DNA of 64,000 bases, taken from contig JAFKLT010000031.1 of NCBI GenBank assembly GCA_017309275.1, positions 62,001 through 126,000 of the forward strand, written 5' to 3'. This DNA is from Sphingomonadales bacterium. Its GTDB lineage: Bacteria; Pseudomonadota; Alphaproteobacteria; Sphingomonadales; Sphingomonadaceae. Below are positions 1-64,000 of this stretch, in pieces (the first letter of the stretch is position 1; each line of letters starts with the position of its first letter). The position numbers and the translations under genes are program-made. The notes below the pieces were generated by a model, which saw nothing but the letters and a program-made list of their open reading frames with translations, was not told the DNA's origin and did no database searches.

Positions 1-1610
1 CCGCCCGGATCATCGACCGGCGACCAGAAGCCGCCCGGCCGCAGCACGATCTCCCCCGTCCCCTCCAGATGCAGCGCGTTGCCGCGCACAAAGACGGTCG
101 ATCGGTCAATGCCAGACACATAGACCCCGGCGAAAGGCACCAAGGCCGGGTTCGCCGCGGGCGGCGGCACGGGAGCACCGCGCACCAAAAGCGTTTCGCC
201 CCACCAGATCCGGTCCACAGGGCCGTCACCACCAGGCTCATACTGGAGGAGCTTCGCGCCAAAACCAGGGTGATCGGTCGCCAGCGACCCCTTATCCGCC
301 TGCTCGATCCTGCCGCTCATCCCTTCAGCCCGAAGGGTCAGGCCTCCAGCAGTGCTGACGAGTTCCAGGCTGCGGCCATCGGACGCGGCATAGCGCCCGA
401 CAAGCCGCTGCGGAGCTTTGACGACACGGAACGCGGAAGGATCGGGCGGGGCCGGAAGCGGCGCGCCGCTTTTCGCGGCCCGGAGCAATTGGATGGCATA
501 AGCAGTCACCTTGCTGGGCCGATATCGGATGAGCCGCCCGTTGACGCTGGCGAAGCACGCCACTCCTGCTTCCGGGTCGACATGGAGGGAGGACGAAAAT
601 GTCGCGACGCCGCCCGTATGATGCAGGACGGCACGGTCGTCGATCCTGACCATGCTCAACCCGCTCGCATAACGGCTGCCGGGGCCAGCCTCATCATTGT
701 CCACATAGCGGGCGAGCAGCGTCCGCGCCGCCTCGTCCGACAGCAACGGCGCTCCCTTGCTTTGGCCAAGGTCCAGCAGGAAGCGAAGATAACCGGCCAT
801 TGCTTTCGCGGAAGCGGAAACGGCACCCGCTGCGGCACTATACTCCCTGAACGGTCCGACACTCATCCGGGATCGGGTGACCAGCGGACGATCCGCCGCG
901 AAGGGGACATAGCCGACCGCATAGCGGGCGCGGTCCTTCAGGAGAATCTGGGCCACGGCCCCATCCATCCCGAGCGGACGCAGCACAAGGTCCTCGATCA
1001 CCTCGGGATGTGGCCGCCCCGTCACCCGCGCGATTACCATTCCCAACAATACATAGCCGATATTGCTGTAGGAGTAGCGTTCGCCCGGCGGGAGACCAGT
1101 CCACAGCCGCGCCTCGGGATTACGCGGAAAAACCGGCGCATCATGCGCCAGTCCGCCGACATGATTGAGCAAGTCCCAAACGGTGATCGGCGCTTCGGGC
1201 AATGGCACGCCCGACACATAGCGGGAAACCGGCGCGCCGAGATCAACCAGGCCCTTTTCCGCTAGAATGTGCAGGCAAAGCGCCGTGATAGACTTGCTGA
1301 TCGAACCGATCTGAAACAATTGGCTGGAATCGACCGGCACCTGCGCCTCGACATCGGCCCAACCTATCCCGATCGTCTCGGTAAGACCATCGCGACCGAC
1401 GATGGTGATCGCCATGCCGGGAAAGCCGACGACAACGAGTTCCTTGCTAGCATAGCCGTGCAACGCGTCGATGGCCGGTCCGTAGATTTGCTTGACCGCA
1501 TGCGGCGTGGCGCCGCTCGAACTCGCTGTGGCCATCGTCCGCGCCGGGAGTGCGGCAACGGCAGCGGCCCCCACCGTCAGCCCCAACATATGCCGCCTGT
1601 TCGTATTCAT
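1..1610 (-). CDS. Serine hydrolase, beta-lactamase/DD-peptidase fold (3' end outside window)
   Basis: The reading frame is open from an ATG at 1610 to the left edge, so the C-terminus is missing (536 codons present). The N-terminus has a twin-arginine-like start (MNTNRRHMLG) and a hydrophobic stretch, so export is likely. The class C beta-lactamase-like signature is clear: SISK at residues 103-106 (nucleophile Ser103, Lys106) and a YSN motif inside RYSYSNIGYV. Proteins of this family include D-aminopeptidases, esterases and peptide hydrolases. It lies 32 bases after the D-aminoacylase gene on the same strand, probably cotranscribed, which favours action on D-residue peptides or amides. The family is secure; the substrate is an inference. 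Confidence 0.88.
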   Translation of the reverse strand, partial: MNTNRRHMLGLTVGAAAVAALPARTMATASSSGATPHAVKQIYGPAIDALHGYASKELVVVGFPGMAITIVGRDGLTETIGIGWADVEAQVPVDSSQLFQIGSISKSITALCLHILAEKGLVDLGAPVSRYVSGVPLPEAPITVWDLLNHVGGLAHDAPVFPRNPEARLWTGLPPGERYSYSNIGYVLLGMVIARVTGRPHPEVIEDLVLRPLGMDGAVAQILLKDRARYAVGYVPFAADRPLVTRSRMSVGPFREYSAAAGAVSASAKAMAGYLRFLLDLGQSKGAPLLSDEAARTLLARYVDNDEAGPGSRYASGLSMVRIDDRAVLHHTGGVATFSSSLHVDPEAGVACFASVNGRLIRYRPSKVTAYAIQLLRAAKSGAPLPAPPDPSAFRVVKAPQRLVGRYAASDGRSLELVSTAGGLTLRAEGMSGRIEQADKGSLATDHPGFGAKLLQYEPGGDGPVDRIWWGETLLVRGAPVPPPAANPALVPFAGVYVSGIDRSTVFVRGNALHLEGTGEIVLRPGGFWSPVDDPG

Positions 1611-1642
1611 GGCGCATGCTCCTCATTGTTAGAAATCGGCTT

Positions 1643-3421
1643 CTACTGCCATCGCCGATCGGCTTTTTCCGCAGGTTCCCATGGCCATTCGCTGGCGGTG
1701 GCGCGACATCCTCCGCCGGGACGGCCCGTCCACGCCCGGCCGCGCACGAACCGTCCCGCCAGCGCGCCGGTTGGCTCGCCGCCGACCACGGTCGGCACCC
1801 CGTTGACCAGCACCGCCTCCACACCCTCGGCGAAACGAAACGGCTGCGCGTAGGTGGCGCGGTCGGCCATCCGCGCCGGATCGAACACGACGACATCCCC
1901 CGCAAAGCCTGACTTCAGCCATCCGCGACCGTCCAGCCGATAATGGGCGGCGGGAAGGCTCGTCATGCGCCGCACCGCCTCCTGCACTGTCAGCAGCTTT
2001 TCCTCGCGCACATATTTCGAATAGATGCGGGCAAAGGTACCAAAGGCACGCGGATGCGCGCCGCCGGCCATGGTTTCGGGCGTGATGGAGATCGCCGCCG
2101 CGTCCGAACCGATGGAGACATAGGGCTGGCGTAGCTGCAGCCGCAGATTATCCTCGCTCATTGTGAAGTAAAACGCCTCGATCCGGCTGCCGTCCTCCTC
2201 GATCAGCTGCAGCAGCACCTCCTCGGGCTCGCCGCCGCGCTGTTTCGCGACTTCCGCCAGCGTCCTTCCGGCCAGCGGCCGCAAAGCCTCGGTTCGAAAG
2301 GAGGACAACACTACACCTTGGGCGCCGCCCGCACCGCGCATCACATTCTCCCAGTCGGGACGGGGGTCGCGCATCTCGGCGATCACTCGGGCACGAATGA
2401 CGGGATCCTTGATACGCGCCATAAACGCCTCCCATCCGCCCTGCTGGACCCAGGGCGGAACGGATGCGGTCAGGCCAGTGCCCGACGCCGCATAGCTGTA
2501 CATGTTCGCGCTGATGCGGACTCCCGCCTCGCGCGCTGCGCGTATCTTCTCCAGCGCCACAGGCATCATCGGCCAGTTGTCGGGGCCGCCGACCTTGATG
2601 TGAAACAACTCAGCGGGCGCACCCGACCGGCGGGAAATGCTGATCAGCTCGTCCAGTGCCTGGAGAAAGCGGTCGCCTTCGCTGCGGATATGGCTGGCGA
2701 ACAGGCCCCCGCACTGCGCCGACTGTTCAGCGAGCGCAACGAGTTCGTCAGTCTTCGCATAGGCGCCCGGTGGATAGATGAGCGCGGTCGAAACTCCCAA
2801 TGCGCCCTCTTCCATCGCGTGCCGGACCAGCGAGCGCATGCCGGCGATGTCCTCGGCCGTCGGCGCCCGATCGGCAAGGCCCAGGACATTCCGGCGCAAC
2901 GTCGAACCGCCGACCCAGGACGCGACATTGACCGCGACCCCGCGCGCCTTGAGCAGCGCCGCGAACTGATCCAGCGTCCGCCATTGCAGATCGGTCGGTA
3001 CGCGGCCGCTACGGTGCAGTTCCTCGAGCATCTCGGGCGTCAACGGACCGGCCGAGGTCCCCTCGCCCACCACGACGAGCGTGACGCCCTGCCGCAGATC
3101 GCTTTCGGCGAGCGGGCTGGTCAGCAGCGACAGCGCGGTCTGGCTCATCGCATTGATGAAACCCGGGGCCACCGCCTTGCCGCGCGCATCGATGATACGC
3201 GTGGCCCGAGCCGGTGCATGGTGCCCGACATAGACGATCAGACCGTCCCTTATGCCGACATCGCCCCGAAACGGCTTGCGCCCCGACCCGTCATAAACGG
3301 TGCCGCCCTTGACTAGGACATCATAGGCGGGCCCGGCGCGGGCTGGCTGCGCAAGCGCAGGCGGAACCGTGAGCGCGGTGGAAATGAGCGCGGCGCATGC
3401 AATCACTCCGAACCTGGCCAT
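1643..3421 (-). CDS. N-acyl-D-amino-acid deacylase family amidohydrolase, exported
   Basis: 592 aa. The start at 3421 (MARFGVIACAAL) is chosen because GGAGGT sits four bases upstream and a signal peptide ending near ALAQP follows; a longer upstream frame has no such support. The D-aminoacylase fold shows in YDVLVKGGTVYDGSG, VAPGFIN, ASHIRSEGD, LFHIKVGG, IGSDA and SGFAGDVVVFDP. The usual HxH metal pair after PGFID is replaced (PGFINAMSQ), and the cysteine expected in GVTTVVVGNCG is absent (GVTLVVVGEG), so it belongs to a divergent subfamily or uses metal differently. Expected role: periplasmic release of D-amino acids from N-acyl or peptide forms. It lies between a LysR gene and a serine hydrolase. 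Confidence 0.88.
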   Translation of the reverse strand: MARFGVIACAALISTALTVPPALAQPARAGPAYDVLVKGGTVYDGSGRKPFRGDVGIRDGLIVYVGHHAPARATRIIDARGKAVAPGFINAMSQTALSLLTSPLAESDLRQGVTLVVVGEGTSAGPLTPEMLEELHRSGRVPTDLQWRTLDQFAALLKARGVAVNVASWVGGSTLRRNVLGLADRAPTAEDIAGMRSLVRHAMEEGALGVSTALIYPPGAYAKTDELVALAEQSAQCGGLFASHIRSEGDRFLQALDELISISRRSGAPAELFHIKVGGPDNWPMMPVALEKIRAAREAGVRISANMYSYAASGTGLTASVPPWVQQGGWEAFMARIKDPVIRARVIAEMRDPRPDWENVMRGAGGAQGVVLSSFRTEALRPLAGRTLAEVAKQRGGEPEEVLLQLIEEDGSRIEAFYFTMSEDNLRLQLRQPYVSIGSDAAAISITPETMAGGAHPRAFGTFARIYSKYVREEKLLTVQEAVRRMTSLPAAHYRLDGRGWLKSGFAGDVVVFDPARMADRATYAQPFRFAEGVEAVLVNGVPTVVGGEPTGALAGRFVRGRAWTGRPGGGCRATASEWPWEPAEKADRRWQ

Positions 3422-3572
3422 ATCACCTCCACCTGCATCGCCTGACCTGCGCGCTAGCGACCGGGCATGAATGGATTGTCTAGCACGCAACCGGTCAATC
3501 GAAATCAAGCCACGACTTAATGCAGGATTGAGCATGTTCGCGCGAACCCGACACCACAGGCACGCGGGCGGA

Positions 3573-4481
3573 TCAGCCTTGCTCGACCCAGGAAATGCCC
3601 CGAAATCGCTGCGCCAAAAAATCGATGAAAACCCGGGTTCTGCGCGCGATATCGGCCGATCCGCCGGTAAGCAGAACCACATCGGCGGCGGGAAAACCAT
3701 ATTCCGGCAAAAGCGGCACCAGCCGACCCTCGTGGACGTCCCGCGCGACATCCCATTCGGATCGCACGATGATGCCTTTGCCGGCCAGCGCCCATTCCCG
3801 CACCACATTGCCGTCGTTGCTCGCCAGCTTCGGCGAAATACGGAGGTGGAAGGAGTCATCACCGCGATGCAGTTTCCACAACGCGGAATCTTCATCATTC
3901 TCGCGCAGGACAATACAATCATGATCCCGCAGGTCGGCAGGATGCGCCAGAGAAGGACGACCGGCAAGATAGGCGGGCGACGCGCATAATATCCGACGGT
4001 TCGACGCCAGCTTGCGGACGCGCAGCGAGGAGGCCGGGAGTTCGCCGACGTGGACCGCCACATCCCAAGCCTGTTCGGGATGGCGGCCCAACCGATCAAC
4101 CAGAATCAAGTCGATCTTCAGATCGGGATATTGTTCCTGAAACTCGGCGCACAGAGGCGCGATATAGCGCCGTCCGAAACCAAGCGGTGCCAGCACACGC
4201 AACTGGCCAAAAACCGCCCCTCGGTGCACCCGCAATCCTTCGACCAGCTTCTCCAGATCGGCGACGATCTGACTGCCCTGTTCGGCCAGCAGTCGCCCTT
4301 CGTCGGTCAGGATCATCGACCGGCCGTTGCGATGCGAAAGCCGCAGGCCGATCATATTTTCCAGCGACTGCAGGCGCTGGCTCACCGCCGACGATGTGAC
4401 GTTCAGGCGCCGCGCTGCCGCGGCGAGGGATGCCTCCTCCGCGATCGTCAGGAAAAAGCGGATATCCTCACTCTTGATCAT
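3573..4481 (-). CDS. LysR-family transcriptional regulator
   Basis: 302 aa from the ATG at 4481 (MIKSEDIRFFLTIAEE), where LysR proteins normally begin; in-frame starts farther upstream would add unrelated residues. The winged helix-turn-helix covers roughly residues 5-62 (AAAARRLNVTSSAVSQRLQS), followed by a type 2 periplasmic-binding-like effector domain from about residue 90. It is divergent from the D-threonine-aldolase-type gene at 4598 and upstream of the D-aminoacylase at 3421, with a perfect 7-bp dyad in the divergent gap (4539-4556). It probably controls one or both units in response to a D- or acylated amino acid; the effector is unknown. Confidence 0.93.
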   Translation of the reverse strand: MIKSEDIRFFLTIAEEASLAAAARRLNVTSSAVSQRLQSLENMIGLRLSHRNGRSMILTDEGRLLAEQGSQIVADLEKLVEGLRVHRGAVFGQLRVLAPLGFGRRYIAPLCAEFQEQYPDLKIDLILVDRLGRHPEQAWDVAVHVGELPASSLRVRKLASNRRILCASPAYLAGRPSLAHPADLRDHDCIVLRENDEDSALWKLHRGDDSFHLRISPKLASNDGNVVREWALAGKGIIVRSEWDVARDVHEGRLVPLLPEYGFPAADVVLLTGGSADIARRTRVFIDFLAQRFRGISWVEQG

Positions 4482-4538
4482 CAAGGCGGACCTTAAACCT
4501 GGGATCAGTTCCGGACAATTGCGCCGGCCTTTCGAAAT

Positions 4539-4556
4539 GCTGATGGAATCATCAGC
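4539..4556. promoter_or_regulatory. Dyad in divergent LysR / DTA-type promoter region
   Basis: GCTGATG (4539-4545), spacer GAAT, CATCAGC (4550-4556): a perfect inverted repeat with 7-bp arms in the 116-base gap between the divergent LysR (start 4481) and the PLP enzyme (start 4598). The location suits an operator for the LysR, though the spacing is not the classical T-N11-A. Function is inferred. Confidence 0.5.
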
Positions 4557-4597
4557 GCCCATTGGGCCAGCGATCAACAATTGGAACGGATTAGAGC

Positions 4598-5731
4598 TTG
4601 CACGACCTCCTGACTCTCGACACGCCCTGCCTCCTGCTGGATCGGGATATTCTTCATAAGAATATCGACACGATGGCCGAACGCTGCCGTGATATGGACA
4701 TTGCGCTACGTCCGCATGTGAAGACGCCCAAGTCGCTGCCGGTCGCCGCCGCCTTTGCCGCATCGGGCGCACAGGGCTTCTGTGTCTCGACGTTGAAGGA
4801 AGCCGAAACATTTTTTGCGGCAGGCTATACCGATCTTTTCTACACCGTGCCGATCGACGCGGCGAAAATCCCGCGCGCGGCTGCAATGCTTCGCGCTGGT
4901 CACGACCTCTCGCTGCTTGTCAGCAGTCCGGCCGGACTGCCCGCCATCGCCGAGCGAGGCGCCACGGAAAAAGTGGTGCTGCCGATGTGGGTCGAAATCG
5001 ACGTCGATGGCTATCGCACCGGCATTCCGAGCGACAGCGAGGATCTAGCGGCCGCGATCCGGCTGATTCAGGATCATCCGCATCTCTCGCTGCGCGGCAT
5101 CATGTCCTATGGCGGCGATTCCTATACGCGCCGGACACGAGACGCCGTGGCAGCGCTTACCGAGACCCACCGCCTCGCCCTGCTGAAGGCCGCCGATAAG
5201 GTACAGGCGATGGGCTATGCCCGCCCGAAACTCAGCTTCGGCTCGACACCCGCCACCCGTCACGCCGAAACGCTCGAGGGGATCGACGAGGTGCGCTGCG
5301 GCATCTACGCCTTCCAAGACCTGTTCCAGGCCGGGATCGGCGCTTGTGGGCAGGACGAAATCGCCCTTTCGGTGCTGACGACGGTCATCAGCCACAGCCC
5401 CCACCTCAACCGCTTCACCATCGATGCCGGCGGCTTGGCGCTGTCGAAGGATCGCAGCACACAGGGCAATGATTTCGACGCGGGCTTCGGCCTGGTCTGC
5501 GACATGGCGACGGGTGACGCGATCGCGGGGCTGTATGTCGGCACCGTCAGTCAGGAAATCGGCATCGTGTCGCACATTGACGGCAAGCCGATCGATTTGG
5601 CCCGCTTTCCGGTTGGAAGCCGCCTGCGGATCCTGCCCAACCATGCCGACATGACCGCCGCGGCCTACGAGCAATATCACGTGTTGACCCCCGGTGGGAT
5701 CGAGATCTGGACGCGCGCCAACGGCTGGTAA
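4598..5731 (+). CDS. D-threonine aldolase / D-serine dehydratase-like PLP enzyme (alanine racemase fold)
   Basis: 377 aa. The start is TTG at 4598, two codons after an in-frame TAG, so no upstream start exists; the next ATG (near 4672) would remove the conserved LDTPCLLLDRD strand. The fold-type III N-terminal domain carries the PLP lysine in RPHVKTPK (Lys42). The C-terminal divalent-metal site reads PNHADM (His349, Asp351). HxD at this site is characteristic of D-threonine aldolases, whereas eukaryote-type D-serine dehydratases carry HxC. Likely reaction: retro-aldol cleavage of D-threonine or related D-beta-hydroxy amino acids; D-threo-3-hydroxyaspartate dehydratase is an alternative. A symporter and a deacylase follow. 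A 7-bp-arm GC hairpin (5732-5759) lies just after the stop. Confidence 0.87.
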   Translation: MHDLLTLDTPCLLLDRDILHKNIDTMAERCRDMDIALRPHVKTPKSLPVAAAFAASGAQGFCVSTLKEAETFFAAGYTDLFYTVPIDAAKIPRAAAMLRAGHDLSLLVSSPAGLPAIAERGATEKVVLPMWVEIDVDGYRTGIPSDSEDLAAAIRLIQDHPHLSLRGIMSYGGDSYTRRTRDAVAALTETHRLALLKAADKVQAMGYARPKLSFGSTPATRHAETLEGIDEVRCGIYAFQDLFQAGIGACGQDEIALSVLTTVISHSPHLNRFTIDAGGLALSKDRSTQGNDFDAGFGLVCDMATGDAIAGLYVGTVSQEIGIVSHIDGKPIDLARFPVGSRLRILPNHADMTAAAYEQYHVLTPGGIEIWTRANGW

Positions 5732-5861
5732 CGCCGGCGGGCACCGGCATCGGCCGGCGCCCCAACACGCAAAATGAAAGGGCGTAATCGATGATGCTCT
5801 GCTTGTTTGTCTCCGCCCGGCCGACGCCTCGACGTCCCGCGACATCGGCGGGGAGTCTTCG

Positions 5862-7097
5862 ATGAAACGCCGTCTCGCGCCGCTGATCCTGATCGGCATG
5901 CTGCTCGGCGTGGCGACGGGCTTTGCTATCCATCATTTCGTGACCGACGTCGAAACCGGGGCCAGGATCGGAACCGGACTTTCGCTGGCGACCGACGTCT
6001 TCCTCCGGCTGCTCAAGATGGTCATCGCCCCGCTGGTGCTGGCAACGCTCGTCACGGGCATCGCGCGGCTCGGCGACGCGAGCGCAGTGGGCCGAATCGG
6101 CTTGCGCGCGATGGCATGGTTTCTGGTCGCCTCGCTTCTCTCGCTCGGCCTCGGCTTGCTGCTGGGCAATCTTTTTCAGCCGGGCGCTGGCCTCGCCATC
6201 GCGGTGTCCGCCGACGCCGGGCGCCCGCTGGCCGGATCGCTGACCGCCCAGAGCTTTCTCTCACATGCTATCCCGCAATCGATCTTTGAATCGATGGCGC
6301 GTAACGATGTTCTGGCGATCGTCGTTTTTGCCGGCTTTCTCGGCGTCGCACTTGGCGCGATGGGTTCGGCGGCGGCCCCCGTCCTGCGCGGGCTCGACAT
6401 ACTGACCGACGCCATGATGCGCGTGACCGGCTATATCATGCGCCTGACCCCGATCGCGGCCTTTGCCGCAATGGCCCATGTGATCGGTGCCAACGGCCCC
6501 GGCGTGCTGGTCGGCGTGGGCAAGTTCGCCGGCGTCTTCTATGCCGGGCTCGCGATCCTCTGGCTCATCTTCGCGCTGATCGCTATCGCCCTCTTCGGGC
6601 GCAGAGCGAAGGTTCTGGCCCGCGAAATCCGCGAACCGGTGCTTGTGGGCTTCTCCACCGCATCATCGGAGGCGACCCTTCCCAGCACACTCACGGCACT
6701 TGAACGCTTCGGAATCCCGAGGCCGGTTGCCTCCTTCGTGCTTCCACTCGGATATGCTTTCAATCTCGATGGTTCGATGATGTATATGACATTGGGAGCC
6801 CTTTTCATTGCTCAGGCTTGCGGCGTTCCGATGGGGCTCGGCGAGCAAATGCTGCTCGCACTCACGCTGCTGCTCGCGTCCAAAGGCATGGCGTCGGTCC
6901 CGCGGGCAAGCCTCGTCGTTCTCGCCAGCATCCTCGACCCGTTTGGCCTCCCCCACGCCGGATTGCTTCTCATAATGGCAATCGACCAGCTACTCGACAT
7001 GGGCCGAACGGCGACCAACGTGGTAGGTAATTCGCTCGCGACCGCCGCCATCGGCCGCTGGGAAACGCACGCTCCTGCACAGGAGCGACCGGCATGA
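5862..7097 (+). CDS. Dicarboxylate/amino acid:cation symporter (DAACS/SDF family)
   Basis: 411 aa inner-membrane transporter. Family marks: LLKMVIAPLVLATLVTGIA near residue 50, the re-entrant-loop serines in FSTASSEATLPSTL, and DMGRTATNVVGN near the C-terminus, the cation/substrate-binding signature of GltP/DctA-type carriers. The stop overlaps the ATG of the next deacylase gene by four bases (ATGA, 7094-7097), so the two are translationally coupled. Position between a DTA-type enzyme and a D-amino-acid deacylase suggests import of acidic or small neutral amino acids, possibly the D-forms released in the periplasm. The substrate is inferred. A paralogue lies at 35169-36485. Confidence 0.93.
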   Translation: MKRRLAPLILIGMLLGVATGFAIHHFVTDVETGARIGTGLSLATDVFLRLLKMVIAPLVLATLVTGIARLGDASAVGRIGLRAMAWFLVASLLSLGLGLLLGNLFQPGAGLAIAVSADAGRPLAGSLTAQSFLSHAIPQSIFESMARNDVLAIVVFAGFLGVALGAMGSAAAPVLRGLDILTDAMMRVTGYIMRLTPIAAFAAMAHVIGANGPGVLVGVGKFAGVFYAGLAILWLIFALIAIALFGRRAKVLAREIREPVLVGFSTASSEATLPSTLTALERFGIPRPVASFVLPLGYAFNLDGSMMYMTLGALFIAQACGVPMGLGEQMLLALTLLLASKGMASVPRASLVVLASILDPFGLPHAGLLLIMAIDQLLDMGRTATNVVGNSLATAAIGRWETHAPAQERPA

Positions 7098-8599
7098 TGG
7101 CGCGCCTGCTCGCGTCGGTGGCCGGGCTGGCGCTGCTCGCCGTCTCCGCGCATGCGAAGCCGCGCTATGACGTGGCGATCAACGGCGGGCGCGTCATTGA
7201 CCCAGAAACAGGCCTCGACGCCCCGCGCTCGGTAGGTGTTCTGAACGGCCGGATCGTTTCCATATCGCGCAGGCCGCTCAAAGGAAAACGCACGCTCGAC
7301 GCGCGAGGCCTCGTCGTCGCGCCCGGATTTATCGACGTCCACTCTCATGGCACCACCATCCCGTCGGCCTGGATGCAAGCCCATGACGGCGTCACGACGG
7401 CCCTCGAACTGGAAATCGGCGCTTGGCCGGTCGACGCAGCCTACGCTCGCACCGCCGGCCAGGGCTGGCCGATCAATTATGGATTCTCGGTGTCGTGGAT
7501 CGGTGCCCGCCAAGCCTTGTTCGGCAAAAGAAGCGAAGGCCTTCTGACCGAAGCCGAGGTTGGCAAGCTGATTGCTCTGGTCACCACCGGCCTCGATCAG
7601 GGAGGCGTCGGCATCGGCTTTCCTCTTGGCCATCATCCCGAGACGAACCGGTCAGAGTATCTGGAGCTGTCGCGGATCGCTGCGCAACGAAATGTGCCGA
7701 CTTTTACGCATTTGCGGACAAAGAACACCCACGAGCCGCGCGGCGTGATCGAAGGCGTGACCGAGTTGATCGGCGTCGCCGCCGCGACGGGAGCGCAGAT
7801 GCATTTGTGCCATGTCAATAGCTCGGCACTGCGTGCCACCCCGCAAGTGCTCGCGATGATCGCGGGTGCGCAAGCCCGCGGCCTGCGCATAACCACCGAA
7901 GCCTATCCGTGGGGAGCGGGATCGACCCGGATCATTTCACCCTTTCTCGCGCCGGAGAATTTGCCCTTCCTCGACCTGGTTCCGAGCGACATCGTAATCG
8001 TCGCTACCGGCGAGCGGATCGCCGACGCGGGGCGCCTTGCAGAATTGCGCCGCTCGGATCCGACGACGCTGGTCGTCATTCACTACCTCGATGAGAATGT
8101 GGCCGACGACCGCGCATTGATAGAGCAAGCCATGCTGTTTCCGGGCGCGATGATCGTGAGCGATGCCATTCCCTACGTTACGGGCAAGGGCGTACTCACC
8201 GAAGCGCGCTGGCCCCTTCCGGACAATGCGATGGCGCACCCCCGCATCGCCGGCAGCTATACCAAGGTCATTGCGAACTATGTCCGCGAACGGCGCATCA
8301 TGTCGCTCGACGATATGATAGCGCGCGCCACCCTGTTTCCGGCTCGGCTGCTGGAACCCGCAATTCCGGCTATGCGCCGGAAGGGGCGCATCCAGGTCGG
8401 CGCGGATGCTGACATCGTCATCTTCGATCTGTCGAGCGTTGCGCCGCGCGCCGATTTCGCTTCGCCCGCGCGGCCCAGCACCGGAATGCGCCACGTGATG
8501 GTGAGCGGCGCCCTTCTCATTACCGATGGCAAACTTGACCAAGCGAGCCGTGCCGGACGTCCGCTCAGGGTCGATACAGGCACCAGAAGCGCCGAGTAG
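7094..8599 (+). CDS. N-acyl-D-amino-acid deacylase-like amidohydrolase, exported
   Basis: 501 aa with a signal peptide (MMARLLASVAGLALLAVSAHA). Unlike its relative at 1643-3421 it keeps the HxH metal motif (VVAPGFIDVHSHG). Further landmarks are THLRTKNTHEPRG, MHLCHVNSSAL and TTEAYPWGAG, as in D-aminoacylase / D-glutamate deacylase-like amidohydrolases, and a C-terminal VGADADIVIFDL. It starts within the stop of the symporter gene, so hydrolysis in the periplasm and uptake of the product are probably one pathway. The exact acyl-D-amino acid is unknown; the GVTTALELEIGAWP segment resembles proteins annotated as D-glutamate deacylases, a weak hint. Confidence 0.88.
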   Translation: MMARLLASVAGLALLAVSAHAKPRYDVAINGGRVIDPETGLDAPRSVGVLNGRIVSISRRPLKGKRTLDARGLVVAPGFIDVHSHGTTIPSAWMQAHDGVTTALELEIGAWPVDAAYARTAGQGWPINYGFSVSWIGARQALFGKRSEGLLTEAEVGKLIALVTTGLDQGGVGIGFPLGHHPETNRSEYLELSRIAAQRNVPTFTHLRTKNTHEPRGVIEGVTELIGVAAATGAQMHLCHVNSSALRATPQVLAMIAGAQARGLRITTEAYPWGAGSTRIISPFLAPENLPFLDLVPSDIVIVATGERIADAGRLAELRRSDPTTLVVIHYLDENVADDRALIEQAMLFPGAMIVSDAIPYVTGKGVLTEARWPLPDNAMAHPRIAGSYTKVIANYVRERRIMSLDDMIARATLFPARLLEPAIPAMRRKGRIQVGADADIVIFDLSSVAPRADFASPARPSTGMRHVMVSGALLITDGKLDQASRAGRPLRVDTGTRSAE

Positions 8600-8691
8600 A
8601 TCGGCAACATTTATGCTTCGTGCCGCCATGCCGCGATGCGAGGCCCGCAGTGTCATTCACAGCGTTTGCGCCCCGCCTCCGTACGGCTTTG

Positions 8692-9810
8692 CTAAGGATT
8701 ATCCGACCCCGACGACGCGCCCCTCTGACCGATCAATCGCCAGACACCGAGCGTCAGCAACGGAGCGAGGAAGACGAAGAAGAAGAAGACGGCGCTGTAG
8801 CGATATCCCTGGCCTATCAGGTCGATCAGGCCGACGCGATTGGCGCCGTAGAGAGCGAGGAGCATCGCGAACAGCGCAAGCGCCGGACGCCCCCAGCGTG
8901 GCAGAATGAGACCCCGTTCGACGCTCGCACGCGCCACCCGTTCGTTGAGCCCGTGCAGCAAGCCCACGCCCGTCTTGATCAGCGCGCCCAATATGATCAG
9001 CTTAACCAGCAAGGCGAAGGCGGGAATGCCGAGTTCGCCGAGCACGACCGAAACCGGGAGTTCGGCGGTCAGGACGAGACCCGAAAAGGCGCTGAGCGTG
9101 AGCAAAAGCGCAATGCCCGGCAGCAGGATCAGGGGTCCGGCGATGGCGCCGGCGATCAATGCCTCCCGGCGCGTGGCAAAGTTCCGCGCCACGAATATCA
9201 GGATGGCGACGACCGTGATATTATAGCTTGCATAGCTGACGCCATTCCAAAGTGCTCGGGCAGGCTCGATCGGATCCGCACCGATGGCGGCGCGCATCTC
9301 GCCGCCGTGGGAAGACAGGACGAGGAAGAACAGCCCGCCATAGGCAAGGTAGAAGATCAGCGACCAGATCGAGATCAGCTTTTCGATCACATGCGATCCA
9401 AAGCAGGCGATGCCCGCGACCAAAGCCATGAAGAGCATCGAGCCGAACATTTCGGGGATGCGCACAAGCTCCGAACTCAACACCCCGGCCGCGGCGGAAA
9501 CCACCGCGAGCGCCAGCAGCAGGGCGGCCAGATATCCGGCTTCGAACAAAAAGGCGAATGGTCCGAGGAACTGGCGGCAGAGCGAGAAATAGTCGTAGGC
9601 CCGAAAGGTTCGCGCAAGCTCGAACGCAGTCATGCAACTCAGGCTGAACAGAAGCGCCGTCACGGCGATTCCGAGAAGACCGTTCGCCGCGCCCATAGAG
9701 AGGAAGAACTCCACCAGTTCGCGGCCGGTGGCGTAGCCGCCGCCGACCATGACGGCCTGGATGACCAGACCGGGAACGATCAGGCGCTTGAAATAATGTC
9801 CGGCAGCCAT
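8692..9810 (-). CDS. YkvI-family (COG3949-like) membrane transporter-like protein
   Basis: 372 aa, about ten hydrophobic segments throughout, starting LIVPGLVIQAVMVGGGYATG; this glycine-rich first helix and the FGSH / NGVSYASYN segments match the YkvI family, a LeuT-fold relative of amino acid transporters with no firm function. It begins 15 bases after the D-serine dehydratase stop on the same strand, so the pair is very likely cotranscribed. That context makes D-serine or a related hydroxy-amino acid the natural candidate substrate; direction of transport cannot be read from sequence. Family call good, function inferred. Confidence 0.83.
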   Translation of the reverse strand: MAAGHYFKRLIVPGLVIQAVMVGGGYATGRELVEFFLSMGAANGLLGIAVTALLFSLSCMTAFELARTFRAYDYFSLCRQFLGPFAFLFEAGYLAALLLALAVVSAAAGVLSSELVRIPEMFGSMLFMALVAGIACFGSHVIEKLISIWSLIFYLAYGGLFFLVLSSHGGEMRAAIGADPIEPARALWNGVSYASYNITVVAILIFVARNFATRREALIAGAIAGPLILLPGIALLLTLSAFSGLVLTAELPVSVVLGELGIPAFALLVKLIILGALIKTGVGLLHGLNERVARASVERGLILPRWGRPALALFAMLLALYGANRVGLIDLIGQGYRYSAVFFFFVFLAPLLTLGVWRLIGQRGASSGSDNP

Positions 9811-9825
9811 GGCTATCCTCCTCGT

Positions 9826-11079
9826 CTATATCTGCGCGTCCGCCAAGTCTGGCGATAGCAGCGCCGCAAATTCGGGTTCGGGCACTTTCGAGCCGCCCGT
9901 TGCCCAGAACAAATGGGTTGCCTTATCCAGTCGAGGCCATTCCGGTTCGCTCGCCGCCGCGAGGCAGAACGGCGCATGCGCCGCGAAGGCGGCCGCAGCC
10001 GATGGTTCCAGGCGCAGCGCCGACTGGTGCCAGGCCTTGCGGACCCAGTCGAGCATGGCGGAATCGGTAACGGCGACGACGGCGTCGATCGCTTCTCCGA
10101 CAGCGTCGAGGACCAGCGAGGAGGCCCGCGGTACCGCGAGACCATCCGCGATCGTGTCATTATCGCAGCCATATTGGTAAACCGACGGCGGCAACACGCC
10201 GCCCGAGGCCAAGGCTACCATGACGCAGGGCGATGCAACCGGTTCGACAAACACGGTTGCGACCGAGGCGCCAAAGCGTCGCTTCAGGCCATAGGTGATC
10301 CCGCCCGGGGCACCGCCGACGCCGCAAGGCAGGTAGACGACAAGGGGCGTCTCGGCGTTCACCCGAATACCGCGAGCCTCGAGTTGGCAGGCCAATTCAT
10401 CCGCTGCCGCCGCATAGCCGGTGAGCAGATGGCGGCTCCCCTCGTCGTCGACGAACGTCGTATCGTGCCGACCGGCCGCCGCCGCGCGGGCCCGGGCGAT
10501 GGTCTCGGAGTAGTCGCACGCATGCTCGACGACATCGGCGCCGATATCGCGGAGCCGGTCCTTCTTCCACATCTTCGCGTCGGCCGACATGTGGATTTCC
10601 GTCTTTAGTCCGAATGCCCGTCCAACGACGCCGATACTGTATCCCAGATTGCCCGTACTCGCGACCACCACCCGGTGACCACCAAGGATCGCGCGCGCCT
10701 CGGGGGTAAGAAGCATATCCAGGGCCAGTCCCTTGGTCAGCGCGATCGTCTCGACGATGCAGAGAAGCTCATGCACACCGCCGCGCGCTTTGATCGAACC
10801 CGTCATCGGCAGCGCATGGTCGCCCTTCACCCACCAGCTTTCGCTTTCGGGGGCAGCGAAGGCGATGAGTTCGGACGCGACCCGCCCGTCCCAGCCACCG
10901 TCGGCAAAAAGCTCGCGCAGGATGGGAGCGAAGCGTTCGAACCGGGCAATTGCGGCGTCAACATCCGTTCCGCTGATGACCTGCCCAAGCCGATCCGCTC
11001 CTGAAACATGCGGGCGGATCCAGCTGCTCGTTCTTCCGTCACGCAGGGTAGCAAATATGGTCTCGTTCCGGTCAGCCAT
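9826..11079 (-). CDS. dsdA: D-serine dehydratase (D-serine ammonia-lyase)
   Basis: 417 aa from the ATG at 11079 (MADRNETIFATLR); an in-frame start at 11139 is possible but adds residues not needed to match the family. Fold-type II PLP enzyme: the PLP lysine is Lys97 in TGSIKARGG, and STGNLGYSIG, HMSADAKMWKKDRLRD, LPCGVGGAPGG, GLAVPRASS and WATGG all follow the order seen in E. coli DsdA. It deaminates D-serine (and D-threonine slowly) to pyruvate and ammonia in the cytosol. A LysR gene lies upstream and a YkvI-type transporter immediately downstream, forming a compact D-serine use module. Confidence 0.93.
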   Translation of the reverse strand: MADRNETIFATLRDGRTSSWIRPHVSGADRLGQVISGTDVDAAIARFERFAPILRELFADGGWDGRVASELIAFAAPESESWWVKGDHALPMTGSIKARGGVHELLCIVETIALTKGLALDMLLTPEARAILGGHRVVVASTGNLGYSIGVVGRAFGLKTEIHMSADAKMWKKDRLRDIGADVVEHACDYSETIARARAAAAGRHDTTFVDDEGSRHLLTGYAAAADELACQLEARGIRVNAETPLVVYLPCGVGGAPGGITYGLKRRFGASVATVFVEPVASPCVMVALASGGVLPPSVYQYGCDNDTIADGLAVPRASSLVLDAVGEAIDAVVAVTDSAMLDWVRKAWHQSALRLEPSAAAAFAAHAPFCLAAASEPEWPRLDKATHLFWATGGSKVPEPEFAALLSPDLADAQI

Positions 11080-11313
11080 GGCCAGGACGCCCTCGGTTGA
11101 CAGCCGTGGCGACGGCGTGGCCGGATAGAGGCGCCGCACGAAACGCGGTCGGGAAGGCAGGAGAGGCGCCCCGGCCGCTGAAAGGATGATGATCTGTTTT
11201 CAAATCGATACTCCGCATGAGATGCAGAAGCTCTCGCCCGCCTTCGGCGCCGGTCCTAGCCGGATACTGCTATTGCGGCCATTAGGATGGGCCACGCGCG
11301 CGCGATGAGGCGG

Positions 11314-12198
11314 CTAGCTGCCATCGAGCAGCATCGCAACCGTCCGGCGCTGGCTTTGCTCCATCTCCGCCACCAGCCACGCCGCGAAGCTGCGAACCGG
11401 GGAACGAGCCGGTCCGGGCCGATGAGTCAGAATGCGATAGCTCGCGCCCGGCACCGGGGCCAGATCGGTGGCAGCAACCAGTTCGCCGCGTTCCATCAGA
11501 CGGTTGATCAGGACCGCACGCCCCATCGCCATACCCTGGCCGCACAGGGCGGCGTGGTATGCAAGATGCGCGAGATTGAAGTGGCGGTCGCCGCCGATCC
11601 GGGCTTTCCACGACGGGTTCGCGGCCTGCCATTCGCGCCATTCGAAATCCCGCGGCCCGCCCAGCCACGGGACGTCATCATGCAGGCATGTGATGGTCGC
11701 CTCGGCCCGGTCAAGCATCGCTCCGCGATACTCGCGCGAACACACGGGTATGATCATCTCCTGAAGGCTCGCCAGTTCATGAAGATCGGGAACGGGCTCG
11801 CGCTGATAGCCGATGATGAGGTCGATCCCCTCATCCTGCATTCGCTCGCGCGACGGCACCGAAAGCTCCGCACGAATGAAGAGTTCGATTTCGGGCGCAG
11901 CCTTGTAGAAGCCCTCGAGATGCGGGACGAGCCATTCGGTCGCGAGCGAGGGCAGGCAACTGATAACGAGGGACCGCCTTTGCACCCGGTCGAAACGGCT
12001 CAACGCGCCGTTCAGGGTTTCGGCGACGTCGTTCATCGCCTCGGTCAGGGCCTCGCCTGCGGCGGTTGGCGTCAGCCGACCGTTCTTGCGCAGGAAAAGG
12101 GGAGTACCGAGCCGCCCCTCCAGCCGCAGGATGCGCTGGCTGACCGCGCCTTGGGTCACGCTCTGGCGTTTGGCAGCGGCGGTGATCGAGCCGTGCAA
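11314..12198 (-). CDS. LysR-family regulator with irregular 5' end
   Basis: 294 aa from a TTG at 12198, which would start inside the DNA-binding domain (HGSITAAAKRQSVTQGAVSQ). The same frame upstream encodes LDPQLLSDLWIFRAVA, a normal LysR N-terminus, but no ATG, GTG or TTG was found in that frame before it. An ATG at 12264-12266 lies in another frame and would join after a one-base shift near 12250. Thus either a non-standard start is used or there is a 5' frameshift or sequence error. The effector domain looks intact to the stop at 11314. It lies 235 bases upstream of dsdA on the same strand, so control of the D-serine genes is the simplest guess. Confidence 0.82.
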   Translation of the reverse strand: MHGSITAAAKRQSVTQGAVSQRILRLEGRLGTPLFLRKNGRLTPTAAGEALTEAMNDVAETLNGALSRFDRVQRRSLVISCLPSLATEWLVPHLEGFYKAAPEIELFIRAELSVPSRERMQDEGIDLIIGYQREPVPDLHELASLQEMIIPVCSREYRGAMLDRAEATITCLHDDVPWLGGPRDFEWREWQAANPSWKARIGGDRHFNLAHLAYHAALCGQGMAMGRAVLINRLMERGELVAATDLAPVPGASYRILTHRPGPARSPVRSFAAWLVAEMEQSQRRTVAMLLDGS

Positions 12199-12453
12199 GG
12201 CGACGGCGCGAAATATCCACAGGTCCGACAGCAGCTGCGGATCGAGCCTGTAGGCGCCCGTTTCATCGTCGCGGCTTATGGCGTCCGCCCCCGACCATCC
12301 GAGGCAAGGCGGGGACCCGAGAGGGAGCCCCGCGCCTGCCCATTCGTGCGCCGCGCGATGATTGCCGAGGGACCGGTCCTCATCGCGCGGCGGCGCCGGC
12401 TCGCCGCGAGCGCATGTGCATCCCGATCCGCACGCGGCAGGGCAGATTTCGCA

Positions 12454-14706
12454 TCACCAGCGGAAGCTGACGTCGGCAATCACCGTACGCCCCTGGCCAT
12501 AATAGCAACGGTCGATACCGATACAGGAGGAGACATAGGTCTTGTCGGCGATATTGTTCGCCTTCAGCGCGAGGTTGAGGCCGCTCAATGCGGACGCCCA
12601 TCGCCCGAGATCGAAGCGCAGCGATGCATCGAACAAGAGAAAATCGGGTACCCGGACACCATTGGCCGGATCGCCGAAGGTCGAACCGCTATAGCGTGCG
12701 CCGGCACCAGCCACCGTACCCGCTGGCAGATCGGCGCTGACCCATAGCGAGGCATTATGCTTGGGGACGGCAACCGGTCGCTTTCCGAGTTCGGGCGCGG
12801 TGAACCGCACCAGCGTAACGGGATTGAGGCCGGTGACGGTCGTATTGCTCTTGGTCACCTCAGCATCGAGATAGGTGTAGGCACCGATGACACGTACCGT
12901 CGGTGCGATCGCGACATGCGCCTCCAGCTCGAAGCCGCGCATCGTGATCTCGCCGGTCGCGCGCCTGAAACTCGGGTTCGCCTGGTCGGTCGTCAGCACA
13001 TTCTGTCGCCGGAGATCGAAGACCGAGGCCGTGACGAAGCTGTCCCCTCCCCTCGGCTGGAACTTGATCCCGGCTTCATATTGCCGGCCGGTTTCGGGTC
13101 GGAAGAACGCCCCGGATGCATCGGTACCGCTCAACGGCGTAAAGGCTTCCGAGTAGCTGATGTAGGGCGCCAGACCGTTATCGAACAGATGAAGCAAGGC
13201 GACGCGCTTCGTGATCGCATCATCCTTCTGGCTCGTGCGGGCCGTCGCGGGATTGGTCGCAGCTCGGTTGAGCGTGATGTTCGTCGTCCAGTCCTTGCGC
13301 AGGCCGAGCAACAGCCGCCAGCCGTGAAGCTTGATCTGGTCCTGAAAATAGAGACCGACCTGCCGCTTGGTGAAGATGGCATTGGTCGATCGCACGAAGG
13401 TTGGAAGCGTCTGGTAATAAGTCGGCGCAAAGACGTCGAGCGTCAGACCGTTCGCAAGTTCGCGGTTCGTGTCGTTTTCGAACCGCTGCCAATCGAGCCC
13501 GATCAGCACGTCGTGCGTGAACGGCCCTGTCTCGAATGTAGCCTGCAAATTATTGTCGATCGCCAGGTCGTTCGAACTCTCCTGCAAGCCAAAGGCCTGC
13601 CGGCCTGCGATCCTCAGGTTCGACGACAGGCTGGTGATGTATATGGTCTTTGCATCGAGACTGTTCTGCGACAGGCGGACGTTCTGGCGAAAAGCAATCG
13701 CATCGCTGAAGCGGTGCTCGAACTGGTAGCCGACCGAGAACAGCTCGCGATTCCACTTCTGATAGTTCGGATCCCCGGTGAACAGGCTGCGTGAAATCTT
13801 CCCGTTGGGATTGGCGAGGACGGTACCGACCGTCGGCAGCCAGTTGAGGGTCGAACCGAGAAAGTCGTCCTTCTGGTAGTGCGCGAGCAGCGTCAGCGAC
13901 GTCGACGCGCCCGGCTGCCAGGTCAGCGCGGGAGCAACCAGCACGCGCTGGCGGTTCGAGAAATCGACCCTGTCGTCGGTATCGAAGAACATGCCGGTGA
14001 AGCGCGCGAACAGGCTACCGCTTTCGTTCACCGAGCCGGTGACATCCAGAAGACCCTGCTTGCGACCGAAACTGCCATAGCGCAGCATGATCTCGCCGCC
14101 CGTCTCCGCGCGCGGGCGCCGGCTGACCATGTTGATGAGGCCGCCTGGCGTAGCCTGTCCGTACAGGACCGAAGCCGGCCCCTTGACCACCTCGATCCGC
14201 TCGAACAGCAACGGGTCAAGCGCGGCCGACGCATAGAGCGTTCCGCCGAGCCGGAGCCCGTCGATATAGGTGTTATTGGCGGTACCGCTGCTGCCGTCAT
14301 TTCCGAAACCACGAATGGCGATCGCATCGCCGCCGTAGGTCGCGCTGCCCTTGGTTCCCGCGAAGACGCCCGAGCTATACCCGACGGCGTCGGCGATCGA
14401 GAGGACATTTCGCGAGCGAATGTCTTCCTCGTCAATGACAGAAATGGACTGAGGCGTCTCGACGAGCGGCGTGTCGCTCTTCGTACCGGTGCTGCCTTCC
14501 TTGCTGAGCTTGCCGCTCACGATGATGTCCGATCGGCCAGCATGATCCTCGGCTTCTGCCCCGTCTACGGCGGAAGCCGACGAACCGGCCTCCTCCGCTA
14601 GGGCTGCGGCCGCCGCGCCGGGAAATGCCACTGCTGCCAGCGACAGGGAGGTCAACAGCATTTGACGCCGAAAATTCCGATCCACGCATTTGGTCTCGCT
14701 ACGCAT
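12454..14706 (-). CDS. TonB-dependent siderophore receptor
   Basis: 750 aa. The ATG at 14706 (MRSETKCVDRNFRRQ) follows a GGGGGG ribosome site; a TTG four codons upstream is less likely. A signal peptide is followed by a plug domain (about residues 60-230: SDIIVSGKLSKE, TPQSISVIDEEDI, ERIEVVKGPASVLYGQATP, GGLINMVSRRP) typical of ferric-siderophore receptors of the FhuE/FpvA/FoxA type, then a 22-strand barrel ending in an aromatic residue (DVSFRW). It takes up ferric siderophores with TonB energy. It is divergent from a penicillin-acylase-family gene and near a periplasmic Fe-binding protein. Ligand unknown. Confidence 0.93.
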   Translation of the reverse strand: MRSETKCVDRNFRRQMLLTSLSLAAVAFPGAAAAALAEEAGSSASAVDGAEAEDHAGRSDIIVSGKLSKEGSTGTKSDTPLVETPQSISVIDEEDIRSRNVLSIADAVGYSSGVFAGTKGSATYGGDAIAIRGFGNDGSSGTANNTYIDGLRLGGTLYASAALDPLLFERIEVVKGPASVLYGQATPGGLINMVSRRPRAETGGEIMLRYGSFGRKQGLLDVTGSVNESGSLFARFTGMFFDTDDRVDFSNRQRVLVAPALTWQPGASTSLTLLAHYQKDDFLGSTLNWLPTVGTVLANPNGKISRSLFTGDPNYQKWNRELFSVGYQFEHRFSDAIAFRQNVRLSQNSLDAKTIYITSLSSNLRIAGRQAFGLQESSNDLAIDNNLQATFETGPFTHDVLIGLDWQRFENDTNRELANGLTLDVFAPTYYQTLPTFVRSTNAIFTKRQVGLYFQDQIKLHGWRLLLGLRKDWTTNITLNRAATNPATARTSQKDDAITKRVALLHLFDNGLAPYISYSEAFTPLSGTDASGAFFRPETGRQYEAGIKFQPRGGDSFVTASVFDLRRQNVLTTDQANPSFRRATGEITMRGFELEAHVAIAPTVRVIGAYTYLDAEVTKSNTTVTGLNPVTLVRFTAPELGKRPVAVPKHNASLWVSADLPAGTVAGAGARYSGSTFGDPANGVRVPDFLLFDASLRFDLGRWASALSGLNLALKANNIADKTYVSSCIGIDRCYYGQGRTVIADVSFRW

Positions 14707-14721
14707 TACGCCCCCCAATTA

Positions 14722-14828
14722 TGTCATTGACACAGCTAATGACAGAAAAATATCATGAGCGGTGTATGGCGCAGTTTGGCCATATGCAAGAGCGAAAGAC
14801 AGTTTTATGTCAAATGGTGTCATTAGCT
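14722..14828. promoter_or_regulatory. TGTCATT-box repeats between TonB receptor and acylase genes
   Basis: The divergent gap carries AGCTAATGACA (14734-14744) and its perfect inverse TGTCATTAGCT (14818-14828), 73 bases apart, plus a third TGTCATT (14722-14728) that makes a local dyad with the first (TGTCATT, nine bases, AATGACA). The local sequence is AT-richer than its surroundings. This looks like multiple binding sites of one regulator serving both divergent genes. The sequence is not an obvious Fur box; the regulator is unknown. Confidence 0.5.
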
Positions 14829-14926
14829 ATTTTTTGGTGCAAGCATGCCATCACCCCGCCATCGCTCCCGCTGCGCCCAACGCGCAGGACGAATGCCGAA
14901 GACTGGCAGGATAAAGGAGCGTGACT

Positions 14927-17257
14927 ATGTTCAATAAGCGGACCCTCGCCTGCCTTCTCGGTACAGTCTCAATTCTGCCGGCTGCAGGCCCCGCCGCGAT
15001 GGCGCAGGCCACCGGGGTCGAATTATCGCGGTCGCAATATGGAATCGCGCAGGTCAAGGCACAGAATTACACGGCGCTTGGCTACGGCGTAGGCTATGCG
15101 CAGGCGAGCGACAATCTCTGCCTCATCTCCGAGTATTTCATGTCGCTTGCGGGGGAACGCTCGCGCTACCTCGGCATCGAGGGTGCGAACGCCTCCAACG
15201 TTGGCGCGGACCTGCTCGCCCGATATTATTATGCGCCAGATCGCGCACGTGTCGCATTCGGGAAGGCGCCGGCGCGGGTCCGCGAGATGTTCGAGGGCTA
15301 TGTCGCGGGCTATAACAGCTATTTGCGACAAAAGACGGCAAGCCTCCCAGCAGAGTGCGCAGACTCCGCATGGGTACGCCCCATCACGCTCGACGATATT
15401 TACAGGCTGGTCGAATCGCGCAGTACATTGATGTCCGCAAAATTTCTCGGCCCCGGTCTGATCGCTGCCGCACCTCCGAGCGCAATCGGCGAAAAGATCG
15501 CATCTGCGGAGTTGCCGCCCGGCCCCAGCCATCGCAACGATCTCGGCAGCAACGGATGGGCATTCGGTGCGGAGACGACCGTCAATCGACGCGGATTGGT
15601 CGTCGGCAACCCCCACTTCCCCTGGCAGGGCGAGAATCGCTTCTACCAACTGCACCTGACGATCGACGGAGAAATCGATGTCATGGGCGCTACCCTTCCG
15701 GGTATTCCCATGGTCACGCTCGGATTCAACAAGGATGTCGCCTGGACACACACCGTTTCCGCCGCCAATCGCTACACGCTCTTTGAGCTGCAGCTGGGGA
15801 AGGCCGATCCGACCACATATCTGGTCGATGGCAAGCTTCACAAGATGCGCAAGGTGCCGGTGGAGATTGAGGTCCGCGCCGCGGACGGCAGCGTGACAAC
15901 CCGCCGCCACATCTTCTATGAAACGATACACGGACCCGTTGTGACCAGTCCTGCCGCGGATCTTGGTTGGTCGAAAACGACGGCCTTTGCTGCAGGCGAC
16001 GTCAGTCGGACCAATTTCGACCAGTTCGAAACTTGGCTGGAGATGGGCAAAGCCCACGATGTGTCGCAACTGCGCGAAGCGGCTGCGCGGCGCGGCGGAC
16101 TGCCGTGGGTCAACCTGATCGCGGCCGATCGCAATGGCCAAGCGCTCTATGCGGACTATTCGCGCATGCCGAACGTCACGGCGGACCTGCTGGGACGGTG
16201 CAAGCCCTCCCCCTCTGTCGAAGGCCTCACGAAAAAGGCACGCGCCTTCATTCTCGACGGCTCCTCAAGTCGTTGCAACTGGACCTCGGCCAAGACGATT
16301 CCCGGCGGATCGATGCTCCCCGCGTCGGCGCAGCCCAGCATCCTCGACGAGGGATATGTCGCCAATGCGAACGACAGCTATTGGCTGACGCGGGCGGGAG
16401 CGCCAAGCCCGATCCTCTCTCCCATTGTCGGCCAGGGTGCCGTACCCCAGAATTTCCGAACCCGCATGCAGCTCCACGAAATCGCCCGCGTGCTGACCCC
16501 CGATGCGGGGTCATCGGCCAGGCCGATCTCAAGCGACATCGCGCGAGAACTGATGTTCGGCAATCGCAACTACGCGGCCGATATGGTCCTAGACAATCTC
16601 GACGAGATTTGCCGTCGGGCTGCCCCGGACATGGCGAACGCCTGCGACATACTCGCCGGATGGGACCGCACCAACAATCTGTCGAGCCGTGGCGCGCCCC
16701 TGTTCAACGAATTCTGGCTGCGCGTGAATGCGACGCCGGACCTGTTCGCGACCCCGTTCGATCCCGCCGACGCCGTGAATACGCCGCGTGACCTCAACGT
16801 CGGCAATCCCGATGTCGTCAAAGCACTCGTCGGCGCGTTGCGCGACGCGGTCCAATCCCTGACGTCGCACGGCTTCGCCATCGACGCGTCGCTCGGTGAA
16901 ATGCAGACGGTCACACGCAACGGGAAGGTCATTCCCATATCTGGAGGATCGGGCGTGGATGGCGTGCTGAATGTCATGCGGAACCAGGGGCTGACGCGCG
17001 ATGGATATGCGCCGGTCCACGGCACCAGCTACGTCCAGATTGTCAGCTTCGATGATGACGGCCCAATCGCGGACGGCATCCTCGCCTATGATCAGTCATC
17101 CGATCCGCAATCGCCCTATTATTCGATGCAGACGGAATTGTTTGCGCGCGGCCAATTCTATCGCCTTCCCTTCACCGCGGCGCAGATCGCGGCCGAACCC
17201 GGCCGGGTAACGGTGAACCTGCCCGACGATCCTATCCTCCATCGACGTGCGCGCTAG
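14927..17257 (+). CDS. Penicillin acylase-family Ntn hydrolase (acyl-amide hydrolase), periplasmic
   Basis: 776 aa. The ATG at 14927 lies seven bases after GGAG; a GTG at 14921 is too close to it. Signal peptide ends near AAMAQA. The autocatalytic junction is visible as NDLGSNGWAFG, making Ser208 the new N-terminal nucleophile of the beta chain, with GNPHFPW and the conserved Asn residues downstream. The length fits PvdQ/AHL-acylase/penicillin-acylase relatives. Such enzymes remove acyl chains from acyl-homoserine lactones, beta-lactams or lipopeptide siderophore precursors. Divergence from a siderophore receptor through shared repeats suggests deacylation of an iron-binding or signalling acyl-peptide; the substrate is an inference. 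Confidence 0.92.
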   Translation: MFNKRTLACLLGTVSILPAAGPAAMAQATGVELSRSQYGIAQVKAQNYTALGYGVGYAQASDNLCLISEYFMSLAGERSRYLGIEGANASNVGADLLARYYYAPDRARVAFGKAPARVREMFEGYVAGYNSYLRQKTASLPAECADSAWVRPITLDDIYRLVESRSTLMSAKFLGPGLIAAAPPSAIGEKIASAELPPGPSHRNDLGSNGWAFGAETTVNRRGLVVGNPHFPWQGENRFYQLHLTIDGEIDVMGATLPGIPMVTLGFNKDVAWTHTVSAANRYTLFELQLGKADPTTYLVDGKLHKMRKVPVEIEVRAADGSVTTRRHIFYETIHGPVVTSPAADLGWSKTTAFAAGDVSRTNFDQFETWLEMGKAHDVSQLREAAARRGGLPWVNLIAADRNGQALYADYSRMPNVTADLLGRCKPSPSVEGLTKKARAFILDGSSSRCNWTSAKTIPGGSMLPASAQPSILDEGYVANANDSYWLTRAGAPSPILSPIVGQGAVPQNFRTRMQLHEIARVLTPDAGSSARPISSDIARELMFGNRNYAADMVLDNLDEICRRAAPDMANACDILAGWDRTNNLSSRGAPLFNEFWLRVNATPDLFATPFDPADAVNTPRDLNVGNPDVVKALVGALRDAVQSLTSHGFAIDASLGEMQTVTRNGKVIPISGGSGVDGVLNVMRNQGLTRDGYAPVHGTSYVQIVSFDDDGPIADGILAYDQSSDPQSPYYSMQTELFARGQFYRLPFTAAQIAAEPGRVTVNLPDDPILHRRAR

Positions 17258-17297
17258 CCTGCGGGCCGTCCCCAACCGTTATGTGAGGGCATGAAAA

Positions 17298-17334
17298 TCG
17301 GGCCGGACTTCCTTTACAGGGAAGGCCGGCCCGA
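17298..17334 (-). terminator. Rho-independent-like terminator for the Fe-binding protein gene
   Basis: Nine-base GC arms (17298-17306 and 17326-17334) extend inward with CTTCC/GGAAG around a short loop. Read on the minus strand the stem is followed by ATTTTC, so it fits the end of the gene stopping at 17340; it may also slow readthrough from the acylase gene on the other strand. Confidence 0.7.
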
Positions 17335-17339
17335 CTGGT

Positions 17340-18404
17340 TCAATTACCGAACTTCCAGCCCACCTTTTCCATGATCCGGTCGGCATCGTCGTACAGGTAA
17401 CGCAGTTCGTTGAGATCGAACGTGTCCTTGCGAAACGTCCCGAAGCTCTGGAGATAGGCCGACGGCGCAACATCCTCGCGCACCGGGTATTTGAAGGTAT
17501 GCTCGCTCATGAGCGCCTGCCCGCGCGGCGAAAGAACAAACGCGACGAGCTTCTGCGCCTGATCGAGACGCTCGGACCCGGCGGGAACGTCCGCTGAAAT
17601 GCCAACGCCGGTAACATTGACCGGGAGACCGAATTTCCCGCCGTCCAACCATACCACCGCAACATCGTCGCGTAGCTGCCGCAACATCTCGGGGCTGTGG
17701 GTCCCGGTCTGGGTCTGCAGATAGCCGAGATAATAAGTGTTCAGGAAGGTTATCGCGAACTTGCCTTCCGCCACGGCCCGCGCGTTGGGCGTATCGCCCA
17801 GATAGCGTCCTTCGGGACCGAAATTGTCGACAATTCCCTGCGCCCATCGTGTCGCCGCCGGTTCGCCGTAACGGTAGATCATATAGGCCAGCAGCGAGCG
17901 GTTGTAGACGTTGGACGCCGAGCGAATGGTCATGCGCCCGCGCCACTTCGGGTCTGCGAGTTCAAGCAGCGACTTTGGCCGCTGCGCTTCGGGAACCATC
18001 GATTTGTTGACGAGAGCGGTCCGCGCGCGAAGTACGACGCCGAGCCAATAACCGTCCCGGTCGCGCCACTGCGCCGGAACAACCTTGGACATCTCGGCGA
18101 AGAACTCGGGATCGAGTTTGCGGAACTTGTTGAAATTCTTGGTTTCGGTGAGCGATTTATAGTCAGATACGAAGATCACATCGGTATTGAGACGATCATA
18201 ATCATTGGTGACGATCACCTCGATGCCCGTTTCGGCCGTGAAGGCATCGATCACCGGCTGAAGATAGCGCTGTTTGTGATACCAATTTACCGTGAGTTGC
18301 TGCGCCGAGGCCATTGACGAGCAGGCCAGCATCGCCAGGCCGATAACGATTGACGCGAGCCTGCCGGCATATTGTCGCCGCGCCCAGCCATGAAAACTGA
18401 TCAT
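17340..18404 (-). CDS. Periplasmic Fe(III)-type ABC transporter substrate-binding protein
   Basis: 354 aa. The ATG at 18404 (MISFHGWARRQ) follows AGGGGA and leads into a signal peptide ending ASAQQ; an upstream in-frame start at 18542 lacks such support. The mature protein opens LTVNWYHKQRYLQPVIDAF, and carries NTYYLGYLQ, the paired tyrosines that coordinate ferric iron in FutA/FbpA-type proteins. It should bind ferric iron in the periplasm, but no permease or ATPase gene is nearby, so it works with a distant transporter or as a periplasmic iron carrier. It lies 49 bases downstream of a serine hydrolase gene on the same strand. Confidence 0.9.
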   Translation of the reverse strand: MISFHGWARRQYAGRLASIVIGLAMLACSSMASAQQLTVNWYHKQRYLQPVIDAFTAETGIEVIVTNDYDRLNTDVIFVSDYKSLTETKNFNKFRKLDPEFFAEMSKVVPAQWRDRDGYWLGVVLRARTALVNKSMVPEAQRPKSLLELADPKWRGRMTIRSASNVYNRSLLAYMIYRYGEPAATRWAQGIVDNFGPEGRYLGDTPNARAVAEGKFAITFLNTYYLGYLQTQTGTHSPEMLRQLRDDVAVVWLDGGKFGLPVNVTGVGISADVPAGSERLDQAQKLVAFVLSPRGQALMSEHTFKYPVREDVAPSAYLQSFGTFRKDTFDLNELRYLYDDADRIMEKVGWKFGN

Positions 18405-18453
18405 ATATATCCCCTGTCTTGGTTGAAAACTGGCGGCCGCAGTGCCGTATGAA

Positions 18454-20184
18454 TTATGGCCTCTCGCGGACAAAGCCGATGTCGGTGACCCAGCCATATT
18501 GCGCGTTGAGCGAGAAACCCGCGACGCGGCCGCGCGCATCACGCGAAAAACGGATCGCGATATCCGGCAGACCGACGAACTCGTCTTTCCGCATCGGGAT
18601 CATCGGGCGCCGGAAGGCAAGATCGCCATCAGGTTCGAGAGGTTCGATCGTCAGAGTGCCATTGTCGACCGCGAGACGATAACGACTATCCAGTTCCGCG
18701 CTGCGATAGACGCCCGCATAGGAGGCAAGCTCCCGTGCCTTGGGCGCGACGGGATTTATCCTGCTGAAACGCCCTGTACCGTAGTTGCGTTCGCTGATCT
18801 GTCGCAACTCCATCGGCCCGCCGCGACCGGCCTGTTCGAAAGCGATCTCGATATTGCCGTCGGCGCGAAACCGGTTCTCGGACACGGGATAGAATCGCAA
18901 CGGCACACTGTCGCCGCGCACCAGCAAGGCGTCGCCATCGGCTTTGACGACCATCGCAATACCGAGGGCCGGTTCGCGATAGATGCCTTCATATCTTGCG
19001 AGCGCAATCGCGGACGATGCGCTGTCCGCTGCGCCCTTCACATCCCCAGGAAGGTCGAGAAAGATATCGGCGAGTCCCATCACCAGCGCCTGCGCATAGC
19101 CGCCGTTGTTGCAAAATCCGGCGATGCTGACCCCGCGCTGCGGAAAGATCATGCTATGGGCCTTGAAGCCGAACCCCGATCCGCCGTGACTGATCGTCTC
19201 CAGCCCCTTGTAAGGCACGGTGCGCAGACCGAACGCATAGGGGATCGGCTCGCCGTCCACCAGCCGCCCCTGGGTCCGAAGCAGGGTGGTAAACGGAGCG
19301 CCCCCCTGCAAACGGCTCGATACCACGATCAGATTGTCGGCCCATGCGGCATAGTCACGGACCGTGGTAACCACTCCGTTCGTCCCGATTCGCGCCGCCG
19401 TGTGCGGGTTGTCGCGCACCTCCCAGCCACTGCTTCCGCGGATATAGGGAGTGGCAAGCGCCGTGTTGGGGATCGGTCGGTCTCGAACATAGCTGTGCGT
19501 CATGCCGAGCGGACCGAAAATCGAATCCCTGGCAAAATCCGGATAGGAGCGACCAGTGGCACGCTCGAGAATCTCCGCGAGCAGGACATAGCCCGAATTG
19601 CTGTACAAGAAGCGGGTGCCCGGCTTGAAGACCAGCGACTTCTGCCGACCCAGCAGCTTGATGATGTCGCCGCGCGTCTGCAGATTCTTGCCCGACAGAC
19701 GAATAAGCGTCCAATCGTCGCGCAATCCGCTGCGATGATAGATCAGATCCGCGATGGTTATCGGCGTACCATAGTCGGGTAGTTCGGGGACATATTTGCG
19801 AACATCGTCAGCAAGACCAAGCACGCCTTTTTCCGCCGCCAGCCCCACCGCAGCGGCCATGAACTGTTTCGATACAGACGCGACGCCGAATGCGGATTGC
19901 GGCGTGAGCCGCGCGCCCGAGGCGATATCGGCGACGCCATAGGCACCTTCAAAAACAGGTATTCCGTCGCGGTACACCCCGACCGCGCATCCAGGCGCCC
20001 CGGGCTGCTCAAGCCGATCGAGCAAATCCTGCGCCCGCTCGGCCTGTGTTCGCGCCTGGGCAGTCGCGGAACAGGACGTGACGGCAGCAACAACAGCCAC
20101 AAGCAAAGCGTTTCGCCTTGGCGATGCCAACGCGCCAAGGGCAGCCTTCCCATGCCTCGGTTTACCGGACCCTCGTTGCGCCAT
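18454..20184 (-). CDS. Serine hydrolase, beta-lactamase/D-aminopeptidase family, exported
   Basis: 576 aa from the ATG at 20184 (MAQRGSGKPRHG); a longer start at 20268 or a TTG nearer the signal peptide is possible. A hydrophobic segment (NALLVAVVAAVTSCSATA) with a lipobox-like TSC suggests a lipoprotein or secreted form. The active-site motifs are SVSK at residues 103-106, YSNSGY, and HGGSGFGF as the third box. A C-terminal lipocalin-like region of about 200 residues follows, as in D-aminopeptidase/DmpB-type enzymes. It is a paralogue of the truncated hydrolase at 1-1610. Likely action: hydrolysis of peptides, esters or D-amino acid amides in the periplasm. Confidence 0.88.
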   Translation of the reverse strand: MAQRGSGKPRHGKAALGALASPRRNALLVAVVAAVTSCSATAQARTQAERAQDLLDRLEQPGAPGCAVGVYRDGIPVFEGAYGVADIASGARLTPQSAFGVASVSKQFMAAAVGLAAEKGVLGLADDVRKYVPELPDYGTPITIADLIYHRSGLRDDWTLIRLSGKNLQTRGDIIKLLGRQKSLVFKPGTRFLYSNSGYVLLAEILERATGRSYPDFARDSIFGPLGMTHSYVRDRPIPNTALATPYIRGSSGWEVRDNPHTAARIGTNGVVTTVRDYAAWADNLIVVSSRLQGGAPFTTLLRTQGRLVDGEPIPYAFGLRTVPYKGLETISHGGSGFGFKAHSMIFPQRGVSIAGFCNNGGYAQALVMGLADIFLDLPGDVKGAADSASSAIALARYEGIYREPALGIAMVVKADGDALLVRGDSVPLRFYPVSENRFRADGNIEIAFEQAGRGGPMELRQISERNYGTGRFSRINPVAPKARELASYAGVYRSAELDSRYRLAVDNGTLTIEPLEPDGDLAFRRPMIPMRKDEFVGLPDIAIRFSRDARGRVAGFSLNAQYGWVTDIGFVRERP

Positions 20185-20308
20185 CCGCTCGGGCACGCAA
20201 AGGTCCAAAGGCCGCGACCGCGGACCGCGTCCGTTTCGAAGCCCGGAAAAGAAACATGTCACCATCATTCGATTGTTCCATAGGAGGAGATCAGGCCGAC
20301 TCCGATTA

Positions 20309-20353
20309 ATGGTAGTTTTATACCATAACTTGATAATGGCAAATATCTACCAT
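20309..20353. promoter_or_regulatory. TGGTA dyads upstream of the RpiR-type regulator
   Basis: TGGTA (20310-20314), six bases, TACCA (20321-20325) form a 16-base perfect dyad; ATGGTAG (20309-20315) also pairs with CTACCAT (20347-20353), and an 8-base palindrome CCATATGG follows. They lie in AT-rich DNA between the divergent serine hydrolase and RpiR genes, 35-75 bases before the RpiR start, and suit an autoregulatory operator. Function is inferred. Confidence 0.5.
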
Positions 20354-20385
20354 ATGGCCAAAACGAACCTCAGAGGATAATTGCT

Positions 20386-21390
20386 ATGCCCCCAATGCCG
20401 GTCGAAAAAAAATTGCGGTCGGATGCCAAGAGCGCGACAGGAAAAATCGGGCCCGGCACGAGGGAAAAGAAGGGAGCGCAAGTGCCAAAAGGCGGGGTCA
20501 AGAATCAAGGTCTGCTCGCTCGACTGGAAGCGCAATTGCCCGACTTCACGGTGTCGGAGCGGATCATTGCCAATTATATTCTGAGCAACCGCAATTCGAT
20601 CGCCTTCGAGACCGCAGATGCTGTTGCTGAAAAACTCAATCTGGGGGCGATCACGGTCGGACGCTTCGCGCGAAAGCTCGGCTACCGGCATTTCAAGGCA
20701 CTGAAGGAAGATCTGCGGGTCGACATCGCGAGCACGCCCTGGCTGGTTGGCGATCAACTGACCGCGTTCATCCAAAAGAATCAGGACGAGGACCAGACCA
20801 AGAAGAGCCTCGAGGCCGATATCGCCGGCGTCATCGAAGTCTATTCGATGGCGCAGACGCCCGAATGGGACGCAATGGTCTCGATGATCGCGGAAGCGGA
20901 CGCAGTCCATGTCGCCGGCTTCCAGACCGAACGCGGCCTCGGACTCTATCTCGCCCACATCCTGCAATATGTCAGACCCGACGTATATCCGGTCGATTCC
21001 AGCTCCGGAAACTACGCCGATGTCTTGAGCGCCCGTGCCGCCAAACCCTGCGTCATCGTCATCGAGACGCGTCGCTACTCGCGTCAGGCCTATCTACTCG
21101 CCGAACAGTTGCACAAGCAGGAGATCGATCTGATCATCGTCTCCGACAGATATTGCGACTGGGCCCGAAAATTCACCAGCCATTACCTCCTGGTGCCGAC
21201 CGACTCAGAGCTTTTCTGGAATTCGATGGTCCCGATGACCTGCGCGCTCAATCTGCTGGCCAATGGCGTCGTCGGCAAACTGGGGCATAAGGTGGAAGCG
21301 CGGCTTGCCCAGATTTCCGATTATTATCAGCATTTCACCGGGCATGTAAGCAGCGGGCGCAGCAAACGGACGACCAAGAGCTCGGCCTAG
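20386..21390 (+). CDS. MurR/RpiR-family transcriptional regulator (HTH + SIS)
   Basis: 334 aa. The ATG at 20386 follows an AGAGGA site at long spacing; a second ATG three codons in is equally possible. After a basic, unconserved leader of about 40 residues comes an RpiR helix-turn-helix (residues 42-118, with DAVAEKLNLGAITVGRFARK) and a SIS sugar-phosphate-type domain (about 150-300, VHVAGFQTERG, SRQAYLLAEQLHKQ). In other alphaproteobacteria related RpiR proteins control amino sugar or amino acid use. It is divergent from a serine hydrolase gene and shares a dyad-rich promoter with it. Confidence 0.9.
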   Translation: MPPMPVEKKLRSDAKSATGKIGPGTREKKGAQVPKGGVKNQGLLARLEAQLPDFTVSERIIANYILSNRNSIAFETADAVAEKLNLGAITVGRFARKLGYRHFKALKEDLRVDIASTPWLVGDQLTAFIQKNQDEDQTKKSLEADIAGVIEVYSMAQTPEWDAMVSMIAEADAVHVAGFQTERGLGLYLAHILQYVRPDVYPVDSSSGNYADVLSARAAKPCVIVIETRRYSRQAYLLAEQLHKQEIDLIIVSDRYCDWARKFTSHYLLVPTDSELFWNSMVPMTCALNLLANGVVGKLGHKVEARLAQISDYYQHFTGHVSSGRSKRTTKSSA

Positions 21391-21646
21391 CCCCCTCACG
21401 CCGCCAAGCCCCTTTGCCGCCACGCCGCGGCCCCTTCCCTCGTCAATTCAGACAGCGGCCGGATAGCGCCTGTCGGCGACATCCGGTCGCCCTGCTTGCG
21501 AGCCCGCCAAGGAAACGGCGAACCGAACCGTGCGTAAAAGGCCAAGCAAGAAAAGATCGTTCTATATCATATATAGACAATTGTTATAATTCTGTCATAC
21601 CGCGTCCGCGGCCGAATGGAAGGCCGCTCTCACTGCGGGAGTCGAT

Positions 21647-22105
21647 ATGTTCAAAAAGTCCATCCTGGTACCGATCCTGATTGCCTTCTCCTCTCCGGTC
21701 GTGGCGCAAGAAGCCCAGCCGGAAGCATGGCCGGAAGCAAATTTCGAAATCTTCAAGCTTGCTCCCGGCGAGCAGGAAGCCTTCATTCGCAGCGTCGCCA
21801 AGTCCGACGAGGTCTCGCGCGCGATCGGCATCCCGCCGATCCAGCTCTACATTCACAAGCAGGGCGCGGACTGGGACGTGCTTTTGCTTAAGCGTGTTCG
21901 CACCACCAAACTCACGCCCGAACAGGAAGCCACGCTGGCACAGAAGCGCATAGAGATCGGCGTACCGAGCGGTCCGGAAGCCTTCCTCGATATCCGGAAA
22001 AAGGTTGCAGCGCACTCGGACACGATCGCGGTCGGGCCGATCACAGCCGAGGCATGGCTCGCGCGCCTCGATGCCGATCGCGCCGCGCGTAAGACCAAGA
22101 AATAA
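21647..22105 (+). CDS. Small exported protein of unknown function
   Basis: 152 aa. ATG at 21647 five bases after GGGAG. A clear signal peptide (MFKKSILVPILIAFSSPVVAQ) is followed by a mostly charged domain (NFEIFKLAPGEQEAFIRSV, IPPIQLYIHKQGADWDVLLL) and a basic tail. I do not recognise a family. It sits alone downstream of the RpiR gene, preceded by an AT-rich stretch and followed by a terminator, so it has its own transcription unit. It looks like a real gene, with codon use like its neighbours. Confidence 0.8.
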   Translation: MFKKSILVPILIAFSSPVVAQEAQPEAWPEANFEIFKLAPGEQEAFIRSVAKSDEVSRAIGIPPIQLYIHKQGADWDVLLLKRVRTTKLTPEQEATLAQKRIEIGVPSGPEAFLDIRKKVAAHSDTIAVGPITAEAWLARLDADRAARKTKK

Positions 22106-22120
22106 CACATCACCTTCCAT

Positions 22121-22146
22121 AAGGCCGGCGCGTCAGCGCCGGCCTT
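22121..22146 (+). terminator. GC-rich hairpin after the small exported protein gene
   Basis: Perfect 11-base arms (22121-22131 and 22136-22146) with a four-base GTCA loop lie 15 bases after the stop. No strong T-run follows, but AAGG/CCTT ends make it symmetrical and it could end transcription in either direction. Confidence 0.65.
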
Positions 22147-22629
22147 GTACATCCCGAAATTCCGGACCGGAAGCGCCATCGGGACAATGGGCTGAGCCCA
22201 TCCCTCATCAAGCTCAGCCTGAGCGAGCCACACTCCGACGGGGTAATCCGGCGAGTGCCTCCTGCGCCGCAACGTCCCAAATGAACGTCGGGGACAGGGA
22301 CGCGAGAAATCGCGATGCGGGGTACTTCGCGCCCGCCTTCTTGCAGCTTACGCCGCACCCCCTGGCCGACCGAAGAAGAACAGCTGTCGACCGGAGATGC
22401 CGACGACCCCAAGGGCGTGGAGGTCACCGTCTCTGTCTTCGCCGACAACCTCGACGTGCGTCTGAACGCGACCTGATTTCACTATCGCCCCAAGGGTCTC
22501 GCCTTTGTAGGAAACAACGGCACCGCCAACTGGCTCGATCATTAGCCTGAATATGTTGGCCAATTTCTGGCCGCCGACAGATGCCGAGAAGCCTCGGCGG
22601 AAGAAATCAGCGGCGCGGTTTCCTTCACA
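22147..22629 (+). other. Non-coding or decayed stretch with an interrupted plus-strand frame
   Basis: No intact gene was found. One plus-strand frame from about 22363 reads like protein (WPTEEEQLSTGDADDP, VEVTVSVFADNLDVRLNAT) but is cut by TGA at 22474 and TAG at 22543 before running on to a stop at 22654. It may be the remnant of a lost gene; I could not assign a family. It adjoins the OprB remnant, so this is the most eroded part of the window. Confidence 0.35.
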
Positions 22630-23217
22630 TTATTCCTCGGCCTGCCGGCGCATTAGAGCCGCCAAAGGATCGTCGCCAAGCCCCGCGAGGATCTCGGAGA
22701 AACTCTTCCTATCTTCGTCCTGGCCCAACTTGAACACGGCATTCTGCTCGACCACGCGAGCGCGAAAGGCAATGATCCGGTCGATCAGGCTCTCGTAGCG
22801 GTCGCCAAGCTGCTCGACATTCCAGGAATCTCCCTCGACAGCGGATACAAGTTGGCGAACTGCTACATCATTCTGGTCGGGCAGGAAGGTTATCTCGACG
22901 GCAATATCTACAAAGGCATAATTCCAGGTCGGCCCCCACTGCGGCTTGCTCACCCATTTGGGACTGATCGCAGCATTTGGTCCCAGAAATAGCGCTCTAG
23001 CATACGGATTTTTCTCGAGCTTCGCGACATGAGGGTTCGATCGCGCGAAGTGACCGAGCAGCTCGGTTACCTCACCGTCGCGCCCCCTTTTTGCGAGCAA
23101 GGGCAATGGGGTTGCCGCTAAACCCTCTCCTGTACCGCTGACAATAAGGCCCAAGCGGCAGCGATCAATGAGATCGGAAACATCGGCGGCACGACGGGGT
23201 GCGAATATCGGATTCAT
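22630..23217 (-). CDS. PaiB-like FMN-binding protein
   Basis: 195 aa, near the usual PaiB length of about 200. Start at 23217 (MNPIFAPRRAADVSDLIDR) matches the PaiB beginning. Family marks: LGLIVSGTGEGLAATPLPLL, LLGHFARSNPHV, AAISPKWVSK and PTWNYAFVDI, followed by a degenerate C-terminal region. PaiB/HugZ-type split-barrel proteins bind FMN or haem and were first described as negative regulators in Bacillus; enzyme activity in this group is unclear. It is the last gene of a long minus-strand operon with iron-reduction and peptidase genes, which favours a redox role. The ribosome site is weak. Confidence 0.78.
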   Translation of the reverse strand: MNPIFAPRRAADVSDLIDRCRLGLIVSGTGEGLAATPLPLLAKRGRDGEVTELLGHFARSNPHVAKLEKNPYARALFLGPNAAISPKWVSKPQWGPTWNYAFVDIAVEITFLPDQNDVAVRQLVSAVEGDSWNVEQLGDRYESLIDRIIAFRARVVEQNAVFKLGQDEDRKSFSEILAGLGDDPLAALMRRQAEE

Positions 23218-23226
23218 CTGTTGGAC

Positions 23227-23726
23227 TCACTTTTTGCCGGAGAAGGAAAAGCTGATCTGGAACGACAACCCGATGAGGATCTCGTCAGAATTGCCGCGAT
23301 CAGCGGATGGCGGTGGATGTATCGGGCCGTCGGCTGGAGCACGAACCAAGGCGTTAACTGGATGCGATAGCTCGTCTCGATATTCGACAAAGCCTCAATA
23401 TCAGTGACTATATCACTGATTGGTATCTCATTTTTGTGTTGGCCATAAAGGTTGGGTTCGCCGCCTTGCCATCCGGCAAGCTGCTCGAGGTCGGCTTCGA
23501 ACACGATGGCCAGATTGTCGATGTGGCGAAGGCCCCGCTTCCTACCGCCAGCAACATTCGCCATCACGTCGTTGGTGTACGTCATCTTGAACAGCAGCGG
23601 CCCATGATCCTCATCGACCTCGCCCGCCGGTTTGGTGTGGATATGCGGCCGGTTGGCCCCGCCAAGCATGTGGCTCGGCCCTCCAGGCGGCGAAGCTGCG
23701 GCCAGCGCGATTGATGACGGCAGCAT
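23227..23726 (-). pseudogene. Decayed OprB-type carbohydrate porin (internal deletion and frameshift)
   Basis: The ATG at 23726 keeps a perfect GGAGG site. The N-terminal part matches OprB porins (YTNDVMANVAGGRKRGLRH, FEADLEQLAGWQGG, DIEALSNIET). It then jumps directly to a C-terminal OprB strand (SYRIQLTPWFVLQPTARYIH), so some 200 or more residues are missing. Just after YIH the frame shifts: the original frame continues EILIGLSFQISFSFSGKK to a stop at 23227, whereas the open frame runs to 23214 with non-porin residues. The gene is dead or makes a non-porin peptide of about 170 residues. Its place in the operon suggests the unit once had its own uptake porin. Confidence 0.78.
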
Positions 23727-23770
23727 GGGAACCTCCAAAAAGTCGAAAATGGCAGGACGGCGTCCGGCCC

Positions 23771-25057
23771 CTAGCGAACGGGCGCACCGCCGCCTTTCGA
23801 TGCAGCCGCGATCACTGTGACGAGCCCTGCATTGAGCCCGCGCAGGCTCTCCTCGATCTCGACATCGATGAACTCCTCGAGCGAATGTTCCCCGCCGCCA
23901 CGCCCGCCGGTACCGATCGCGATCGCCGGTATGCCGAGGCTGACCGGAAGATTGGCATCGGTAGAGACAGCGTCGAAGCGGGGCCGGGCTCCGAATGCGC
24001 GGCCTGCAGCGAAGGCTATGGCGCCGAGACCAGACCGCTCGTCAATCACGCCCGCCGGCCGTTCTCCAATCTCTTCGAAGCGTACCGATATCGAACCATA
24101 GGCGACCGAGCGCGCCGCATTTTCTTCGCGCGCGGCCGTTTGGGCAGCCAGACGCACGCCGGCGTCGATACGGTCTATTTCCTTTGGCGCGAGCGACCGG
24201 ATGTCGATATCGACCGCCGCAGTGGCGGGAATCGTGTTGATCGACGTCCCTCCCGAAATCACACTTGCAGAGTAGGTGGTCCGGGGATCGGGAGGCACCG
24301 TCATCGCATAAAGCGCGGTCACGGTGCGCGCGAGAGGAACGACCGGATTGACGATCCCGAAGCGATCGAAACTATGGCCTCCCGGTCCGCTGAAGATAAT
24401 GCGGTAGCGCCGTGAGCCGACATGGCGCGTGACGATGCGATCGCTGCCATTGAGGTCGAAGGTGATAAAGCCGCTCGCGGTGCGGGCGCGCGGATCGCTG
24501 TCGAAGAGGTGACGAACGCCGCGCAAATTGCCCCGGCCCTCCTCTCCCACCGTTCCGACAAAATATATGTCGCGGTCGGTCACGATCCCCGACGCGTTCA
24601 TGGCCCGTGAAAGCGCCAGCAAGGCAGCAAGCCCGCGGGCATCGTCCCCTATCCCCGGCGCCTTCAGCAGACTGCCCTCGCGCGTCACCCTGACGGGCGT
24701 GCCGTCCGGAAAGACAGTGTCCAGATGCGCCGCCACGATTAGCGGGGGCAGAGCCGGATCGCGGCCGCGCCGGATACCGACAACATTGCCTATCGCATCG
24801 AGCCCGACGTCGGCGATGCCACTGGTCCGCATCATCTCGGCATAGGCCTTGGCGCGCTCGGCTTCGCCGAAAGTAGGTGACGGAATTTCGGTGAGGCGGA
24901 TGATCTCCGCCACCAGCCGATCGTGATCCTTGCGGAGCGCCACCTGCGCCTGCTCGAACCGGGGCGATGCGAGGATTTGCGCGACGGCGTCGGGAGTCTC
25001 GGGATTTGCGGACACCGCAGATGCGGCTGCCAGACCGAGCATGAGATGACCCAGCAT
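23771..25057 (-). CDS. M20-family metallopeptidase, exported
   Basis: 428 aa; ATG at 25057 follows GGAGG by eight bases, four bases after the stop of the PepSY gene. Short signal sequence (MLGHLMLGLAAASAVSA). Di-zinc motifs are intact: AAHLDTVFPDG, GIGDDARG, VGEEGRG and the C-terminal GGEHSLEEF; the lid domain with GPGGHSF lies in the middle. M20 enzymes are carboxypeptidases, di/tripeptidases or amino-acylases. It is clearly paralogous to the enzyme at 33858-35135. Expected to trim short peptides or N-acyl amino acids in the periplasm within this operon. Confidence 0.92.
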   Translation of the reverse strand: MLGHLMLGLAAASAVSANPETPDAVAQILASPRFEQAQVALRKDHDRLVAEIIRLTEIPSPTFGEAERAKAYAEMMRTSGIADVGLDAIGNVVGIRRGRDPALPPLIVAAHLDTVFPDGTPVRVTREGSLLKAPGIGDDARGLAALLALSRAMNASGIVTDRDIYFVGTVGEEGRGNLRGVRHLFDSDPRARTASGFITFDLNGSDRIVTRHVGSRRYRIIFSGPGGHSFDRFGIVNPVVPLARTVTALYAMTVPPDPRTTYSASVISGGTSINTIPATAAVDIDIRSLAPKEIDRIDAGVRLAAQTAAREENAARSVAYGSISVRFEEIGERPAGVIDERSGLGAIAFAAGRAFGARPRFDAVSTDANLPVSLGIPAIAIGTGGRGGGEHSLEEFIDVEIEESLRGLNAGLVTVIAAASKGGGAPVR

Positions 25058-25060
25058 GAA

Positions 25061-26719
25061 CTATTCCTCCTTCGCGGCGGGAAATGCGGTCTGGCGAGGG
25101 GGGCCGCGATGCGTGGCATGCCCGTGCGCCCGGCTCGGCGGAACGTGCCACAGGCTGTCGAACGGTTTGCCGCAACTGCGCCGCAGCGCGCGCGCGCCCA
25201 TCATCCAGAAGGCAAGCGCTGCGACGAGGGCGACCGCATCCACTGCGGCGCCTTCGATCCCGTGATTCCAGCCGAAAGGCAGGATCGTCGCCAGAAAGCT
25301 GACGCCGGGGATCGAAGCGATCGCAAGCGCGGTCGCGCGCAGCAATTCGACGCCGGCTCGCCCAGGACCCCGCAACTGGGCCCATATCACGGCGAGGAGG
25401 AACACCCCATAGAATAGCCAGTAATGCCATGCCGCGAGATCCTCGACGCGCCCCGTCAGCGGCTTCGCGGCGGCAATCGTGATAGCAATGCCCGAGACGC
25501 AACCAAGCGGCACGCCGATGGCCAGGGCGCCGAGAATGCGCGACGTACGAGGCTGGCACGGCAGCTCAGGGTCGTTACCCCTGGCCTTGATCCGGCGGCT
25601 CTCGATCCAGAGGAGATTACCGCTATACACAAGCGCACATCCCCCGAGCGCCAGCGCGGCATAGAGCCAATGGACGAACAGGCCGCCGTAATTGCCGAAA
25701 TGAAGCGCCCGCAAATTGGTCTCCAGCGCCTCCCAGCCGTCCTGACGGCCCGGCAGGCGGGAAGCGGACGCGATCACGCCGGTAAAGGGATCCATCTCCG
25801 CCGCGCCGGAACTGGGCCCGCGCACCGCGTGGCGGGGATCGACCCCATTGATCAAAAGCCGGGTGCGGCCCTCGTCATCGCGCGTGTAGAGCATCGCCGA
25901 GGGCTGAAACCCCGGTGCCTGCCGGGCGAGCGCCGCAAGAAGCTGCTCCGGCGTCAGCATTTTTTCCGGATGTGGGTGCTCCAGCGGGACCACGCCTTGC
26001 TCGGCGGCCGCCGGCATCGCGCCAAAAACCGCCGCCTGAACGCGCTCGATCTGCCCTTGCCAGCAGAAGACGACCGCGGTGAGCGAAATCGCGAAGTGGA
26101 ACGGGAGACCGAAAAGTCCAAATCCGCTGTGAAGATCGAGCCACATGCGCTTGATATTTCCGCCGACACGACGCGCGAAGAGGCTGTTCATCATCGAAGG
26201 AAGAAGCAGGATGACACCCGACACCAGCATGAGAAAATAGACCGCCGCCACGGCGCCCGTAATCGGCTTCGCTATCGTCTCGTCGAACGGCAGGCCCATT
26301 TTGAGGTGCAGTTGCACGATCTGCCCGCCGACCGGGGACGGACTGGTGCGGGTGACGTGGAGCGAGCCGTCCGGAGCAAGATCGGCATAGGCCCTCACAG
26401 GCCCTTGCCCGTGCGGCGAACTGCCCGGCGGCAGCTTCCAGCTCATCCGTCCCGGATGCGCCGGCCCGGGTTCGAGCATGATCAGATAATCAGCCGCAGC
26501 TTCCGGATAAACCGCAAGGACCCGCTCGACGAGCGCGGGGACCTGCGCGATTGGCGTGGCGGTTACCGGCGCGGGCGGAGTTGTCCAGCGCTGGATCGGA
26601 GCCTTGAAGCTACCCACAGCGCCAGCGAAGAACGCTATGAAGAGGGCAAGCCCGATCGAGATGCCGATCCAGCCATGCACGGCCTTGTACACCCGCGCCG
26701 TTTCATGGTGAATCCTCAT
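25061..26719 (-). CDS. PepSY-associated transmembrane protein (ferrisiderophore-reductase type)
   Basis: 552 aa. Start ATG 26719 (MRIHHETARVYKAVHGWIG) overlaps the DUF3649 stop by four bases (ATGA). The layout is the PepSY_TM arrangement: first helix at about 13-40, a periplasmic PepSY region, helices near 180-205 and 222-245 flanking MWLDLHSGFGLFGLPFHFA, a second periplasmic region, then RALHFGNYGGLFVHWLYAAL and further helices to about 530. The conserved histidines on the helices suit haem-mediated electron transfer. Relatives such as FoxB/PiuB reduce or release iron from siderophores at the inner membrane. It is coupled to DUF3649 and DUF3325 genes upstream and an M20 peptidase downstream. 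Confidence 0.88.
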   Translation of the reverse strand: MRIHHETARVYKAVHGWIGISIGLALFIAFFAGAVGSFKAPIQRWTTPPAPVTATPIAQVPALVERVLAVYPEAAADYLIMLEPGPAHPGRMSWKLPPGSSPHGQGPVRAYADLAPDGSLHVTRTSPSPVGGQIVQLHLKMGLPFDETIAKPITGAVAAVYFLMLVSGVILLLPSMMNSLFARRVGGNIKRMWLDLHSGFGLFGLPFHFAISLTAVVFCWQGQIERVQAAVFGAMPAAAEQGVVPLEHPHPEKMLTPEQLLAALARQAPGFQPSAMLYTRDDEGRTRLLINGVDPRHAVRGPSSGAAEMDPFTGVIASASRLPGRQDGWEALETNLRALHFGNYGGLFVHWLYAALALGGCALVYSGNLLWIESRRIKARGNDPELPCQPRTSRILGALAIGVPLGCVSGIAITIAAAKPLTGRVEDLAAWHYWLFYGVFLLAVIWAQLRGPGRAGVELLRATALAIASIPGVSFLATILPFGWNHGIEGAAVDAVALVAALAFWMMGARALRRSCGKPFDSLWHVPPSRAHGHATHRGPPRQTAFPAAKEE

Positions 26720-27015
26720 CGTCCGGACGCATTCAAAAAATGCGGCGCCCAGACGAGCAGGTTGAAAGCCCCGAGAAGGACCCACGCCCGCTCGGCCGAT
26801 CGAGCCCTGAACGACAGGGCAAATACAGGCAACCAGGTAGCGACGAAAAGCCAGATGGAAGCGGCAGCCCTTGCAGTCGCGACACCGATTTCTCCGGAAC
26901 CAAAGCGCGCGAACAAGCCCGACAGGCCGAGCGCGAGCAGGCCCCCGAGAAAGAGGCCGGCGGCGCCCCTTCCCCACCAGTCCAGCGCAGACCGCGAATA
27001 TGAGGGCGCGCTCAC
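26716..27015 (-). CDS. DUF3649-like small membrane protein
   Basis: 99 aa from a GTG at 27015, chosen because it overlaps the upstream stop by four bases (GTGA, 27012-27015); a longer frame to 27132 would cover the neighbouring gene. Two to three hydrophobic segments (LFLGGLLALGLSGLFARF, AAASIWLFVATWLPVFAL, AWVLLGAFNLLVW). The size and position between DUF3325 and PepSY genes match the DUF3649 member of iron-uptake-linked trios. Role unknown, probably a subunit or assembly partner of the reductase. Confidence 0.78.
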   Translation of the reverse strand: MSAPSYSRSALDWWGRGAAGLFLGGLLALGLSGLFARFGSGEIGVATARAAASIWLFVATWLPVFALSFRARSAERAWVLLGAFNLLVWAPHFLNASGR

Positions 27016-27296
27016 TCCCTGCGCGCTCCCGCCTCGACGAAGCCGGCGACCAGCAAAGGCAGGTAGGTGCAAAAGCTCATCGCCAGAAGGAAAAGAATGA
27101 AGAGCGCCGTTGTACCCGTGACAAGCTGACATAGCGCGGCATAGGCGATGCTCATCATACCCAGCTGGATCGCACGCAGCAGCCTCGGCCTCGGCGGCTC
27201 GCGAAGGAGACGCTGATGGCGGCTGGACAGATAGAAGGCTAGCGTCCCGCCGAGCATGGCCAGGATGGCAATCAGCCAGTTGAGACTTGCCGGCAT
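27012..27296 (-). CDS. DUF3325-like small membrane protein
   Basis: 94 aa. ATG at 27296 (MPASLNWLIAILAMLGGTLA). Three hydrophobic segments with the basic loop SSRHQRLLREPPRPR, as in DUF3325 proteins found with DUF3649 and PepSY_TM genes next to ferrisiderophore receptors. The start is 13 bases after the ornithine-cyclodeaminase-family gene and the stop overlaps the DUF3649 start, so the three membrane genes and the enzyme gene belong to one transcript. Confidence 0.78.
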   Translation of the reverse strand: MPASLNWLIAILAMLGGTLAFYLSSRHQRLLREPPRPRLLRAIQLGMMSIAYAALCQLVTGTTALFILFLLAMSFCTYLPLLVAGFVEAGARRE

Positions 27297-27309
27297 AATC
27301 GATCCTGCC

Positions 27310-28266
27310 TCAATCCGAGCCGCCGCCGATCAGCGACAGGGCGTAATCGGCCGCAAACAAATCCTGCAGGCCAACGCCGGTCCCGTCGAACAGGGTGATA
27401 GAATCCGCCGACGCTCGCCCGCCATGGCGCTTCAGGATCACATCGCCGAGCGCGACGATGTCCTTTTCCTCGATCAAGCCCGCGCCGAAGGCGTGCTGGC
27501 ACTCCCCGATGCTGATCGCCTGTGCGACTTCGTCGGTGAACAGCTGTGCTGCGGTAATCAAATCGTCCGCAACCTCGCGCTTGCCGCGCGTATCGGTCCC
27601 CATGCACGCGATATGCGTACCGCGACGAATCCATTCAGCCTCGACCTGCGCCTCGAAGCTGCTCGTGATGGTTATCAGCACATCAGCCGCCCGCGCGGCT
27701 TCTTCCGCGCTGCCGATGGATATCTCGATCCCGAGATCGGCCAGCTCGGCGGCGAGCGCTTCAGCCCGGGATTTTGTCCTGTTGGCGATCACCAGCCGGT
27801 CGAAGCCGCGTTGCGCCACGACCGCCCGAATCTGGAACGGCGCCTGCGCCCCCGCGCCCACGATCGACAGCGTCGCGGCATCGTCGCGGGCAAGATGCCG
27901 GACCGATACCGCCGCCGCCGCCGCTGTACGGAGCGCGGTCAGGCGATTGCCCGCGACGAGTGCCCGCAATTGCCCACTACCGGGTTCGAACAGGATGACC
28001 GTGGACTGGTGGTTCGTCAGACCGCGTGCCGCGTTGCCGGGCCAATAGCCTCCCGCTTTGAGGCCGAGGATCGGTCCGGCGCTATCAAATCCGGACTTGA
28101 AACCGAAAATCGGCGCCGGCTGGCCGATCTGCTCGCGTATGACCGGGAAATTCCGGGCCTGTCCGGAAGCCATCGCGGCGAACATGTTTTCGATCACGGC
28201 GTCGATTGCGGCGGGTTTGATCCGGGCAGCAACCTGCTCTTCGGTAATTATGACAGGCAAGGACAT
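27310..28266 (-). CDS. Ornithine cyclodeaminase / mu-crystallin family enzyme
   Basis: 318 aa from the ATG at 28266 (MSLPVIITEEQVAARI). Rossmann NAD site SIVGAGAQAPFQIRA, with the preceding LVAGNRLTALRTAAAAAVS and the later LFDGTGVGLQDLFAA typical of the family. Members convert ornithine to proline, reduce ketimines, act as alanine dehydrogenase, or make or break diaminopropionate precursors (SbnB). The gene follows a peptidase-like gene by eight bases and precedes the iron-reduction trio, so use of ornithine-type residues released from a peptide is plausible. The exact reaction is not determined by sequence. Confidence 0.9.
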   Translation of the reverse strand: MSLPVIITEEQVAARIKPAAIDAVIENMFAAMASGQARNFPVIREQIGQPAPIFGFKSGFDSAGPILGLKAGGYWPGNAARGLTNHQSTVILFEPGSGQLRALVAGNRLTALRTAAAAAVSVRHLARDDAATLSIVGAGAQAPFQIRAVVAQRGFDRLVIANRTKSRAEALAAELADLGIEISIGSAEEAARAADVLITITSSFEAQVEAEWIRRGTHIACMGTDTRGKREVADDLITAAQLFTDEVAQAISIGECQHAFGAGLIEEKDIVALGDVILKRHGGRASADSITLFDGTGVGLQDLFAADYALSLIGGGSD

Positions 28267-28274
28267 TGGAAACC

Positions 28275-29759
28275 TCAGTTCGCGGGAATTCGATATTCGA
28301 CCGGGGGAAGGCGAATTTCGGCAGGTAGCGAGGCGGCTTTGCCGAGCATGAAGTCGCGCACGACAGCGCGGACGGGCGTCCAGTGCTGGAACAACTCCTC
28401 CCAGACGCCATGGGTACCACCTCGCACGACCGCGAGCCGGCCACGGGAAAAGCCGAGTAAGGCTTGCCTGCTGTTCTCGAGCGGCGTCGATACGTCCCAG
28501 TCGCCATGAAAAAGCAGGACGGGAATGTCGGTACGGAGCGGCGCGCGAAACGCGGCACCAAGATCCGGGCTGTCCCAGATGTCGCAGGTCGCGAAGTAAG
28601 GCAGGTTGATATCGCCGAGCAAGGACGCCGCAGGACTGTTGCGGATCAGCCGCTCGCGCTCGTCGCTTACACCCGAAGCACAGTCCATCGCGTAAAGCAC
28701 GCTTCGGCTCAGCCGGATTTCGCGTTGGCGCAGCGCGACCTCCGCAAGCGGACGATAGTCGCCGCGGTGAAGCGCGATGATGAAGCCGGGCCACTCACCG
28801 CCCCGATTTGCAAAGGTCGTGAGCGCGCGCTGCAGATCGAGCACGCCGAGCGTGATCGCACCTCGCCCGGTGTCGACGCTCACCGGCTGCGCTCGCAGCC
28901 GCGCCGCGACCGTTCGCAAGGCCGCGATCAGGCCGTCCGGAGGCAGATGCGCGCTCAGGCGGGGATCGGCTTCGGCGGCCGCCGCCTGCGCTTCCAGGCT
29001 TTGCAGGATTCCGTCGGGAATGTCATAGGTATCATCCGGTCCCTCCATTCCCCAGATGATAGCTCGCTCGATCGACTGCGGATGATAGCGCATGAGCGCG
29101 ATCGCCAGATGCGAGCCGTAACTGCCGGCAACCAGACTGATCTTGCGATAGCCTAGCGCTGTTCGCAGGGCGTCGACATCGGCCGCGTTCGCAACGGTCT
29201 CATAGGCGCGCAGGTTCACGCCTGCCTCTGTCCATCCCGCCTTGCACGCCACCGCGACCTTGCGCAGCGCCGCGACATAGACCGCCTCGGTCAGCAGCTC
29301 CGTGGTCGGGAGAGTTTCGAACGCCGGACAATCGAGCACGGGGGCGGCATGAATCGCGCCGCGCTGGTCGAAGAGGACGACATCGGCGAACTGGCGATAG
29401 AATAAAACCTGTTCGCGACCCTGCGGGGTAGCGAAGAAGTCGACCCACGAGCTGCCGGGCCCGCCCGCAAGCAGGAAGATAACGGGACGCGCGGGATCTT
29501 CGCTTGCCGAGCGTATCTGGACGAAGGCCAGATCGATCTGGCGCCCTCCCTTCGCCGGACGGCTCTCGGGAACGCTGAATCGCCCTTGCCGGATCGTCGC
29601 AAGGCTACCGTCCTCCAGGCGCAACAGCGCCGGCTGGGAATGCAACCCATTCGCTTCGGGCAAAGCCTCGCCAGCCATTGCCGGTGAGGCAGCGAGCAGA
29701 AGGGTTCCGGCCGTCGCGGCCAGCTTCCGAGCCGCAATCCGCTTCCATTTGCCCGTCAT
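28275..29759 (-). CDS. Alpha/beta hydrolase of the S33 (tripeptidyl/prolyl aminopeptidase) type, exported
   Basis: 494 aa with a signal peptide (AATAGTLLLAASPAMAGEA). Oxyanion motif FLLAGGPGSSW, FDQRGA, nucleophile in VAGSYGSHLA, acid in FHGDWDVSTP and histidine in GGTHGVWEE, all in the order of secreted SlpD/TAP-like S33 peptidases. It is the first gene of the 29759-22630 operon and lies 188 bases from a divergent PLP enzyme gene. Probably removes N-terminal residues from imported peptides in the periplasm. Confidence 0.9.
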   Translation of the reverse strand: MTGKWKRIAARKLAATAGTLLLAASPAMAGEALPEANGLHSQPALLRLEDGSLATIRQGRFSVPESRPAKGGRQIDLAFVQIRSASEDPARPVIFLLAGGPGSSWVDFFATPQGREQVLFYRQFADVVLFDQRGAIHAAPVLDCPAFETLPTTELLTEAVYVAALRKVAVACKAGWTEAGVNLRAYETVANAADVDALRTALGYRKISLVAGSYGSHLAIALMRYHPQSIERAIIWGMEGPDDTYDIPDGILQSLEAQAAAAEADPRLSAHLPPDGLIAALRTVAARLRAQPVSVDTGRGAITLGVLDLQRALTTFANRGGEWPGFIIALHRGDYRPLAEVALRQREIRLSRSVLYAMDCASGVSDERERLIRNSPAASLLGDINLPYFATCDIWDSPDLGAAFRAPLRTDIPVLLFHGDWDVSTPLENSRQALLGFSRGRLAVVRGGTHGVWEELFQHWTPVRAVVRDFMLGKAASLPAEIRLPPVEYRIPAN

Positions 29760-29836
29760 CCTCGCCGCTCCCCTGCTAACCCGATCCGGCAGATCCGAAA
29801 GCGCGAGGATAGAATGCGGCCTTATGCGGACAATTG

Positions 29837-29848
29837 ATTAGTTCTAAT
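29837..29848. promoter_or_regulatory. Palindrome in divergent promoter region
   Basis: ATTAG-TT-CTAAT is a perfect 12-base palindrome in the gap between the S33 hydrolase operon (start 29759) and the threonine-synthase-like gene (start 29948). It is a candidate operator for the whole 22.6-29.8 kb operon; the regulator is unknown. Confidence 0.4.
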
Positions 29849-29947
29849 GCGTCGCTTCCACTTTACTGATTTGAAGATCCGCCCGGCGCAGTCGATAGGC
29901 CCGGGCCTGCCACTGTCGGCATGGATGGTCGAAATCCGGGAGTTCAA

Positions 29948-31084
29948 ATGAGCGCAGCGCCAGCCAGATTTGTCGACCCGTCGACGAACAGGACTTATGA
30001 TATGAACGAGCCGCGCTGGCGCGCGGAGAGCGGTTCACCGCTCATGGTCGAAGCGCTTGCGGGTATTTCACGCGACGAGATCGACAGGAGCTGCCGCAGT
30101 CTGTGGCGCTATGCGGCCGCGCTGCCCGTCACAATCGCACGGCCTGTATCGCTGGGCGAAGGTTGCACGCCGATGGTCGAACGCAAGGTCGGCGGCGCGA
30201 CAGGGCTCTTCAAGCTCGAGTGGTTTTCTCCGACTTGCAGCTTCAAGGACAAGGGCGCAGCGGTGATGGTCTCGTTCCTCCATCAGCTTGGCATTCCCGC
30301 CATTCTGGAAGACAGCTCGGGTAATGGCGGCGCGGCGATCGCCGCCTACGGCGCCGCCGCGGGGATGCGCGTGCGCATCCTGGCACCCGAGAGCGCGTCG
30401 CCGGCCAAGATCGCACAAATGCAGGTCTTCGGCGCCGAGGTGCAATTGGTTCCGGGACCGCGCGACGCGACCGAGCGCGAAGCGCTCAGGCAAGCCGAAG
30501 ACATTTTCTACGCGAGCCATAACTGGCATCCCTTCTTCCTGCAGGGGACGAAGATGACGGCTTATGAAATCTGGGAGGACCTTGGATTCAGGGCCCCGGA
30601 TAATGTGATCATCACGACTGGCGCGGGCAGCAATGTCCTCGGCTGCGACATCGGCTTTTCGGAATTGCTCGCGGCGGGCCAGATCGATCGACTGCCGCGC
30701 CTGTTCGGCGCCCAGCCGGCAAATTGCGCTCCAATTACCGCTTCATGGCAAGCGGATACCTTCGACCCTGTACCAACGGAAGTGGCTCCGACCATCGCTG
30801 AGGGGGCCTCGATCCGCTATCCCGTTCGCTTGCGCGAGGTCCTGACGGGCATCCGGCGCTCGGGGGGCAAGATGGTGGCGGTGACCGAAGAGCAGATTAC
30901 GGCGGCCCTGTTCGACCTCGCGGCCTCTGGCCTGTTCGTCGAGCCAACTTCCGCCGTGGCTCACGCCGCGTTTCAGCGGCTCGTCGAGGCGGGAGAAATT
31001 CGGGAAGGCGAAACGACCGTCATCCTGCTGACGGGCGCAGGCGTCAAATCGCCAGCCTATGTACAAAGCCGGTTCGCCGCCTAA
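29948..31084 (+). CDS. Threonine synthase-like PLP enzyme (fold type II)
   Basis: 378 aa. ATG at 29948, five bases after GGGAG; the upstream TTG-initiated extension is unlikely. PLP lysine in CSFKDKGAAV, phosphate-binding glycines in DSSGNGGAAIAAYGAAAG and ITTGAGSN, and FVEPTSAVAHAA near the end. The match is to threonine synthase and related threonine dehydratase/diaminopropionate-lyase-like enzymes. Since it is isolated from homoserine genes and sits among amino acid catabolic genes, a lyase or beta-replacement role on hydroxy- or diamino acids is as likely as threonine synthesis. Confidence 0.85.
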   Translation: MSAAPARFVDPSTNRTYDMNEPRWRAESGSPLMVEALAGISRDEIDRSCRSLWRYAAALPVTIARPVSLGEGCTPMVERKVGGATGLFKLEWFSPTCSFKDKGAAVMVSFLHQLGIPAILEDSSGNGGAAIAAYGAAAGMRVRILAPESASPAKIAQMQVFGAEVQLVPGPRDATEREALRQAEDIFYASHNWHPFFLQGTKMTAYEIWEDLGFRAPDNVIITTGAGSNVLGCDIGFSELLAAGQIDRLPRLFGAQPANCAPITASWQADTFDPVPTEVAPTIAEGASIRYPVRLREVLTGIRRSGGKMVAVTEEQITAALFDLAASGLFVEPTSAVAHAAFQRLVEAGEIREGETTVILLTGAGVKSPAYVQSRFAA

Positions 31085-31112
31085 AAGAGCGGCTGCGCGA
31101 CCCGATAGCCGC
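31083..31112 (-). terminator. Terminator of the LysR gene ending at 31147
   Basis: GCGGCT (31089-31094) pairs with AGCCGC (31107-31112). On the minus strand the stem is followed by TCTTTT, giving a short intrinsic terminator between the convergent PLP-enzyme and LysR genes. Confidence 0.5.
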
Positions 31113-31146
31113 GCGCGCCTGGGCGCCCCATCGCCAGCGCACGCAT

Positions 31147-32037
31147 TCAGGACGGTCCCGGCCTTGCCTTGAAAAAATCGAGAATTTCCTGCGCCAGATG
31201 CGAGGTGGCGATCGACTGGCTATCGGGGGTTCCCCGCAAGACAAGCGCGACCTGCCCCAGCTGCGGAAAACCGTCCTCTTCGGTCAATATCCGCAATCCG
31301 CGCGGTACGACGCTGCGCGCCATCGTCGTTACCGCATAACCGTTTTCGGCAACCGTCGTCAGAACGACCCAGCTCTTGCTCGTGACGCCGACGCGAAAGC
31401 GGAGTGGCTCGTCGCCGTGGCGCGCTGGAAAACGCTGCAGCGCCGCAAGGGTCGCCCGATAGACGGGAGACTCGTCGGAAAACAGGGCAAGCGGAAGGGG
31501 GGATCGGGTATGGGTATCCTTATCTGGCGCCGTGACCCAGACAATCTCCTCACGGCGAAGAACGATATCGTCCTCAAGCGGCGCTGCCGTCGCGATCACG
31601 GCGAGATCGATCTCGCTGTCCTGAAGCATCTTGATCAACAACGGCGATGTATTGGTCAGTATGTCGATCGAAAGGCCTTCATATTTTTCGATGACGTTAT
31701 TCAATATATGGGGGAGGACAACGCGTGAATAATCGTCAGGAATGCCGAAGCGCACACGTCCTGAAACAGAGTCTTCTCGCCAATCCTCGGCAATCCGGTC
31801 ATGCAGCGACAATATCTGCCTGGCCTGGAGAGCAAAGCGCGCGCCGCTTTCGGTAAAAACGACTTCCCGTCCCCTTTTTTCGAAAAGATCCGTCCCGACC
31901 ATCTCCTCGAGCTTCTTCATCTGCGCGCTGACGGCGGGCTGGGACCGGAAAATGATCTGGGACGCCGCCTTGAAGCTGCCGGTGTCCGCAAATGCCACGA
32001 GAGTTCGCAGCAAATCCATGTCAAAATTGATTTTCAT
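31147..32037 (-). CDS. LysR-family transcriptional regulator
   Basis: 296 aa from the ATG at 32037 (MKINFDMDLLRTLVAFADT); longer in-frame starts have no LysR homology. Helix-turn-helix in TGSFKAASQIIFRSQPAVSAQMKKLE, then an effector domain with ILTNTSPLLIKMLQDSE and SKSWVVLTTVAENG. Convergent with the threonine-synthase-like gene; its own upstream region faces the 32.4-40.5 kb operon end, so the target is not obvious from position. Confidence 0.92.
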   Translation of the reverse strand: MKINFDMDLLRTLVAFADTGSFKAASQIIFRSQPAVSAQMKKLEEMVGTDLFEKRGREVVFTESGARFALQARQILSLHDRIAEDWREDSVSGRVRFGIPDDYSRVVLPHILNNVIEKYEGLSIDILTNTSPLLIKMLQDSEIDLAVIATAAPLEDDIVLRREEIVWVTAPDKDTHTRSPLPLALFSDESPVYRATLAALQRFPARHGDEPLRFRVGVTSKSWVVLTTVAENGYAVTTMARSVVPRGLRILTEEDGFPQLGQVALVLRGTPDSQSIATSHLAQEILDFFKARPGPS

Positions 32038-32427
32038 TGAGCGCGCGTGCCATCTGGAGTTTACGAACTGGCGGGTTGTGCCGCTCCCTAACTCAGCCCC
32101 ATATCGGATACCAGTCTTCGCAGCCCGTTGCATACGGCGAGCTGGGGACAGTCCCCGCTCAGGGTCATCGGGCCCGGAACAAGCGCGCAGACGCCAATAC
32201 CCATGTCAGTGCCTCGAGCCAGGTCCCGCTGGGCCACCAGCCGCTTTGTCACATTCAGCGTCGTCCGCGGGAAATTTTTTGATCGCAACCGAGAAAGTCA
32301 GATTTAAACCCCCGCCACCACTCCATCGTACGCGAACCGAAAGAGCAAAGGCTGGTCCGTTTTTGGCCGGCTGCAGCCGCCATCGTGGCCGCGCGCATGA
32401 TAAAAATCGAACGGCGCGCCAATGGGG
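32038..32427. other. Intergenic region without a gene
   Basis: No convincing coding frame. It contains a 13-base palindrome (GGGGAC-A-GTCCCC, 32144-32156) and holds the promoter of the LysR gene at one end and the 3' end of the CapA-family gene at the other. The palindrome could be part of a terminator for the CapA operon, but no T-run follows. Confidence 0.5.
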
Positions 32428-33858
32428 CTATCGGCGTCCCTCGCCTGGCCGGATCAATCCGACATTCTTTTCGATGCTGATCTTCGTTCCGAACGGAGCC
32501 GACAATCGCTGCAGCCGTTCGAGGATGGCCAGCGCCCTGGCGGGCGAGGCCATGGAGGGAACGCCCTTGCCAGCGCCGCGCGCGTCAACACCCAGGTCGA
32601 TCGGGTAAAGCCTGATTTCGACCACTTGCCCATCGACATAGCGGCTGGTCGCGATCACCGATTCATAGAGATTGGGGTCCGAGAACGATCGCGCGTTGCG
32701 CGCCTGCAACAGCTCGGGAACCGTCGCCGCGCCGGGCTCGACGCCATATTGCTGGAACATGTCGTCGGGAATTTCATCGAGCGAATTGTTCATCATCGCA
32801 AAGTTGCCGAGCGAATAGAAGATCGGCCGCCCCTTGTAGATCTCGATGCCGCGAAGCTGATGCGGACCGTGCCCCATATAAACGTCGGCGCCGGCGTCGA
32901 TGACATCATGTGCGAGCTTTATCGCAAAATCCGCCGGTTCCTGCGAAGCGTTCGACGGTTCGTGATTATGGACCGAGAAGATGACGAAATTGCCGTTCTG
33001 CTTCGCCTGCCGGATCGACAGCAGATTCTCATCGACGTCGCGCTGATTGACGCGATAGCTGAATGCCAGCTTCCCCTCGCGGAGCGGACCAGACCGGTAG
33101 TGGCTGCCCATCAGCGTGACGCCATCCTCCTTTCGCCCGTCGGACCGGAGTTCGGACCGCGCCGCCAGTCCGATCAGAATTGCAAGTTCGCTTTCCGATA
33201 CGATTGTCGAGCGACGGGTGCGCAAACTGTTGACGCCGGGACGTCCGGGAACGCTGCCAACGGGATTGGCCGCAACCGACATAGGCGTGAAAGTCGAGGT
33301 CGCCGACACAATCGCGACACGTCCCTTTGGCGTATCGAGATAGCGCGGGGCGCGAGCGGCGGCCATGCTGTTGCCGGTTCCGGCCCAAACGAGCTTCGCC
33401 TCGGTCAGGGAGCGCCCGGTTTCCATCATCCCCTCGACGCCCCAATCGGTCGCGTGATTATTGGCATGGCTGACGATCGTGAAACCCATGGCGCGTACAT
33501 CGGCCGGGACGCCCGGATCGGCGTGCATCCAGGTTCCGCCCGATTCCGCCTGCGGGACGGCGCTCGTGTTCGCAAGGTCGATCACGCTCGTCTCGAAATT
33601 GCCGAAAGTTACGTCGGCACTGCGAAGCAGACGTAGCAAATCAGGGCTCTTAGCTTCGATCGTCGGCAGCATCGGGCGCAAGTAAATAAGGTCTCCCGCA
33701 CCCGCGATGGTGAAGCCGTCGGCGATCGGCACTGTCGGCACGGGCGCCGTTTCGAGCTTTTCCTGAGCCGCCAGCGACAGCGCGAGCGCGGCGGCGAGCC
33801 CGGCCGTCACCGTCCCGGCGATCCGCGAGGCGCGGACGGAATGCGGCCAGGCGGCCAT
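32428..33858 (-). CDS. CapA-family (poly-gamma-glutamate synthesis-type) metallophosphoesterase-fold protein
   Basis: 476 aa. ATG at 33858 overlaps the preceding M20 stop by one base (TAATG), so translation is coupled. A transmembrane/signal segment (IAGTVTAGLAAALALSLAA) precedes the CapA fold: GAGDLIYLRP, FGNFET, SHANNHATDWG, SVHNHEPSN and YMGHGPHQLRGIEIYKG. These match the metal-binding positions of the calcineurin-like fold. CapA proteins are linked to capsule or poly-gamma-glutamate export in Bacillus, but in proteobacterial catabolic operons their reaction is unknown. It has a paralogue at 57143-58309, also beside peptidase and TonB receptor genes. Confidence 0.87.
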   Translation of the reverse strand: MAAWPHSVRASRIAGTVTAGLAAALALSLAAQEKLETAPVPTVPIADGFTIAGAGDLIYLRPMLPTIEAKSPDLLRLLRSADVTFGNFETSVIDLANTSAVPQAESGGTWMHADPGVPADVRAMGFTIVSHANNHATDWGVEGMMETGRSLTEAKLVWAGTGNSMAAARAPRYLDTPKGRVAIVSATSTFTPMSVAANPVGSVPGRPGVNSLRTRRSTIVSESELAILIGLAARSELRSDGRKEDGVTLMGSHYRSGPLREGKLAFSYRVNQRDVDENLLSIRQAKQNGNFVIFSVHNHEPSNASQEPADFAIKLAHDVIDAGADVYMGHGPHQLRGIEIYKGRPIFYSLGNFAMMNNSLDEIPDDMFQQYGVEPGAATVPELLQARNARSFSDPNLYESVIATSRYVDGQVVEIRLYPIDLGVDARGAGKGVPSMASPARALAILERLQRLSAPFGTKISIEKNVGLIRPGEGRR

Positions 33859-35135
33859 TATTGGACGCCCGCGGTGGCGAGCAGGATGCCGAGGCCGACG
33901 GTCGCGCCGTGAAGGCTCTTGGTCTTTTCGACGTCGATCCATTCATCCAGCGAGTGCGCGCGGCCGCCCTGCCCGCCCGAACCGATCGTCACGGCCGGGA
34001 TACCAAGGCTCATCGCCATATTCGAGTCGGTCGAAGAAAAGGAAGGGCGCGGATCCAGCCCCTTGGCGCGGATGATCGCATCGGCGTTGCGGACGATCTG
34101 CTGCGTCGCGGCGGTCTCGCCCGCGGGACGGTCGCCGATCAACTTGATATCGGCGGCAACCGGCCCTTCCTTGACAGAGCGCGCGGCATTTTCGCCTTCG
34201 ACACTCTTCTTGACGATCTCCAGGAACGCCTGCTCGACCTTGGCGAGTTCAGCCGGGCTTTCCGACCGCATGTCAAATTCCATGAAGACTTCATTCGGGA
34301 TCGAATTGACCGACGTGCCACCACCGGTGACGCTGGCAGCGTATGTGGTCTTGGGCTTCGCGGGAGCCGGGATTTTGTAGAAGTCGACGACCGTCTGGCT
34401 CATCGCCGTCATCGGGTTGACCAGCCCGAATGCGCCATAGCTATGCCCGCCTGGGCCCTTGTAGGTTATGCGGTAGCGCTTCGACCCGACACCGCCGGTG
34501 ACGATCCGCGACGCATCGGTCCCGTCCATCGAAAAAAAGGCCTTCACCCGGTCCTTATACTTACCCTTTGTCAGCAGATAGCGGACGCCGCGCAAATCGC
34601 CGGGCCCTTCCTCGCCGACATTGCCGACGAAGATGATATCCTGCTTCACCTTGACGCCTGCCTCTTTCATCGCGCGCGCATAGGCGAGCAGCACCGCGAG
34701 GCTGCGTGTGTCGTCGCCGATACCGGGGGCATAGAGGCGCGTACCATCACGACGGACCTTGACCGGCGTCCCTTCGGGAAAGACCGTATCGAGATGCGCA
34801 GCGATCATCACTGCCGGGCCGCCGGCGGGACCGGTGCCGCGATAGACGCCCATCGCATTGCCCTCTTCGTCGATCTCGACATCCTGCAGACCGGCTTCCT
34901 TCAGCATTTCGGCATAGGCCGCGGCGCGGGCCGCCTCCTTGAACGGAGGCGCCGGGATTTCGGTGAGCTTGATAATCTCTTCGACCATGCGGTCATGGTC
35001 GCGGTCGAGAATCTTCGAGGCCGTCTCGTACCCCTTCGTCTTGAGCACAGCCTCGGGCTTTGCCTGCGATGCCGCCTGTACCGGAGACGCTGCCAGCAAG
35101 AGCGTCGCGAGGGTCAGCAAGGCCGGGTTACGCAT
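33858..35135 (-). CDS. M20-family metallopeptidase, exported
   Basis: 425 aa. The ATG at 35135 (MRNPALLTLATLLLAASPVQA) follows AAGGAA and gives a clean signal peptide. Zinc ligands are in AAHLDTVFPEG, GIGDDTRS, VGEEGPG and GGRAHSLDEW. It is highly similar in order and motifs to the M20 enzyme at 23771-25057, for example EIIKLTEIPAPPFKEA versus EIIRLTEIPSPTFGEA. It lies between a symporter and a CapA-family gene in the TonB receptor operon and probably frees amino acids for that symporter. Confidence 0.93.
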   Translation of the reverse strand: MRNPALLTLATLLLAASPVQAASQAKPEAVLKTKGYETASKILDRDHDRMVEEIIKLTEIPAPPFKEAARAAAYAEMLKEAGLQDVEIDEEGNAMGVYRGTGPAGGPAVMIAAHLDTVFPEGTPVKVRRDGTRLYAPGIGDDTRSLAVLLAYARAMKEAGVKVKQDIIFVGNVGEEGPGDLRGVRYLLTKGKYKDRVKAFFSMDGTDASRIVTGGVGSKRYRITYKGPGGHSYGAFGLVNPMTAMSQTVVDFYKIPAPAKPKTTYAASVTGGGTSVNSIPNEVFMEFDMRSESPAELAKVEQAFLEIVKKSVEGENAARSVKEGPVAADIKLIGDRPAGETAATQQIVRNADAIIRAKGLDPRPSFSSTDSNMAMSLGIPAVTIGSGGQGGRAHSLDEWIDVEKTKSLHGATVGLGILLATAGVQ

Positions 35136-35168
35136 GAAAGTTCCTTTCGCAATGATGGGGAGACGCAT

Positions 35169-36485
35169 TCAAACCTTTGACGCCGCAGCGGCGTCGATTT
35201 GCTGGACTGCGGTATCGGCTTCGCAATCGGCAACCGCTGCTTCCTCGGTCCCGAGCACGCCTTCCCAGCGTGCGACCGCCGTACAGGCCACGGCATTGCC
35301 GACGACGTTGGTCGCGGTACGGCCCATGTCGAGAAAATGATCGATGGCGAGGACGAGCAACAATCCCGCTTCGGGCAAGTTCACGAACGACAGGGTCGCC
35401 GCCACGACCACCAGGCTGGCGCGCGGCACGCCTGCCACGCCCTTTGATGTCACCATCAGGATCAGCAGCACGGTGAATTGCTGCCACAAGTCCATCTCGA
35501 CGCCATCGGCCTGCGCGATGAACATGATCGCAAATGCCATGTACATCATCGACCCGTCGAGGTTGAACGAATAGCCGAGCGGCAGCACGAAACTGGAAAT
35601 GCGCCGCGGTACGCCGCCCTTGTCGAGCGCCTCGAGCGTGCGCGGAAAGGCAGCCTCCGACGAGGCGGTCGAAAAGGCGAGCAGAATCGGCTCACGAATA
35701 TTGCGCAGCAGCACGATCGGGTTGGCGCGCAGCAATATCCAGGCGGCGGCAAGAAGGACGACCCACAGCAGGGCCAGCCCCAAATAGAACACGCCGATGA
35801 AGTAACCGAAGGTCACGACGATGCCGACACCGCGCTCGATGACCGCTGCGGCGACCGCCGCGAAGACCGCGATCGGCGCGACACGCATTACATATTCGGT
35901 GATCTTCAGCATCACCGCGACCATTTCCTCGACCAGCCCCGCAAGCCGCTGGCCGCCAACGCCAAGGCTGGTAATACCGACGCCGACGAACAGCGACAGG
36001 ACCACGATCTGCAATATCTCGTTGTTCGCCATCGCATCGAACATCGACGTCGGCACCAGATGGGTGACGAATTTGGCGATGCTGAAATCGGCGGTAGCGA
36101 GGCTGGCTGATCCGGTCGTCGTCGGCAAGTCGAGGTCGAGGCCGACGCCGGGTTTGAAAATGTTGACAAGCACCAACCCGAGCAGGAGCGAGATGAAGCT
36201 CGCTCCGACGAACCAGGCAAGCGCGCGACCGCCGATCCGCCCGAGCGCCGAAGTGTCGGCCATATGGACGATACCCGACACCAGCGTGGCGAACACCAGC
36301 GGTGCGATGATCATCTTGATCAGCCGCAGGAACAATGTGCTGACGATCGAAAAATAGCCGGCGATCGCGGCGAGCCGGCCCTGCCCTGCCGCCGTGCCGT
36401 CGGATATCGCCGCGTTGATCGTCCAGCCGACTATCAGTCCAAGCGCGAGGCCGATAAAGATATAGAGCGTCAGGCGCTTTGCCAC
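35169..36485 (-). CDS. Dicarboxylate/amino acid:cation symporter (DAACS/SDF family)
   Basis: 438 aa from a GTG at 36485, preceded by GGAGA. Family motifs: RLIKMIIAPLVFATLVSGIV, FSTASSEAAFPRTLEALD, and DMGRTATNVVGNAVAC. It is a clear paralogue of the symporter at 5862-7097. It lies 33 bases before the M20 peptidase, so peptide trimming and amino acid uptake are linked. The C-terminal tail is extended and acidic. Substrate (acidic or neutral amino acid) unknown. Confidence 0.93.
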   Translation of the reverse strand: MAKRLTLYIFIGLALGLIVGWTINAAISDGTAAGQGRLAAIAGYFSIVSTLFLRLIKMIIAPLVFATLVSGIVHMADTSALGRIGGRALAWFVGASFISLLLGLVLVNIFKPGVGLDLDLPTTTGSASLATADFSIAKFVTHLVPTSMFDAMANNEILQIVVLSLFVGVGITSLGVGGQRLAGLVEEMVAVMLKITEYVMRVAPIAVFAAVAAAVIERGVGIVVTFGYFIGVFYLGLALLWVVLLAAAWILLRANPIVLLRNIREPILLAFSTASSEAAFPRTLEALDKGGVPRRISSFVLPLGYSFNLDGSMMYMAFAIMFIAQADGVEMDLWQQFTVLLILMVTSKGVAGVPRASLVVVAATLSFVNLPEAGLLLVLAIDHFLDMGRTATNVVGNAVACTAVARWEGVLGTEEAAVADCEADTAVQQIDAAAASKV

Positions 36486-36570
36486 GTTGGTTCTCCATGA
36501 CGGGAGTGAAATTTACCGCTTTGCCGGGTGCGGGTCGGCGCGCGTTCTGGACGACCGCATTTTGAGATCG

Positions 36571-36621
36571 GCAGGCGGCCGGGCGCGACCGTCCCGCGAT
36601 GGGGACGCCACGACCGCCTGC
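36571..36621. other. Nested hairpin between esterase and symporter genes
   Basis: Outer arms GCAGGCGG (36571-36578) and CCGCCTGC (36614-36621) enclose an inner stem GTCCC/GGGAC (36591-36595, 36602-36606). It lies after the esterase gene within the presumed operon and may act as a partial terminator or RNA-stabilising stem; no T-run is present. Confidence 0.45.
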
Positions 36622-36644
36622 ACTCGACCACCCCGTTGGGTAGA

Positions 36645-37586
36645 TTATTCCCAGACCAGCTTCTGCGCGTATTGGCTCATGCCCGTATTGCTGTGGGCAA
36701 TGTTCGGCGCATACTCGAGCTTCCACGCGAACTTGGCGCCCAGTTCGTGCGCCGTCTTGCGACCATAAGCATAGAAAAATTCACCGCGCGCCAGCCGATG
36801 AACGCCTTGCGTCATCGCTTCGGGCGTGCGCGAAAGCTGGTGATGATTGGGATCTGTGTCCGCGGTGCCGAGCAGAATCGTCAGCGGCTTTTCCAGCGCC
36901 GCCTTCAATCCCGCCGCGTCGGTCGGCGCATCTTTGAGCCCATAGGGATATTTGATGGTCAGATCGGGCATCGTGTACCAGCCGGCATTGGCAGCGACAG
37001 CCCGGCTGTATCGTGCATCGGGCCACAGCTCGACGAAGCGATGCACGAACTGCCCGCCCGCCGAATGCCCATAGATCGCATATTGCGGAACCTTGGTCCC
37101 CGTCGCCTTGCGAATGAGGTCGAACATCGGCTCGATCGAGGCGAAGGACCATTGTTCGCGCGGCCGCGGATTGCCGGCCTCATCGACGATATGTCCTACA
37201 TTATACGTCAGCGACGTCGGAAAGTCGGCCATCGAATATTCGGGGGTCAGAACGATATACTGACCCTCTTTGGCATAGGGTATCCATGCATCGCGATACC
37301 CGTCAGCGTTGCGCCCCGCGCCGTGGATGACGAACAGAATAGGCGTCGTCGCGGTTACCTTGTCGGGCATGTAGTAGTGGACCCGCAGCGGCTTTCCTGC
37401 CCAACCGGAGAAGACGAAGCTTCCCGCACCGGGTGTGAGGCTGGGCAATGGCGGTGCCTTGTCCTTCGATGCCTTGGCCAAGACGGCCGCCCCGGCGGTG
37501 GCGGCGGGGCCAAGGGCCCCTCCCGCCGTCACCAGAGCAAGCAGCGCCAGACCGATGGACCGCGCAAAAGCTTTCCGGCGCCACAT
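36645..37586 (-). CDS. Alpha/beta hydrolase (esterase/PHB-depolymerase-like), exported
   Basis: 313 aa. The ATG at 37586 overlaps the stop of the TonB receptor (TGATG), so the two are coupled. Signal peptide (RSIGLALLALVTAGGALG). Oxyanion region FVIHGAGRNADGYRD, nucleophile in IYGHSAGGQFV, acid in LGTADTDPNHH, histidine in NIAHSN. It resembles secreted esterases and dienelactone-hydrolase-like enzymes. Coupling to an outer-membrane receptor implies it acts on the imported ligand, perhaps cleaving an ester or lactone bond. Confidence 0.88.
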   Translation of the reverse strand: MWRRKAFARSIGLALLALVTAGGALGPAATAGAAVLAKASKDKAPPLPSLTPGAGSFVFSGWAGKPLRVHYYMPDKVTATTPILFVIHGAGRNADGYRDAWIPYAKEGQYIVLTPEYSMADFPTSLTYNVGHIVDEAGNPRPREQWSFASIEPMFDLIRKATGTKVPQYAIYGHSAGGQFVHRFVELWPDARYSRAVAANAGWYTMPDLTIKYPYGLKDAPTDAAGLKAALEKPLTILLGTADTDPNHHQLSRTPEAMTQGVHRLARGEFFYAYGRKTAHELGAKFAWKLEYAPNIAHSNTGMSQYAQKLVWE

Positions 37587-40471
37587 CAGAACCGCACCTC
37601 GACCGAGGCAAAGCCCGAGCGTCCGACAACGCCATAATCCAGGATATAGCCATTATCGTCGTAGGGCGTAGCGCCTTCCGGGACATTTGGCCCGGTCTTG
37701 TCGAACAGGTTGGTGATGCCGACCGAGAGGCGCCACTTTCCGCCGCCAAACTTGGGCCGGATGCTTGCCCCGATATCATGCCGCCAATAGGCGCCGTAAT
37801 AGAGATACAACGGATTGGCGAACCCTGCCGCTTCAGCCGCCGCCACGCGATCATTCGACGACACCATCGGCCCGATGTAACGAACGCGCCAGTCGATGTT
37901 CCACAGCTTGTTCGTGTAGCCGATCCGGGCGCGAACGACGTCGGTCGGCGACGAAATCTGTCCCTTGGTGTTGGAGATTTCGGTTCCGTTGATCCCCTGA
38001 TACTGGGTCTCTTTCTTGATCACATGCGTCCAGTTGAGGTCGAAACGCAGATCGCCGACGACACCGATGCCTTCCAATGGCAGCCGATAAGCGAACGAGG
38101 TATCGACCCCTGAGGTGGAAATGCGATCGAGGTTCTGGGGAACCTGATTGATCTGCAGTATCTGCCCATCGGCACCGCGGATTACCGACTGGCAAAACTC
38201 GTTAGCCGCGAAATTCGTCGCGTCCGAATAGCACTGACGCAGCAGTATCTCGTTATCCAGCGCCGAGATCGCGTTCGTGACCTTGATATTGTAATAATCG
38301 ACCGACAGGTTGAGGCCCGGCAATGCCCGGGGCGAAATCACCGTACCGAGCGTGAAGGTCGTCCCCTTTTCCTCGCGCAACGCCAGGCTGCCCATGTTCG
38401 GCGACTGGATCGACGTCGTCGACTGGGTGAATACGCCGTTCGATGCGATCGCCGCGGCGATGCCCGGATTCAGACGGCAGTTGCTGGCCACGGTTCCGGT
38501 GGTCGTCGCACGAATCCCCGAACAGATATCGACGACCGTGTCGGTGTCATCGCGCGGCGGCGAATAAAGTTCGGGAAGGCTGGGCGCACGCTGCGCGGTG
38601 CCATATTGAGTGCGGAAGCGCAGCCCTTCGACGGGCATCCAGTCGGCGCCGGCGTGGTAACTGTAGACCGTGCCGACATTCTTCTGGCTATAATCCGAAA
38701 CCCGGCCTGCAAAGTCGACCTTCAACTCTTGGAAGAAGGGCTTCCCGCTGAGCAGCGGAACGGACAGTTCGGCGAAGGCTTCCTTGACGTTGAAGCTGCC
38801 GCTGAAGCTGGGCACGGCGGCGACGTTGGAAATGCTCGCCAGCGTTACCGCGTCGCTGCCAGACGTGCCCTTTTCACGGCGATATTCACCGCCGATCGCG
38901 AGCTGCACCTTGCCTGCCGGCAGTTCGAAGATCGAACCGGTAGCGAAAGCCTGGACCACATCCTGGCGCAGCTTCGTCGTGAAGGTCGAATCGAGGCGGA
39001 TATAGTTGGCAGCCTCGGGCGTGATGGTACCGACCCCGAACAGGTTGATCGGCACGCAGCCAGCAGCGCGCGCGGTCGCGTCGCGGCACTGGATAACACC
39101 GCTGGCTAGGCGCTCTGCATCCAGAGCATATTTCAGATTCTGCAGGTTGATGTTGTTCAGACGCCGCTGGACCTGATCGAAAGTGCCATAGGTATAGGTG
39201 GCGTCATAGGTCCAGTCGCCGCCCAATTTGCCCCTTGCACCGGCCCACACGCGCAGTGTGTCGCGATCGCTGATCGTGTCGCGCAGACCCAGCTCGTCGA
39301 AACGCCGACGCCAGTCGATGCCGCTCGCCGGTGCCCCGGCGCGGATTTCGGCTGGAACGAACGGGTTGTCGCGCGAGATACGGCCGACCGAGAACTGCGG
39401 GAGGCCCGGAAGCGGCACGCCGATCGAGTCACGCAGGAACACCGTCGACGAATCGCGATAACCATAAGCGGCGCGGGTGTAATAGGTATCGAGATCGGAG
39501 AATTGCACTTCGGCATAGGGGACGAAGGCATCCGAAAACTCGAAGCTCGCCTTGGCTGCAACCGCGGTGACCGTGCGCGGCAGGCGCAGGGTGTCATGGA
39601 CGCGGTCGTTATAGCCGTCGCGATCGGTGACGAAGCCCGTTCGAAGAACGCCCGCATTATCATAGAAGAATGAGCTACCGCGGAAACGCCCGCCCGGAAT
39701 GTCGGTGCTGAGTGCGGGGTCGGCGATCGTGTTTGTGCCCGCCGCAAAGGTCCAGTTCTTGGTCGCGCGGTCCTTGCGATCGCGCGCCAGCAGGCCACCA
39801 TCATCGTCCCAGCTGCCGCTGATCGCGAAATAGCCCCGGCCATCGCCGAACTTGGCGCCAAAGGTTGCGGCAACCATCGCCTCTTCCGCGCCGCCGCCGC
39901 CGGTCAGCGACGATCCGATACGACCGCGTAGACGCAGACCATCAAGCTTCGATTCCGTGATGACGTTGACGACCCCCGCAATTGCGTCCGACCCATATAC
40001 CGCCGAGGCGGCGCCGGTGATGACATCGACGCGCTCGACGAAGTCGACCGGAATGGTGTTCAGGCTGACGACGCTGCGGTTGGCGGCGTTAGCGACCGTG
40101 CGGCGGCCATTGATTAGCGTCAGCGTGCGTGCGCTGGACAGACCGCGTAACGCGACGGTGCTGGTTCCTGCGTTCTGGATGGTGCCGTTCGGCTGACCCA
40201 CCGTCGTATCGACCAGATTGACGCCGGGCATTTCGGCGAGGATCTGGCCCAGATCGGTCTTCCCCGACGCTTCCAGCTCTTCGGCGCCCAGAATGTTGAT
40301 CGGCACCGTCGCCGAAAAACCGTCCTGCTTGATGCGTGTGCCGGTGACGACAATGCTGTCGCCCTCCGTCGCCGCGCCTTCCTCGATATCCGAGGTCAAA
40401 TCCTGAGCCAGCGCGGTGCTCGACACCATCGTCAGCAGCGCAACTGCAAAAGACTTCCTGAAACTTACCAT
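37586..40471 (-). CDS. TonB-dependent outer-membrane receptor
   Basis: 961 aa. The ATG at 40471 (MVSFRKSFAVALLTMVSSTALA) follows GGGGG and gives a normal signal peptide; in-frame starts upstream do not. Plug domain: DSIVVTGTRIKQDG, LGQILAEMPGVNL, NGRRTVANAANRSVVSLN, VDVITGAASAVYGSDAIAG; then a barrel ending in ASVEVRF. The large size and plug resemble sphingomonad receptors for organic ligands rather than classic siderophore receptors. First gene of the receptor-esterase-symporter-M20-CapA operon, with a LysR-type operator near -250. Confidence 0.93.
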   Translation of the reverse strand: MVSFRKSFAVALLTMVSSTALAQDLTSDIEEGAATEGDSIVVTGTRIKQDGFSATVPINILGAEELEASGKTDLGQILAEMPGVNLVDTTVGQPNGTIQNAGTSTVALRGLSSARTLTLINGRRTVANAANRSVVSLNTIPVDFVERVDVITGAASAVYGSDAIAGVVNVITESKLDGLRLRGRIGSSLTGGGGAEEAMVAATFGAKFGDGRGYFAISGSWDDDGGLLARDRKDRATKNWTFAAGTNTIADPALSTDIPGGRFRGSSFFYDNAGVLRTGFVTDRDGYNDRVHDTLRLPRTVTAVAAKASFEFSDAFVPYAEVQFSDLDTYYTRAAYGYRDSSTVFLRDSIGVPLPGLPQFSVGRISRDNPFVPAEIRAGAPASGIDWRRRFDELGLRDTISDRDTLRVWAGARGKLGGDWTYDATYTYGTFDQVQRRLNNINLQNLKYALDAERLASGVIQCRDATARAAGCVPINLFGVGTITPEAANYIRLDSTFTTKLRQDVVQAFATGSIFELPAGKVQLAIGGEYRREKGTSGSDAVTLASISNVAAVPSFSGSFNVKEAFAELSVPLLSGKPFFQELKVDFAGRVSDYSQKNVGTVYSYHAGADWMPVEGLRFRTQYGTAQRAPSLPELYSPPRDDTDTVVDICSGIRATTTGTVASNCRLNPGIAAAIASNGVFTQSTTSIQSPNMGSLALREEKGTTFTLGTVISPRALPGLNLSVDYYNIKVTNAISALDNEILLRQCYSDATNFAANEFCQSVIRGADGQILQINQVPQNLDRISTSGVDTSFAYRLPLEGIGVVGDLRFDLNWTHVIKKETQYQGINGTEISNTKGQISSPTDVVRARIGYTNKLWNIDWRVRYIGPMVSSNDRVAAAEAAGFANPLYLYYGAYWRHDIGASIRPKFGGGKWRLSVGITNLFDKTGPNVPEGATPYDDNGYILDYGVVGRSGFASVEVRF

Positions 40472-40993
40472 CTCGACCCCCATTCTCACGACCGACAAGC
40501 GACGTTCCTCCTGAACGGAAAGACGAGGGCTGCGGCGTAGAACCGCTCGCCTCCCATCTTCCAGCTTTCGATGCATATCAGCGCGCCAAGCGGGAACCCG
40601 CGGGCCGGCAACCGTCGCAGCGTAAAGCATCCTCGGTTGGCCGGACTTGCCTGGACAACCAAGGAGGACAGTTGACCCTGCGAATAGAAACAAGGCCAAT
40701 ATCAAGGCTTCCCCAACATATAGAAAACTTCTATGGGCTATCGCGGCTTATGCGAGCTGGCAGACGATTTCAGCGATTTCGCTAGAGGCCATCAAACGCT
40801 GGAGACGGGTTCTCAACAGCCAGAATTGCCGGTCGGTGCCTGGATATGTCCAAACGGAATGACTTTCCGGAACCCTGAATCATTTCGGGGCGCGGCAATG
40901 CCTGCGCCCCGGACGATCAGCGGCCATGGCCGCAGTTTCAAAGATGCAGCGCGGAGAAGCCGGCCCCCTAGGGCCGTCGCCCGCTGACGACGA
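40472..40993. other. Promoter region of the TonB receptor operon, no gene
   Basis: About 520 bases with no believable coding frame. It contains the LysR-type dyad at 40717-40737 and a locally AT-rich segment around 40680-40740 that could hold a promoter for the receptor operon. The 3' end of the isoaspartyl peptidase gene borders it at 40994. Confidence 0.55.
40717..40737. promoter_or_regulatory. LysR-type operator upstream of TonB receptor operon
   Basis: Contains ATAG-N7-CTAT (40720-40734), the T-N11-A dyad of LysR sites. Over 21 bases it matches the palindrome at 44554-44574 in 17 positions, so both are probably bound by the same LysR, most simply the one encoded at 44554-45450. It lies about 250 bases upstream of the receptor start. 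Confidence 0.6.
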
Positions 40994-41977
40994 TCAATCC
41001 TCGTCGCCGTAAATGGAAACCTTCCGCTCGCCCGTGCTGGAAACCTTGCCGCGCGACATGCCCGGGGTGTTGAATGACCAGTCAGCGGTTCCACCCGGAC
41101 CGGTGACGATCACCCCGCCGGAACCGCCCAATTCACCGATCTCGGTCATTACGGCGTCAGCAGCCTGTTTGGGCGTCTCGCCTTTCATGCGGATACGCGC
41201 GCAGATTTCATGCGCGGCACCGACGCGAATGAAAAACTCGCCTGCTCCGGTCGCCGAGACGGCACAGGCACGATTATCGGCATAGGTTCCCGCGCCGATC
41301 ACAGGCGCGTCGCCGATACGTCCCCAGCGCTTTCCTGTCCGTCCCCCAGTCGAAGTCGCAGCGGCAACATTGCCTGCCGCGTCGAGCGCGACCGCCCCCA
41401 CCGTTCCGAACTTCAGGTCAACGTCGTACCAGCTCAGCTTCTCCGCTTTCATCCGTTCAAGCTGCTTTCGGCGTTCGGGCGTCGCAAACCAGCTCGGATC
41501 CACCTGCGGCAGTCCCTGCTCGATCGAGAAACGGTCCGCACCCTCCCCGCCAAGAAAGACATGCGGGCTCTTTTCCATCACAGCACGTGCGAGACCGACC
41601 GGGTTACGTGTGCGGGTTACACCTGCAACGGCACCCGCGGCGCGCGTTCGGCCATCCATAATCGCGGCATCGAGTTCGTTGCGCCCTTCCCACGTGAACA
41701 CCGCGCCGCGCCCGGCATTGAAGTGGGGATCGTCCTCCAGCACCTTGATAGCCGCCTCGACAGCATCCAGCGCGCTGCCATTCGCATCGAGCACCTTGGC
41801 GCCGGCGTCGAGCGCCGCGTTCAGGCCGCCGCGAAGGGCTGCGTCCTGTTCGGGGGAGGTCTTGCCTCGCGCCATCTCGCCGGACCCGCCGTGAATAACG
41901 ATCGTCCATCTAGGCTGCGCGTAAGCGGAGGGCGCCGCGAGAAGACAAAGCGCACCGAGCAGGTTCAGGAAACGCAT
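40994..41977 (-). CDS. Isoaspartyl peptidase / plant-type L-asparaginase, periplasmic
   Basis: 327 aa. ATG at 41977 (MRFLNLLGALCLLAAPSAYA) follows GGGAG and gives a signal peptide. Ntn-hydrolase: WTIVIHGGSGEMARG at the N-terminus, HFNAGRGAVFTWEGRNELDA, and the self-cleavage site KFGTVGAVALDAAGN with Thr192 as nucleophile, then TSTGGRTGKRWGRIGD. It hydrolyses beta-aspartyl (isoaspartyl) dipeptides and L-asparagine. Beta-linked aspartate occurs in non-ribosomal peptides and damaged proteins. Third gene after the P1 peptidase and DauA-type genes in one unit. Confidence 0.93.
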   Translation of the reverse strand: MRFLNLLGALCLLAAPSAYAQPRWTIVIHGGSGEMARGKTSPEQDAALRGGLNAALDAGAKVLDANGSALDAVEAAIKVLEDDPHFNAGRGAVFTWEGRNELDAAIMDGRTRAAGAVAGVTRTRNPVGLARAVMEKSPHVFLGGEGADRFSIEQGLPQVDPSWFATPERRKQLERMKAEKLSWYDVDLKFGTVGAVALDAAGNVAAATSTGGRTGKRWGRIGDAPVIGAGTYADNRACAVSATGAGEFFIRVGAAHEICARIRMKGETPKQAADAVMTEIGELGGSGGVIVTGPGGTADWSFNTPGMSRGKVSSTGERKVSIYGDED

Positions 41978-42027
41978 GCAAGAAAACTCCCGATAAGGCC
42001 GGTCCAGAATCTTCCCGGTCACGATTG

Positions 42028-43164
42028 TCAGCTGAACAGGCGCTCAGGGCGGATTTGGTATGGCTCAACGCCTTGTTCCAAAAGCAGTTCGGGCCAGGGA
42101 CGATCGAACAGCAGGGCTTCGGCGGCAAGCGCCATCGCCGGCGACGTCTGCAAGCCATAGCCACCCTGACCGGCAAGCCAGAAGAATCCTGGCGCATCGA
42201 CAGCAAAGCCTGTGGTCGGCACTTTATCCGCCACAAAGCTCCTGAGCCCCGCCCATTTTAGGGCGATGCGCTCGACAGACAACGACGTCGCCTCTTCGAC
42301 GCGCCACGCCGCAAGCGCCATTTCATAGTCGTCCGGTTGCACATCGCACGCAGGCGACGGCGTGACGTCCATCGGAGAGGCGAGAAGACGCCCCGCGTCG
42401 GGCAGCATATAGAAGCCATCGTCAAATACAGTCTTCAGGAACGGCCAATCCGAGACATCCAGGCCCGCGGGCGGGTCGAAGCCGATAATGGTCCGCCGCA
42501 GAGGTATCAGCCCAAGCGGACGCACGCCCGCCATTACCGCCAGTTCGTCGGCCCAAGCACCGGACGCGTTGACGACGATCCGCGCGGCGTAGCTTTCGCT
42601 GACCGTATCGACGATCCAGTCGGCGCCGCTGCGTGCTATTCCCGTCACGCCCGCGTTGAAATGTATCTCGCCCCCCGCTGCCCGCAGCGCGCGAGCGTTC
42701 GCCTGAAGGAGCAGGTCGGCGTCCAGCTTTCGTCCGCCGGTGTCGACCAGGCCGGCAACGGCAGCTCCGTTCCCGACCTTCAGCGCGGGAACGATCGCTT
42801 GCATCTCGCTCGGCCCCACTTGCGAGATATCGTCGGAGAAGCGCCGCATTTCGGCTTCGAGCGCCGTCAACTGGTCCATCGTTTCGGAGGTTGCGAAGAA
42901 CATGGCGGATTTTGTCTGCCACAACGGGGGAAGTTCTTCTCCTCCCGGGGGATTGGCAAAGAAGTGACGGCTAGCCGCCGTCAGTCCGCGAACGGCATCG
43001 TCGCCGATCCCGAAGTGATAAAAGGTCGCGCTGCGCCCCGACGAATGGTAGCCAAGCGCGCCTTCGCGTTCGAGAAGCACGGTATCAGCATGCTGCGCGA
43101 ACCGTGCAGCCGCCGACACGCCGGCGATACCGCCACCGATCACCAAAATATCGACCCGCCTCAC
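42028..43164 (-). CDS. dauA: D-arginine dehydrogenase-type FAD-dependent D-amino acid dehydrogenase
   Basis: 378 aa from a GTG at 43164 that overlaps the P1 peptidase stop by four bases. The FAD site is DILVIGGGIAGVSAAARF with LLEREGALGYHSSGRSA; the latter, AVRGLTAASRHFFANPP, GVRPLGLIPLRRT, WAGLRSFVAD and FFWLAGQGGYGLQTSPAM follow Pseudomonas DauA closely, including the active-site histidine (His40) and arginine. DauA oxidises D-arginine, D-lysine and several other D-amino acids to 2-oxo acids in the cytosol. The substrate range here is inferred; the family is secure. Its neighbours are a peptidase able to act on D-residues and an isoaspartyl peptidase. Confidence 0.88.
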   Translation of the reverse strand: MRRVDILVIGGGIAGVSAAARFAQHADTVLLEREGALGYHSSGRSATFYHFGIGDDAVRGLTAASRHFFANPPGGEELPPLWQTKSAMFFATSETMDQLTALEAEMRRFSDDISQVGPSEMQAIVPALKVGNGAAVAGLVDTGGRKLDADLLLQANARALRAAGGEIHFNAGVTGIARSGADWIVDTVSESYAARIVVNASGAWADELAVMAGVRPLGLIPLRRTIIGFDPPAGLDVSDWPFLKTVFDDGFYMLPDAGRLLASPMDVTPSPACDVQPDDYEMALAAWRVEEATSLSVERIALKWAGLRSFVADKVPTTGFAVDAPGFFWLAGQGGYGLQTSPAMALAAEALLFDRPWPELLLEQGVEPYQIRPERLFS

Positions 43165-44414
43165 CGGACATTCCCCTTTGTCGGCGCCGGGCGGCGCGTC
43201 GCTTTCGGGCGATAGCGAATAATGGCCTCCCTTACCGCCGCAATATCGAGCGCGTCTCCTCTTACAGCCTCCGCATCTGCCGTCGCCTGCCGCTCGACCG
43301 TCGTCGCCATCAGCAGCGAATTATAGATCGCTTCCTCGGCCGCCTCCGACACCGCCACGAAAAGCGGCGACATCGCGTCGTTGGCCAACTCCGGATAGGT
43401 TGCGACGGCGGCACGTCGAGCGGCCGTTCGACGAACGCCATCCGCCGTGGAAAAGGCGATGGCGTAATCCCCGGACCCGTTCGAAAAGGCCGCACCGGTC
43501 CGTGCCAGACCAGCGATCGCGCGATGAGCAAGCCGGGTCAGGTTCCGATCGCTAAGCGGTGCATCGGTCGCGACCACCAGGATGATCGAGCCGTCAGCAG
43601 AGGCACGCTCGCTATGCTCGCGCAGATAATAGCGGCCGAGAGCCTTTCCGACGGGGACACCGTCCATCGTCAGCGTCCCGCCATAGTTTGTTTGCACCAG
43701 GACGCCGACGCGATAGCCGCCCAACGCCTGCGGCAGAACGCGCGAACTCGTTCCAATGCCGCCCTTCCAGCCAAAGGCCATCGTGCCGGTGCCCGCGCCG
43801 ACACTTCCTTCCGCGACCGGCCCGCTGGTCGCGGCCTCGATTGCGGCGATCACGTCCGACCGACCGATCACGCGCTTTCGGATATTGTTCAGGACGCCAT
43901 CGTTGGTCTCGCCGACAACGGCGTTGACCGACCGGACATTTTCATTGCCCTGCCGCGCGAGGGTCCAATCGAGAATGCCTTCGATCGCCGGCGCGACGCT
44001 CAACGTATTGGTCAGAACGATCGGCGTCTCGATCTCGCCCAACTCCGCGATCTGCGTCGCACCCGCAAATTTTCCGAAACCATTGGCGACGACGATGCCC
44101 GCCGGCACCTTGTCCTGGAAAATATTGCCCCCGTGCGGAAGGATGACAGTCACCCCGGTCCTAACGTCGGGGCCCTCGACACGCGTCACCTGGCCGACCC
44201 GGACACCGTCGACGTCGGTGATCGAATTGAGGGGGCCGGGCTCGAATATTCCCGGCGCGATGCCGATGTCGCGAGCACGGACGCGCGACTGGTCGATGAC
44301 CTGCGCTGACGACGATTCGCTCCCACCCATGCCGATGGCGATGCCGGCACCGGCCAGCAACGCCGCCACCGCACCTCGTCGCCCTCGCCTCAGGCGATGG
44401 CCAAGCGTGCGCAA
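43161..44414 (-). CDS. P1-family aminopeptidase (DmpA / beta-peptidyl aminopeptidase type), exported
   Basis: 417 aa from a TTG at 44414 that opens a signal peptide (basic LGHRLRRGRRG, then AVAALLAGAGIAIG); the frame is open to 44585, so a longer start is possible. Motifs: NSITDVDGVRVGQVT, TGTMAFGWKGGIGTSSR, VLVQTNYGG and the cleavage site ADG-SIILVVATDAPL, making Ser276 the new N-terminal nucleophile. DmpA is an L-aminopeptidase/D-amidase-esterase and BapA cleaves beta-peptides, so this enzyme suits peptides with D- or beta-residues. The operator at 44552-44574 lies just upstream and DauA follows with a four-base overlap. Confidence 0.9.
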   Translation of the reverse strand: MRTLGHRLRRGRRGAVAALLAGAGIAIGMGGSESSSAQVIDQSRVRARDIGIAPGIFEPGPLNSITDVDGVRVGQVTRVEGPDVRTGVTVILPHGGNIFQDKVPAGIVVANGFGKFAGATQIAELGEIETPIVLTNTLSVAPAIEGILDWTLARQGNENVRSVNAVVGETNDGVLNNIRKRVIGRSDVIAAIEAATSGPVAEGSVGAGTGTMAFGWKGGIGTSSRVLPQALGGYRVGVLVQTNYGGTLTMDGVPVGKALGRYYLREHSERASADGSIILVVATDAPLSDRNLTRLAHRAIAGLARTGAAFSNGSGDYAIAFSTADGVRRTAARRAAVATYPELANDAMSPLFVAVSEAAEEAIYNSLLMATTVERQATADAEAVRGDALDIAAVREAIIRYRPKATRRPAPTKGNVR

Positions 44415-44551
44415 GTCGGACCATTGGCGAGAGACGCCAGCGTAAATACCAAAAATGTTGAAGAACAAGCGCAATGATCCGCTTTGCTGGCTGACAGATG
44501 TTGCTTGCCTAATCCGCAATGGGCAATCCGAACAATATCTATCCGACGGCA

Positions 44552-44574
44552 GCCTATAGAAACTTTCTATAGGC
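44552..44574. promoter_or_regulatory. 23-base perfect palindrome, LysR-type operator
   Basis: Arms GCCTATAGAAA and TTTCTATAGGC around a single C are perfectly complementary. The core ATAG-N7-CTAT has the T-N11-A form of LysR sites. It overlaps the last codons and stop of the LysR gene itself (the complement encodes YRKFL and TAG) and lies about 140 bases upstream of the P1 peptidase start. Very likely the binding site that controls the P1-DauA-isoaspartyl peptidase operon. Confidence 0.78.
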
Positions 44575-45450
44575 CTGAAAGGCACTCTTCAGATGCGTTA
44601 GCAGAACGGTCGCCAGCTTCGACGGCGGCCGATTCTGCAAATAGATGGCATAGACGTTGAACGGAATAGGTGGCTGGAGCGGCTTGAAGGCAATGTCGGG
44701 CGTCGCGATTGCCTGTGCCGTAAAACTGTCGACGATCGATACGCCCGCCCCCGACCGGACGAGCGCCGCCGCGACAAAGAAGGTCTGTGATGAGACGACG
44801 TCGTCCAGCATGACGCCCGTCCGGGCGAATTCCTCGGACAACAGATTCCCCATGGGACCGCTCTTGACCGTGGTTATGAATCGATGCCCTTCGAGGGCGC
44901 TCAGCGGCATGCGCGGAGTGTCGCATTGAATGGCGCCCGATTTATAGATCGCGACCAGTTCTCCCGTGCCCAGCACGTCGAAATCGACCGGAGCTGTCGA
45001 AGGTACATCATAGCTGATCACGAGATCGGTCTCGCGATCATATAGCTTACGCACCATATCCTCGTGATGTGCGGTATGAAGTTCCAGCGACACGCCTTCA
45101 TGCTTGGCAAGAAAGGCCGAGACAGCATCGGGGATCGCGCCGAGCCCAAGTGAGGGCAGCACGGAAACGCGCAGCGTCCTCCCCTTACCGAACCTGAGAT
45201 TGCGGCTTGCCCGCCTCAGGTGGTCAACGCGCTTCTGGACTTCGGCAACCTCGATAAAAAGCTCATGCGCGTCCTCGGTCGGGACCAGCCGCCCTTTGGT
45301 CCGTTCGAAAAGCGACAGGCCGAGACTGGTTTCCGCATAACGCAGAATCTTTGTGACCGAAGGCTGCGAAACATTCAGCATCCGCGCCGCGGCGCTGACA
45401 GATCCAGTCACATATACCGCGTGGAAGATCTCGATCTGACGCAATTTCAC
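44554..45450 (-). CDS. LysR-family transcriptional regulator
   Basis: 298 aa from a GTG at 45450 (MKLRQIEIFHAVYVTGSVS). Helix-turn-helix SAAARMLNVSQPSVTKILRYAE; effector domain from about residue 92 (TLRVSVLPSLGLGAIPDA). The N-terminus and length resemble LysR proteins of opine/octopine and amino acid catabolism (OccR/NocR-like). It lies directly upstream of the P1 peptidase operon on the same strand, and its 3' end contains the palindromic operator, so it probably regulates that operon and the receptor operon carrying the matching site at 40717-40737. Confidence 0.93.
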   Translation of the reverse strand: MKLRQIEIFHAVYVTGSVSAAARMLNVSQPSVTKILRYAETSLGLSLFERTKGRLVPTEDAHELFIEVAEVQKRVDHLRRASRNLRFGKGRTLRVSVLPSLGLGAIPDAVSAFLAKHEGVSLELHTAHHEDMVRKLYDRETDLVISYDVPSTAPVDFDVLGTGELVAIYKSGAIQCDTPRMPLSALEGHRFITTVKSGPMGNLLSEEFARTGVMLDDVVSSQTFFVAAALVRSGAGVSIVDSFTAQAIATPDIAFKPLQPPIPFNVYAIYLQNRPPSKLATVLLTHLKSAFQAYRKFL

Positions 45451-45909
45451 AGCTTATCCTGTCATGTCTGCCTTGCTCTCCTGCCAAACGGCCACCGCCC
45501 ACTTTCGCGAAATTTGGCTTCCTGCAGAGACTCAAGGATATGCCGCGACAACAAGCCAATCAAGCAGGGGGGATTGACGAATGGCCGCGTGTGGACGGCT
45601 CTCCGCTGGCGAGCGGCTTCTGGCAAGGCGCAATGTGCCGGTCGTTGCGGCCATATGCCCGTCTTTGCAATGCGGCCCCATCGAGCCCCCCGGGCCAGGA
45701 TGCCTTCGATCGAACCGGGACCCGGCCAAGCTGCGTCGTATCGCGTCCAGGTCCGTCGGTGCCATGAAGGCACTGCCGGTGCATTGATGGGCACAGTCTC
45801 GTCGACGGGTACCGATAGGTCGCAAAGAAGCGGCGTTGGATAATCGCGCGAGTGCCCCTATCAGCCCGACAGGAAACGCTGGTCGATATTCATAGGGAGC
45901 AAGTTGTTC
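45451..45909. other. Divergent intergenic region, no gene recognised
   Basis: About 460 bases between the LysR (start 45450, minus) and the aminotransferase (start 45910, plus). Several frames are open in this GC-rich DNA, but none has a ribosome site with a family resemblance. It must hold both promoters; I saw no strong dyad or TATA-like element. Confidence 0.5.
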
Positions 45910-47061
45910 ATGCCGGTCGATATTGACCCCTTTCACGCCATCGCCATCAGCCGTCTCGCGCATCGGCTGCGGGCCGAAGGGCAGTCCGTGATTCACATGG
46001 AGTTTGGTCAGCCGTCCACCGGTGCTCCAGCGGCAGCGATCGATGCCGCGCACCGCATTCTGGATACCGATGGCATGGGCTATTGGGAGAGTCCGGAACT
46101 GAAGGCGCGGATCGCGGCGCATTATGACGAAGCCTATGGGGTTACCGTCAATCCCGAACAGGTCATTCTCACCTGCGGCGCGTCGCCCGCGCTGGTGCTT
46201 GCCCTTTCCTGTCTGTTCTCGCCGGGCGCCCGGGTCGCGCTGGCGCGGCCCGGCTATGTCGCCTATCGCAATACGCTCAAGGCACTTCATCTGGAACCCG
46301 TCGAGCTTGCCTGCGGTGAAGCCGAACGGTTTCAGATCACCGCCGAGGCGGTCGAGCGACTGGAGCCCGCCCCCGATGGGCTGATCGTTGCAAGCCCGGC
46401 CAACCCAACCGGCACGATCATCCCGTCCGACGAGCTCCGAGCGCTGGCGGAGGTCTGCAAGCGTCGCGGCATCGCGCTTGTCTCCGACGAAATCTATCAC
46501 GGGCTGAGCTATACGCTTCCCGCCGAAACCATCTTGAAGCACGACCCGGATGCGCTGGTCGTCAACAGCTTTTCCAAATATTTCAGCATGGCGGGCTGGC
46601 GCCTTGGGTGGCTCATCGTTCCAGAGCGGCTGGTCGACGCCGCGCGCGCACGAATGGGCAATCTGTTCCTGACCCCGCCCTCGCTTGCCCAGCATGCCGG
46701 CCTGATCGCGTTTGACTGCCGTGACGAGCTCGAAAGCCATATCAGCACCTATGCGCGTAATCGCGAACTTCTGCTCGACGCCCTTCCCAAGATGGGGCTG
46801 CGGCGGATCGCGCCTCCCGATGGCGCTTTCTATATCTACGCCGATGTCGGCCACCTGACGGACGACAGTCTCGCCTTCTGCGAAGCCTTGCTGCGCGACA
46901 CGGGCGTGGCCGTGGCGCCCGGGCTGGATTTCGATCCGGTCGATGGCAAGGAGTTCATCCGCCTCAGCTTCGCGGTCTCAACCGATTTGATCCAAGAGGC
47001 GATCCGGCGCATTGCGCCATGGCTGGCTGCCCAGGAAGCCGTAACTACAGCCACCCGGTGA
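45910..47061 (+). CDS. PLP-dependent class I/II aminotransferase
   Basis: 383 aa; ATG at 45910, or a TTG two codons upstream that is closer to GGGAG. The PLP lysine is in VNSFSKYFSMAGWRLGW; also HMEFGQPSTGAP at the N-terminus, ASPANPTGTIIP, SDEIYHGLSY and the arginine in FIRLSFAVS. It resembles aspartate/aromatic-type aminotransferases of uncertain specificity. Divergent from the LysR gene and close to the D-amino acid and isoaspartyl genes; it could process the 2-oxo acids made by the DauA-type enzyme or aspartate from the isoaspartyl peptidase. Confidence 0.92.
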   Translation: MPVDIDPFHAIAISRLAHRLRAEGQSVIHMEFGQPSTGAPAAAIDAAHRILDTDGMGYWESPELKARIAAHYDEAYGVTVNPEQVILTCGASPALVLALSCLFSPGARVALARPGYVAYRNTLKALHLEPVELACGEAERFQITAEAVERLEPAPDGLIVASPANPTGTIIPSDELRALAEVCKRRGIALVSDEIYHGLSYTLPAETILKHDPDALVVNSFSKYFSMAGWRLGWLIVPERLVDAARARMGNLFLTPPSLAQHAGLIAFDCRDELESHISTYARNRELLLDALPKMGLRRIAPPDGAFYIYADVGHLTDDSLAFCEALLRDTGVAVAPGLDFDPVDGKEFIRLSFAVSTDLIQEAIRRIAPWLAAQEAVTTATR

Positions 47062-47600
47062 AAGACCGGGGACCGAAAGGCCATGCAGTTGCCGCGAGCC
47101 GCCTGTCAGCAGATCCTGACCGGCCGACCACCCGCGCCGCGCAAGCCATGACGCGCACCGCAGCATTGGATTAGCCGAGACGCGATCCTGTTCCTGCCGA
47201 CATGATTCCATCTTCGGACGCGGGCGAAGCTCGCCAGTGGAAGCGCATAAAAGCGGGATCGGACCTCTCAAGCTGCTCAGCGATGGAACGGTACGAAAGA
47301 CAGGCCTTCATCTTTCGAAAATAGAATTTCAATCGTGGAAAATAATTTCCCATTTTATACTTTTAATTTCCTTGAACAAACTCCTCATGAAGAAAATTAA
47401 AATTTTTTTTGAAGTTTCTAAAGAATGTTTTTTCAATAGAAATCTGAAAATATTGAATCCATATTTTTAATATATGCAGTATATTGTCAAATGATATGAA
47501 AATGATAGAAATATTTCTTTGATGTTACAACGATGTAACAAATTATACCTTTATCATATCTAGGGGTCCGCACAGTTTCACCGCCACCAGGGGAATTTCT
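47062..47600. other. AT-rich intergenic stretch before a TonB receptor gene
   Basis: From about 47320 to 47565 the DNA is visibly AT-rich (long A/T runs such as AAAATTTTTTTT), unlike the GC-rich surroundings. It contains a 12-base palindrome AGAAATATTTCT (47507-47518) and the TGTTACA dyad (47523-47540). No gene is evident; a hairpin CCCGGT/ACCGGG (47054-47070) overlaps the aminotransferase stop. The region probably holds an unusually long, regulated promoter or is a recent insertion. Confidence 0.6.
47523..47540. promoter_or_regulatory. TGTTACA-N4-TGTAACA operator-like dyad
   Basis: Perfect 7-base arms (47523-47529 and 47534-47540) separated by ACGA, about 60 bases upstream of the TonB receptor GTG start. 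The symmetry and position suit a dimeric repressor or activator site. The regulator is unknown. Confidence 0.55.
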
Positions 47601-50114
47601 GTGCGTCCTAATAAAATCCGTCGAGCTCATCTGCTGCTCTCGACCAGCCTGCTACTCGCCGCCACGCCGGCCTATGCCGCGGAGTCATCCGACGCCGGGG
47701 ACGCCGCCGAAGCGGCCGCTTACGACGGTGCGAACGACATCGTGGTCACGGCCACGAAGCGCGAAACCAACCTTCAGGAGACACCGATCGCGATCAGCGT
47801 ATTGGGCGGCGAAACGTTGAAGGAGCGCCACGTCCAGAGCATCTACGACCTCGCCGACGGCGGTGTCCCGTCGCTGCGCGTCGCCACTTTCGAAGCGCGC
47901 CAGTCCGCGCTTACCATCGGTATCCGCGGCATCGTGCCGCTCGACGCCAACCAGCCCGCACGCGAGCAAGGCGTCGGCATCTATCTCGATGGCGTCTATC
48001 TGGGCCGCCAGCATGGCCTGAATGCCGCCCTGTTCGATCTCGAGCGCATCGAAGTCCTCAAAGGGCCGCAGGGCACCCTGTTCGGCCGCAATACCGAAGG
48101 CGGCGCCCTCTCGATCGTGTCGGCGGCCCCGTCCGGTGAATTCGGAGGCCGCATCAGCGGTGGCTACGGCAACTATGGCGCCTATTCGATGGGCGCGCAT
48201 GTCGACCTTCCCGAGTTTCACGGCATCAGCGTCAAGATCGATGGGGTGAAGCAGTATCAGGGTGCGACAACGAAGAACCCGCTGCAGGGTCAGACCGGCT
48301 GGAACTATTATGATCGCCAGGGCTTCCGCGTCGCCGCCCGCTGGAAGATCACGCCCGACATCACCAACGACTTCGCCTATGATGTGGCGAAGGACAAGAA
48401 CACGCCCTTTTACAGCCAGCTGCTGAATTTCAATCCCAACAACTGCGTCGCCGGGCCGATCGCCAATTCGCCGAACTGCCGCCTGCCCGGCATCGACTAT
48501 ACGGCACTCAGCGGAACGGTTCGCCCGGTCCTGCCCGGGGTCGAGGTCAATGGCGATACACGGATGAAAGTCGCCGACATCGGCGTGCCGCAGCAACCGA
48601 GCACCGACAAGACGCACGGTTTCACGAACAATCTGCGCTGGGCGGTATCGCCGGAGATCGAGCTGCGTTCGATCACCGCCTGGCGCGGCGTCGATGTCGA
48701 GCAATGGGACAATAGCGGCGGCGCGCATCGCCCGCCGGTGGTCAACCTGACCGCCTCCTGCACCCAGGCCGCCCCCTGCGCCTTCAGCCGTTACAGCCTT
48801 GCCGGCCTGCGCCAGCGTCAGTTCAGCCAGGAATTCCAGGCGGTGGGGACGGTCGGCTCGGTCGACTATGTCGCGGGCCTCTTCTACTTCAACGAACATG
48901 TCAGCGACGACGCGGCGACGCCGAACTCGAACGCTGTGTACCTCAATGGCCAGGGTCAGCCCGTCTATACGCTTCTCGATGCTTGCACCGGCTCGGGCGG
49001 TTTCGGATCGCAGCGCGGCTGCCGCTCGACCGACCGCGCGTCGGAAGTATGGTCGAAAAGCTATGCCGCCTATGGACAGGCGACCTGGAATGCCACCGAC
49101 CAGCTCCATATCACGGTCGGCGCCCGCTACACCCAGGACGAGAAGCGCGGCGTGCTGCATTTCTTCCGCAATCTGAACTATGAACTGCCGGCAAATGCTG
49201 CGGCCGTCGCGGCCAATGGCTATGCACCGCTCGACAAGAAGTGGACCCGGTTCAATCCGATGGCGACCGTCGCCTATGACGTGAACGACGATGTTCACGT
49301 CTACGCCAAATATGCCACCGGCTACCGCGCCGGCGGCGCAAGCTCGCGAACCCCGAACTATCAGGCGTTCGATCCTGAAGATGTGAAATCCTATGAGGTC
49401 GGGCTGAAGACCGAGTTTCTCGATCACCGCGCACGCTTCAATCTTGCGGCCTACATAATGGACCGGAAGAACAGCCAGCTCGACATCAGCTTCATTCAGT
49501 TCGCGGGCGGATCCAGCGTCAACGTCCTGCGCACGATCAATGCCGAGGGCACGACCAAGATCCGCGGCATCGAAGCCGACCTGACGCTCAATCCGGTGGA
49601 CGGGCTGACGCTCAACGCGTCCTATGCCTATACCTACACCAAGATCCCTCTCGTTCCGATCACCTTCACGGCGGGCGGGGTAACCTCCGCACCCGTGATG
49701 CAGCAGTTCTACATCCCGTTCACTCCGCGCAACGCGGCGAGCGGCTCGATCGACTATGCGCTACCGGTCGGTGGAGGCGGCACGGCGGTGAAGTTCCACG
49801 TCGACGGGAATTATTCGCAGGCTACCCAGGCGTTCGACCAGTTCGAGACCAAGGCGGACGCGTCGTTCATCGTCAACGCCCGCATCTCGCTGGCCGACAT
49901 CGCGATGGGCAATGGCAGTTCCAAACTCACCGTGTCGGCCTGGGCGCGCAACCTGTTCGACGAACAATATGTGTTCCGCCGGGACCCGTCGAACAGCCTG
50001 CCGGGCGCGCCGAGCAGCAACCTGACGACGGGCAACATCGGCAACGTCCTGGGCGACTATGGCAACTTCAATGCTCCGCGCACCTACGGGGTCGAAGCCA
50101 CGCTTCGGTTCTGA
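47601..50114 (+). CDS. TonB-dependent outer-membrane receptor
   Basis: 837 aa from a GTG at 47601 preceded by AGGGGA. Signal peptide (RAHLLLSTSLLLAATPAYAAE). Plug: NDIVVTATKRETNLQETPIA with the TonB-box-like start, RHVQSIYDLADGGVPSL, GVYLGRQHGLNAALFDLER, EVLKGPQGTLFGRNTEGGA. The barrel ends GVEATLRF. This is the common sphingomonad receptor subfamily (FyuA/pesticin-like plug) whose ligands range from siderophores to carbohydrates and aromatics. It has no catabolic gene beside it and is set off by the AT-rich promoter and a terminator, so it is a single-gene unit. Confidence 0.93.
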   Translation: MRPNKIRRAHLLLSTSLLLAATPAYAAESSDAGDAAEAAAYDGANDIVVTATKRETNLQETPIAISVLGGETLKERHVQSIYDLADGGVPSLRVATFEARQSALTIGIRGIVPLDANQPAREQGVGIYLDGVYLGRQHGLNAALFDLERIEVLKGPQGTLFGRNTEGGALSIVSAAPSGEFGGRISGGYGNYGAYSMGAHVDLPEFHGISVKIDGVKQYQGATTKNPLQGQTGWNYYDRQGFRVAARWKITPDITNDFAYDVAKDKNTPFYSQLLNFNPNNCVAGPIANSPNCRLPGIDYTALSGTVRPVLPGVEVNGDTRMKVADIGVPQQPSTDKTHGFTNNLRWAVSPEIELRSITAWRGVDVEQWDNSGGAHRPPVVNLTASCTQAAPCAFSRYSLAGLRQRQFSQEFQAVGTVGSVDYVAGLFYFNEHVSDDAATPNSNAVYLNGQGQPVYTLLDACTGSGGFGSQRGCRSTDRASEVWSKSYAAYGQATWNATDQLHITVGARYTQDEKRGVLHFFRNLNYELPANAAAVAANGYAPLDKKWTRFNPMATVAYDVNDDVHVYAKYATGYRAGGASSRTPNYQAFDPEDVKSYEVGLKTEFLDHRARFNLAAYIMDRKNSQLDISFIQFAGGSSVNVLRTINAEGTTKIRGIEADLTLNPVDGLTLNASYAYTYTKIPLVPITFTAGGVTSAPVMQQFYIPFTPRNAASGSIDYALPVGGGGTAVKFHVDGNYSQATQAFDQFETKADASFIVNARISLADIAMGNGSSKLTVSAWARNLFDEQYVFRRDPSNSLPGAPSSNLTTGNIGNVLGDYGNFNAPRTYGVEATLRF

Positions 50115-50130
50115 TCCGCGCGGTTGACGA

Positions 50131-50165
50131 AAGGGTCGGCGCCCGCGCAGCGCCGGCCCTTTTTC
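50131..50165 (+). terminator. Intrinsic terminator of the TonB receptor gene
   Basis: AAGGGTCGGCGC (50131-50142) pairs with GCGCCGGCCCTT (50150-50161), one mismatch, and is followed by TTTTTC on the plus strand. It separates the receptor gene from the convergent histidine kinase gene. Confidence 0.78.
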
Positions 50166-50191
50166 TTGCCCGCCTATATCCCTTGCTCGCC

Positions 50192-51547
50192 TTATGCCGA
50201 CGGCGACTGAGCGAGCGGAATACGCAGAACCACCGACAGCCCCGGGTCGGCGTCTTCGAGGGCGATCGTCCCCCGATGCAGATGGGCGACGGCTTCGACC
50301 AGCGGAAGGCCCAGGCCATGCCCCCCGGCTCCGCGGCTCTTGTCCAGGCGCCCGAAGCGCCGCAGCGCAAGCCCGCGCTTGGCCGCGGGGATGCCCGGCC
50401 CATTGTCGGAAACCCGCAAGAAGGCGGCGGCGCCGTCCGTTCCGACCTCGACGACGATCTCGGTCCCTTTCGGCGTATGGCGGAGTGCGTTGTCGATCAG
50501 GTTCATGAGCGCCCGATTGAGGAGCTGGCGGTCCGCCGAAAGCTGGAGACTCGCACCCTCGACAAGCCGGACGCGATGGCCGGATTCCGCGGCAACGGGT
50601 TCCATCGTCGCCACCATGTCCGCAGCAAGAGCGCGGATATCGAGCGGTTCGAAGGCCGCACGTCGCGCGCCACCCTCGACCTCCGCGATCCGCAGCACCG
50701 ATTCGAACATCTGCAAAATCTCGTCATTCTGTTCGATCGCAGCCCCGATTTCCGAACGAAGGGCCCCCGCATCCTCACGCTGCGCCAGTAATGAAAGGCG
50801 CGAGCGGAGGCGCGCAAGCGGTGTCCTCAAGTCGTGGGCAATTTCGTTCGATATCGTGCCCAGCCCCTCCATCAATCCTTCGATCCGGTCGAGCATCCGG
50901 TTGAACGCGATGGCCTGTTGATCGAACTCGCTTCCCGAATAATCCACCGGAACGCGCTGCCGCATATCGCCGTCGATGATGGCGTCCACCGTGCGGCGCA
51001 TCGCCAATATGCGCCCCCTGACGATGCGGCCGAATGAAATCAGGCCCGCGACGACGATGACGATGATCGAGCCGAAACCGATCAGATAGGCGCGGAGGCG
51101 CTCTTCGCGATAGCGATCGAACGGTTCGGTTTCGGCAATCGTGCTAAGATAGAGGTTGCCGGCGATCTGCCGCGTATAGGCGCGGCCATGCGACAGGCCT
51201 TCGATCCCGTCCGTTGCGCCAAGATTCATATAGCCCGCCGGAAGCAAACGGCTGGGCGAGACATTGCCAGCGAGCCGATGGCCGGCGGCGTCCGCCAGCA
51301 GGAATCCGATGTCGCCCGTATCGCGCTCGCTCGAGAGAAGGTCGATGCGCCTCTCGATCTCGGTGCGGGAGACGTCGGTGCCCGGGGGCGCGACCAGCGT
51401 ACTGACGGTGGCTATGCGCTTGTCGACCAGGCGCTCGATCGACGCCGTATTGGAAATATAGAGCGCCAGGCCGGTGAGTATTGTGGCTGCAAGAAACAGC
51501 GCCAGAAACGTCAACGTAAGGCCTTTGAGCGAGCGCAACGGCGACAT
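50192..51547 (-). CDS. Two-component sensor histidine kinase
   Basis: 451 aa. Two membrane helices (LTLTFLALFLAATILTGLALYI and LIGFGSIIVIVVAGLISFGRI) enclose a periplasmic sensor of about 120 residues, then HAMP, the H-box NEIAHDLRTPLARLRSRL, N-box MNLIDNALRHTPKG, G1 DNGPGIP and G2 GHGLGLPL. It starts one base after the stop of the response regulator, so they form a pair. The sensor domain is not recognisable; the signal may be envelope or ionic stress given the adjacent antiporter. Confidence 0.94.
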   Translation of the reverse strand: MSPLRSLKGLTLTFLALFLAATILTGLALYISNTASIERLVDKRIATVSTLVAPPGTDVSRTEIERRIDLLSSERDTGDIGFLLADAAGHRLAGNVSPSRLLPAGYMNLGATDGIEGLSHGRAYTRQIAGNLYLSTIAETEPFDRYREERLRAYLIGFGSIIVIVVAGLISFGRIVRGRILAMRRTVDAIIDGDMRQRVPVDYSGSEFDQQAIAFNRMLDRIEGLMEGLGTISNEIAHDLRTPLARLRSRLSLLAQREDAGALRSEIGAAIEQNDEILQMFESVLRIAEVEGGARRAAFEPLDIRALAADMVATMEPVAAESGHRVRLVEGASLQLSADRQLLNRALMNLIDNALRHTPKGTEIVVEVGTDGAAAFLRVSDNGPGIPAAKRGLALRRFGRLDKSRGAGGHGLGLPLVEAVAHLHRGTIALEDADPGLSVVLRIPLAQSPSA

Positions 51548-51548
51548 G

Positions 51549-52307
51549 TCAGGCGCTGAGCGTATACCCGACCCCGCGCACGGTCACGATGGGATCGTCC
51601 TCGCCGTCGCGCGTCAATTCGAGCCGCAAGCGGCGAATATGGGAATCGACGATATTCGTGGTCGGCTCGAAATCGAAACCCCACACGCGTTCGACGAGCA
51701 TCGTCCGCGTAAGGACCGCGCCGTCCGAATCGATGAGCTCGGACAGCAATTTGAAATCGATCGGCGAAAGGTCGAGCGCGCGTTCTCCGCGCCACGCGCG
51801 GATGCGGGCGGGACTGACGCGAATATCACCGGAGACGCGGATGTCGGACGGACGATTCTGCCATTGCCGTCCCCGAATGACGGCGTGGATGCGAGCGTTG
51901 ATTTCCTCCGCCGACGCCGGTTTGGTGACATAATCGTCCGCGCCGGTTGAAAGACCCTCGATCTTCTCTGGAAGCCGGTTCAGCGCGGTCAGCATGATGA
52001 CGGGGACAGTGAGCTGCTCGTCGCGCAGCCGTTGTAGCACGCCGATGCCGTCGACGCCGGGAAGCATCCAGTCGAGCAGCACCGCATCGACCTTGCGACT
52101 GAACACCGCATCCAGCGCCGCCTGCCCCGTCTCGACCACCGATGTCCTGTGCCCGAACGCCCGGAGTTCTTCCGCCAGCATTGCGGCGAGTTCGACATCG
52201 TCTTCGGCCAGCAGCAGATCGAACCCCTTGCCGGGAACAGTCGCTTCGACCGCGGTTTCGGAGCCTTGCACTATCTGCATTTCGTTCACCGCCTCATGCT
52301 TCATCAT
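51549..52307 (-). CDS. OmpR/PhoB-family response regulator
   Basis: 252 aa from the ATG at 52307 (MMKHEAVNEM) with GAGGG just upstream; starts farther upstream have no homology. Receiver domain at about 28-140: LLLAEDDVELAAMLAEEL, phospho-Asp in VLLDWMLPGVDG, Lys in YVTKPASAEE; C-terminal winged helix with RALDLSPIDFKLLSELI and TNIVDSHIRRLRLEL. A 27-residue unconserved leader precedes the receiver. Partner of the histidine kinase at 50192-51547. Confidence 0.93.
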   Translation of the reverse strand: MMKHEAVNEMQIVQGSETAVEATVPGKGFDLLLAEDDVELAAMLAEELRAFGHRTSVVETGQAALDAVFSRKVDAVLLDWMLPGVDGIGVLQRLRDEQLTVPVIMLTALNRLPEKIEGLSTGADDYVTKPASAEEINARIHAVIRGRQWQNRPSDIRVSGDIRVSPARIRAWRGERALDLSPIDFKLLSELIDSDGAVLTRTMLVERVWGFDFEPTTNIVDSHIRRLRLELTRDGEDDPIVTVRGVGYTLSA

Positions 52308-52543
52308 CAGGCCCTCGCAGGGTCGGGAAAGCCCCGGCCGCCAAACCGGACGCTGGGTCGGCGTAGCGCACATGCGGATGCTATGTGACGATCCCGTTAC
52401 AACTTCGCGACCATCGCGCCGCATCGGCCGTCCATCTGACCGAAGGCAGGAGTGCTGCATAATCACATCGCCCCTGCAAAGGGTTGCCCTGCGCAAGTGC
52501 TGCGCCCTAAATGGCCGGGTTCCCGCGAAATGGAGATGGCTTC

Positions 52544-54175
52544 TTGGATACGGTATCAATCGTGCTCTTTCTGCTGCTGGCCGTGGTGGTCAGCGGCGCG
52601 ATATCGCGAATGCTGCCGATTTCCCTGCCGACGCCGCTCGTGCAGATCCTGCTCGGCGCGGCTATCGGCCTGTCCACATCCTACCGGGTCGAGCTGAACC
52701 CCGAACTGTTCCTGTTGCTCTTCCTCCCCCCGCTGCTGTTTCTCGACGGCTGGCGCATCCCGAAGGACGAGTTGCTGAAGGACGTCTCGACCGTTGTCGA
52801 GCTTGCGCTCGGCCTCGTGCTCATGACGGTCATCGGCATGGGCCTGTTCATCCACTGGATGATCCCGGCGATGCCGATGGCCGTCGCGTTCGCGCTCGCC
52901 GCCGTCGTATCGCCGACCGACCCGATCGCCGTCTCCGCCATCGCGGCGCGCGTGCCGATCCCGAAGCGGATGATGCACATACTGGAGGGCGAGTCGCTCC
53001 TGAACGATGCCTCAGGCCTCGTCTGCCTGCGCTTCGCGATCGCCGCGGCGCTCACCGGCACCTTTTCAGCCGGCGCCGCCGCGCTCAACTTCCTCTGGGT
53101 CGCCGGGGTCGGACTGGCGATCGGTGTCGCGGTCACGCTGGCGGTGACGCGCGCCAAGGCGTGGGTAACCAAGCGCTGGGGCGAGGATACGGGCTCGCAG
53201 ATTCTCGTCAGCCTGCTGATCCCGTTCGGCTCCTATCTGCTCGCCGAACATGTCCATGCCTCGGGCATCCTTGCCGCGGTTAGCGCCGGGGTCACGATGA
53301 CCTTCGCCGAAATCTCGCGCCAGGCGATGGCGGTCACGCGCATGCGCCGCAACTCGGTTTGGGACACCATCCAGTTCACCCTCAACGGCATCATCTTCGT
53401 GCTGCTCGGCGAGCAATTGCCCGCGATCCTCGCCGGCGCGAAGGAGACCGTGGCGCTGACCGGACACAGCGCCCCCTGGTGGCTCGGCGTCTATGTCATC
53501 GCGATCGTCGCCGGCTTGGCGGCGCTGCGCTTCGCCTGGGTGTGGGTGTCGCTGCGGCTCACCATCCTGCGGAATCGCGACAAGCATAGCGAGCTGCAAA
53601 GCCCCGACTGGCGGCTGGTCGCCGCGATGTCGTTCGCCGGCGTGCGCGGAGCGATCACGCTGGCCGGCGTCCTGACGCTGCCGCTGGCGCTCGACGACGG
53701 CACGGCCTTTCCCGCGCGCGACCTCGCGATCTTCCTCGCCGCGGGTGTCATCATCGTATCGCTGCTCCTGGCCAGCATCGCGCTGCCGCTGTTGCTCAAG
53801 GGGCTGGTCATGCCCCCCGAGCCATCGAAACAGGCCGAGGAGGATGCCGCCCGCGTAGCGACGGCAGAGGCCGCCATTCGCGCGATCGAACGCCGCCAGC
53901 ACGCGCTGGCCGAGGAACGCGGCGCAGCCGACATCTACGCGGCCGCGGGCACGCGCGTCATGGATTTCTATCGCGAACGCATCGAAAGCCGCAGCCAGGG
54001 CCTCTCCGAAACGGACCGGGCGGAAGAACGCCTCATTCGGGAATTCCAGCTTGTCGGCGTCAAGGCCGAGCGCGAAGCGCTGTTGGAATTGGGCCGCGCC
54101 CGCGCAATCGGCAGCGAGGTAGCCCGGAAACTCACCCGAGAGCTCGATTTGTCCGAAGCCCGCTATCGCGGTTGA
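52544..54175 (+). CDS. CPA1-family Na+/H+ antiporter
   Basis: 543 aa from a TTG at 52544 that follows GGAGA; an in-frame ATG at 52511 has no ribosome site and gives a hydrophilic leader. About 12 transmembrane segments, with LFLPPLLFLDGWRI, the ion-binding VSPTDPIAVSAI and GESLLNDASGLVC, and FAGVRGAITLAGVL, all typical of YjcE/NhaP-type exchangers, then a 120-residue cytoplasmic helical tail (AIRAIERRQHALAEERG). It exports Na+ or K+ for H+. Divergent from the two-component genes, which may control it. Confidence 0.92.
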   Translation: MDTVSIVLFLLLAVVVSGAISRMLPISLPTPLVQILLGAAIGLSTSYRVELNPELFLLLFLPPLLFLDGWRIPKDELLKDVSTVVELALGLVLMTVIGMGLFIHWMIPAMPMAVAFALAAVVSPTDPIAVSAIAARVPIPKRMMHILEGESLLNDASGLVCLRFAIAAALTGTFSAGAAALNFLWVAGVGLAIGVAVTLAVTRAKAWVTKRWGEDTGSQILVSLLIPFGSYLLAEHVHASGILAAVSAGVTMTFAEISRQAMAVTRMRRNSVWDTIQFTLNGIIFVLLGEQLPAILAGAKETVALTGHSAPWWLGVYVIAIVAGLAALRFAWVWVSLRLTILRNRDKHSELQSPDWRLVAAMSFAGVRGAITLAGVLTLPLALDDGTAFPARDLAIFLAAGVIIVSLLLASIALPLLLKGLVMPPEPSKQAEEDAARVATAEAAIRAIERRQHALAEERGAADIYAAAGTRVMDFYRERIESRSQGLSETDRAEERLIREFQLVGVKAEREALLELGRARAIGSEVARKLTRELDLSEARYRG

Positions 54176-54364
54176 TCACCGACAACCGGCGCAAGGGGAA
54201 GCACGGCGCGCCCCATCCGCCCCGGTCGTTTCAATCGACCGGAACCAAAGCAAGGCGCTCGTTGGAAAAAACGACGGCCCAGCATAGCGCAACATGGAAT
54301 CGGAAACGCCGGATCGGCTTACCCTCTTTGCCGATCGCCTCTCCGACTTCCTCCGCGCCCTGTT

Positions 54365-54781
54365 CTATGGACGGGAAAGTCCGGCCGTCGGAACGACGCG
54401 AGCCGATGCGGTCGCCCGCGCTACGCACTGGCCGGCGGCGTCGAACAACTCGCCCTCGAGAAACGCCACCGTCTTGCCCAATTGGGCGATGCGCCCGACG
54501 CCGGTGAAATTCCCGGGCCTCGCCGGCGCAAGGAAGCTGACGTTCAAATTGATCGTCGCGCAATAATGGGTGCCGCCCGTTTTGACGAGAACCGTGGGGC
54601 CTAGGGTATCGTCCAGCATCGCCGCAACGAAGCCGCCCTGGATGTTCCCACCGGGATTGCAGAACTCGGGCTTGCCGTCGAAGGCCACCCGGATCGTGCC
54701 GGTCGCCTCATCGGCCTCGAGCAATTGCCAGCCGAGCGTTTCGGCGCATGGCGGCTTCGCAAATCCGTCGAATATGCTCAT
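54365..54781 (-). CDS. PaaI-like hotdog-fold thioesterase
   Basis: 138 aa. ATG at 54781 preceded by AGGG. The hotdog signature NPGGNIQGGFVAAMLDDTLG is followed by NLNVSFLAPARPG and VARATASARVV. Such proteins hydrolyse acyl-CoA thioesters, often phenylacetyl or other aromatic acyl-CoAs. It is the last gene after the prolyl oligopeptidase on the same strand; its link to peptide breakdown is unclear and it may be independent. Confidence 0.88.
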   Translation of the reverse strand: MSIFDGFAKPPCAETLGWQLLEADEATGTIRVAFDGKPEFCNPGGNIQGGFVAAMLDDTLGPTVLVKTGGTHYCATINLNVSFLAPARPGNFTGVGRIAQLGKTVAFLEGELFDAAGQCVARATASARVVPTAGLSRP

Positions 54782-54880
54782 CAGACCCTATACTCCGTGA
54801 AGCGGCTCAGCCGCCAACGGCTGAGGTGTCGGCCCTTCGGCCCTGTCCGCGCCAGCCACCCGAAACAATGCCTTCGCCGG

Positions 54881-57034
54881 TCAGGTCTGAAAGCCTTTCG
54901 CGCCTGTCCGCCACAGCACGAACGAATAGACATCGGCCGCCAGCGCATCGCGCTGCGTACGCGTCGAACCGAGCCCGTGGCCTGCGTCGAAATCGACGCG
55001 TAGCAGCACGGGGTTCTTGCTCGATGTCGCTGCCTGCAGCCGCGCGGCGAACTTGGCGACATGCCAAGGCGCCACCCGCGGATCGGTCGCGCCCGTGACG
55101 CACAGCACGGCCGGATAGGATGTGCCCGGCTTGATCGCCTGATACGCGTCCATGTCGTACATGATCTTGAAGCTGGCGGCGTCGACCATCGGCCCCCATT
55201 CCTCGATGTCGGCGACATTCTGTTCCGCCACGTAACGGATCGGGTTGGTCCAGCCCACATCGGAGATTGCGGCGGCGAAGAGATCGGGGCGCTCGGTCAG
55301 CGCGCGGCCGACGGTAATGCCGCCCGCCGACGTGCCGCTGATCGCAAGATGCTTCGGGCTGGTGATCTTGTCGGCGACGAGCGTCTCGCACACGGCGATC
55401 AAGTCGCGCCAGGTGTTTGCCTTGGTCGCTTTCTGTCCGGCCTTGTGCCAGTCGCGGCCATATTCGCCGCCGCCGCGTACATTGGCGTTGCAATAGACGC
55501 CCCCGGCATCGAGGAACGGAAGTACCGCGGGCATGAAACGCGGCGTCGAGGAATATTGATAGGCGCCATAACCCGTCGCGTAGACCGGATTGGTACCGGT
55601 GGCCTTCAGTCCTTTCCGATACAGGAGCGTATAGGGGATTTTGACGCCATCCTTGGCGGTCGCGAAGCCGCGCTTGGTCTCATAGGCGCTCGTATCAATC
55701 GGCGGACGCGGATTGATGCCGGTGTCGCTCGCTTTGCCCGCCGAATCGATGCGCCATATCCCGCTCGGGTCGAGCCAGCCCCCAAGCCGCACATAGGCTC
55801 CGTCCAGCGTCTCGCTGGTGAACACGCCATCGATCGCGCCGTCGAAGGGCAAGGCGATCGGATCAAGCTTTCCGCCGGAAAGTCGCGCCAGCTTCTGGAT
55901 GCCGCCGTCCATGATCGTGACAAAGATGCCGTCTCGCGCCGCGTGAAGATCTTCGAGCACGGTCTGCCCTTCCGGGACGACTTCGCGCGCGGAACCGAGA
56001 TTTGGCGCGTTCGCAGGCGTGACGACCACCCGCCCCCGCGAATTTCCCTTGTTCGACAATAGATAGAGATCATCCTTGTCGATGGCCTGCGCGACGACGA
56101 GATCCTCGAAGCCGCAAACCTTCTTCGCCGTGAATTTGCCCGCAAGAATATCGGCAAGCTCGGCCGTCCACAGCGCCTTTTCGGTACGAATGTCGACAAC
56201 GCCGATCAGCACGGTCGAGGATTGTTCGCTCGTTGCGATGAACGCCGCCTGCGTCTCGTCCATGTCGATGCCGGGAACGAGCCCGCGCCGGATCATCAGC
56301 CGGTCGGTCTTGGGATCGGTGCCGAGCTTGTGAAGCCGGCACTCGCTGTTCAGATAGAATTGCGGCGTCCCCCGCTCGTTGACGAAGGCGATGTAAAAGA
56401 AGCCGCTGCCGTCCGGCAGCCAGCCGGTGACGCCCCAATCGGTCTTCTCGATCCGCTCGGGCAGGACCTTGCCGGTCGCAACCTCCATTATGTGCAGCAC
56501 CGACGCCTCGGACCCCGACGGCGACAGGCCGTAAGCGATATGCTTGCCGTCGAGCGAAGGCTCCCACCAGTCGAGCGAGACATGTGCGTCACCCATCTTC
56601 ATGATGGTCGGGTCGATCAGCACGCGGTCGGCGCCATCGGGGCCGCGAACGTAAAGCTTGAAATTGTCGGCGCCGACCGGTCGCTGCTGATAGAAAAGCC
56701 ATTCGCCTGCGGGCGCCACGCGCATTGTCGCGGCGGCGTCGCCCGAAAGCGCCGATATCCGCTCGCCGAGCGCCTTCCGGCCGGGGATAGCATCAAGCAC
56801 CGATCGCGTGCGCTGATTCTGCGTTTCGAGGAAAGGCAACCAGTCGGCGTCTTTCGGATCTTCCATCCAGCGATAATTGTCGGTGACCATGGTTCCCCAA
56901 TAATCGTCGACCACCGGCTCGATCCGGGCCGCACGTGGCGCGGCCTTTGCCTCTGCCGCCCCAAGCCGCCCGCTGAGCGTTACGCCCAACGCTGCCACTC
57001 CGCTCATCAATGCAGTTCGTCGATCGATCGTCAT
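54881..57034 (-). CDS. Prolyl oligopeptidase (S9A family), exported
   Basis: 717 aa. ATG at 57034 follows GGGGGA. A twin-arginine-like leader (MTIDRRTALMSGVAALGVTL) indicates export in folded form. A seven-bladed propeller occupies about residues 80-440 (opening DNYRWMEDPKDADWLPFLE), then the catalytic domain: AISGTSAGGITVGRALTERP with the serine nucleophile, VTGATDPRVAPW with the aspartate, and FDAGHGLGST with the histidine. It cleaves peptides of up to about 30 residues after proline. Together with the CapA gene upstream it is divergent from a TonB receptor and a peptide/AbgT-type transporter. Confidence 0.94.
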   Translation of the reverse strand: MTIDRRTALMSGVAALGVTLSGRLGAAEAKAAPRAARIEPVVDDYWGTMVTDNYRWMEDPKDADWLPFLETQNQRTRSVLDAIPGRKALGERISALSGDAAATMRVAPAGEWLFYQQRPVGADNFKLYVRGPDGADRVLIDPTIMKMGDAHVSLDWWEPSLDGKHIAYGLSPSGSEASVLHIMEVATGKVLPERIEKTDWGVTGWLPDGSGFFYIAFVNERGTPQFYLNSECRLHKLGTDPKTDRLMIRRGLVPGIDMDETQAAFIATSEQSSTVLIGVVDIRTEKALWTAELADILAGKFTAKKVCGFEDLVVAQAIDKDDLYLLSNKGNSRGRVVVTPANAPNLGSAREVVPEGQTVLEDLHAARDGIFVTIMDGGIQKLARLSGGKLDPIALPFDGAIDGVFTSETLDGAYVRLGGWLDPSGIWRIDSAGKASDTGINPRPPIDTSAYETKRGFATAKDGVKIPYTLLYRKGLKATGTNPVYATGYGAYQYSSTPRFMPAVLPFLDAGGVYCNANVRGGGEYGRDWHKAGQKATKANTWRDLIAVCETLVADKITSPKHLAISGTSAGGITVGRALTERPDLFAAAISDVGWTNPIRYVAEQNVADIEEWGPMVDAASFKIMYDMDAYQAIKPGTSYPAVLCVTGATDPRVAPWHVAKFAARLQAATSSKNPVLLRVDFDAGHGLGSTRTQRDALAADVYSFVLWRTGAKGFQT

Positions 57035-57142
57035 GGCTGGTCCCCCTGTTCGTTCGCCGTCAGCGTGACAGCAAAGGGGGAAACCGACAAGCCATTGGAT
57101 CGCGGGACCAACTTGCGGGCATATTTGGCCGAAAGCGGTCGC

Positions 57143-58309
57143 TCAGCTTCCCGGCATGGTTGGCGAAATGCGAATGGACGTTTGGCCTTGGCGCCTATGT
57201 CTCGGCTTCTCGAAACCGACGGACGATCCGAGTGCGCTGCTGAGGCGCACAAGGCGCTCAAGGACCTCGTCAACCGAGGAGCCGGTCGCAAGCCTGGGGC
57301 TGCCTTTCACCCGTCGCCCCTTATATTCAAGCCCGCCGGCATCGAGCTGAACGGGAATTATCTGCGTGTCGACGACCGCGCCGTCGACGATCTCCAGTTC
57401 GGCAATCGCGGACTGCCATGCTTCCGGCCCATAGGCGTCGTCGGCCTTCTCCGACTGGAAGACGAAGGACGAGAGCCCGTGGAATAGCGGCGCGCCGCGA
57501 TAATATTCCATGCCCTGCAGTTCGGGGACGCCATGCGCGACGAAGGTCGCGGCGCCGGCATCGATCGCGCGGCGTGCCAGATCGCGCTGCCATGCCGGCG
57601 TATCGGACTTGCGCGCTTCCCAATAATGGCTGTGGAGATAGGCGATGACCGCCGCGCCGGTGCCCGCCGCGAGACGGATCGCCGCGAGATAACGTTCGAC
57701 GTCGACCGCGACGAGGGCGCCGTCGGATCCGCGCCGCAGTTCGTTGACACCCGGGCGGCTGTCAGTGGCGGCGGCTCCGTCGCGGATCGCCCCCGCCGCC
57801 GCGGAGACAAGCGCCACCCGTTCGCGCGCCTGCAAAAATCCCGGCGCGCTCGCGGCGGCCAGGTCGGGACCGGTTCCCGCATAGGCGAGCCCGCGCGTCT
57901 TCAGCGCGTCGATCGTCGACAATATGCCGCCGCTGTCGAGGTCCCAGGCATGATTGTTGGAGGTCGCGACGATATTGACCCCGATCGCCTGCAGGCAATC
58001 GATCACGGCGGGCTCGCCGACGTGCAGCACTTCGCTGTCGGCGGGCCGCGTCGACTTCCCGGCCAGCGGCCCCGCGATCACCGTTTCAAGGTCGGTGAAG
58101 ACCGCATCGCGTCCTTTCAGCAATCGCCGGAACTCGGCAAGCCCCGCCCAACCGAGCGCGCGCAGGTCGGTCTTGATCAGCGATTGGCCGAGCAGGCTGA
58201 CCCGGAGCGGCCGGCGACCGGCCCCGGTCAGAACCGGCAGAAAGGTGACCGAAATTCCGGCGCCGATCAGGTGTCGACGGGTCGGTGCGGGCAAGCAGGC
58301 TGATGTCAT
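57143..58309 (-). CDS. CapA-family protein with altered metal-site residues
   Basis: 388 aa. ATG at 58309 (MTSACLPAPTRRHLIG) preceded by GGGGGA, with a twin-arginine-like leader. It shares the CapA fold with the protein at 32428-33858: FTDLETVI, TSNNHAWDLDSGGI, RAIDAGAATFVAHG. However the usual GDL near the start is GQSL, and the GHGPHQ segment reads AHGVPE, so part of the metal site seems lost. It may be non-catalytic, or use another chemistry. It lies 108 bases upstream of the prolyl oligopeptidase gene on the same strand. Confidence 0.85.
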   Translation of the reverse strand: MTSACLPAPTRRHLIGAGISVTFLPVLTGAGRRPLRVSLLGQSLIKTDLRALGWAGLAEFRRLLKGRDAVFTDLETVIAGPLAGKSTRPADSEVLHVGEPAVIDCLQAIGVNIVATSNNHAWDLDSGGILSTIDALKTRGLAYAGTGPDLAAASAPGFLQARERVALVSAAAGAIRDGAAATDSRPGVNELRRGSDGALVAVDVERYLAAIRLAAGTGAAVIAYLHSHYWEARKSDTPAWQRDLARRAIDAGAATFVAHGVPELQGMEYYRGAPLFHGLSSFVFQSEKADDAYGPEAWQSAIAELEIVDGAVVDTQIIPVQLDAGGLEYKGRRVKGSPRLATGSSVDEVLERLVRLSSALGSSVGFEKPRHRRQGQTSIRISPTMPGS

Positions 58310-58463
58310 AATCCCCCTTCCTCTTGCCCCTTCCATACAGAGCGTGCGTAAAGAAGGGCAACATCATGCACTTTCGTTATGAGCGTATCCGCGACTGTCA
58401 TAATATTTTTCGCGGGCGCGCTTCGCCCTAAGCCGGTGAGCGAATCGCAATTGGGGGGACAAT

Positions 58464-61364
58464 ATGACCATCGAATCCGCTCGTTTCATCCGGCGCCGGC
58501 AGGCCGCCAAGTTCGCCGCCGCAGCCGGTATCAGCCTTGGCGCTCTTGCCTGGCCGGCGCTTGCGCATGCGCAGGTTGCCGAGGAAGAAGAAACGGTTTC
58601 GGATGCCGGCACCGGCGGCGACATCATCGTCACGGGCTCGCGCATCGGACGCAAGGACGCGGACTCGGTCGGACCGATCCTGACGGTCACCTCCGACGAC
58701 ATAACCAAATCGGGCACCTCGTCGATCGGCGACCTCTTGCAGAAGCTGCCCTCGGCCGGCGTCAGCCTCAACTCCAACGGTACGCAGGGCACCTCCTACG
58801 GCGCGAGCTCGATCAACCTGCGCTATCTGGGCGGTGCCGAGGGCAGCGGCAACCGCGTTCTCGTGCTCGTCGACGGCCATCGCTGGGTCGATGGCGTCGG
58901 CCAGCGCGGCTTCCGCGATTTCGTCGATCTGAACACCTTGCCGCAGGGAATGATCGACGGGATCGAGATCCTGAAGGACGGCGCTTCTGCGATCTACGGC
59001 GCGGATGCGATCGCGGGCGTCGTGAACATCAAGACCGTGCAGCCCTTCGACGGACTGCGCGCGTCGGTCCGCGCCGGCATCACCAGCCATGGCGACGGCG
59101 CCGAACTGGGCGGCAAGCTGACGGTCGGCAAGACGTGGGAGCGGGCCTCGGTCATCCTGTCGGGCAGCTATTTCAAGTCGCGCCCGATCCGCACCGATGC
59201 GCGCGCGCTGACGACACTCACGCTCGTGCCGCAGACGGCGGTCGGCAACAATCCCAACGGCCTGTTCATCCTGCCCGGCCTCGCGAACAATGCCTATTTC
59301 GGAACCGCCGCGGGCTTCGCGAGCTCGGCGAACCCGATCATTCTCAATAATGGCGCGACGATCGGCGCGGGCAATGCGGCCGACAATGCGTTCCACGTCG
59401 GCGCGCTGCCGGGCGATTTCTACAATACGCAGGCGCAGGGCATCTATTCGACCGGCCCGTCGGAACGCTATGGTTTCTATGGCCGCTTCGACTACGAGCT
59501 GACCGACGATGTCACGATCAAGCTGGAGGGCGTCTATAATCGGCGCAAGTCGAACCAGCTCTTCTCGCCCGTCCTGCTCGATATCGGCGGCACTGCCGGA
59601 ACGGTGCGCGGCTTCGCCATCCCGAACAACCAGGCGTTCAACCCCTTCGGCACCGCCAACGGCGTGCCCGCGGCCAATGCGCTCGGCTTTGCCGCGAATA
59701 GCGCCTGGCGCATCCGCAAGGTGATGAGCGACGTCGGCAACCGCAACAATGTCCAGGACGTGGAAACCATCCGCTTCTCGGTCGGCGTCGACGGCAGCTT
59801 CATGATCGGCCGCGGCGAATGGCGCTGGGACGTCTTCGGCTCCTATTCGAAGAACAGCATCGACACGATGGCCGAGAACGGCATCAACTACGACAATCTG
59901 TTCCTGGGCCTCGGCTCGCCCGCGACCTGCGCGGCAACGGCCGGATGCGTGCCGATCAACCTGTTCTCCCCGATGACGCCGGAGCAGGCGGACTATATCC
60001 GCTTCACGACGCGCGAGTATAACCGCACCGAGCTCTACAATGCCGCGTTCAACGTGACGGGCAATCTGTTCGACCTGCCCGCGGGTCCGGTCGCGCTCGC
60101 GGTCGGTTACGAATATCGCCAGAACCGCGGCTTCGATGCGCCCGATCCGATCGTGAACGCGCCGCCGATCTATCTGAACCCGGCGCTCTATGCGAAAACG
60201 ACGGGGCAGACCCGCACGCCGACGGTCGGCAGCTACGACCTCCACGAAGCCTATGCCGAACTCAACGTCCCGATCTTCCGCGACCAGGCTTTCGCCAAAA
60301 GCCTCGAGCTCAGCCTTGCGGGCCGCTATTCCGACTATTCGACGGTCGGCAACAAGGTGACGCTGAAAGCGGGCCTCGGCTATCGCCCGATCGACGACAT
60401 CCTGTTTCGCGGCACCTATTCGCAGGGCTTCCGGGCACCGTCGATCAACGAGCTGTATCAGGGCGCGCGTCAGACGAGCTTTCAGGGCGTCGACCCGTGT
60501 AACGGCGGTGCTTCGGCCAATGCCGGACTGCCGGGCTGCGCCGGCGTGCCGACCGGCTACAACCAGGCCAATTTCAATCTCAACGGCCTGATCCCCGGCG
60601 TGATCAGCGGCAACACCGGCCTGAAGCCCGAGACCGCCGACACCTACAGCGCCGGGATCGCCATCTCGCCGACCGGAGTTCGCGGGCTGTCGCTGACGGT
60701 CGATTATTACAAGATCAAGATCAAGAACGCGATCGCCTCGCAGACGCCGACCCAGATCATGCAGCTTTGCGCGGTGCGCGGCGGCGTCTTCTGCGATCTC
60801 GTCAGCCGCGATGCGGGCACGGGCGCGATCCTGGAGTTGCTGCAGGGCGCGCAGAACCTGAACTCGATCACCACCGACGGCGTCGATGCGACGCTGCGCT
60901 ATGACTTCAACACCGATATCGGCCGCATCTCGGCCGTCGTCGATGCGTCCTATCTCCACTCGTTCAAGACGACGGCGCCCAATCCTGCGGGCGGCGCCCC
61001 GATCGTCGACGGGCGCGCGGGCCGCGGCGACACCCCGCGCGCGACCTAGCCGCGCTGGAAAGGCCAGGCCTCGCTCGGCTGGACGGGAGACGCCGTCGAT
61101 GTGATGCTGCGCGGGCGCTATATCGGTCCGACGACCGATGTCGTGAACACGGTCAAGGACGCACGGACCCGCTCGATCGTCTACACCGACCTGGAAATCG
61201 GCTTCAGCATCGACGACGATGCCGCGCGGTTCAGCCTGGGGATCAACAACTTGTTCGACAAGGCGCCGCCGGCTTCCTACGCCAATGCTCCGATCAACTA
61301 CGACATCTACACCTATGATGCGCGTGGCCGCTTCCTCTACGCCAGCTTCTCGGTGAAGATGTAA
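58464..61364 (+). pseudogene. TonB-dependent receptor interrupted by an in-frame amber codon
   Basis: ATG at 58464 after GGGGG. Signal peptide (Tat/Sec-like), plug DIIVTGSRIGRKDADSVG, SIGDLLQKLPSAGVSLNS, VLVLVDGHRWVDG, EILKDGASAIYGADAIAG, then the barrel. A TAG at 61047-61049 stops translation after 861 residues (GRGDTPRAT). The same frame goes on with PRWKGQASLGWTGD, DLEIGFSIDD, FSLGINNLFDKAPPAS and YASFSVKM to TAA at 61362, which are the last barrel strands. A single-base change (for example TTG or CAG to TAG) would explain it. Without suppression the receptor lacks about 104 C-terminal residues and should not assemble. Confidence 0.88.
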
Positions 61365-61370
61365 TCCGGC

Positions 61371-61394
61371 GGCCGCGCCGGGAACGGCGCGGCC
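61371..61394 (+). terminator. GC hairpin between TonB receptor and AbgT genes
   Basis: GGCCGCGCC (61371-61379) and GGCGCGGCC (61386-61394) are perfect complements with a six-base loop, directly after the receptor stop and 15 bases before the AbgT start. No T-run follows; it may be an attenuator or processing stem inside the operon. Confidence 0.5.
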
Positions 61395-61409
61395 ATCCGT
61401 GGGGTCAGG

Positions 61410-62966
61410 ATGCGGGACAACTCGACGATGCCAGCAAACGGCAAGGCACAAAAATGGCTCGACCGGGTGGAGCGCTGGGGCAATGCCCTGCCCGACCCGG
61501 TCTTCATCTTCATCGGTCTGATCGGGCTGCTCGTCGCGGTATCGGCAGCGGGCGCGCTTCTTGGATGGAGCGCGATCAATCCGGTGACGGGCGAAACGCT
61601 TGTATCGAAAAGCCTGCTCTCGGCCGAGAACGTCGGCAAGCTCTTGACCGACATGCCCGAAACCATGGCGCATTTCCCGCCGCTCGGCCTGATCCTGGTC
61701 GTCATGCTGGGCGCTGCGGTCGCCGAACGGTCGGGACTGTTCACCGCCCTGATGACGCGCGCGATGCGCGGCGTGCCCAATCGCTTTCTCAGCCCCGCGA
61801 TTTTCCTGATCGGCCTGCTGTCGCATCAGGCAGCCGACGCGGCCTATGTCGTGCTGATCCCCCTGTCGGCGATCATCTTCGCCGCGGCGGGACGCCATCC
61901 GCTGTCGGGCATCGCGATCGCTTATGCCGGCATCTCGGGCGCATTCGCCGCCAATCTGCTGCCCGGACAGTTCGACGTGCTGATGCTCGGCATCACCAAA
62001 TCGGCCGCGGCGCTGCTCGTCCCCGACCATATGCTCAATCCGCTCGGCAATTGGTATTTCACCGCCGCGCTGGGCATCATCCTGGTCCCCGTCACCTGGT
62101 ATGTGAACGACCGTATCGTCGAGCCGCGGCTGGGCACATGGTCGGGCCCTCCGCCCGAAGGCGAGGAAGAAGATCACGCCGACCCCGCCGATCAGCGCAA
62201 GGGCCTGCGCCGCGCCGGCCTGGCGGCGCTCGCGATCGTCCTGCTGTTCGCCGCATTCACGCTTTGGCCTGGCTATACGCCGCTGATCGATGCGAAGGCG
62301 ACAGGACCGGCACGGCTACAACCCTTCTACGCTTCGCTCGTCGCGGGCTTCATGCTGCTGTTCCTCGTCTGCGGCTGGGCCTATGGCGCAGCGGTCGGCA
62401 CGATCGGCTCGCATCGCGACGTCGTGAAGATGATGACCCAGGGGCTGGCGACGATGACGCCGTTTCTCGTCATTTCCTTCTTCGCCGCGCATTTCATTGC
62501 GATGTTCGCCTGGTCGAACCTTGGCCCCGTCATGGCGATCAACGGCGCCGACTGGCTGCGAACGCAGCAGCTCGCGACGCCGGTAATGCTGATCCTTCTG
62601 CTGCTCATGTCGTCGGTGTTCGACCTCGTCATCGGGTCGGCGTCGGCCAAGTGGAGCGCGATGGCGCCGATCGTCGTGCCGATGCTGATGCTGCTCGGCG
62701 TGTCGCCCGAAATGACGACCGCGGCCTACCGGATGGGCGATTCCATCTTCAACATCGTGACGCCGGTCGCGTCGAACTTCGTGCTCGTCCTCGTGCTCGC
62801 ACAGCGCTGGCGCCGCGATTTCGGGGTCGGGTCGCTGATCGCGCTGATGCTGCCCTTCTCGATCGCGATCGGCCTGACCGGACTCTGCCTCGTCGGCTTT
62901 TGGACGGGATTCGAGCTGCCCGTCGGCCCCGGCGCGCCAGCCACCTATGCGATGCCCACCCGGTGA
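61410..62966 (+). CDS. AbgT-family transporter (p-aminobenzoyl-glutamate / antimetabolite type)
   Basis: 518 aa from the ATG at 61410; a second ATG six codons in is possible. About 12 membrane segments, with WGNALPDPVFIFIGLIG, VMLGAAVAERSGLFTALM, LLSHQAADAAYVVLIPL, FAANLLPGQFDVLMLGI and SSVFDLVIGSASAKWSAM, all AbgT hallmarks. Family members import p-aminobenzoyl-glutamate or export sulfonamides. Beside a TonB receptor and peptidases, import of a glutamate-amide or short peptide seems more likely here, an inference. The stop overlaps the start of the next hydrolase gene (GTGA). Confidence 0.93.
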   Translation: MRDNSTMPANGKAQKWLDRVERWGNALPDPVFIFIGLIGLLVAVSAAGALLGWSAINPVTGETLVSKSLLSAENVGKLLTDMPETMAHFPPLGLILVVMLGAAVAERSGLFTALMTRAMRGVPNRFLSPAIFLIGLLSHQAADAAYVVLIPLSAIIFAAAGRHPLSGIAIAYAGISGAFAANLLPGQFDVLMLGITKSAAALLVPDHMLNPLGNWYFTAALGIILVPVTWYVNDRIVEPRLGTWSGPPPEGEEEDHADPADQRKGLRRAGLAALAIVLLFAAFTLWPGYTPLIDAKATGPARLQPFYASLVAGFMLLFLVCGWAYGAAVGTIGSHRDVVKMMTQGLATMTPFLVISFFAAHFIAMFAWSNLGPVMAINGADWLRTQQLATPVMLILLLLMSSVFDLVIGSASAKWSAMAPIVVPMLMLLGVSPEMTTAAYRMGDSIFNIVTPVASNFVLVLVLAQRWRRDFGVGSLIALMLPFSIAIGLTGLCLVGFWTGFELPVGPGAPATYAMPTR

Positions 62967-64000
62967 TCGAGACCATGGCAATCGAAGTCATCCGCAATGT
63001 GATGGTACCGATGCGCGACGGCGTGCATCTGGCGACCGACGTCTATTTGCCGGCCGCGGGCGAAGCCGCGCTCCCCGTGCTGCTCGAGCGCACGCCGTAC
63101 GACAAGGAAGGGACGAACCACGCCGATTTCTCGGTTGCCGACGAGGTGCCGCAATCCAAGCCGCAGATCGCGCATCTTTTCGCCGAGAATGGCTATGCTT
63201 TCGTTTTGCAGGACTGCCGCGGCCGCTACGCATCCGAAGGCATGTTCCGCAAATATCTGTCGGAGGCGGAGGACGGCGCCGACACGATCGCGTGGATAAT
63301 GGCGCAGCCTTGGTGCAACGGCCGGATCGGCACGCTCGGCCTCTCCTATGGCGCGCATGTCCAGGCGGCGCTCGCGACGCTCGACCCGCCCGGCCTTTCC
63401 GCGATGTTTCTCGATTCAGGCGGCTTCTCCAGCGCCTATCACAGCGGCATCCGGCAAGGCGGCGCCTACGAGCTGAAACAACTCACCTGGGCGCTGAAAC
63501 ATGCGCTGCTCGCGCCCGAGACGCTGGCCGATCCGGCACGGCGTGCAGCGCTGGAGGCGGTCGACATCCGGCAGTGGATCGGGGTCGAAAAATGGCGGCC
63601 TGGGCATTCGCCGATCAGCGCGGCACCCGAATATGAGGACTTCATCCTCGAGCAATGGAATGCCGAACAATTTTCGGACTTCTGGACGCAGCGCGGCATC
63701 TATGCGCGCGGCGCGTACGACAGTTTCGCCGACGTACCCATGGTGCATATGTCGAGTTGGTACGATCCCTATGCGCTGACGGCCGTCGAGAATTTCGTCG
63801 GGCTTTCGGAACGCAAGCGCGGACCGGTCAGGCTGATCCTCGGCCCATGGACGCATGGCAAACGCTCGCTGACCTATTCGGGCGATGCCGATTTCGGTCC
63901 GCAATCGACCCTCGACCATTTGTTCGGCGACTATATCGCGCTCCGCAAGGCCTGGTTCGACCGCCACCTGAAGGATGACGGCGCCGATCCCTTGCCCGAG
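62963..64000 (+). CDS. CocE/NonD-family hydrolase (3' end outside window)
   Basis: Open from a GTG at 62963 (overlapping the AbgT stop by four bases) or an ATG at 62975 to the right edge, 346 codons visible. Alpha/beta hydrolase of the CocE/X-Pro dipeptidyl-peptidase type: MVPMRDGVHLATDVYLP, LLERTPYDKEG, LQDCRGRYASEGMF, nucleophile in TLGLSYGAHVQAAL, and LILGPWTHGKRS holding the catalytic histidine. Members cleave esters, beta-lactam amides or X-Pro peptides. The C-terminal jelly-roll domain lies outside the window. Context points to intracellular processing of the imported ligand. Confidence 0.9.
   Translation, partial: MIETMAIEVIRNVMVPMRDGVHLATDVYLPAAGEAALPVLLERTPYDKEGTNHADFSVADEVPQSKPQIAHLFAENGYAFVLQDCRGRYASEGMFRKYLSEAEDGADTIAWIMAQPWCNGRIGTLGLSYGAHVQAALATLDPPGLSAMFLDSGGFSSAYHSGIRQGGAYELKQLTWALKHALLAPETLADPARRAALEAVDIRQWIGVEKWRPGHSPISAAPEYEDFILEQWNAEQFSDFWTQRGIYARGAYDSFADVPMVHMSSWYDPYALTAVENFVGLSERKRGPVRLILGPWTHGKRSLTYSGDADFGPQSTLDHLFGDYIALRKAWFDRHLKDDGADPLPE

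What the first reader, a model, noticed from the sequence alone, without database searches (positions are those of the whole stretch)
1..47061. Large D-amino-acid and acyl-peptide scavenging island with built-in iron uptake
Within 47 kb lie D-serine dehydratase, a DTA-type enzyme, a DauA-type dehydrogenase, two N-acyl-D-amino-acid deacylases, two D-aminopeptidase-like serine hydrolases, a DmpA-type peptidase, an isoaspartyl peptidase and two M20 peptidases. Two symporters, a siderophore receptor, a periplasmic Fe-binding protein and a penicillin-acylase-family enzyme accompany them. Together they would dismantle non-ribosomal-type peptides: acyl cap, D-residues, beta-aspartyl links, ornithine and hydroxy-amino acids. 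This is the best candidate in the window for an undescribed system, a xenosiderophore or lipopeptide digestion locus.
Basis: inference. Interest (0 to 1): 0.78.

Follow-up and report, generated by a model that had tools for sequence, protein, structure and literature searches.

The report
Bacterial polyaspartate digestion gene cluster
Inside the reported region sits a compact gene cluster that appears to let a Sphingopyxis bacterium import and digest polyaspartate, an acidic polymer of mixed left- and right-handed units, and it includes a protein shaped like a known enzyme that flips amino acids between the two forms.

Summary
The gene inventory is right; the reading as one xenosiderophore/lipopeptide island is not. 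The 47 kb is several modules. The firmest is 32428-45450 (minus strand): LysR, S58 peptidase, DauA-like dehydrogenase, isoaspartyl peptidase, TonB receptor, an alpha/beta-hydrolase, SDF symporter, "M20 peptidase", CapA-family protein. The alpha/beta-hydrolase is poly(aspartic acid) hydrolase-1 (PDB 6ve6, 91% identity) and the "M20" is a second poly(aspartic acid) hydrolase (7ljh, 93%): the PahZ1/PahZ2 pair. All nine genes recur in the same order in two other Sphingopyxis genomes with different flanks. Looser PahZ1 loci in other Sphingomonadales often carry PahZ2 or SDF symporters.

A second module (23771-32133) is conserved in one relative. The left third (D-Ser, N-acyl-D-amino acid, FhuA-like receptor, PvdQ-like acylase) is not conserved as a unit; siderophore digestion is not supported there, nor excluded.

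The parts
44554..45450 (-). LysR regulator at the head of the conserved unit
   Evidence: Pfam; 94% and 86% in G123, G157
43161..44585 (-). S58 (DmpA/BapA-type) aminopeptidase, secreted by eye
   Evidence: PF03576; PDB 2drh, 1b65, BapA 3n2w
42028..43164 (-). DauA-like FAD D-amino-acid dehydrogenase, no signal seen
   Evidence: 3nyc 1.8e-82
40994..42022 (-). Isoaspartyl peptidase (Asparaginase_2), signal by eye
   Evidence: PF01112; beta-aspartyl-peptidase 277 against 567 bits
37586..40471 (-). TonB-dependent receptor, candidate polyaspartate receptor
   Evidence: Pfam; 40% (592 bits) receptor in a PahZ1 locus of G147
36645..37586 (-). PahZ1, poly(aspartic acid) hydrolase-1, signal by eye
   Evidence: 6ve6 2.1e-175, 250/275 identical
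35169..36485 (-). SDF-family acidic amino acid / dicarboxylate symporter
   Evidence: PF00375; DctA/GltP models below cut-off
33858..35168 (-). PahZ2-type poly(aspartic acid) hydrolase (M20), signal by eye
   Evidence: 7ljh 1.1e-248, 376/405 identical
32428..33858 (-). MslH-like CapA-family protein, proposed periplasmic peptide epimerase
31147..32133 (-). LysR of the second conserved module
   Evidence: 73% in G109
29921..31084 (+). Threonine-synthase-like PALP enzyme, second module
   Evidence: 79% in G109; 235.8 against 301 bits
28275..29759 (-). TAP-like alpha/beta hydrolase, second module
   Evidence: Pfam; 73% in G109
27310..28266 (-). OCD-family protein closest to iminosuccinate reductase BhcD, second module
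   Evidence: 410.7 against 500 bits; 71% in G109; start
25061..26719 (-). PepSY_TM membrane protein, second module
   Evidence: PF03929; 54% in G109; start
23771..25057 (-). Second M20 protein (48% to PahZ2), second module
   Evidence: 48%; 71% in G109
4598..5731 (+). D-threo-3-hydroxyaspartate dehydratase-like enzyme; about 42% identical to the gene next to CapA in G123 and G157, which the window unit lacks
12454..17257 (.). FhuA/FoxA-like receptor and PvdQ-like acylase, not part of the conserved unit

Best explanation
The firm core of the finding (32428-45450, minus strand) is a polyaspartate utilisation locus. The TonB receptor brings racemic, mostly beta-linked aspartyl polymer or oligomer into the periplasm. 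Secreted PahZ1 cuts internal beta-amide bonds and secreted PahZ2 trims oligomers. The isoaspartyl peptidase, and probably the S58 aminopeptidase, clear beta-linked and N-terminal remnants that PahZ1 leaves. The SDF symporter takes up the free acidic amino acids. The cytoplasmic DauA-like dehydrogenase removes the D-form, possibly to iminosuccinate, which the neighbouring BhcD-like reductase could turn into L-Asp. The MslH-like CapA protein most likely epimerises C-terminal D-Asp/L-Asp on oligomers so that L-selective hydrolases do not stall. SHOWN by computation: identity of PahZ1 and PahZ2 by sequence, gene order and its conservation, MslH fold and conserved residues. INFERRED: the substrate of every other enzyme, the direction of flow, cell locations (signal sequences judged by eye), the whole epimerase role (my odds 0.35), the DauA substrate and the BhcD link. 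The confidence below is for the locus acting on polyaspartate or closely similar beta/D-aspartyl oligomers, not for each step.
Against: No activity is shown. PahZ2 is common in the genus (20 of 79 others) and mostly without PahZ1 (86% or more in 2 of 79, 54% in one), so PahZ2 may have a wider natural substrate. In the 14 looser PahZ1 loci S58 and DauA were in 0, IaaA in 1, a CapA match in 1, and TonB receptors were not more frequent than in controls (7/14 against 10/31). Conversely no PahZ1, IaaA or S58 match (E 1e-5) appeared in the 77 CapA loci from named genomes. Five of the 14 PahZ1 loci were fetched knowing an M20 match lay on the contig; without them PahZ2 is in 2 of 9 and SDF in 5 of 9. 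The CapA protein scores 256 against the MslH equivalog cut-off of 700, and a second CapA in the window keeps 7 of 8 residues, so they do not separate epimerase from hydrolase. P. aeruginosa DauA is, by recall, inactive on D-Asp.
Confidence: 0.8

Rival explanations
1. The natural role is scavenging of aged, isomerised and racemised aspartyl peptides (iso-Asp and D-Asp from succinimide chemistry) in detritus; man-made polyaspartate is only a look-alike made by the same chemistry. The unit works the same way on a different substrate. This is compatible with the best explanation.
For: PahZ2 is widespread without PahZ1; PahZ1-PahZ2 loci occur in Sphingomonadales genomes drawn without regard to polymer exposure; beta-lactamase-fold enzymes (paenidase, LACTB) have D-aspartyl endopeptidase activity (PMC12148432 abstract and passages), and S12-type genes stand near the MslH-like gene in 19 of 37 sphingomonad loci.
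Against: The window unit carries PahZ1, whose Pedobacter relative needs three Asp units in a row of subsites (PMC4456602); ordinary peptides rarely offer that.
Confidence: 0.4
2. The CapA-family protein is a metal-dependent hydrolase or a binding/transport helper for acidic peptides, not an epimerase.
For: Most calcineurin-like relatives listed are phosphatases, nucleotidases or nucleases; the eight residues are family-wide; the score is below the MslH equivalog cut-off.
Confidence: 0.4
3. The whole island digests xenosiderophores or lipopeptides.
For: FhuA/FoxA-like receptor, Fe-binding protein, PvdQ-like acylase, D-Ser and hydroxyaspartate-type lyases in one region; a similar mixture on contig C101 of the same genome.
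Against: No conservation as a unit; the hydrolases of the conserved core are polyaspartate hydrolases.
Confidence: 0.07
4. Modules of unrelated function lie side by side in an accessory region by chance; only PahZ1 and PahZ2 share a function.
For: Four to five regulators, several strand switches; the modules are found apart in other genomes.
Against: The nine-gene order is kept in two genomes; S58-DauA-IaaA is kept as a triple in G105 (80-81%); SDF recurs with PahZ1.
Confidence: 0.08

Closest known systems
PahZ1 / PahZ2 polyaspartate hydrolases (PDB 6ve6, 7ljh; assignment to Sphingomonas sp. KT-1, and of 7ljh to PahZ2, by recall)
   Same: 91% and 93% identity over the aligned mature proteins.
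   Different: Here they sit in a nine-gene unit with receptor, symporter, isoaspartyl peptidase, D-amino-acid dehydrogenase, S58 peptidase and MslH-like protein. The listings showed no description of that context; the 2003 gene papers are not held (tried one), so the published KT-1 gene context was not checked.
Lasso peptide epimerase MslH (CapA family)
   Different: Has a signal sequence by eye, stands in a catabolic unit beside an M20 enzyme; 32% identity in the structural alignment; 256 bits against the 700-bit equivalog cut-off.
CapA/PgsA of poly-gamma-glutamate synthesis
   Same: Same Pfam family (PF09587); acidic homopolymer of D and L residues (PMC9266682 passages).
   Different: Degradative context; no poly-gamma-glutamate synthase among the genes scanned in the unit.
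DauA D-arginine dehydrogenase
   Same: 280.7 bits; positions R222, Y249, R305 kept in the printed alignment (roles recalled).
   Different: Pocket positions changed: E87 to A, Y53 to I, H48 to F, T50 to H (read by eye; roles recalled); D-Arg is an unlikely substrate.
Beta-hydroxyaspartate cycle enzymes
   Same: BhcD-like reductase 27310-28266 (410.7 bits, cut-off 500) and BhcC-superfamily enzyme 4598-5731.
   Different: No complete cycle; BhcC score 110 against 690.

Membership tests
PahZ1 poly(aspartic acid) hydrolase | High full-length similarity to a characterised PahZ1 | tested here: met
   6ve6 2.1e-175, 250/275 identical
PahZ1 poly(aspartic acid) hydrolase | Cleaves beta-Asp amide bonds | not testable with these tools
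   needs an assay
PahZ2 poly(aspartic acid) hydrolase | High full-length similarity to a solved M20 poly(aspartic acid) hydrolase | tested here: met
   7ljh 1.1e-248, 376/405 identical
Polyaspartate utilisation locus | PahZ1 and PahZ2 conserved together with uptake genes in other genomes | tested here: met
   G123, G157; PahZ1 with PahZ2 within 20 kb in 7 of 14 loci, five of them preselected; SDF 7/14 against 0/31 controls
Polyaspartate utilisation locus | Growth on, and induction by, polyaspartate | not testable with these tools
   needs culture work
MslH-type peptide epimerase | MslH fold over the full length | tested here: met
MslH-type peptide epimerase | Asp11, Glu44, Asn87, His88, Asp91, His259, His261, His295 | tested here: met
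   D56 E89 N134 H135 D138 H297 H299 H330; in 70 related ORFs, of rows with a letter there, 66/66, 66/66, 67/67, 66/67, 67/67, 69/69, 69/69, 68/69
MslH-type peptide epimerase | NCBIfam MslH equivalog cut-off, 700 bits | tested here: not met
   256.3 bits: not the lasso-peptide enzyme itself; 'works like it' stays open
MslH-type peptide epimerase | Reversible epimerisation of a C-terminal residue | not testable with these tools
   needs an assay
Xenosiderophore digestion island | Receptor, acylase and D-peptidases conserved as a unit | tested here: not met
   only a paralogous mixture in the same genome
Xenosiderophore digestion island | Acylated siderophores used as substrate | not testable with these tools
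   needs metabolomics
Beta-hydroxyaspartate cycle | BhcB, BhcC and BhcD above equivalog cut-offs | tested here: not met
   BhcC 110/690, BhcD 410.7/500; best BhcB-model score 59.6/550

The most novel reading that the evidence does not exclude
The CapA-family protein is a catabolic peptide epimerase: it interconverts D and L forms of the C-terminal residue of aspartyl oligomers in the periplasm, so that L-selective hydrolases can digest a fully racemic polymer. Its relatives after peptide transporter genes in rhizobia and beside M20/S12-type hydrolases in sphingomonads would make this a general answer to D-residues in peptide scavenging, so that enzymatic peptide epimerisation exists in degradation as well as in synthesis.
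Probability: 0.35. Interest if true: 0.78.

Novelty: new variant of a known kind. Interest (0 to 1): 0.55.

Why it matters
Thermal polyaspartate is sold as a biodegradable dispersant and scale inhibitor, yet the studied PahZ1 cannot cut after D-Asp (PMC4456602), and how bacteria finish a half-D polymer is open as far as I know. This locus names the missing parts (receptor, symporter, dimer and D-residue enzymes) and a candidate for the stereochemical step. If the MslH-like protein epimerises peptides during degradation, it would be a new use of a fold known only from peptide synthesis, and directly testable with one purified protein and oligo-Asp.

Tried and rejected
Whole 47-kb island as a unit: rejected. 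S58 neighbourhoods in 7 other genomes of the family (from 8 of 99 with a match, own included) showed no other unit gene except weak SDF, LysR, TonB, S12, S9, aminotransferase and two-component matches, so S58 alone is not a marker. Microcystin degradation (Mlr) was considered from memory and dropped: the NCBIfam and Pfam scans gave no MlrC-type hit; I did not search the genome for mlr genes. Opine and cyanophycin catabolism were considered from memory; PahZ identity made them unnecessary and neither was tested. Lasso-peptide locus: the CapA protein is MslH-like, but no precursor or maturation genes were looked for beyond the scanned ORFs. Beta-hydroxyaspartate cycle: not complete. PvdQ-like loci elsewhere have S58 matches in 3 of 10 and S12 matches in 2 of 10, a lead not followed. 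Mobile element: GC is even (0.622 in the unit, 0.627 left, 0.638 right), no Rfam hit; the ARAGORN tRNA-Ser at 43422-43514 lies inside the conserved S58 gene and has no Rfam support, so I take it as false. Plasmids: PahZ1 matches in 8 records and CapA matches in 131, all under 60% identity.
Full report
WHAT WAS CHECKED. The window is G000:C2:62001-126000 of a 5.1-Mb genome. I called ORFs and scanned them with Pfam, NCBIfam and PDB sequences.

THE CORE IS A POLYASPARTATE LOCUS. Counted from the printed alignments these are 250 of 275 and 376 of 405 identical residues. They are separated only by an SDF symporter (35169-36485). That 7ljh is PahZ2 and that both come from Sphingomonas sp. KT-1 is recall; the KT-1 gene papers are in the reference list seen.

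CONSERVATION AS A UNIT. With the CapA protein, 2 of 79 other genus genomes have a match of 86% or more (G123, G157) and 4 (G105, G159, G161, G165) one of 63-65%. In G123 and G157 the order LysR, S58, DauA-like, IaaA, TonB receptor, PahZ1, SDF, PahZ2, CapA is the same, at 88-94% and 84-92% identity, and the 80 kb fetched around each holds no other window gene beyond a DTA gene next to CapA and weak TonB-receptor matches. After that DTA, G123 has a gene like threo-3-hydroxy-L-aspartate ammonia-lyase (302 bits, cut-off 452). S58-DauA-IaaA recur as a triple at 80-81% in G105 without PahZ1 in the 20 kb fetched. PahZ1 is rare in the genus (86-88% in G123 and G157, 54% in G147; 3 of 79), PahZ2 common (20 of 79). 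In seven of the PahZ2-only genomes looked at (G132, G156, G127, G105, G121, G131, G161), 20-25 kb held no other unit gene except a DauA-like fragment in G161 and a distant TonB receptor match in G105.

OUTSIDE THE GENUS. PahZ1 relatives (E 1e-50) are in 34 of 396 genomes of the order, own included. I fetched the surroundings of 14 of the 33 others: the best-matching ones plus five (G279, G245, G247, G280, G257) known to have an M20 match on the same contig. PahZ2 was within the fetched stretch in 7 of 14 (2 of 9 without the five), an SDF symporter in 7 of 14 (5 of 9), against 1 and 0 of 31 control pieces, which were stretches fetched for other window genes and not a random sample. TonB receptors were not enriched (7/14 against 10/31), IaaA was in 1, DTA in 2, S58 and DauA in none. 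L261 has PahZ2-IaaA-PahZ1 side by side; L281 (G147, 8% contamination) has PahZ1, two SDF genes and a receptor 40% identical to ours.

ITS NEIGHBOURS ELSEWHERE. A scan of named genomes gave 77 loci. In the 37 sphingomonad loci the gene families found with it are TonB receptor (30), S12-type hydrolase (19), PahZ2-like M20 (17), histidine kinase (15) and response regulator (13); in the 40 others, mostly rhizobia and Burkholderiales, dipeptide-type ABC transporter genes (ATPase in 22, permeases in 18 each, binding protein in 12). M20 is the adjacent same-strand gene in 11 of 69 loci. DauA-like matches were in 5 and DTA in 4 of 77. No PahZ1, IaaA or S58 match appeared in these 77. So its partner across genera is peptide uptake and an exopeptidase-type M20, not PahZ1.

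MECHANISM. Thermal polyaspartate is about 70% beta-linked with equal D and L units; Pedobacter PahZ1 cuts beta bonds only after L-Asp, and leaves DDL, DDD and the two dimers tested (PMC4456602; abstract, Introduction and passages). The unit supplies what that leaves open: IaaA for beta-dimers, S58 for N-terminal or beta-residues, DauA-like enzyme for D-residues, SDF for uptake, and the MslH-like protein for the stereochemical block. MslH works reversibly on a C-terminal residue (PMC10406935), M20 enzymes of this type are by recall C-terminal exopeptidases, and the two genes are adjacent. The DauA-like enzyme keeps the carboxylate-binding positions of DauA but has lost the acidic residue that holds arginine (roles recalled). 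All of this paragraph after the first two sentences is inference.

THE REST OF THE 47 kb. 23771-32133 (M20, PepSY_TM, BhcD-like, TAP-like hydrolase, threonine-synthase-like enzyme, LysR) recurs in G109. DsdA has matches (E 1e-60) in 2 of 79 others, the PvdQ-like acylase in 10 of 79; in the stretches fetched around them the rest of the left third is not there, though G107 has DsdA with a LysR (56%), an aminotransferase (61%) and an S12 match. The same genome has a similar mixture on C101. I leave siderophore or acyl-peptide use open for that part.

VERDICT. Observation confirmed; interpretation partly supported; new variant of a known kind. Interest 0.55, mainly for the possible catabolic peptide epimerase.

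Noticed in passing
window 54881-62966: Second CapA gene (57143-58336, MslH model 123 bits) between a prolyl-oligopeptidase-like S9 enzyme, a TonB receptor and a gene that looks like an AbgT-type transporter (by eye, not scanned): possibly another peptide-scavenging locus.
   Followed up: partly
window 58464-61364: That TonB receptor frame is interrupted by an in-frame stop near 61047, so it is either broken or misread in the assembly.
   Followed up: no
G000 contig C101, about 150-176 kb (L213, L214): Paralogous mixture: DTA (59%), DsdA (50%), BhcB-like (429 against 550 bits), BhcD-like, Dpp7-like, S12 twice, PvdQ-like, siderophore-type TonB receptor.
   Followed up: partly
L170, L173, L176, L182, L186, L187, L189, L192, L203, L204 and others: In Mesorhizobium-type loci the MslH-like gene often follows a dipeptide-type ABC transporter operon, sometimes with an S12-type gene; many such genes lie on rhizobial plasmids (131 plasmid records).
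   Followed up: partly
L270, L271, L272: PvdQ-like acylase with an S58-family match about 1 kb away in three Sphingopyxis genomes.
   Followed up: no
window 43422-43514: ARAGORN calls a tRNA-Ser inside the conserved S58 gene; no Rfam support, probably false.
   Followed up: partly
window 22630-23738: PaiB-like FMN-binding gene and an OprB fragment beside it; matches to both and to the small secreted protein 21647-22105 lie on contig C39 of the same genome.
   Followed up: no
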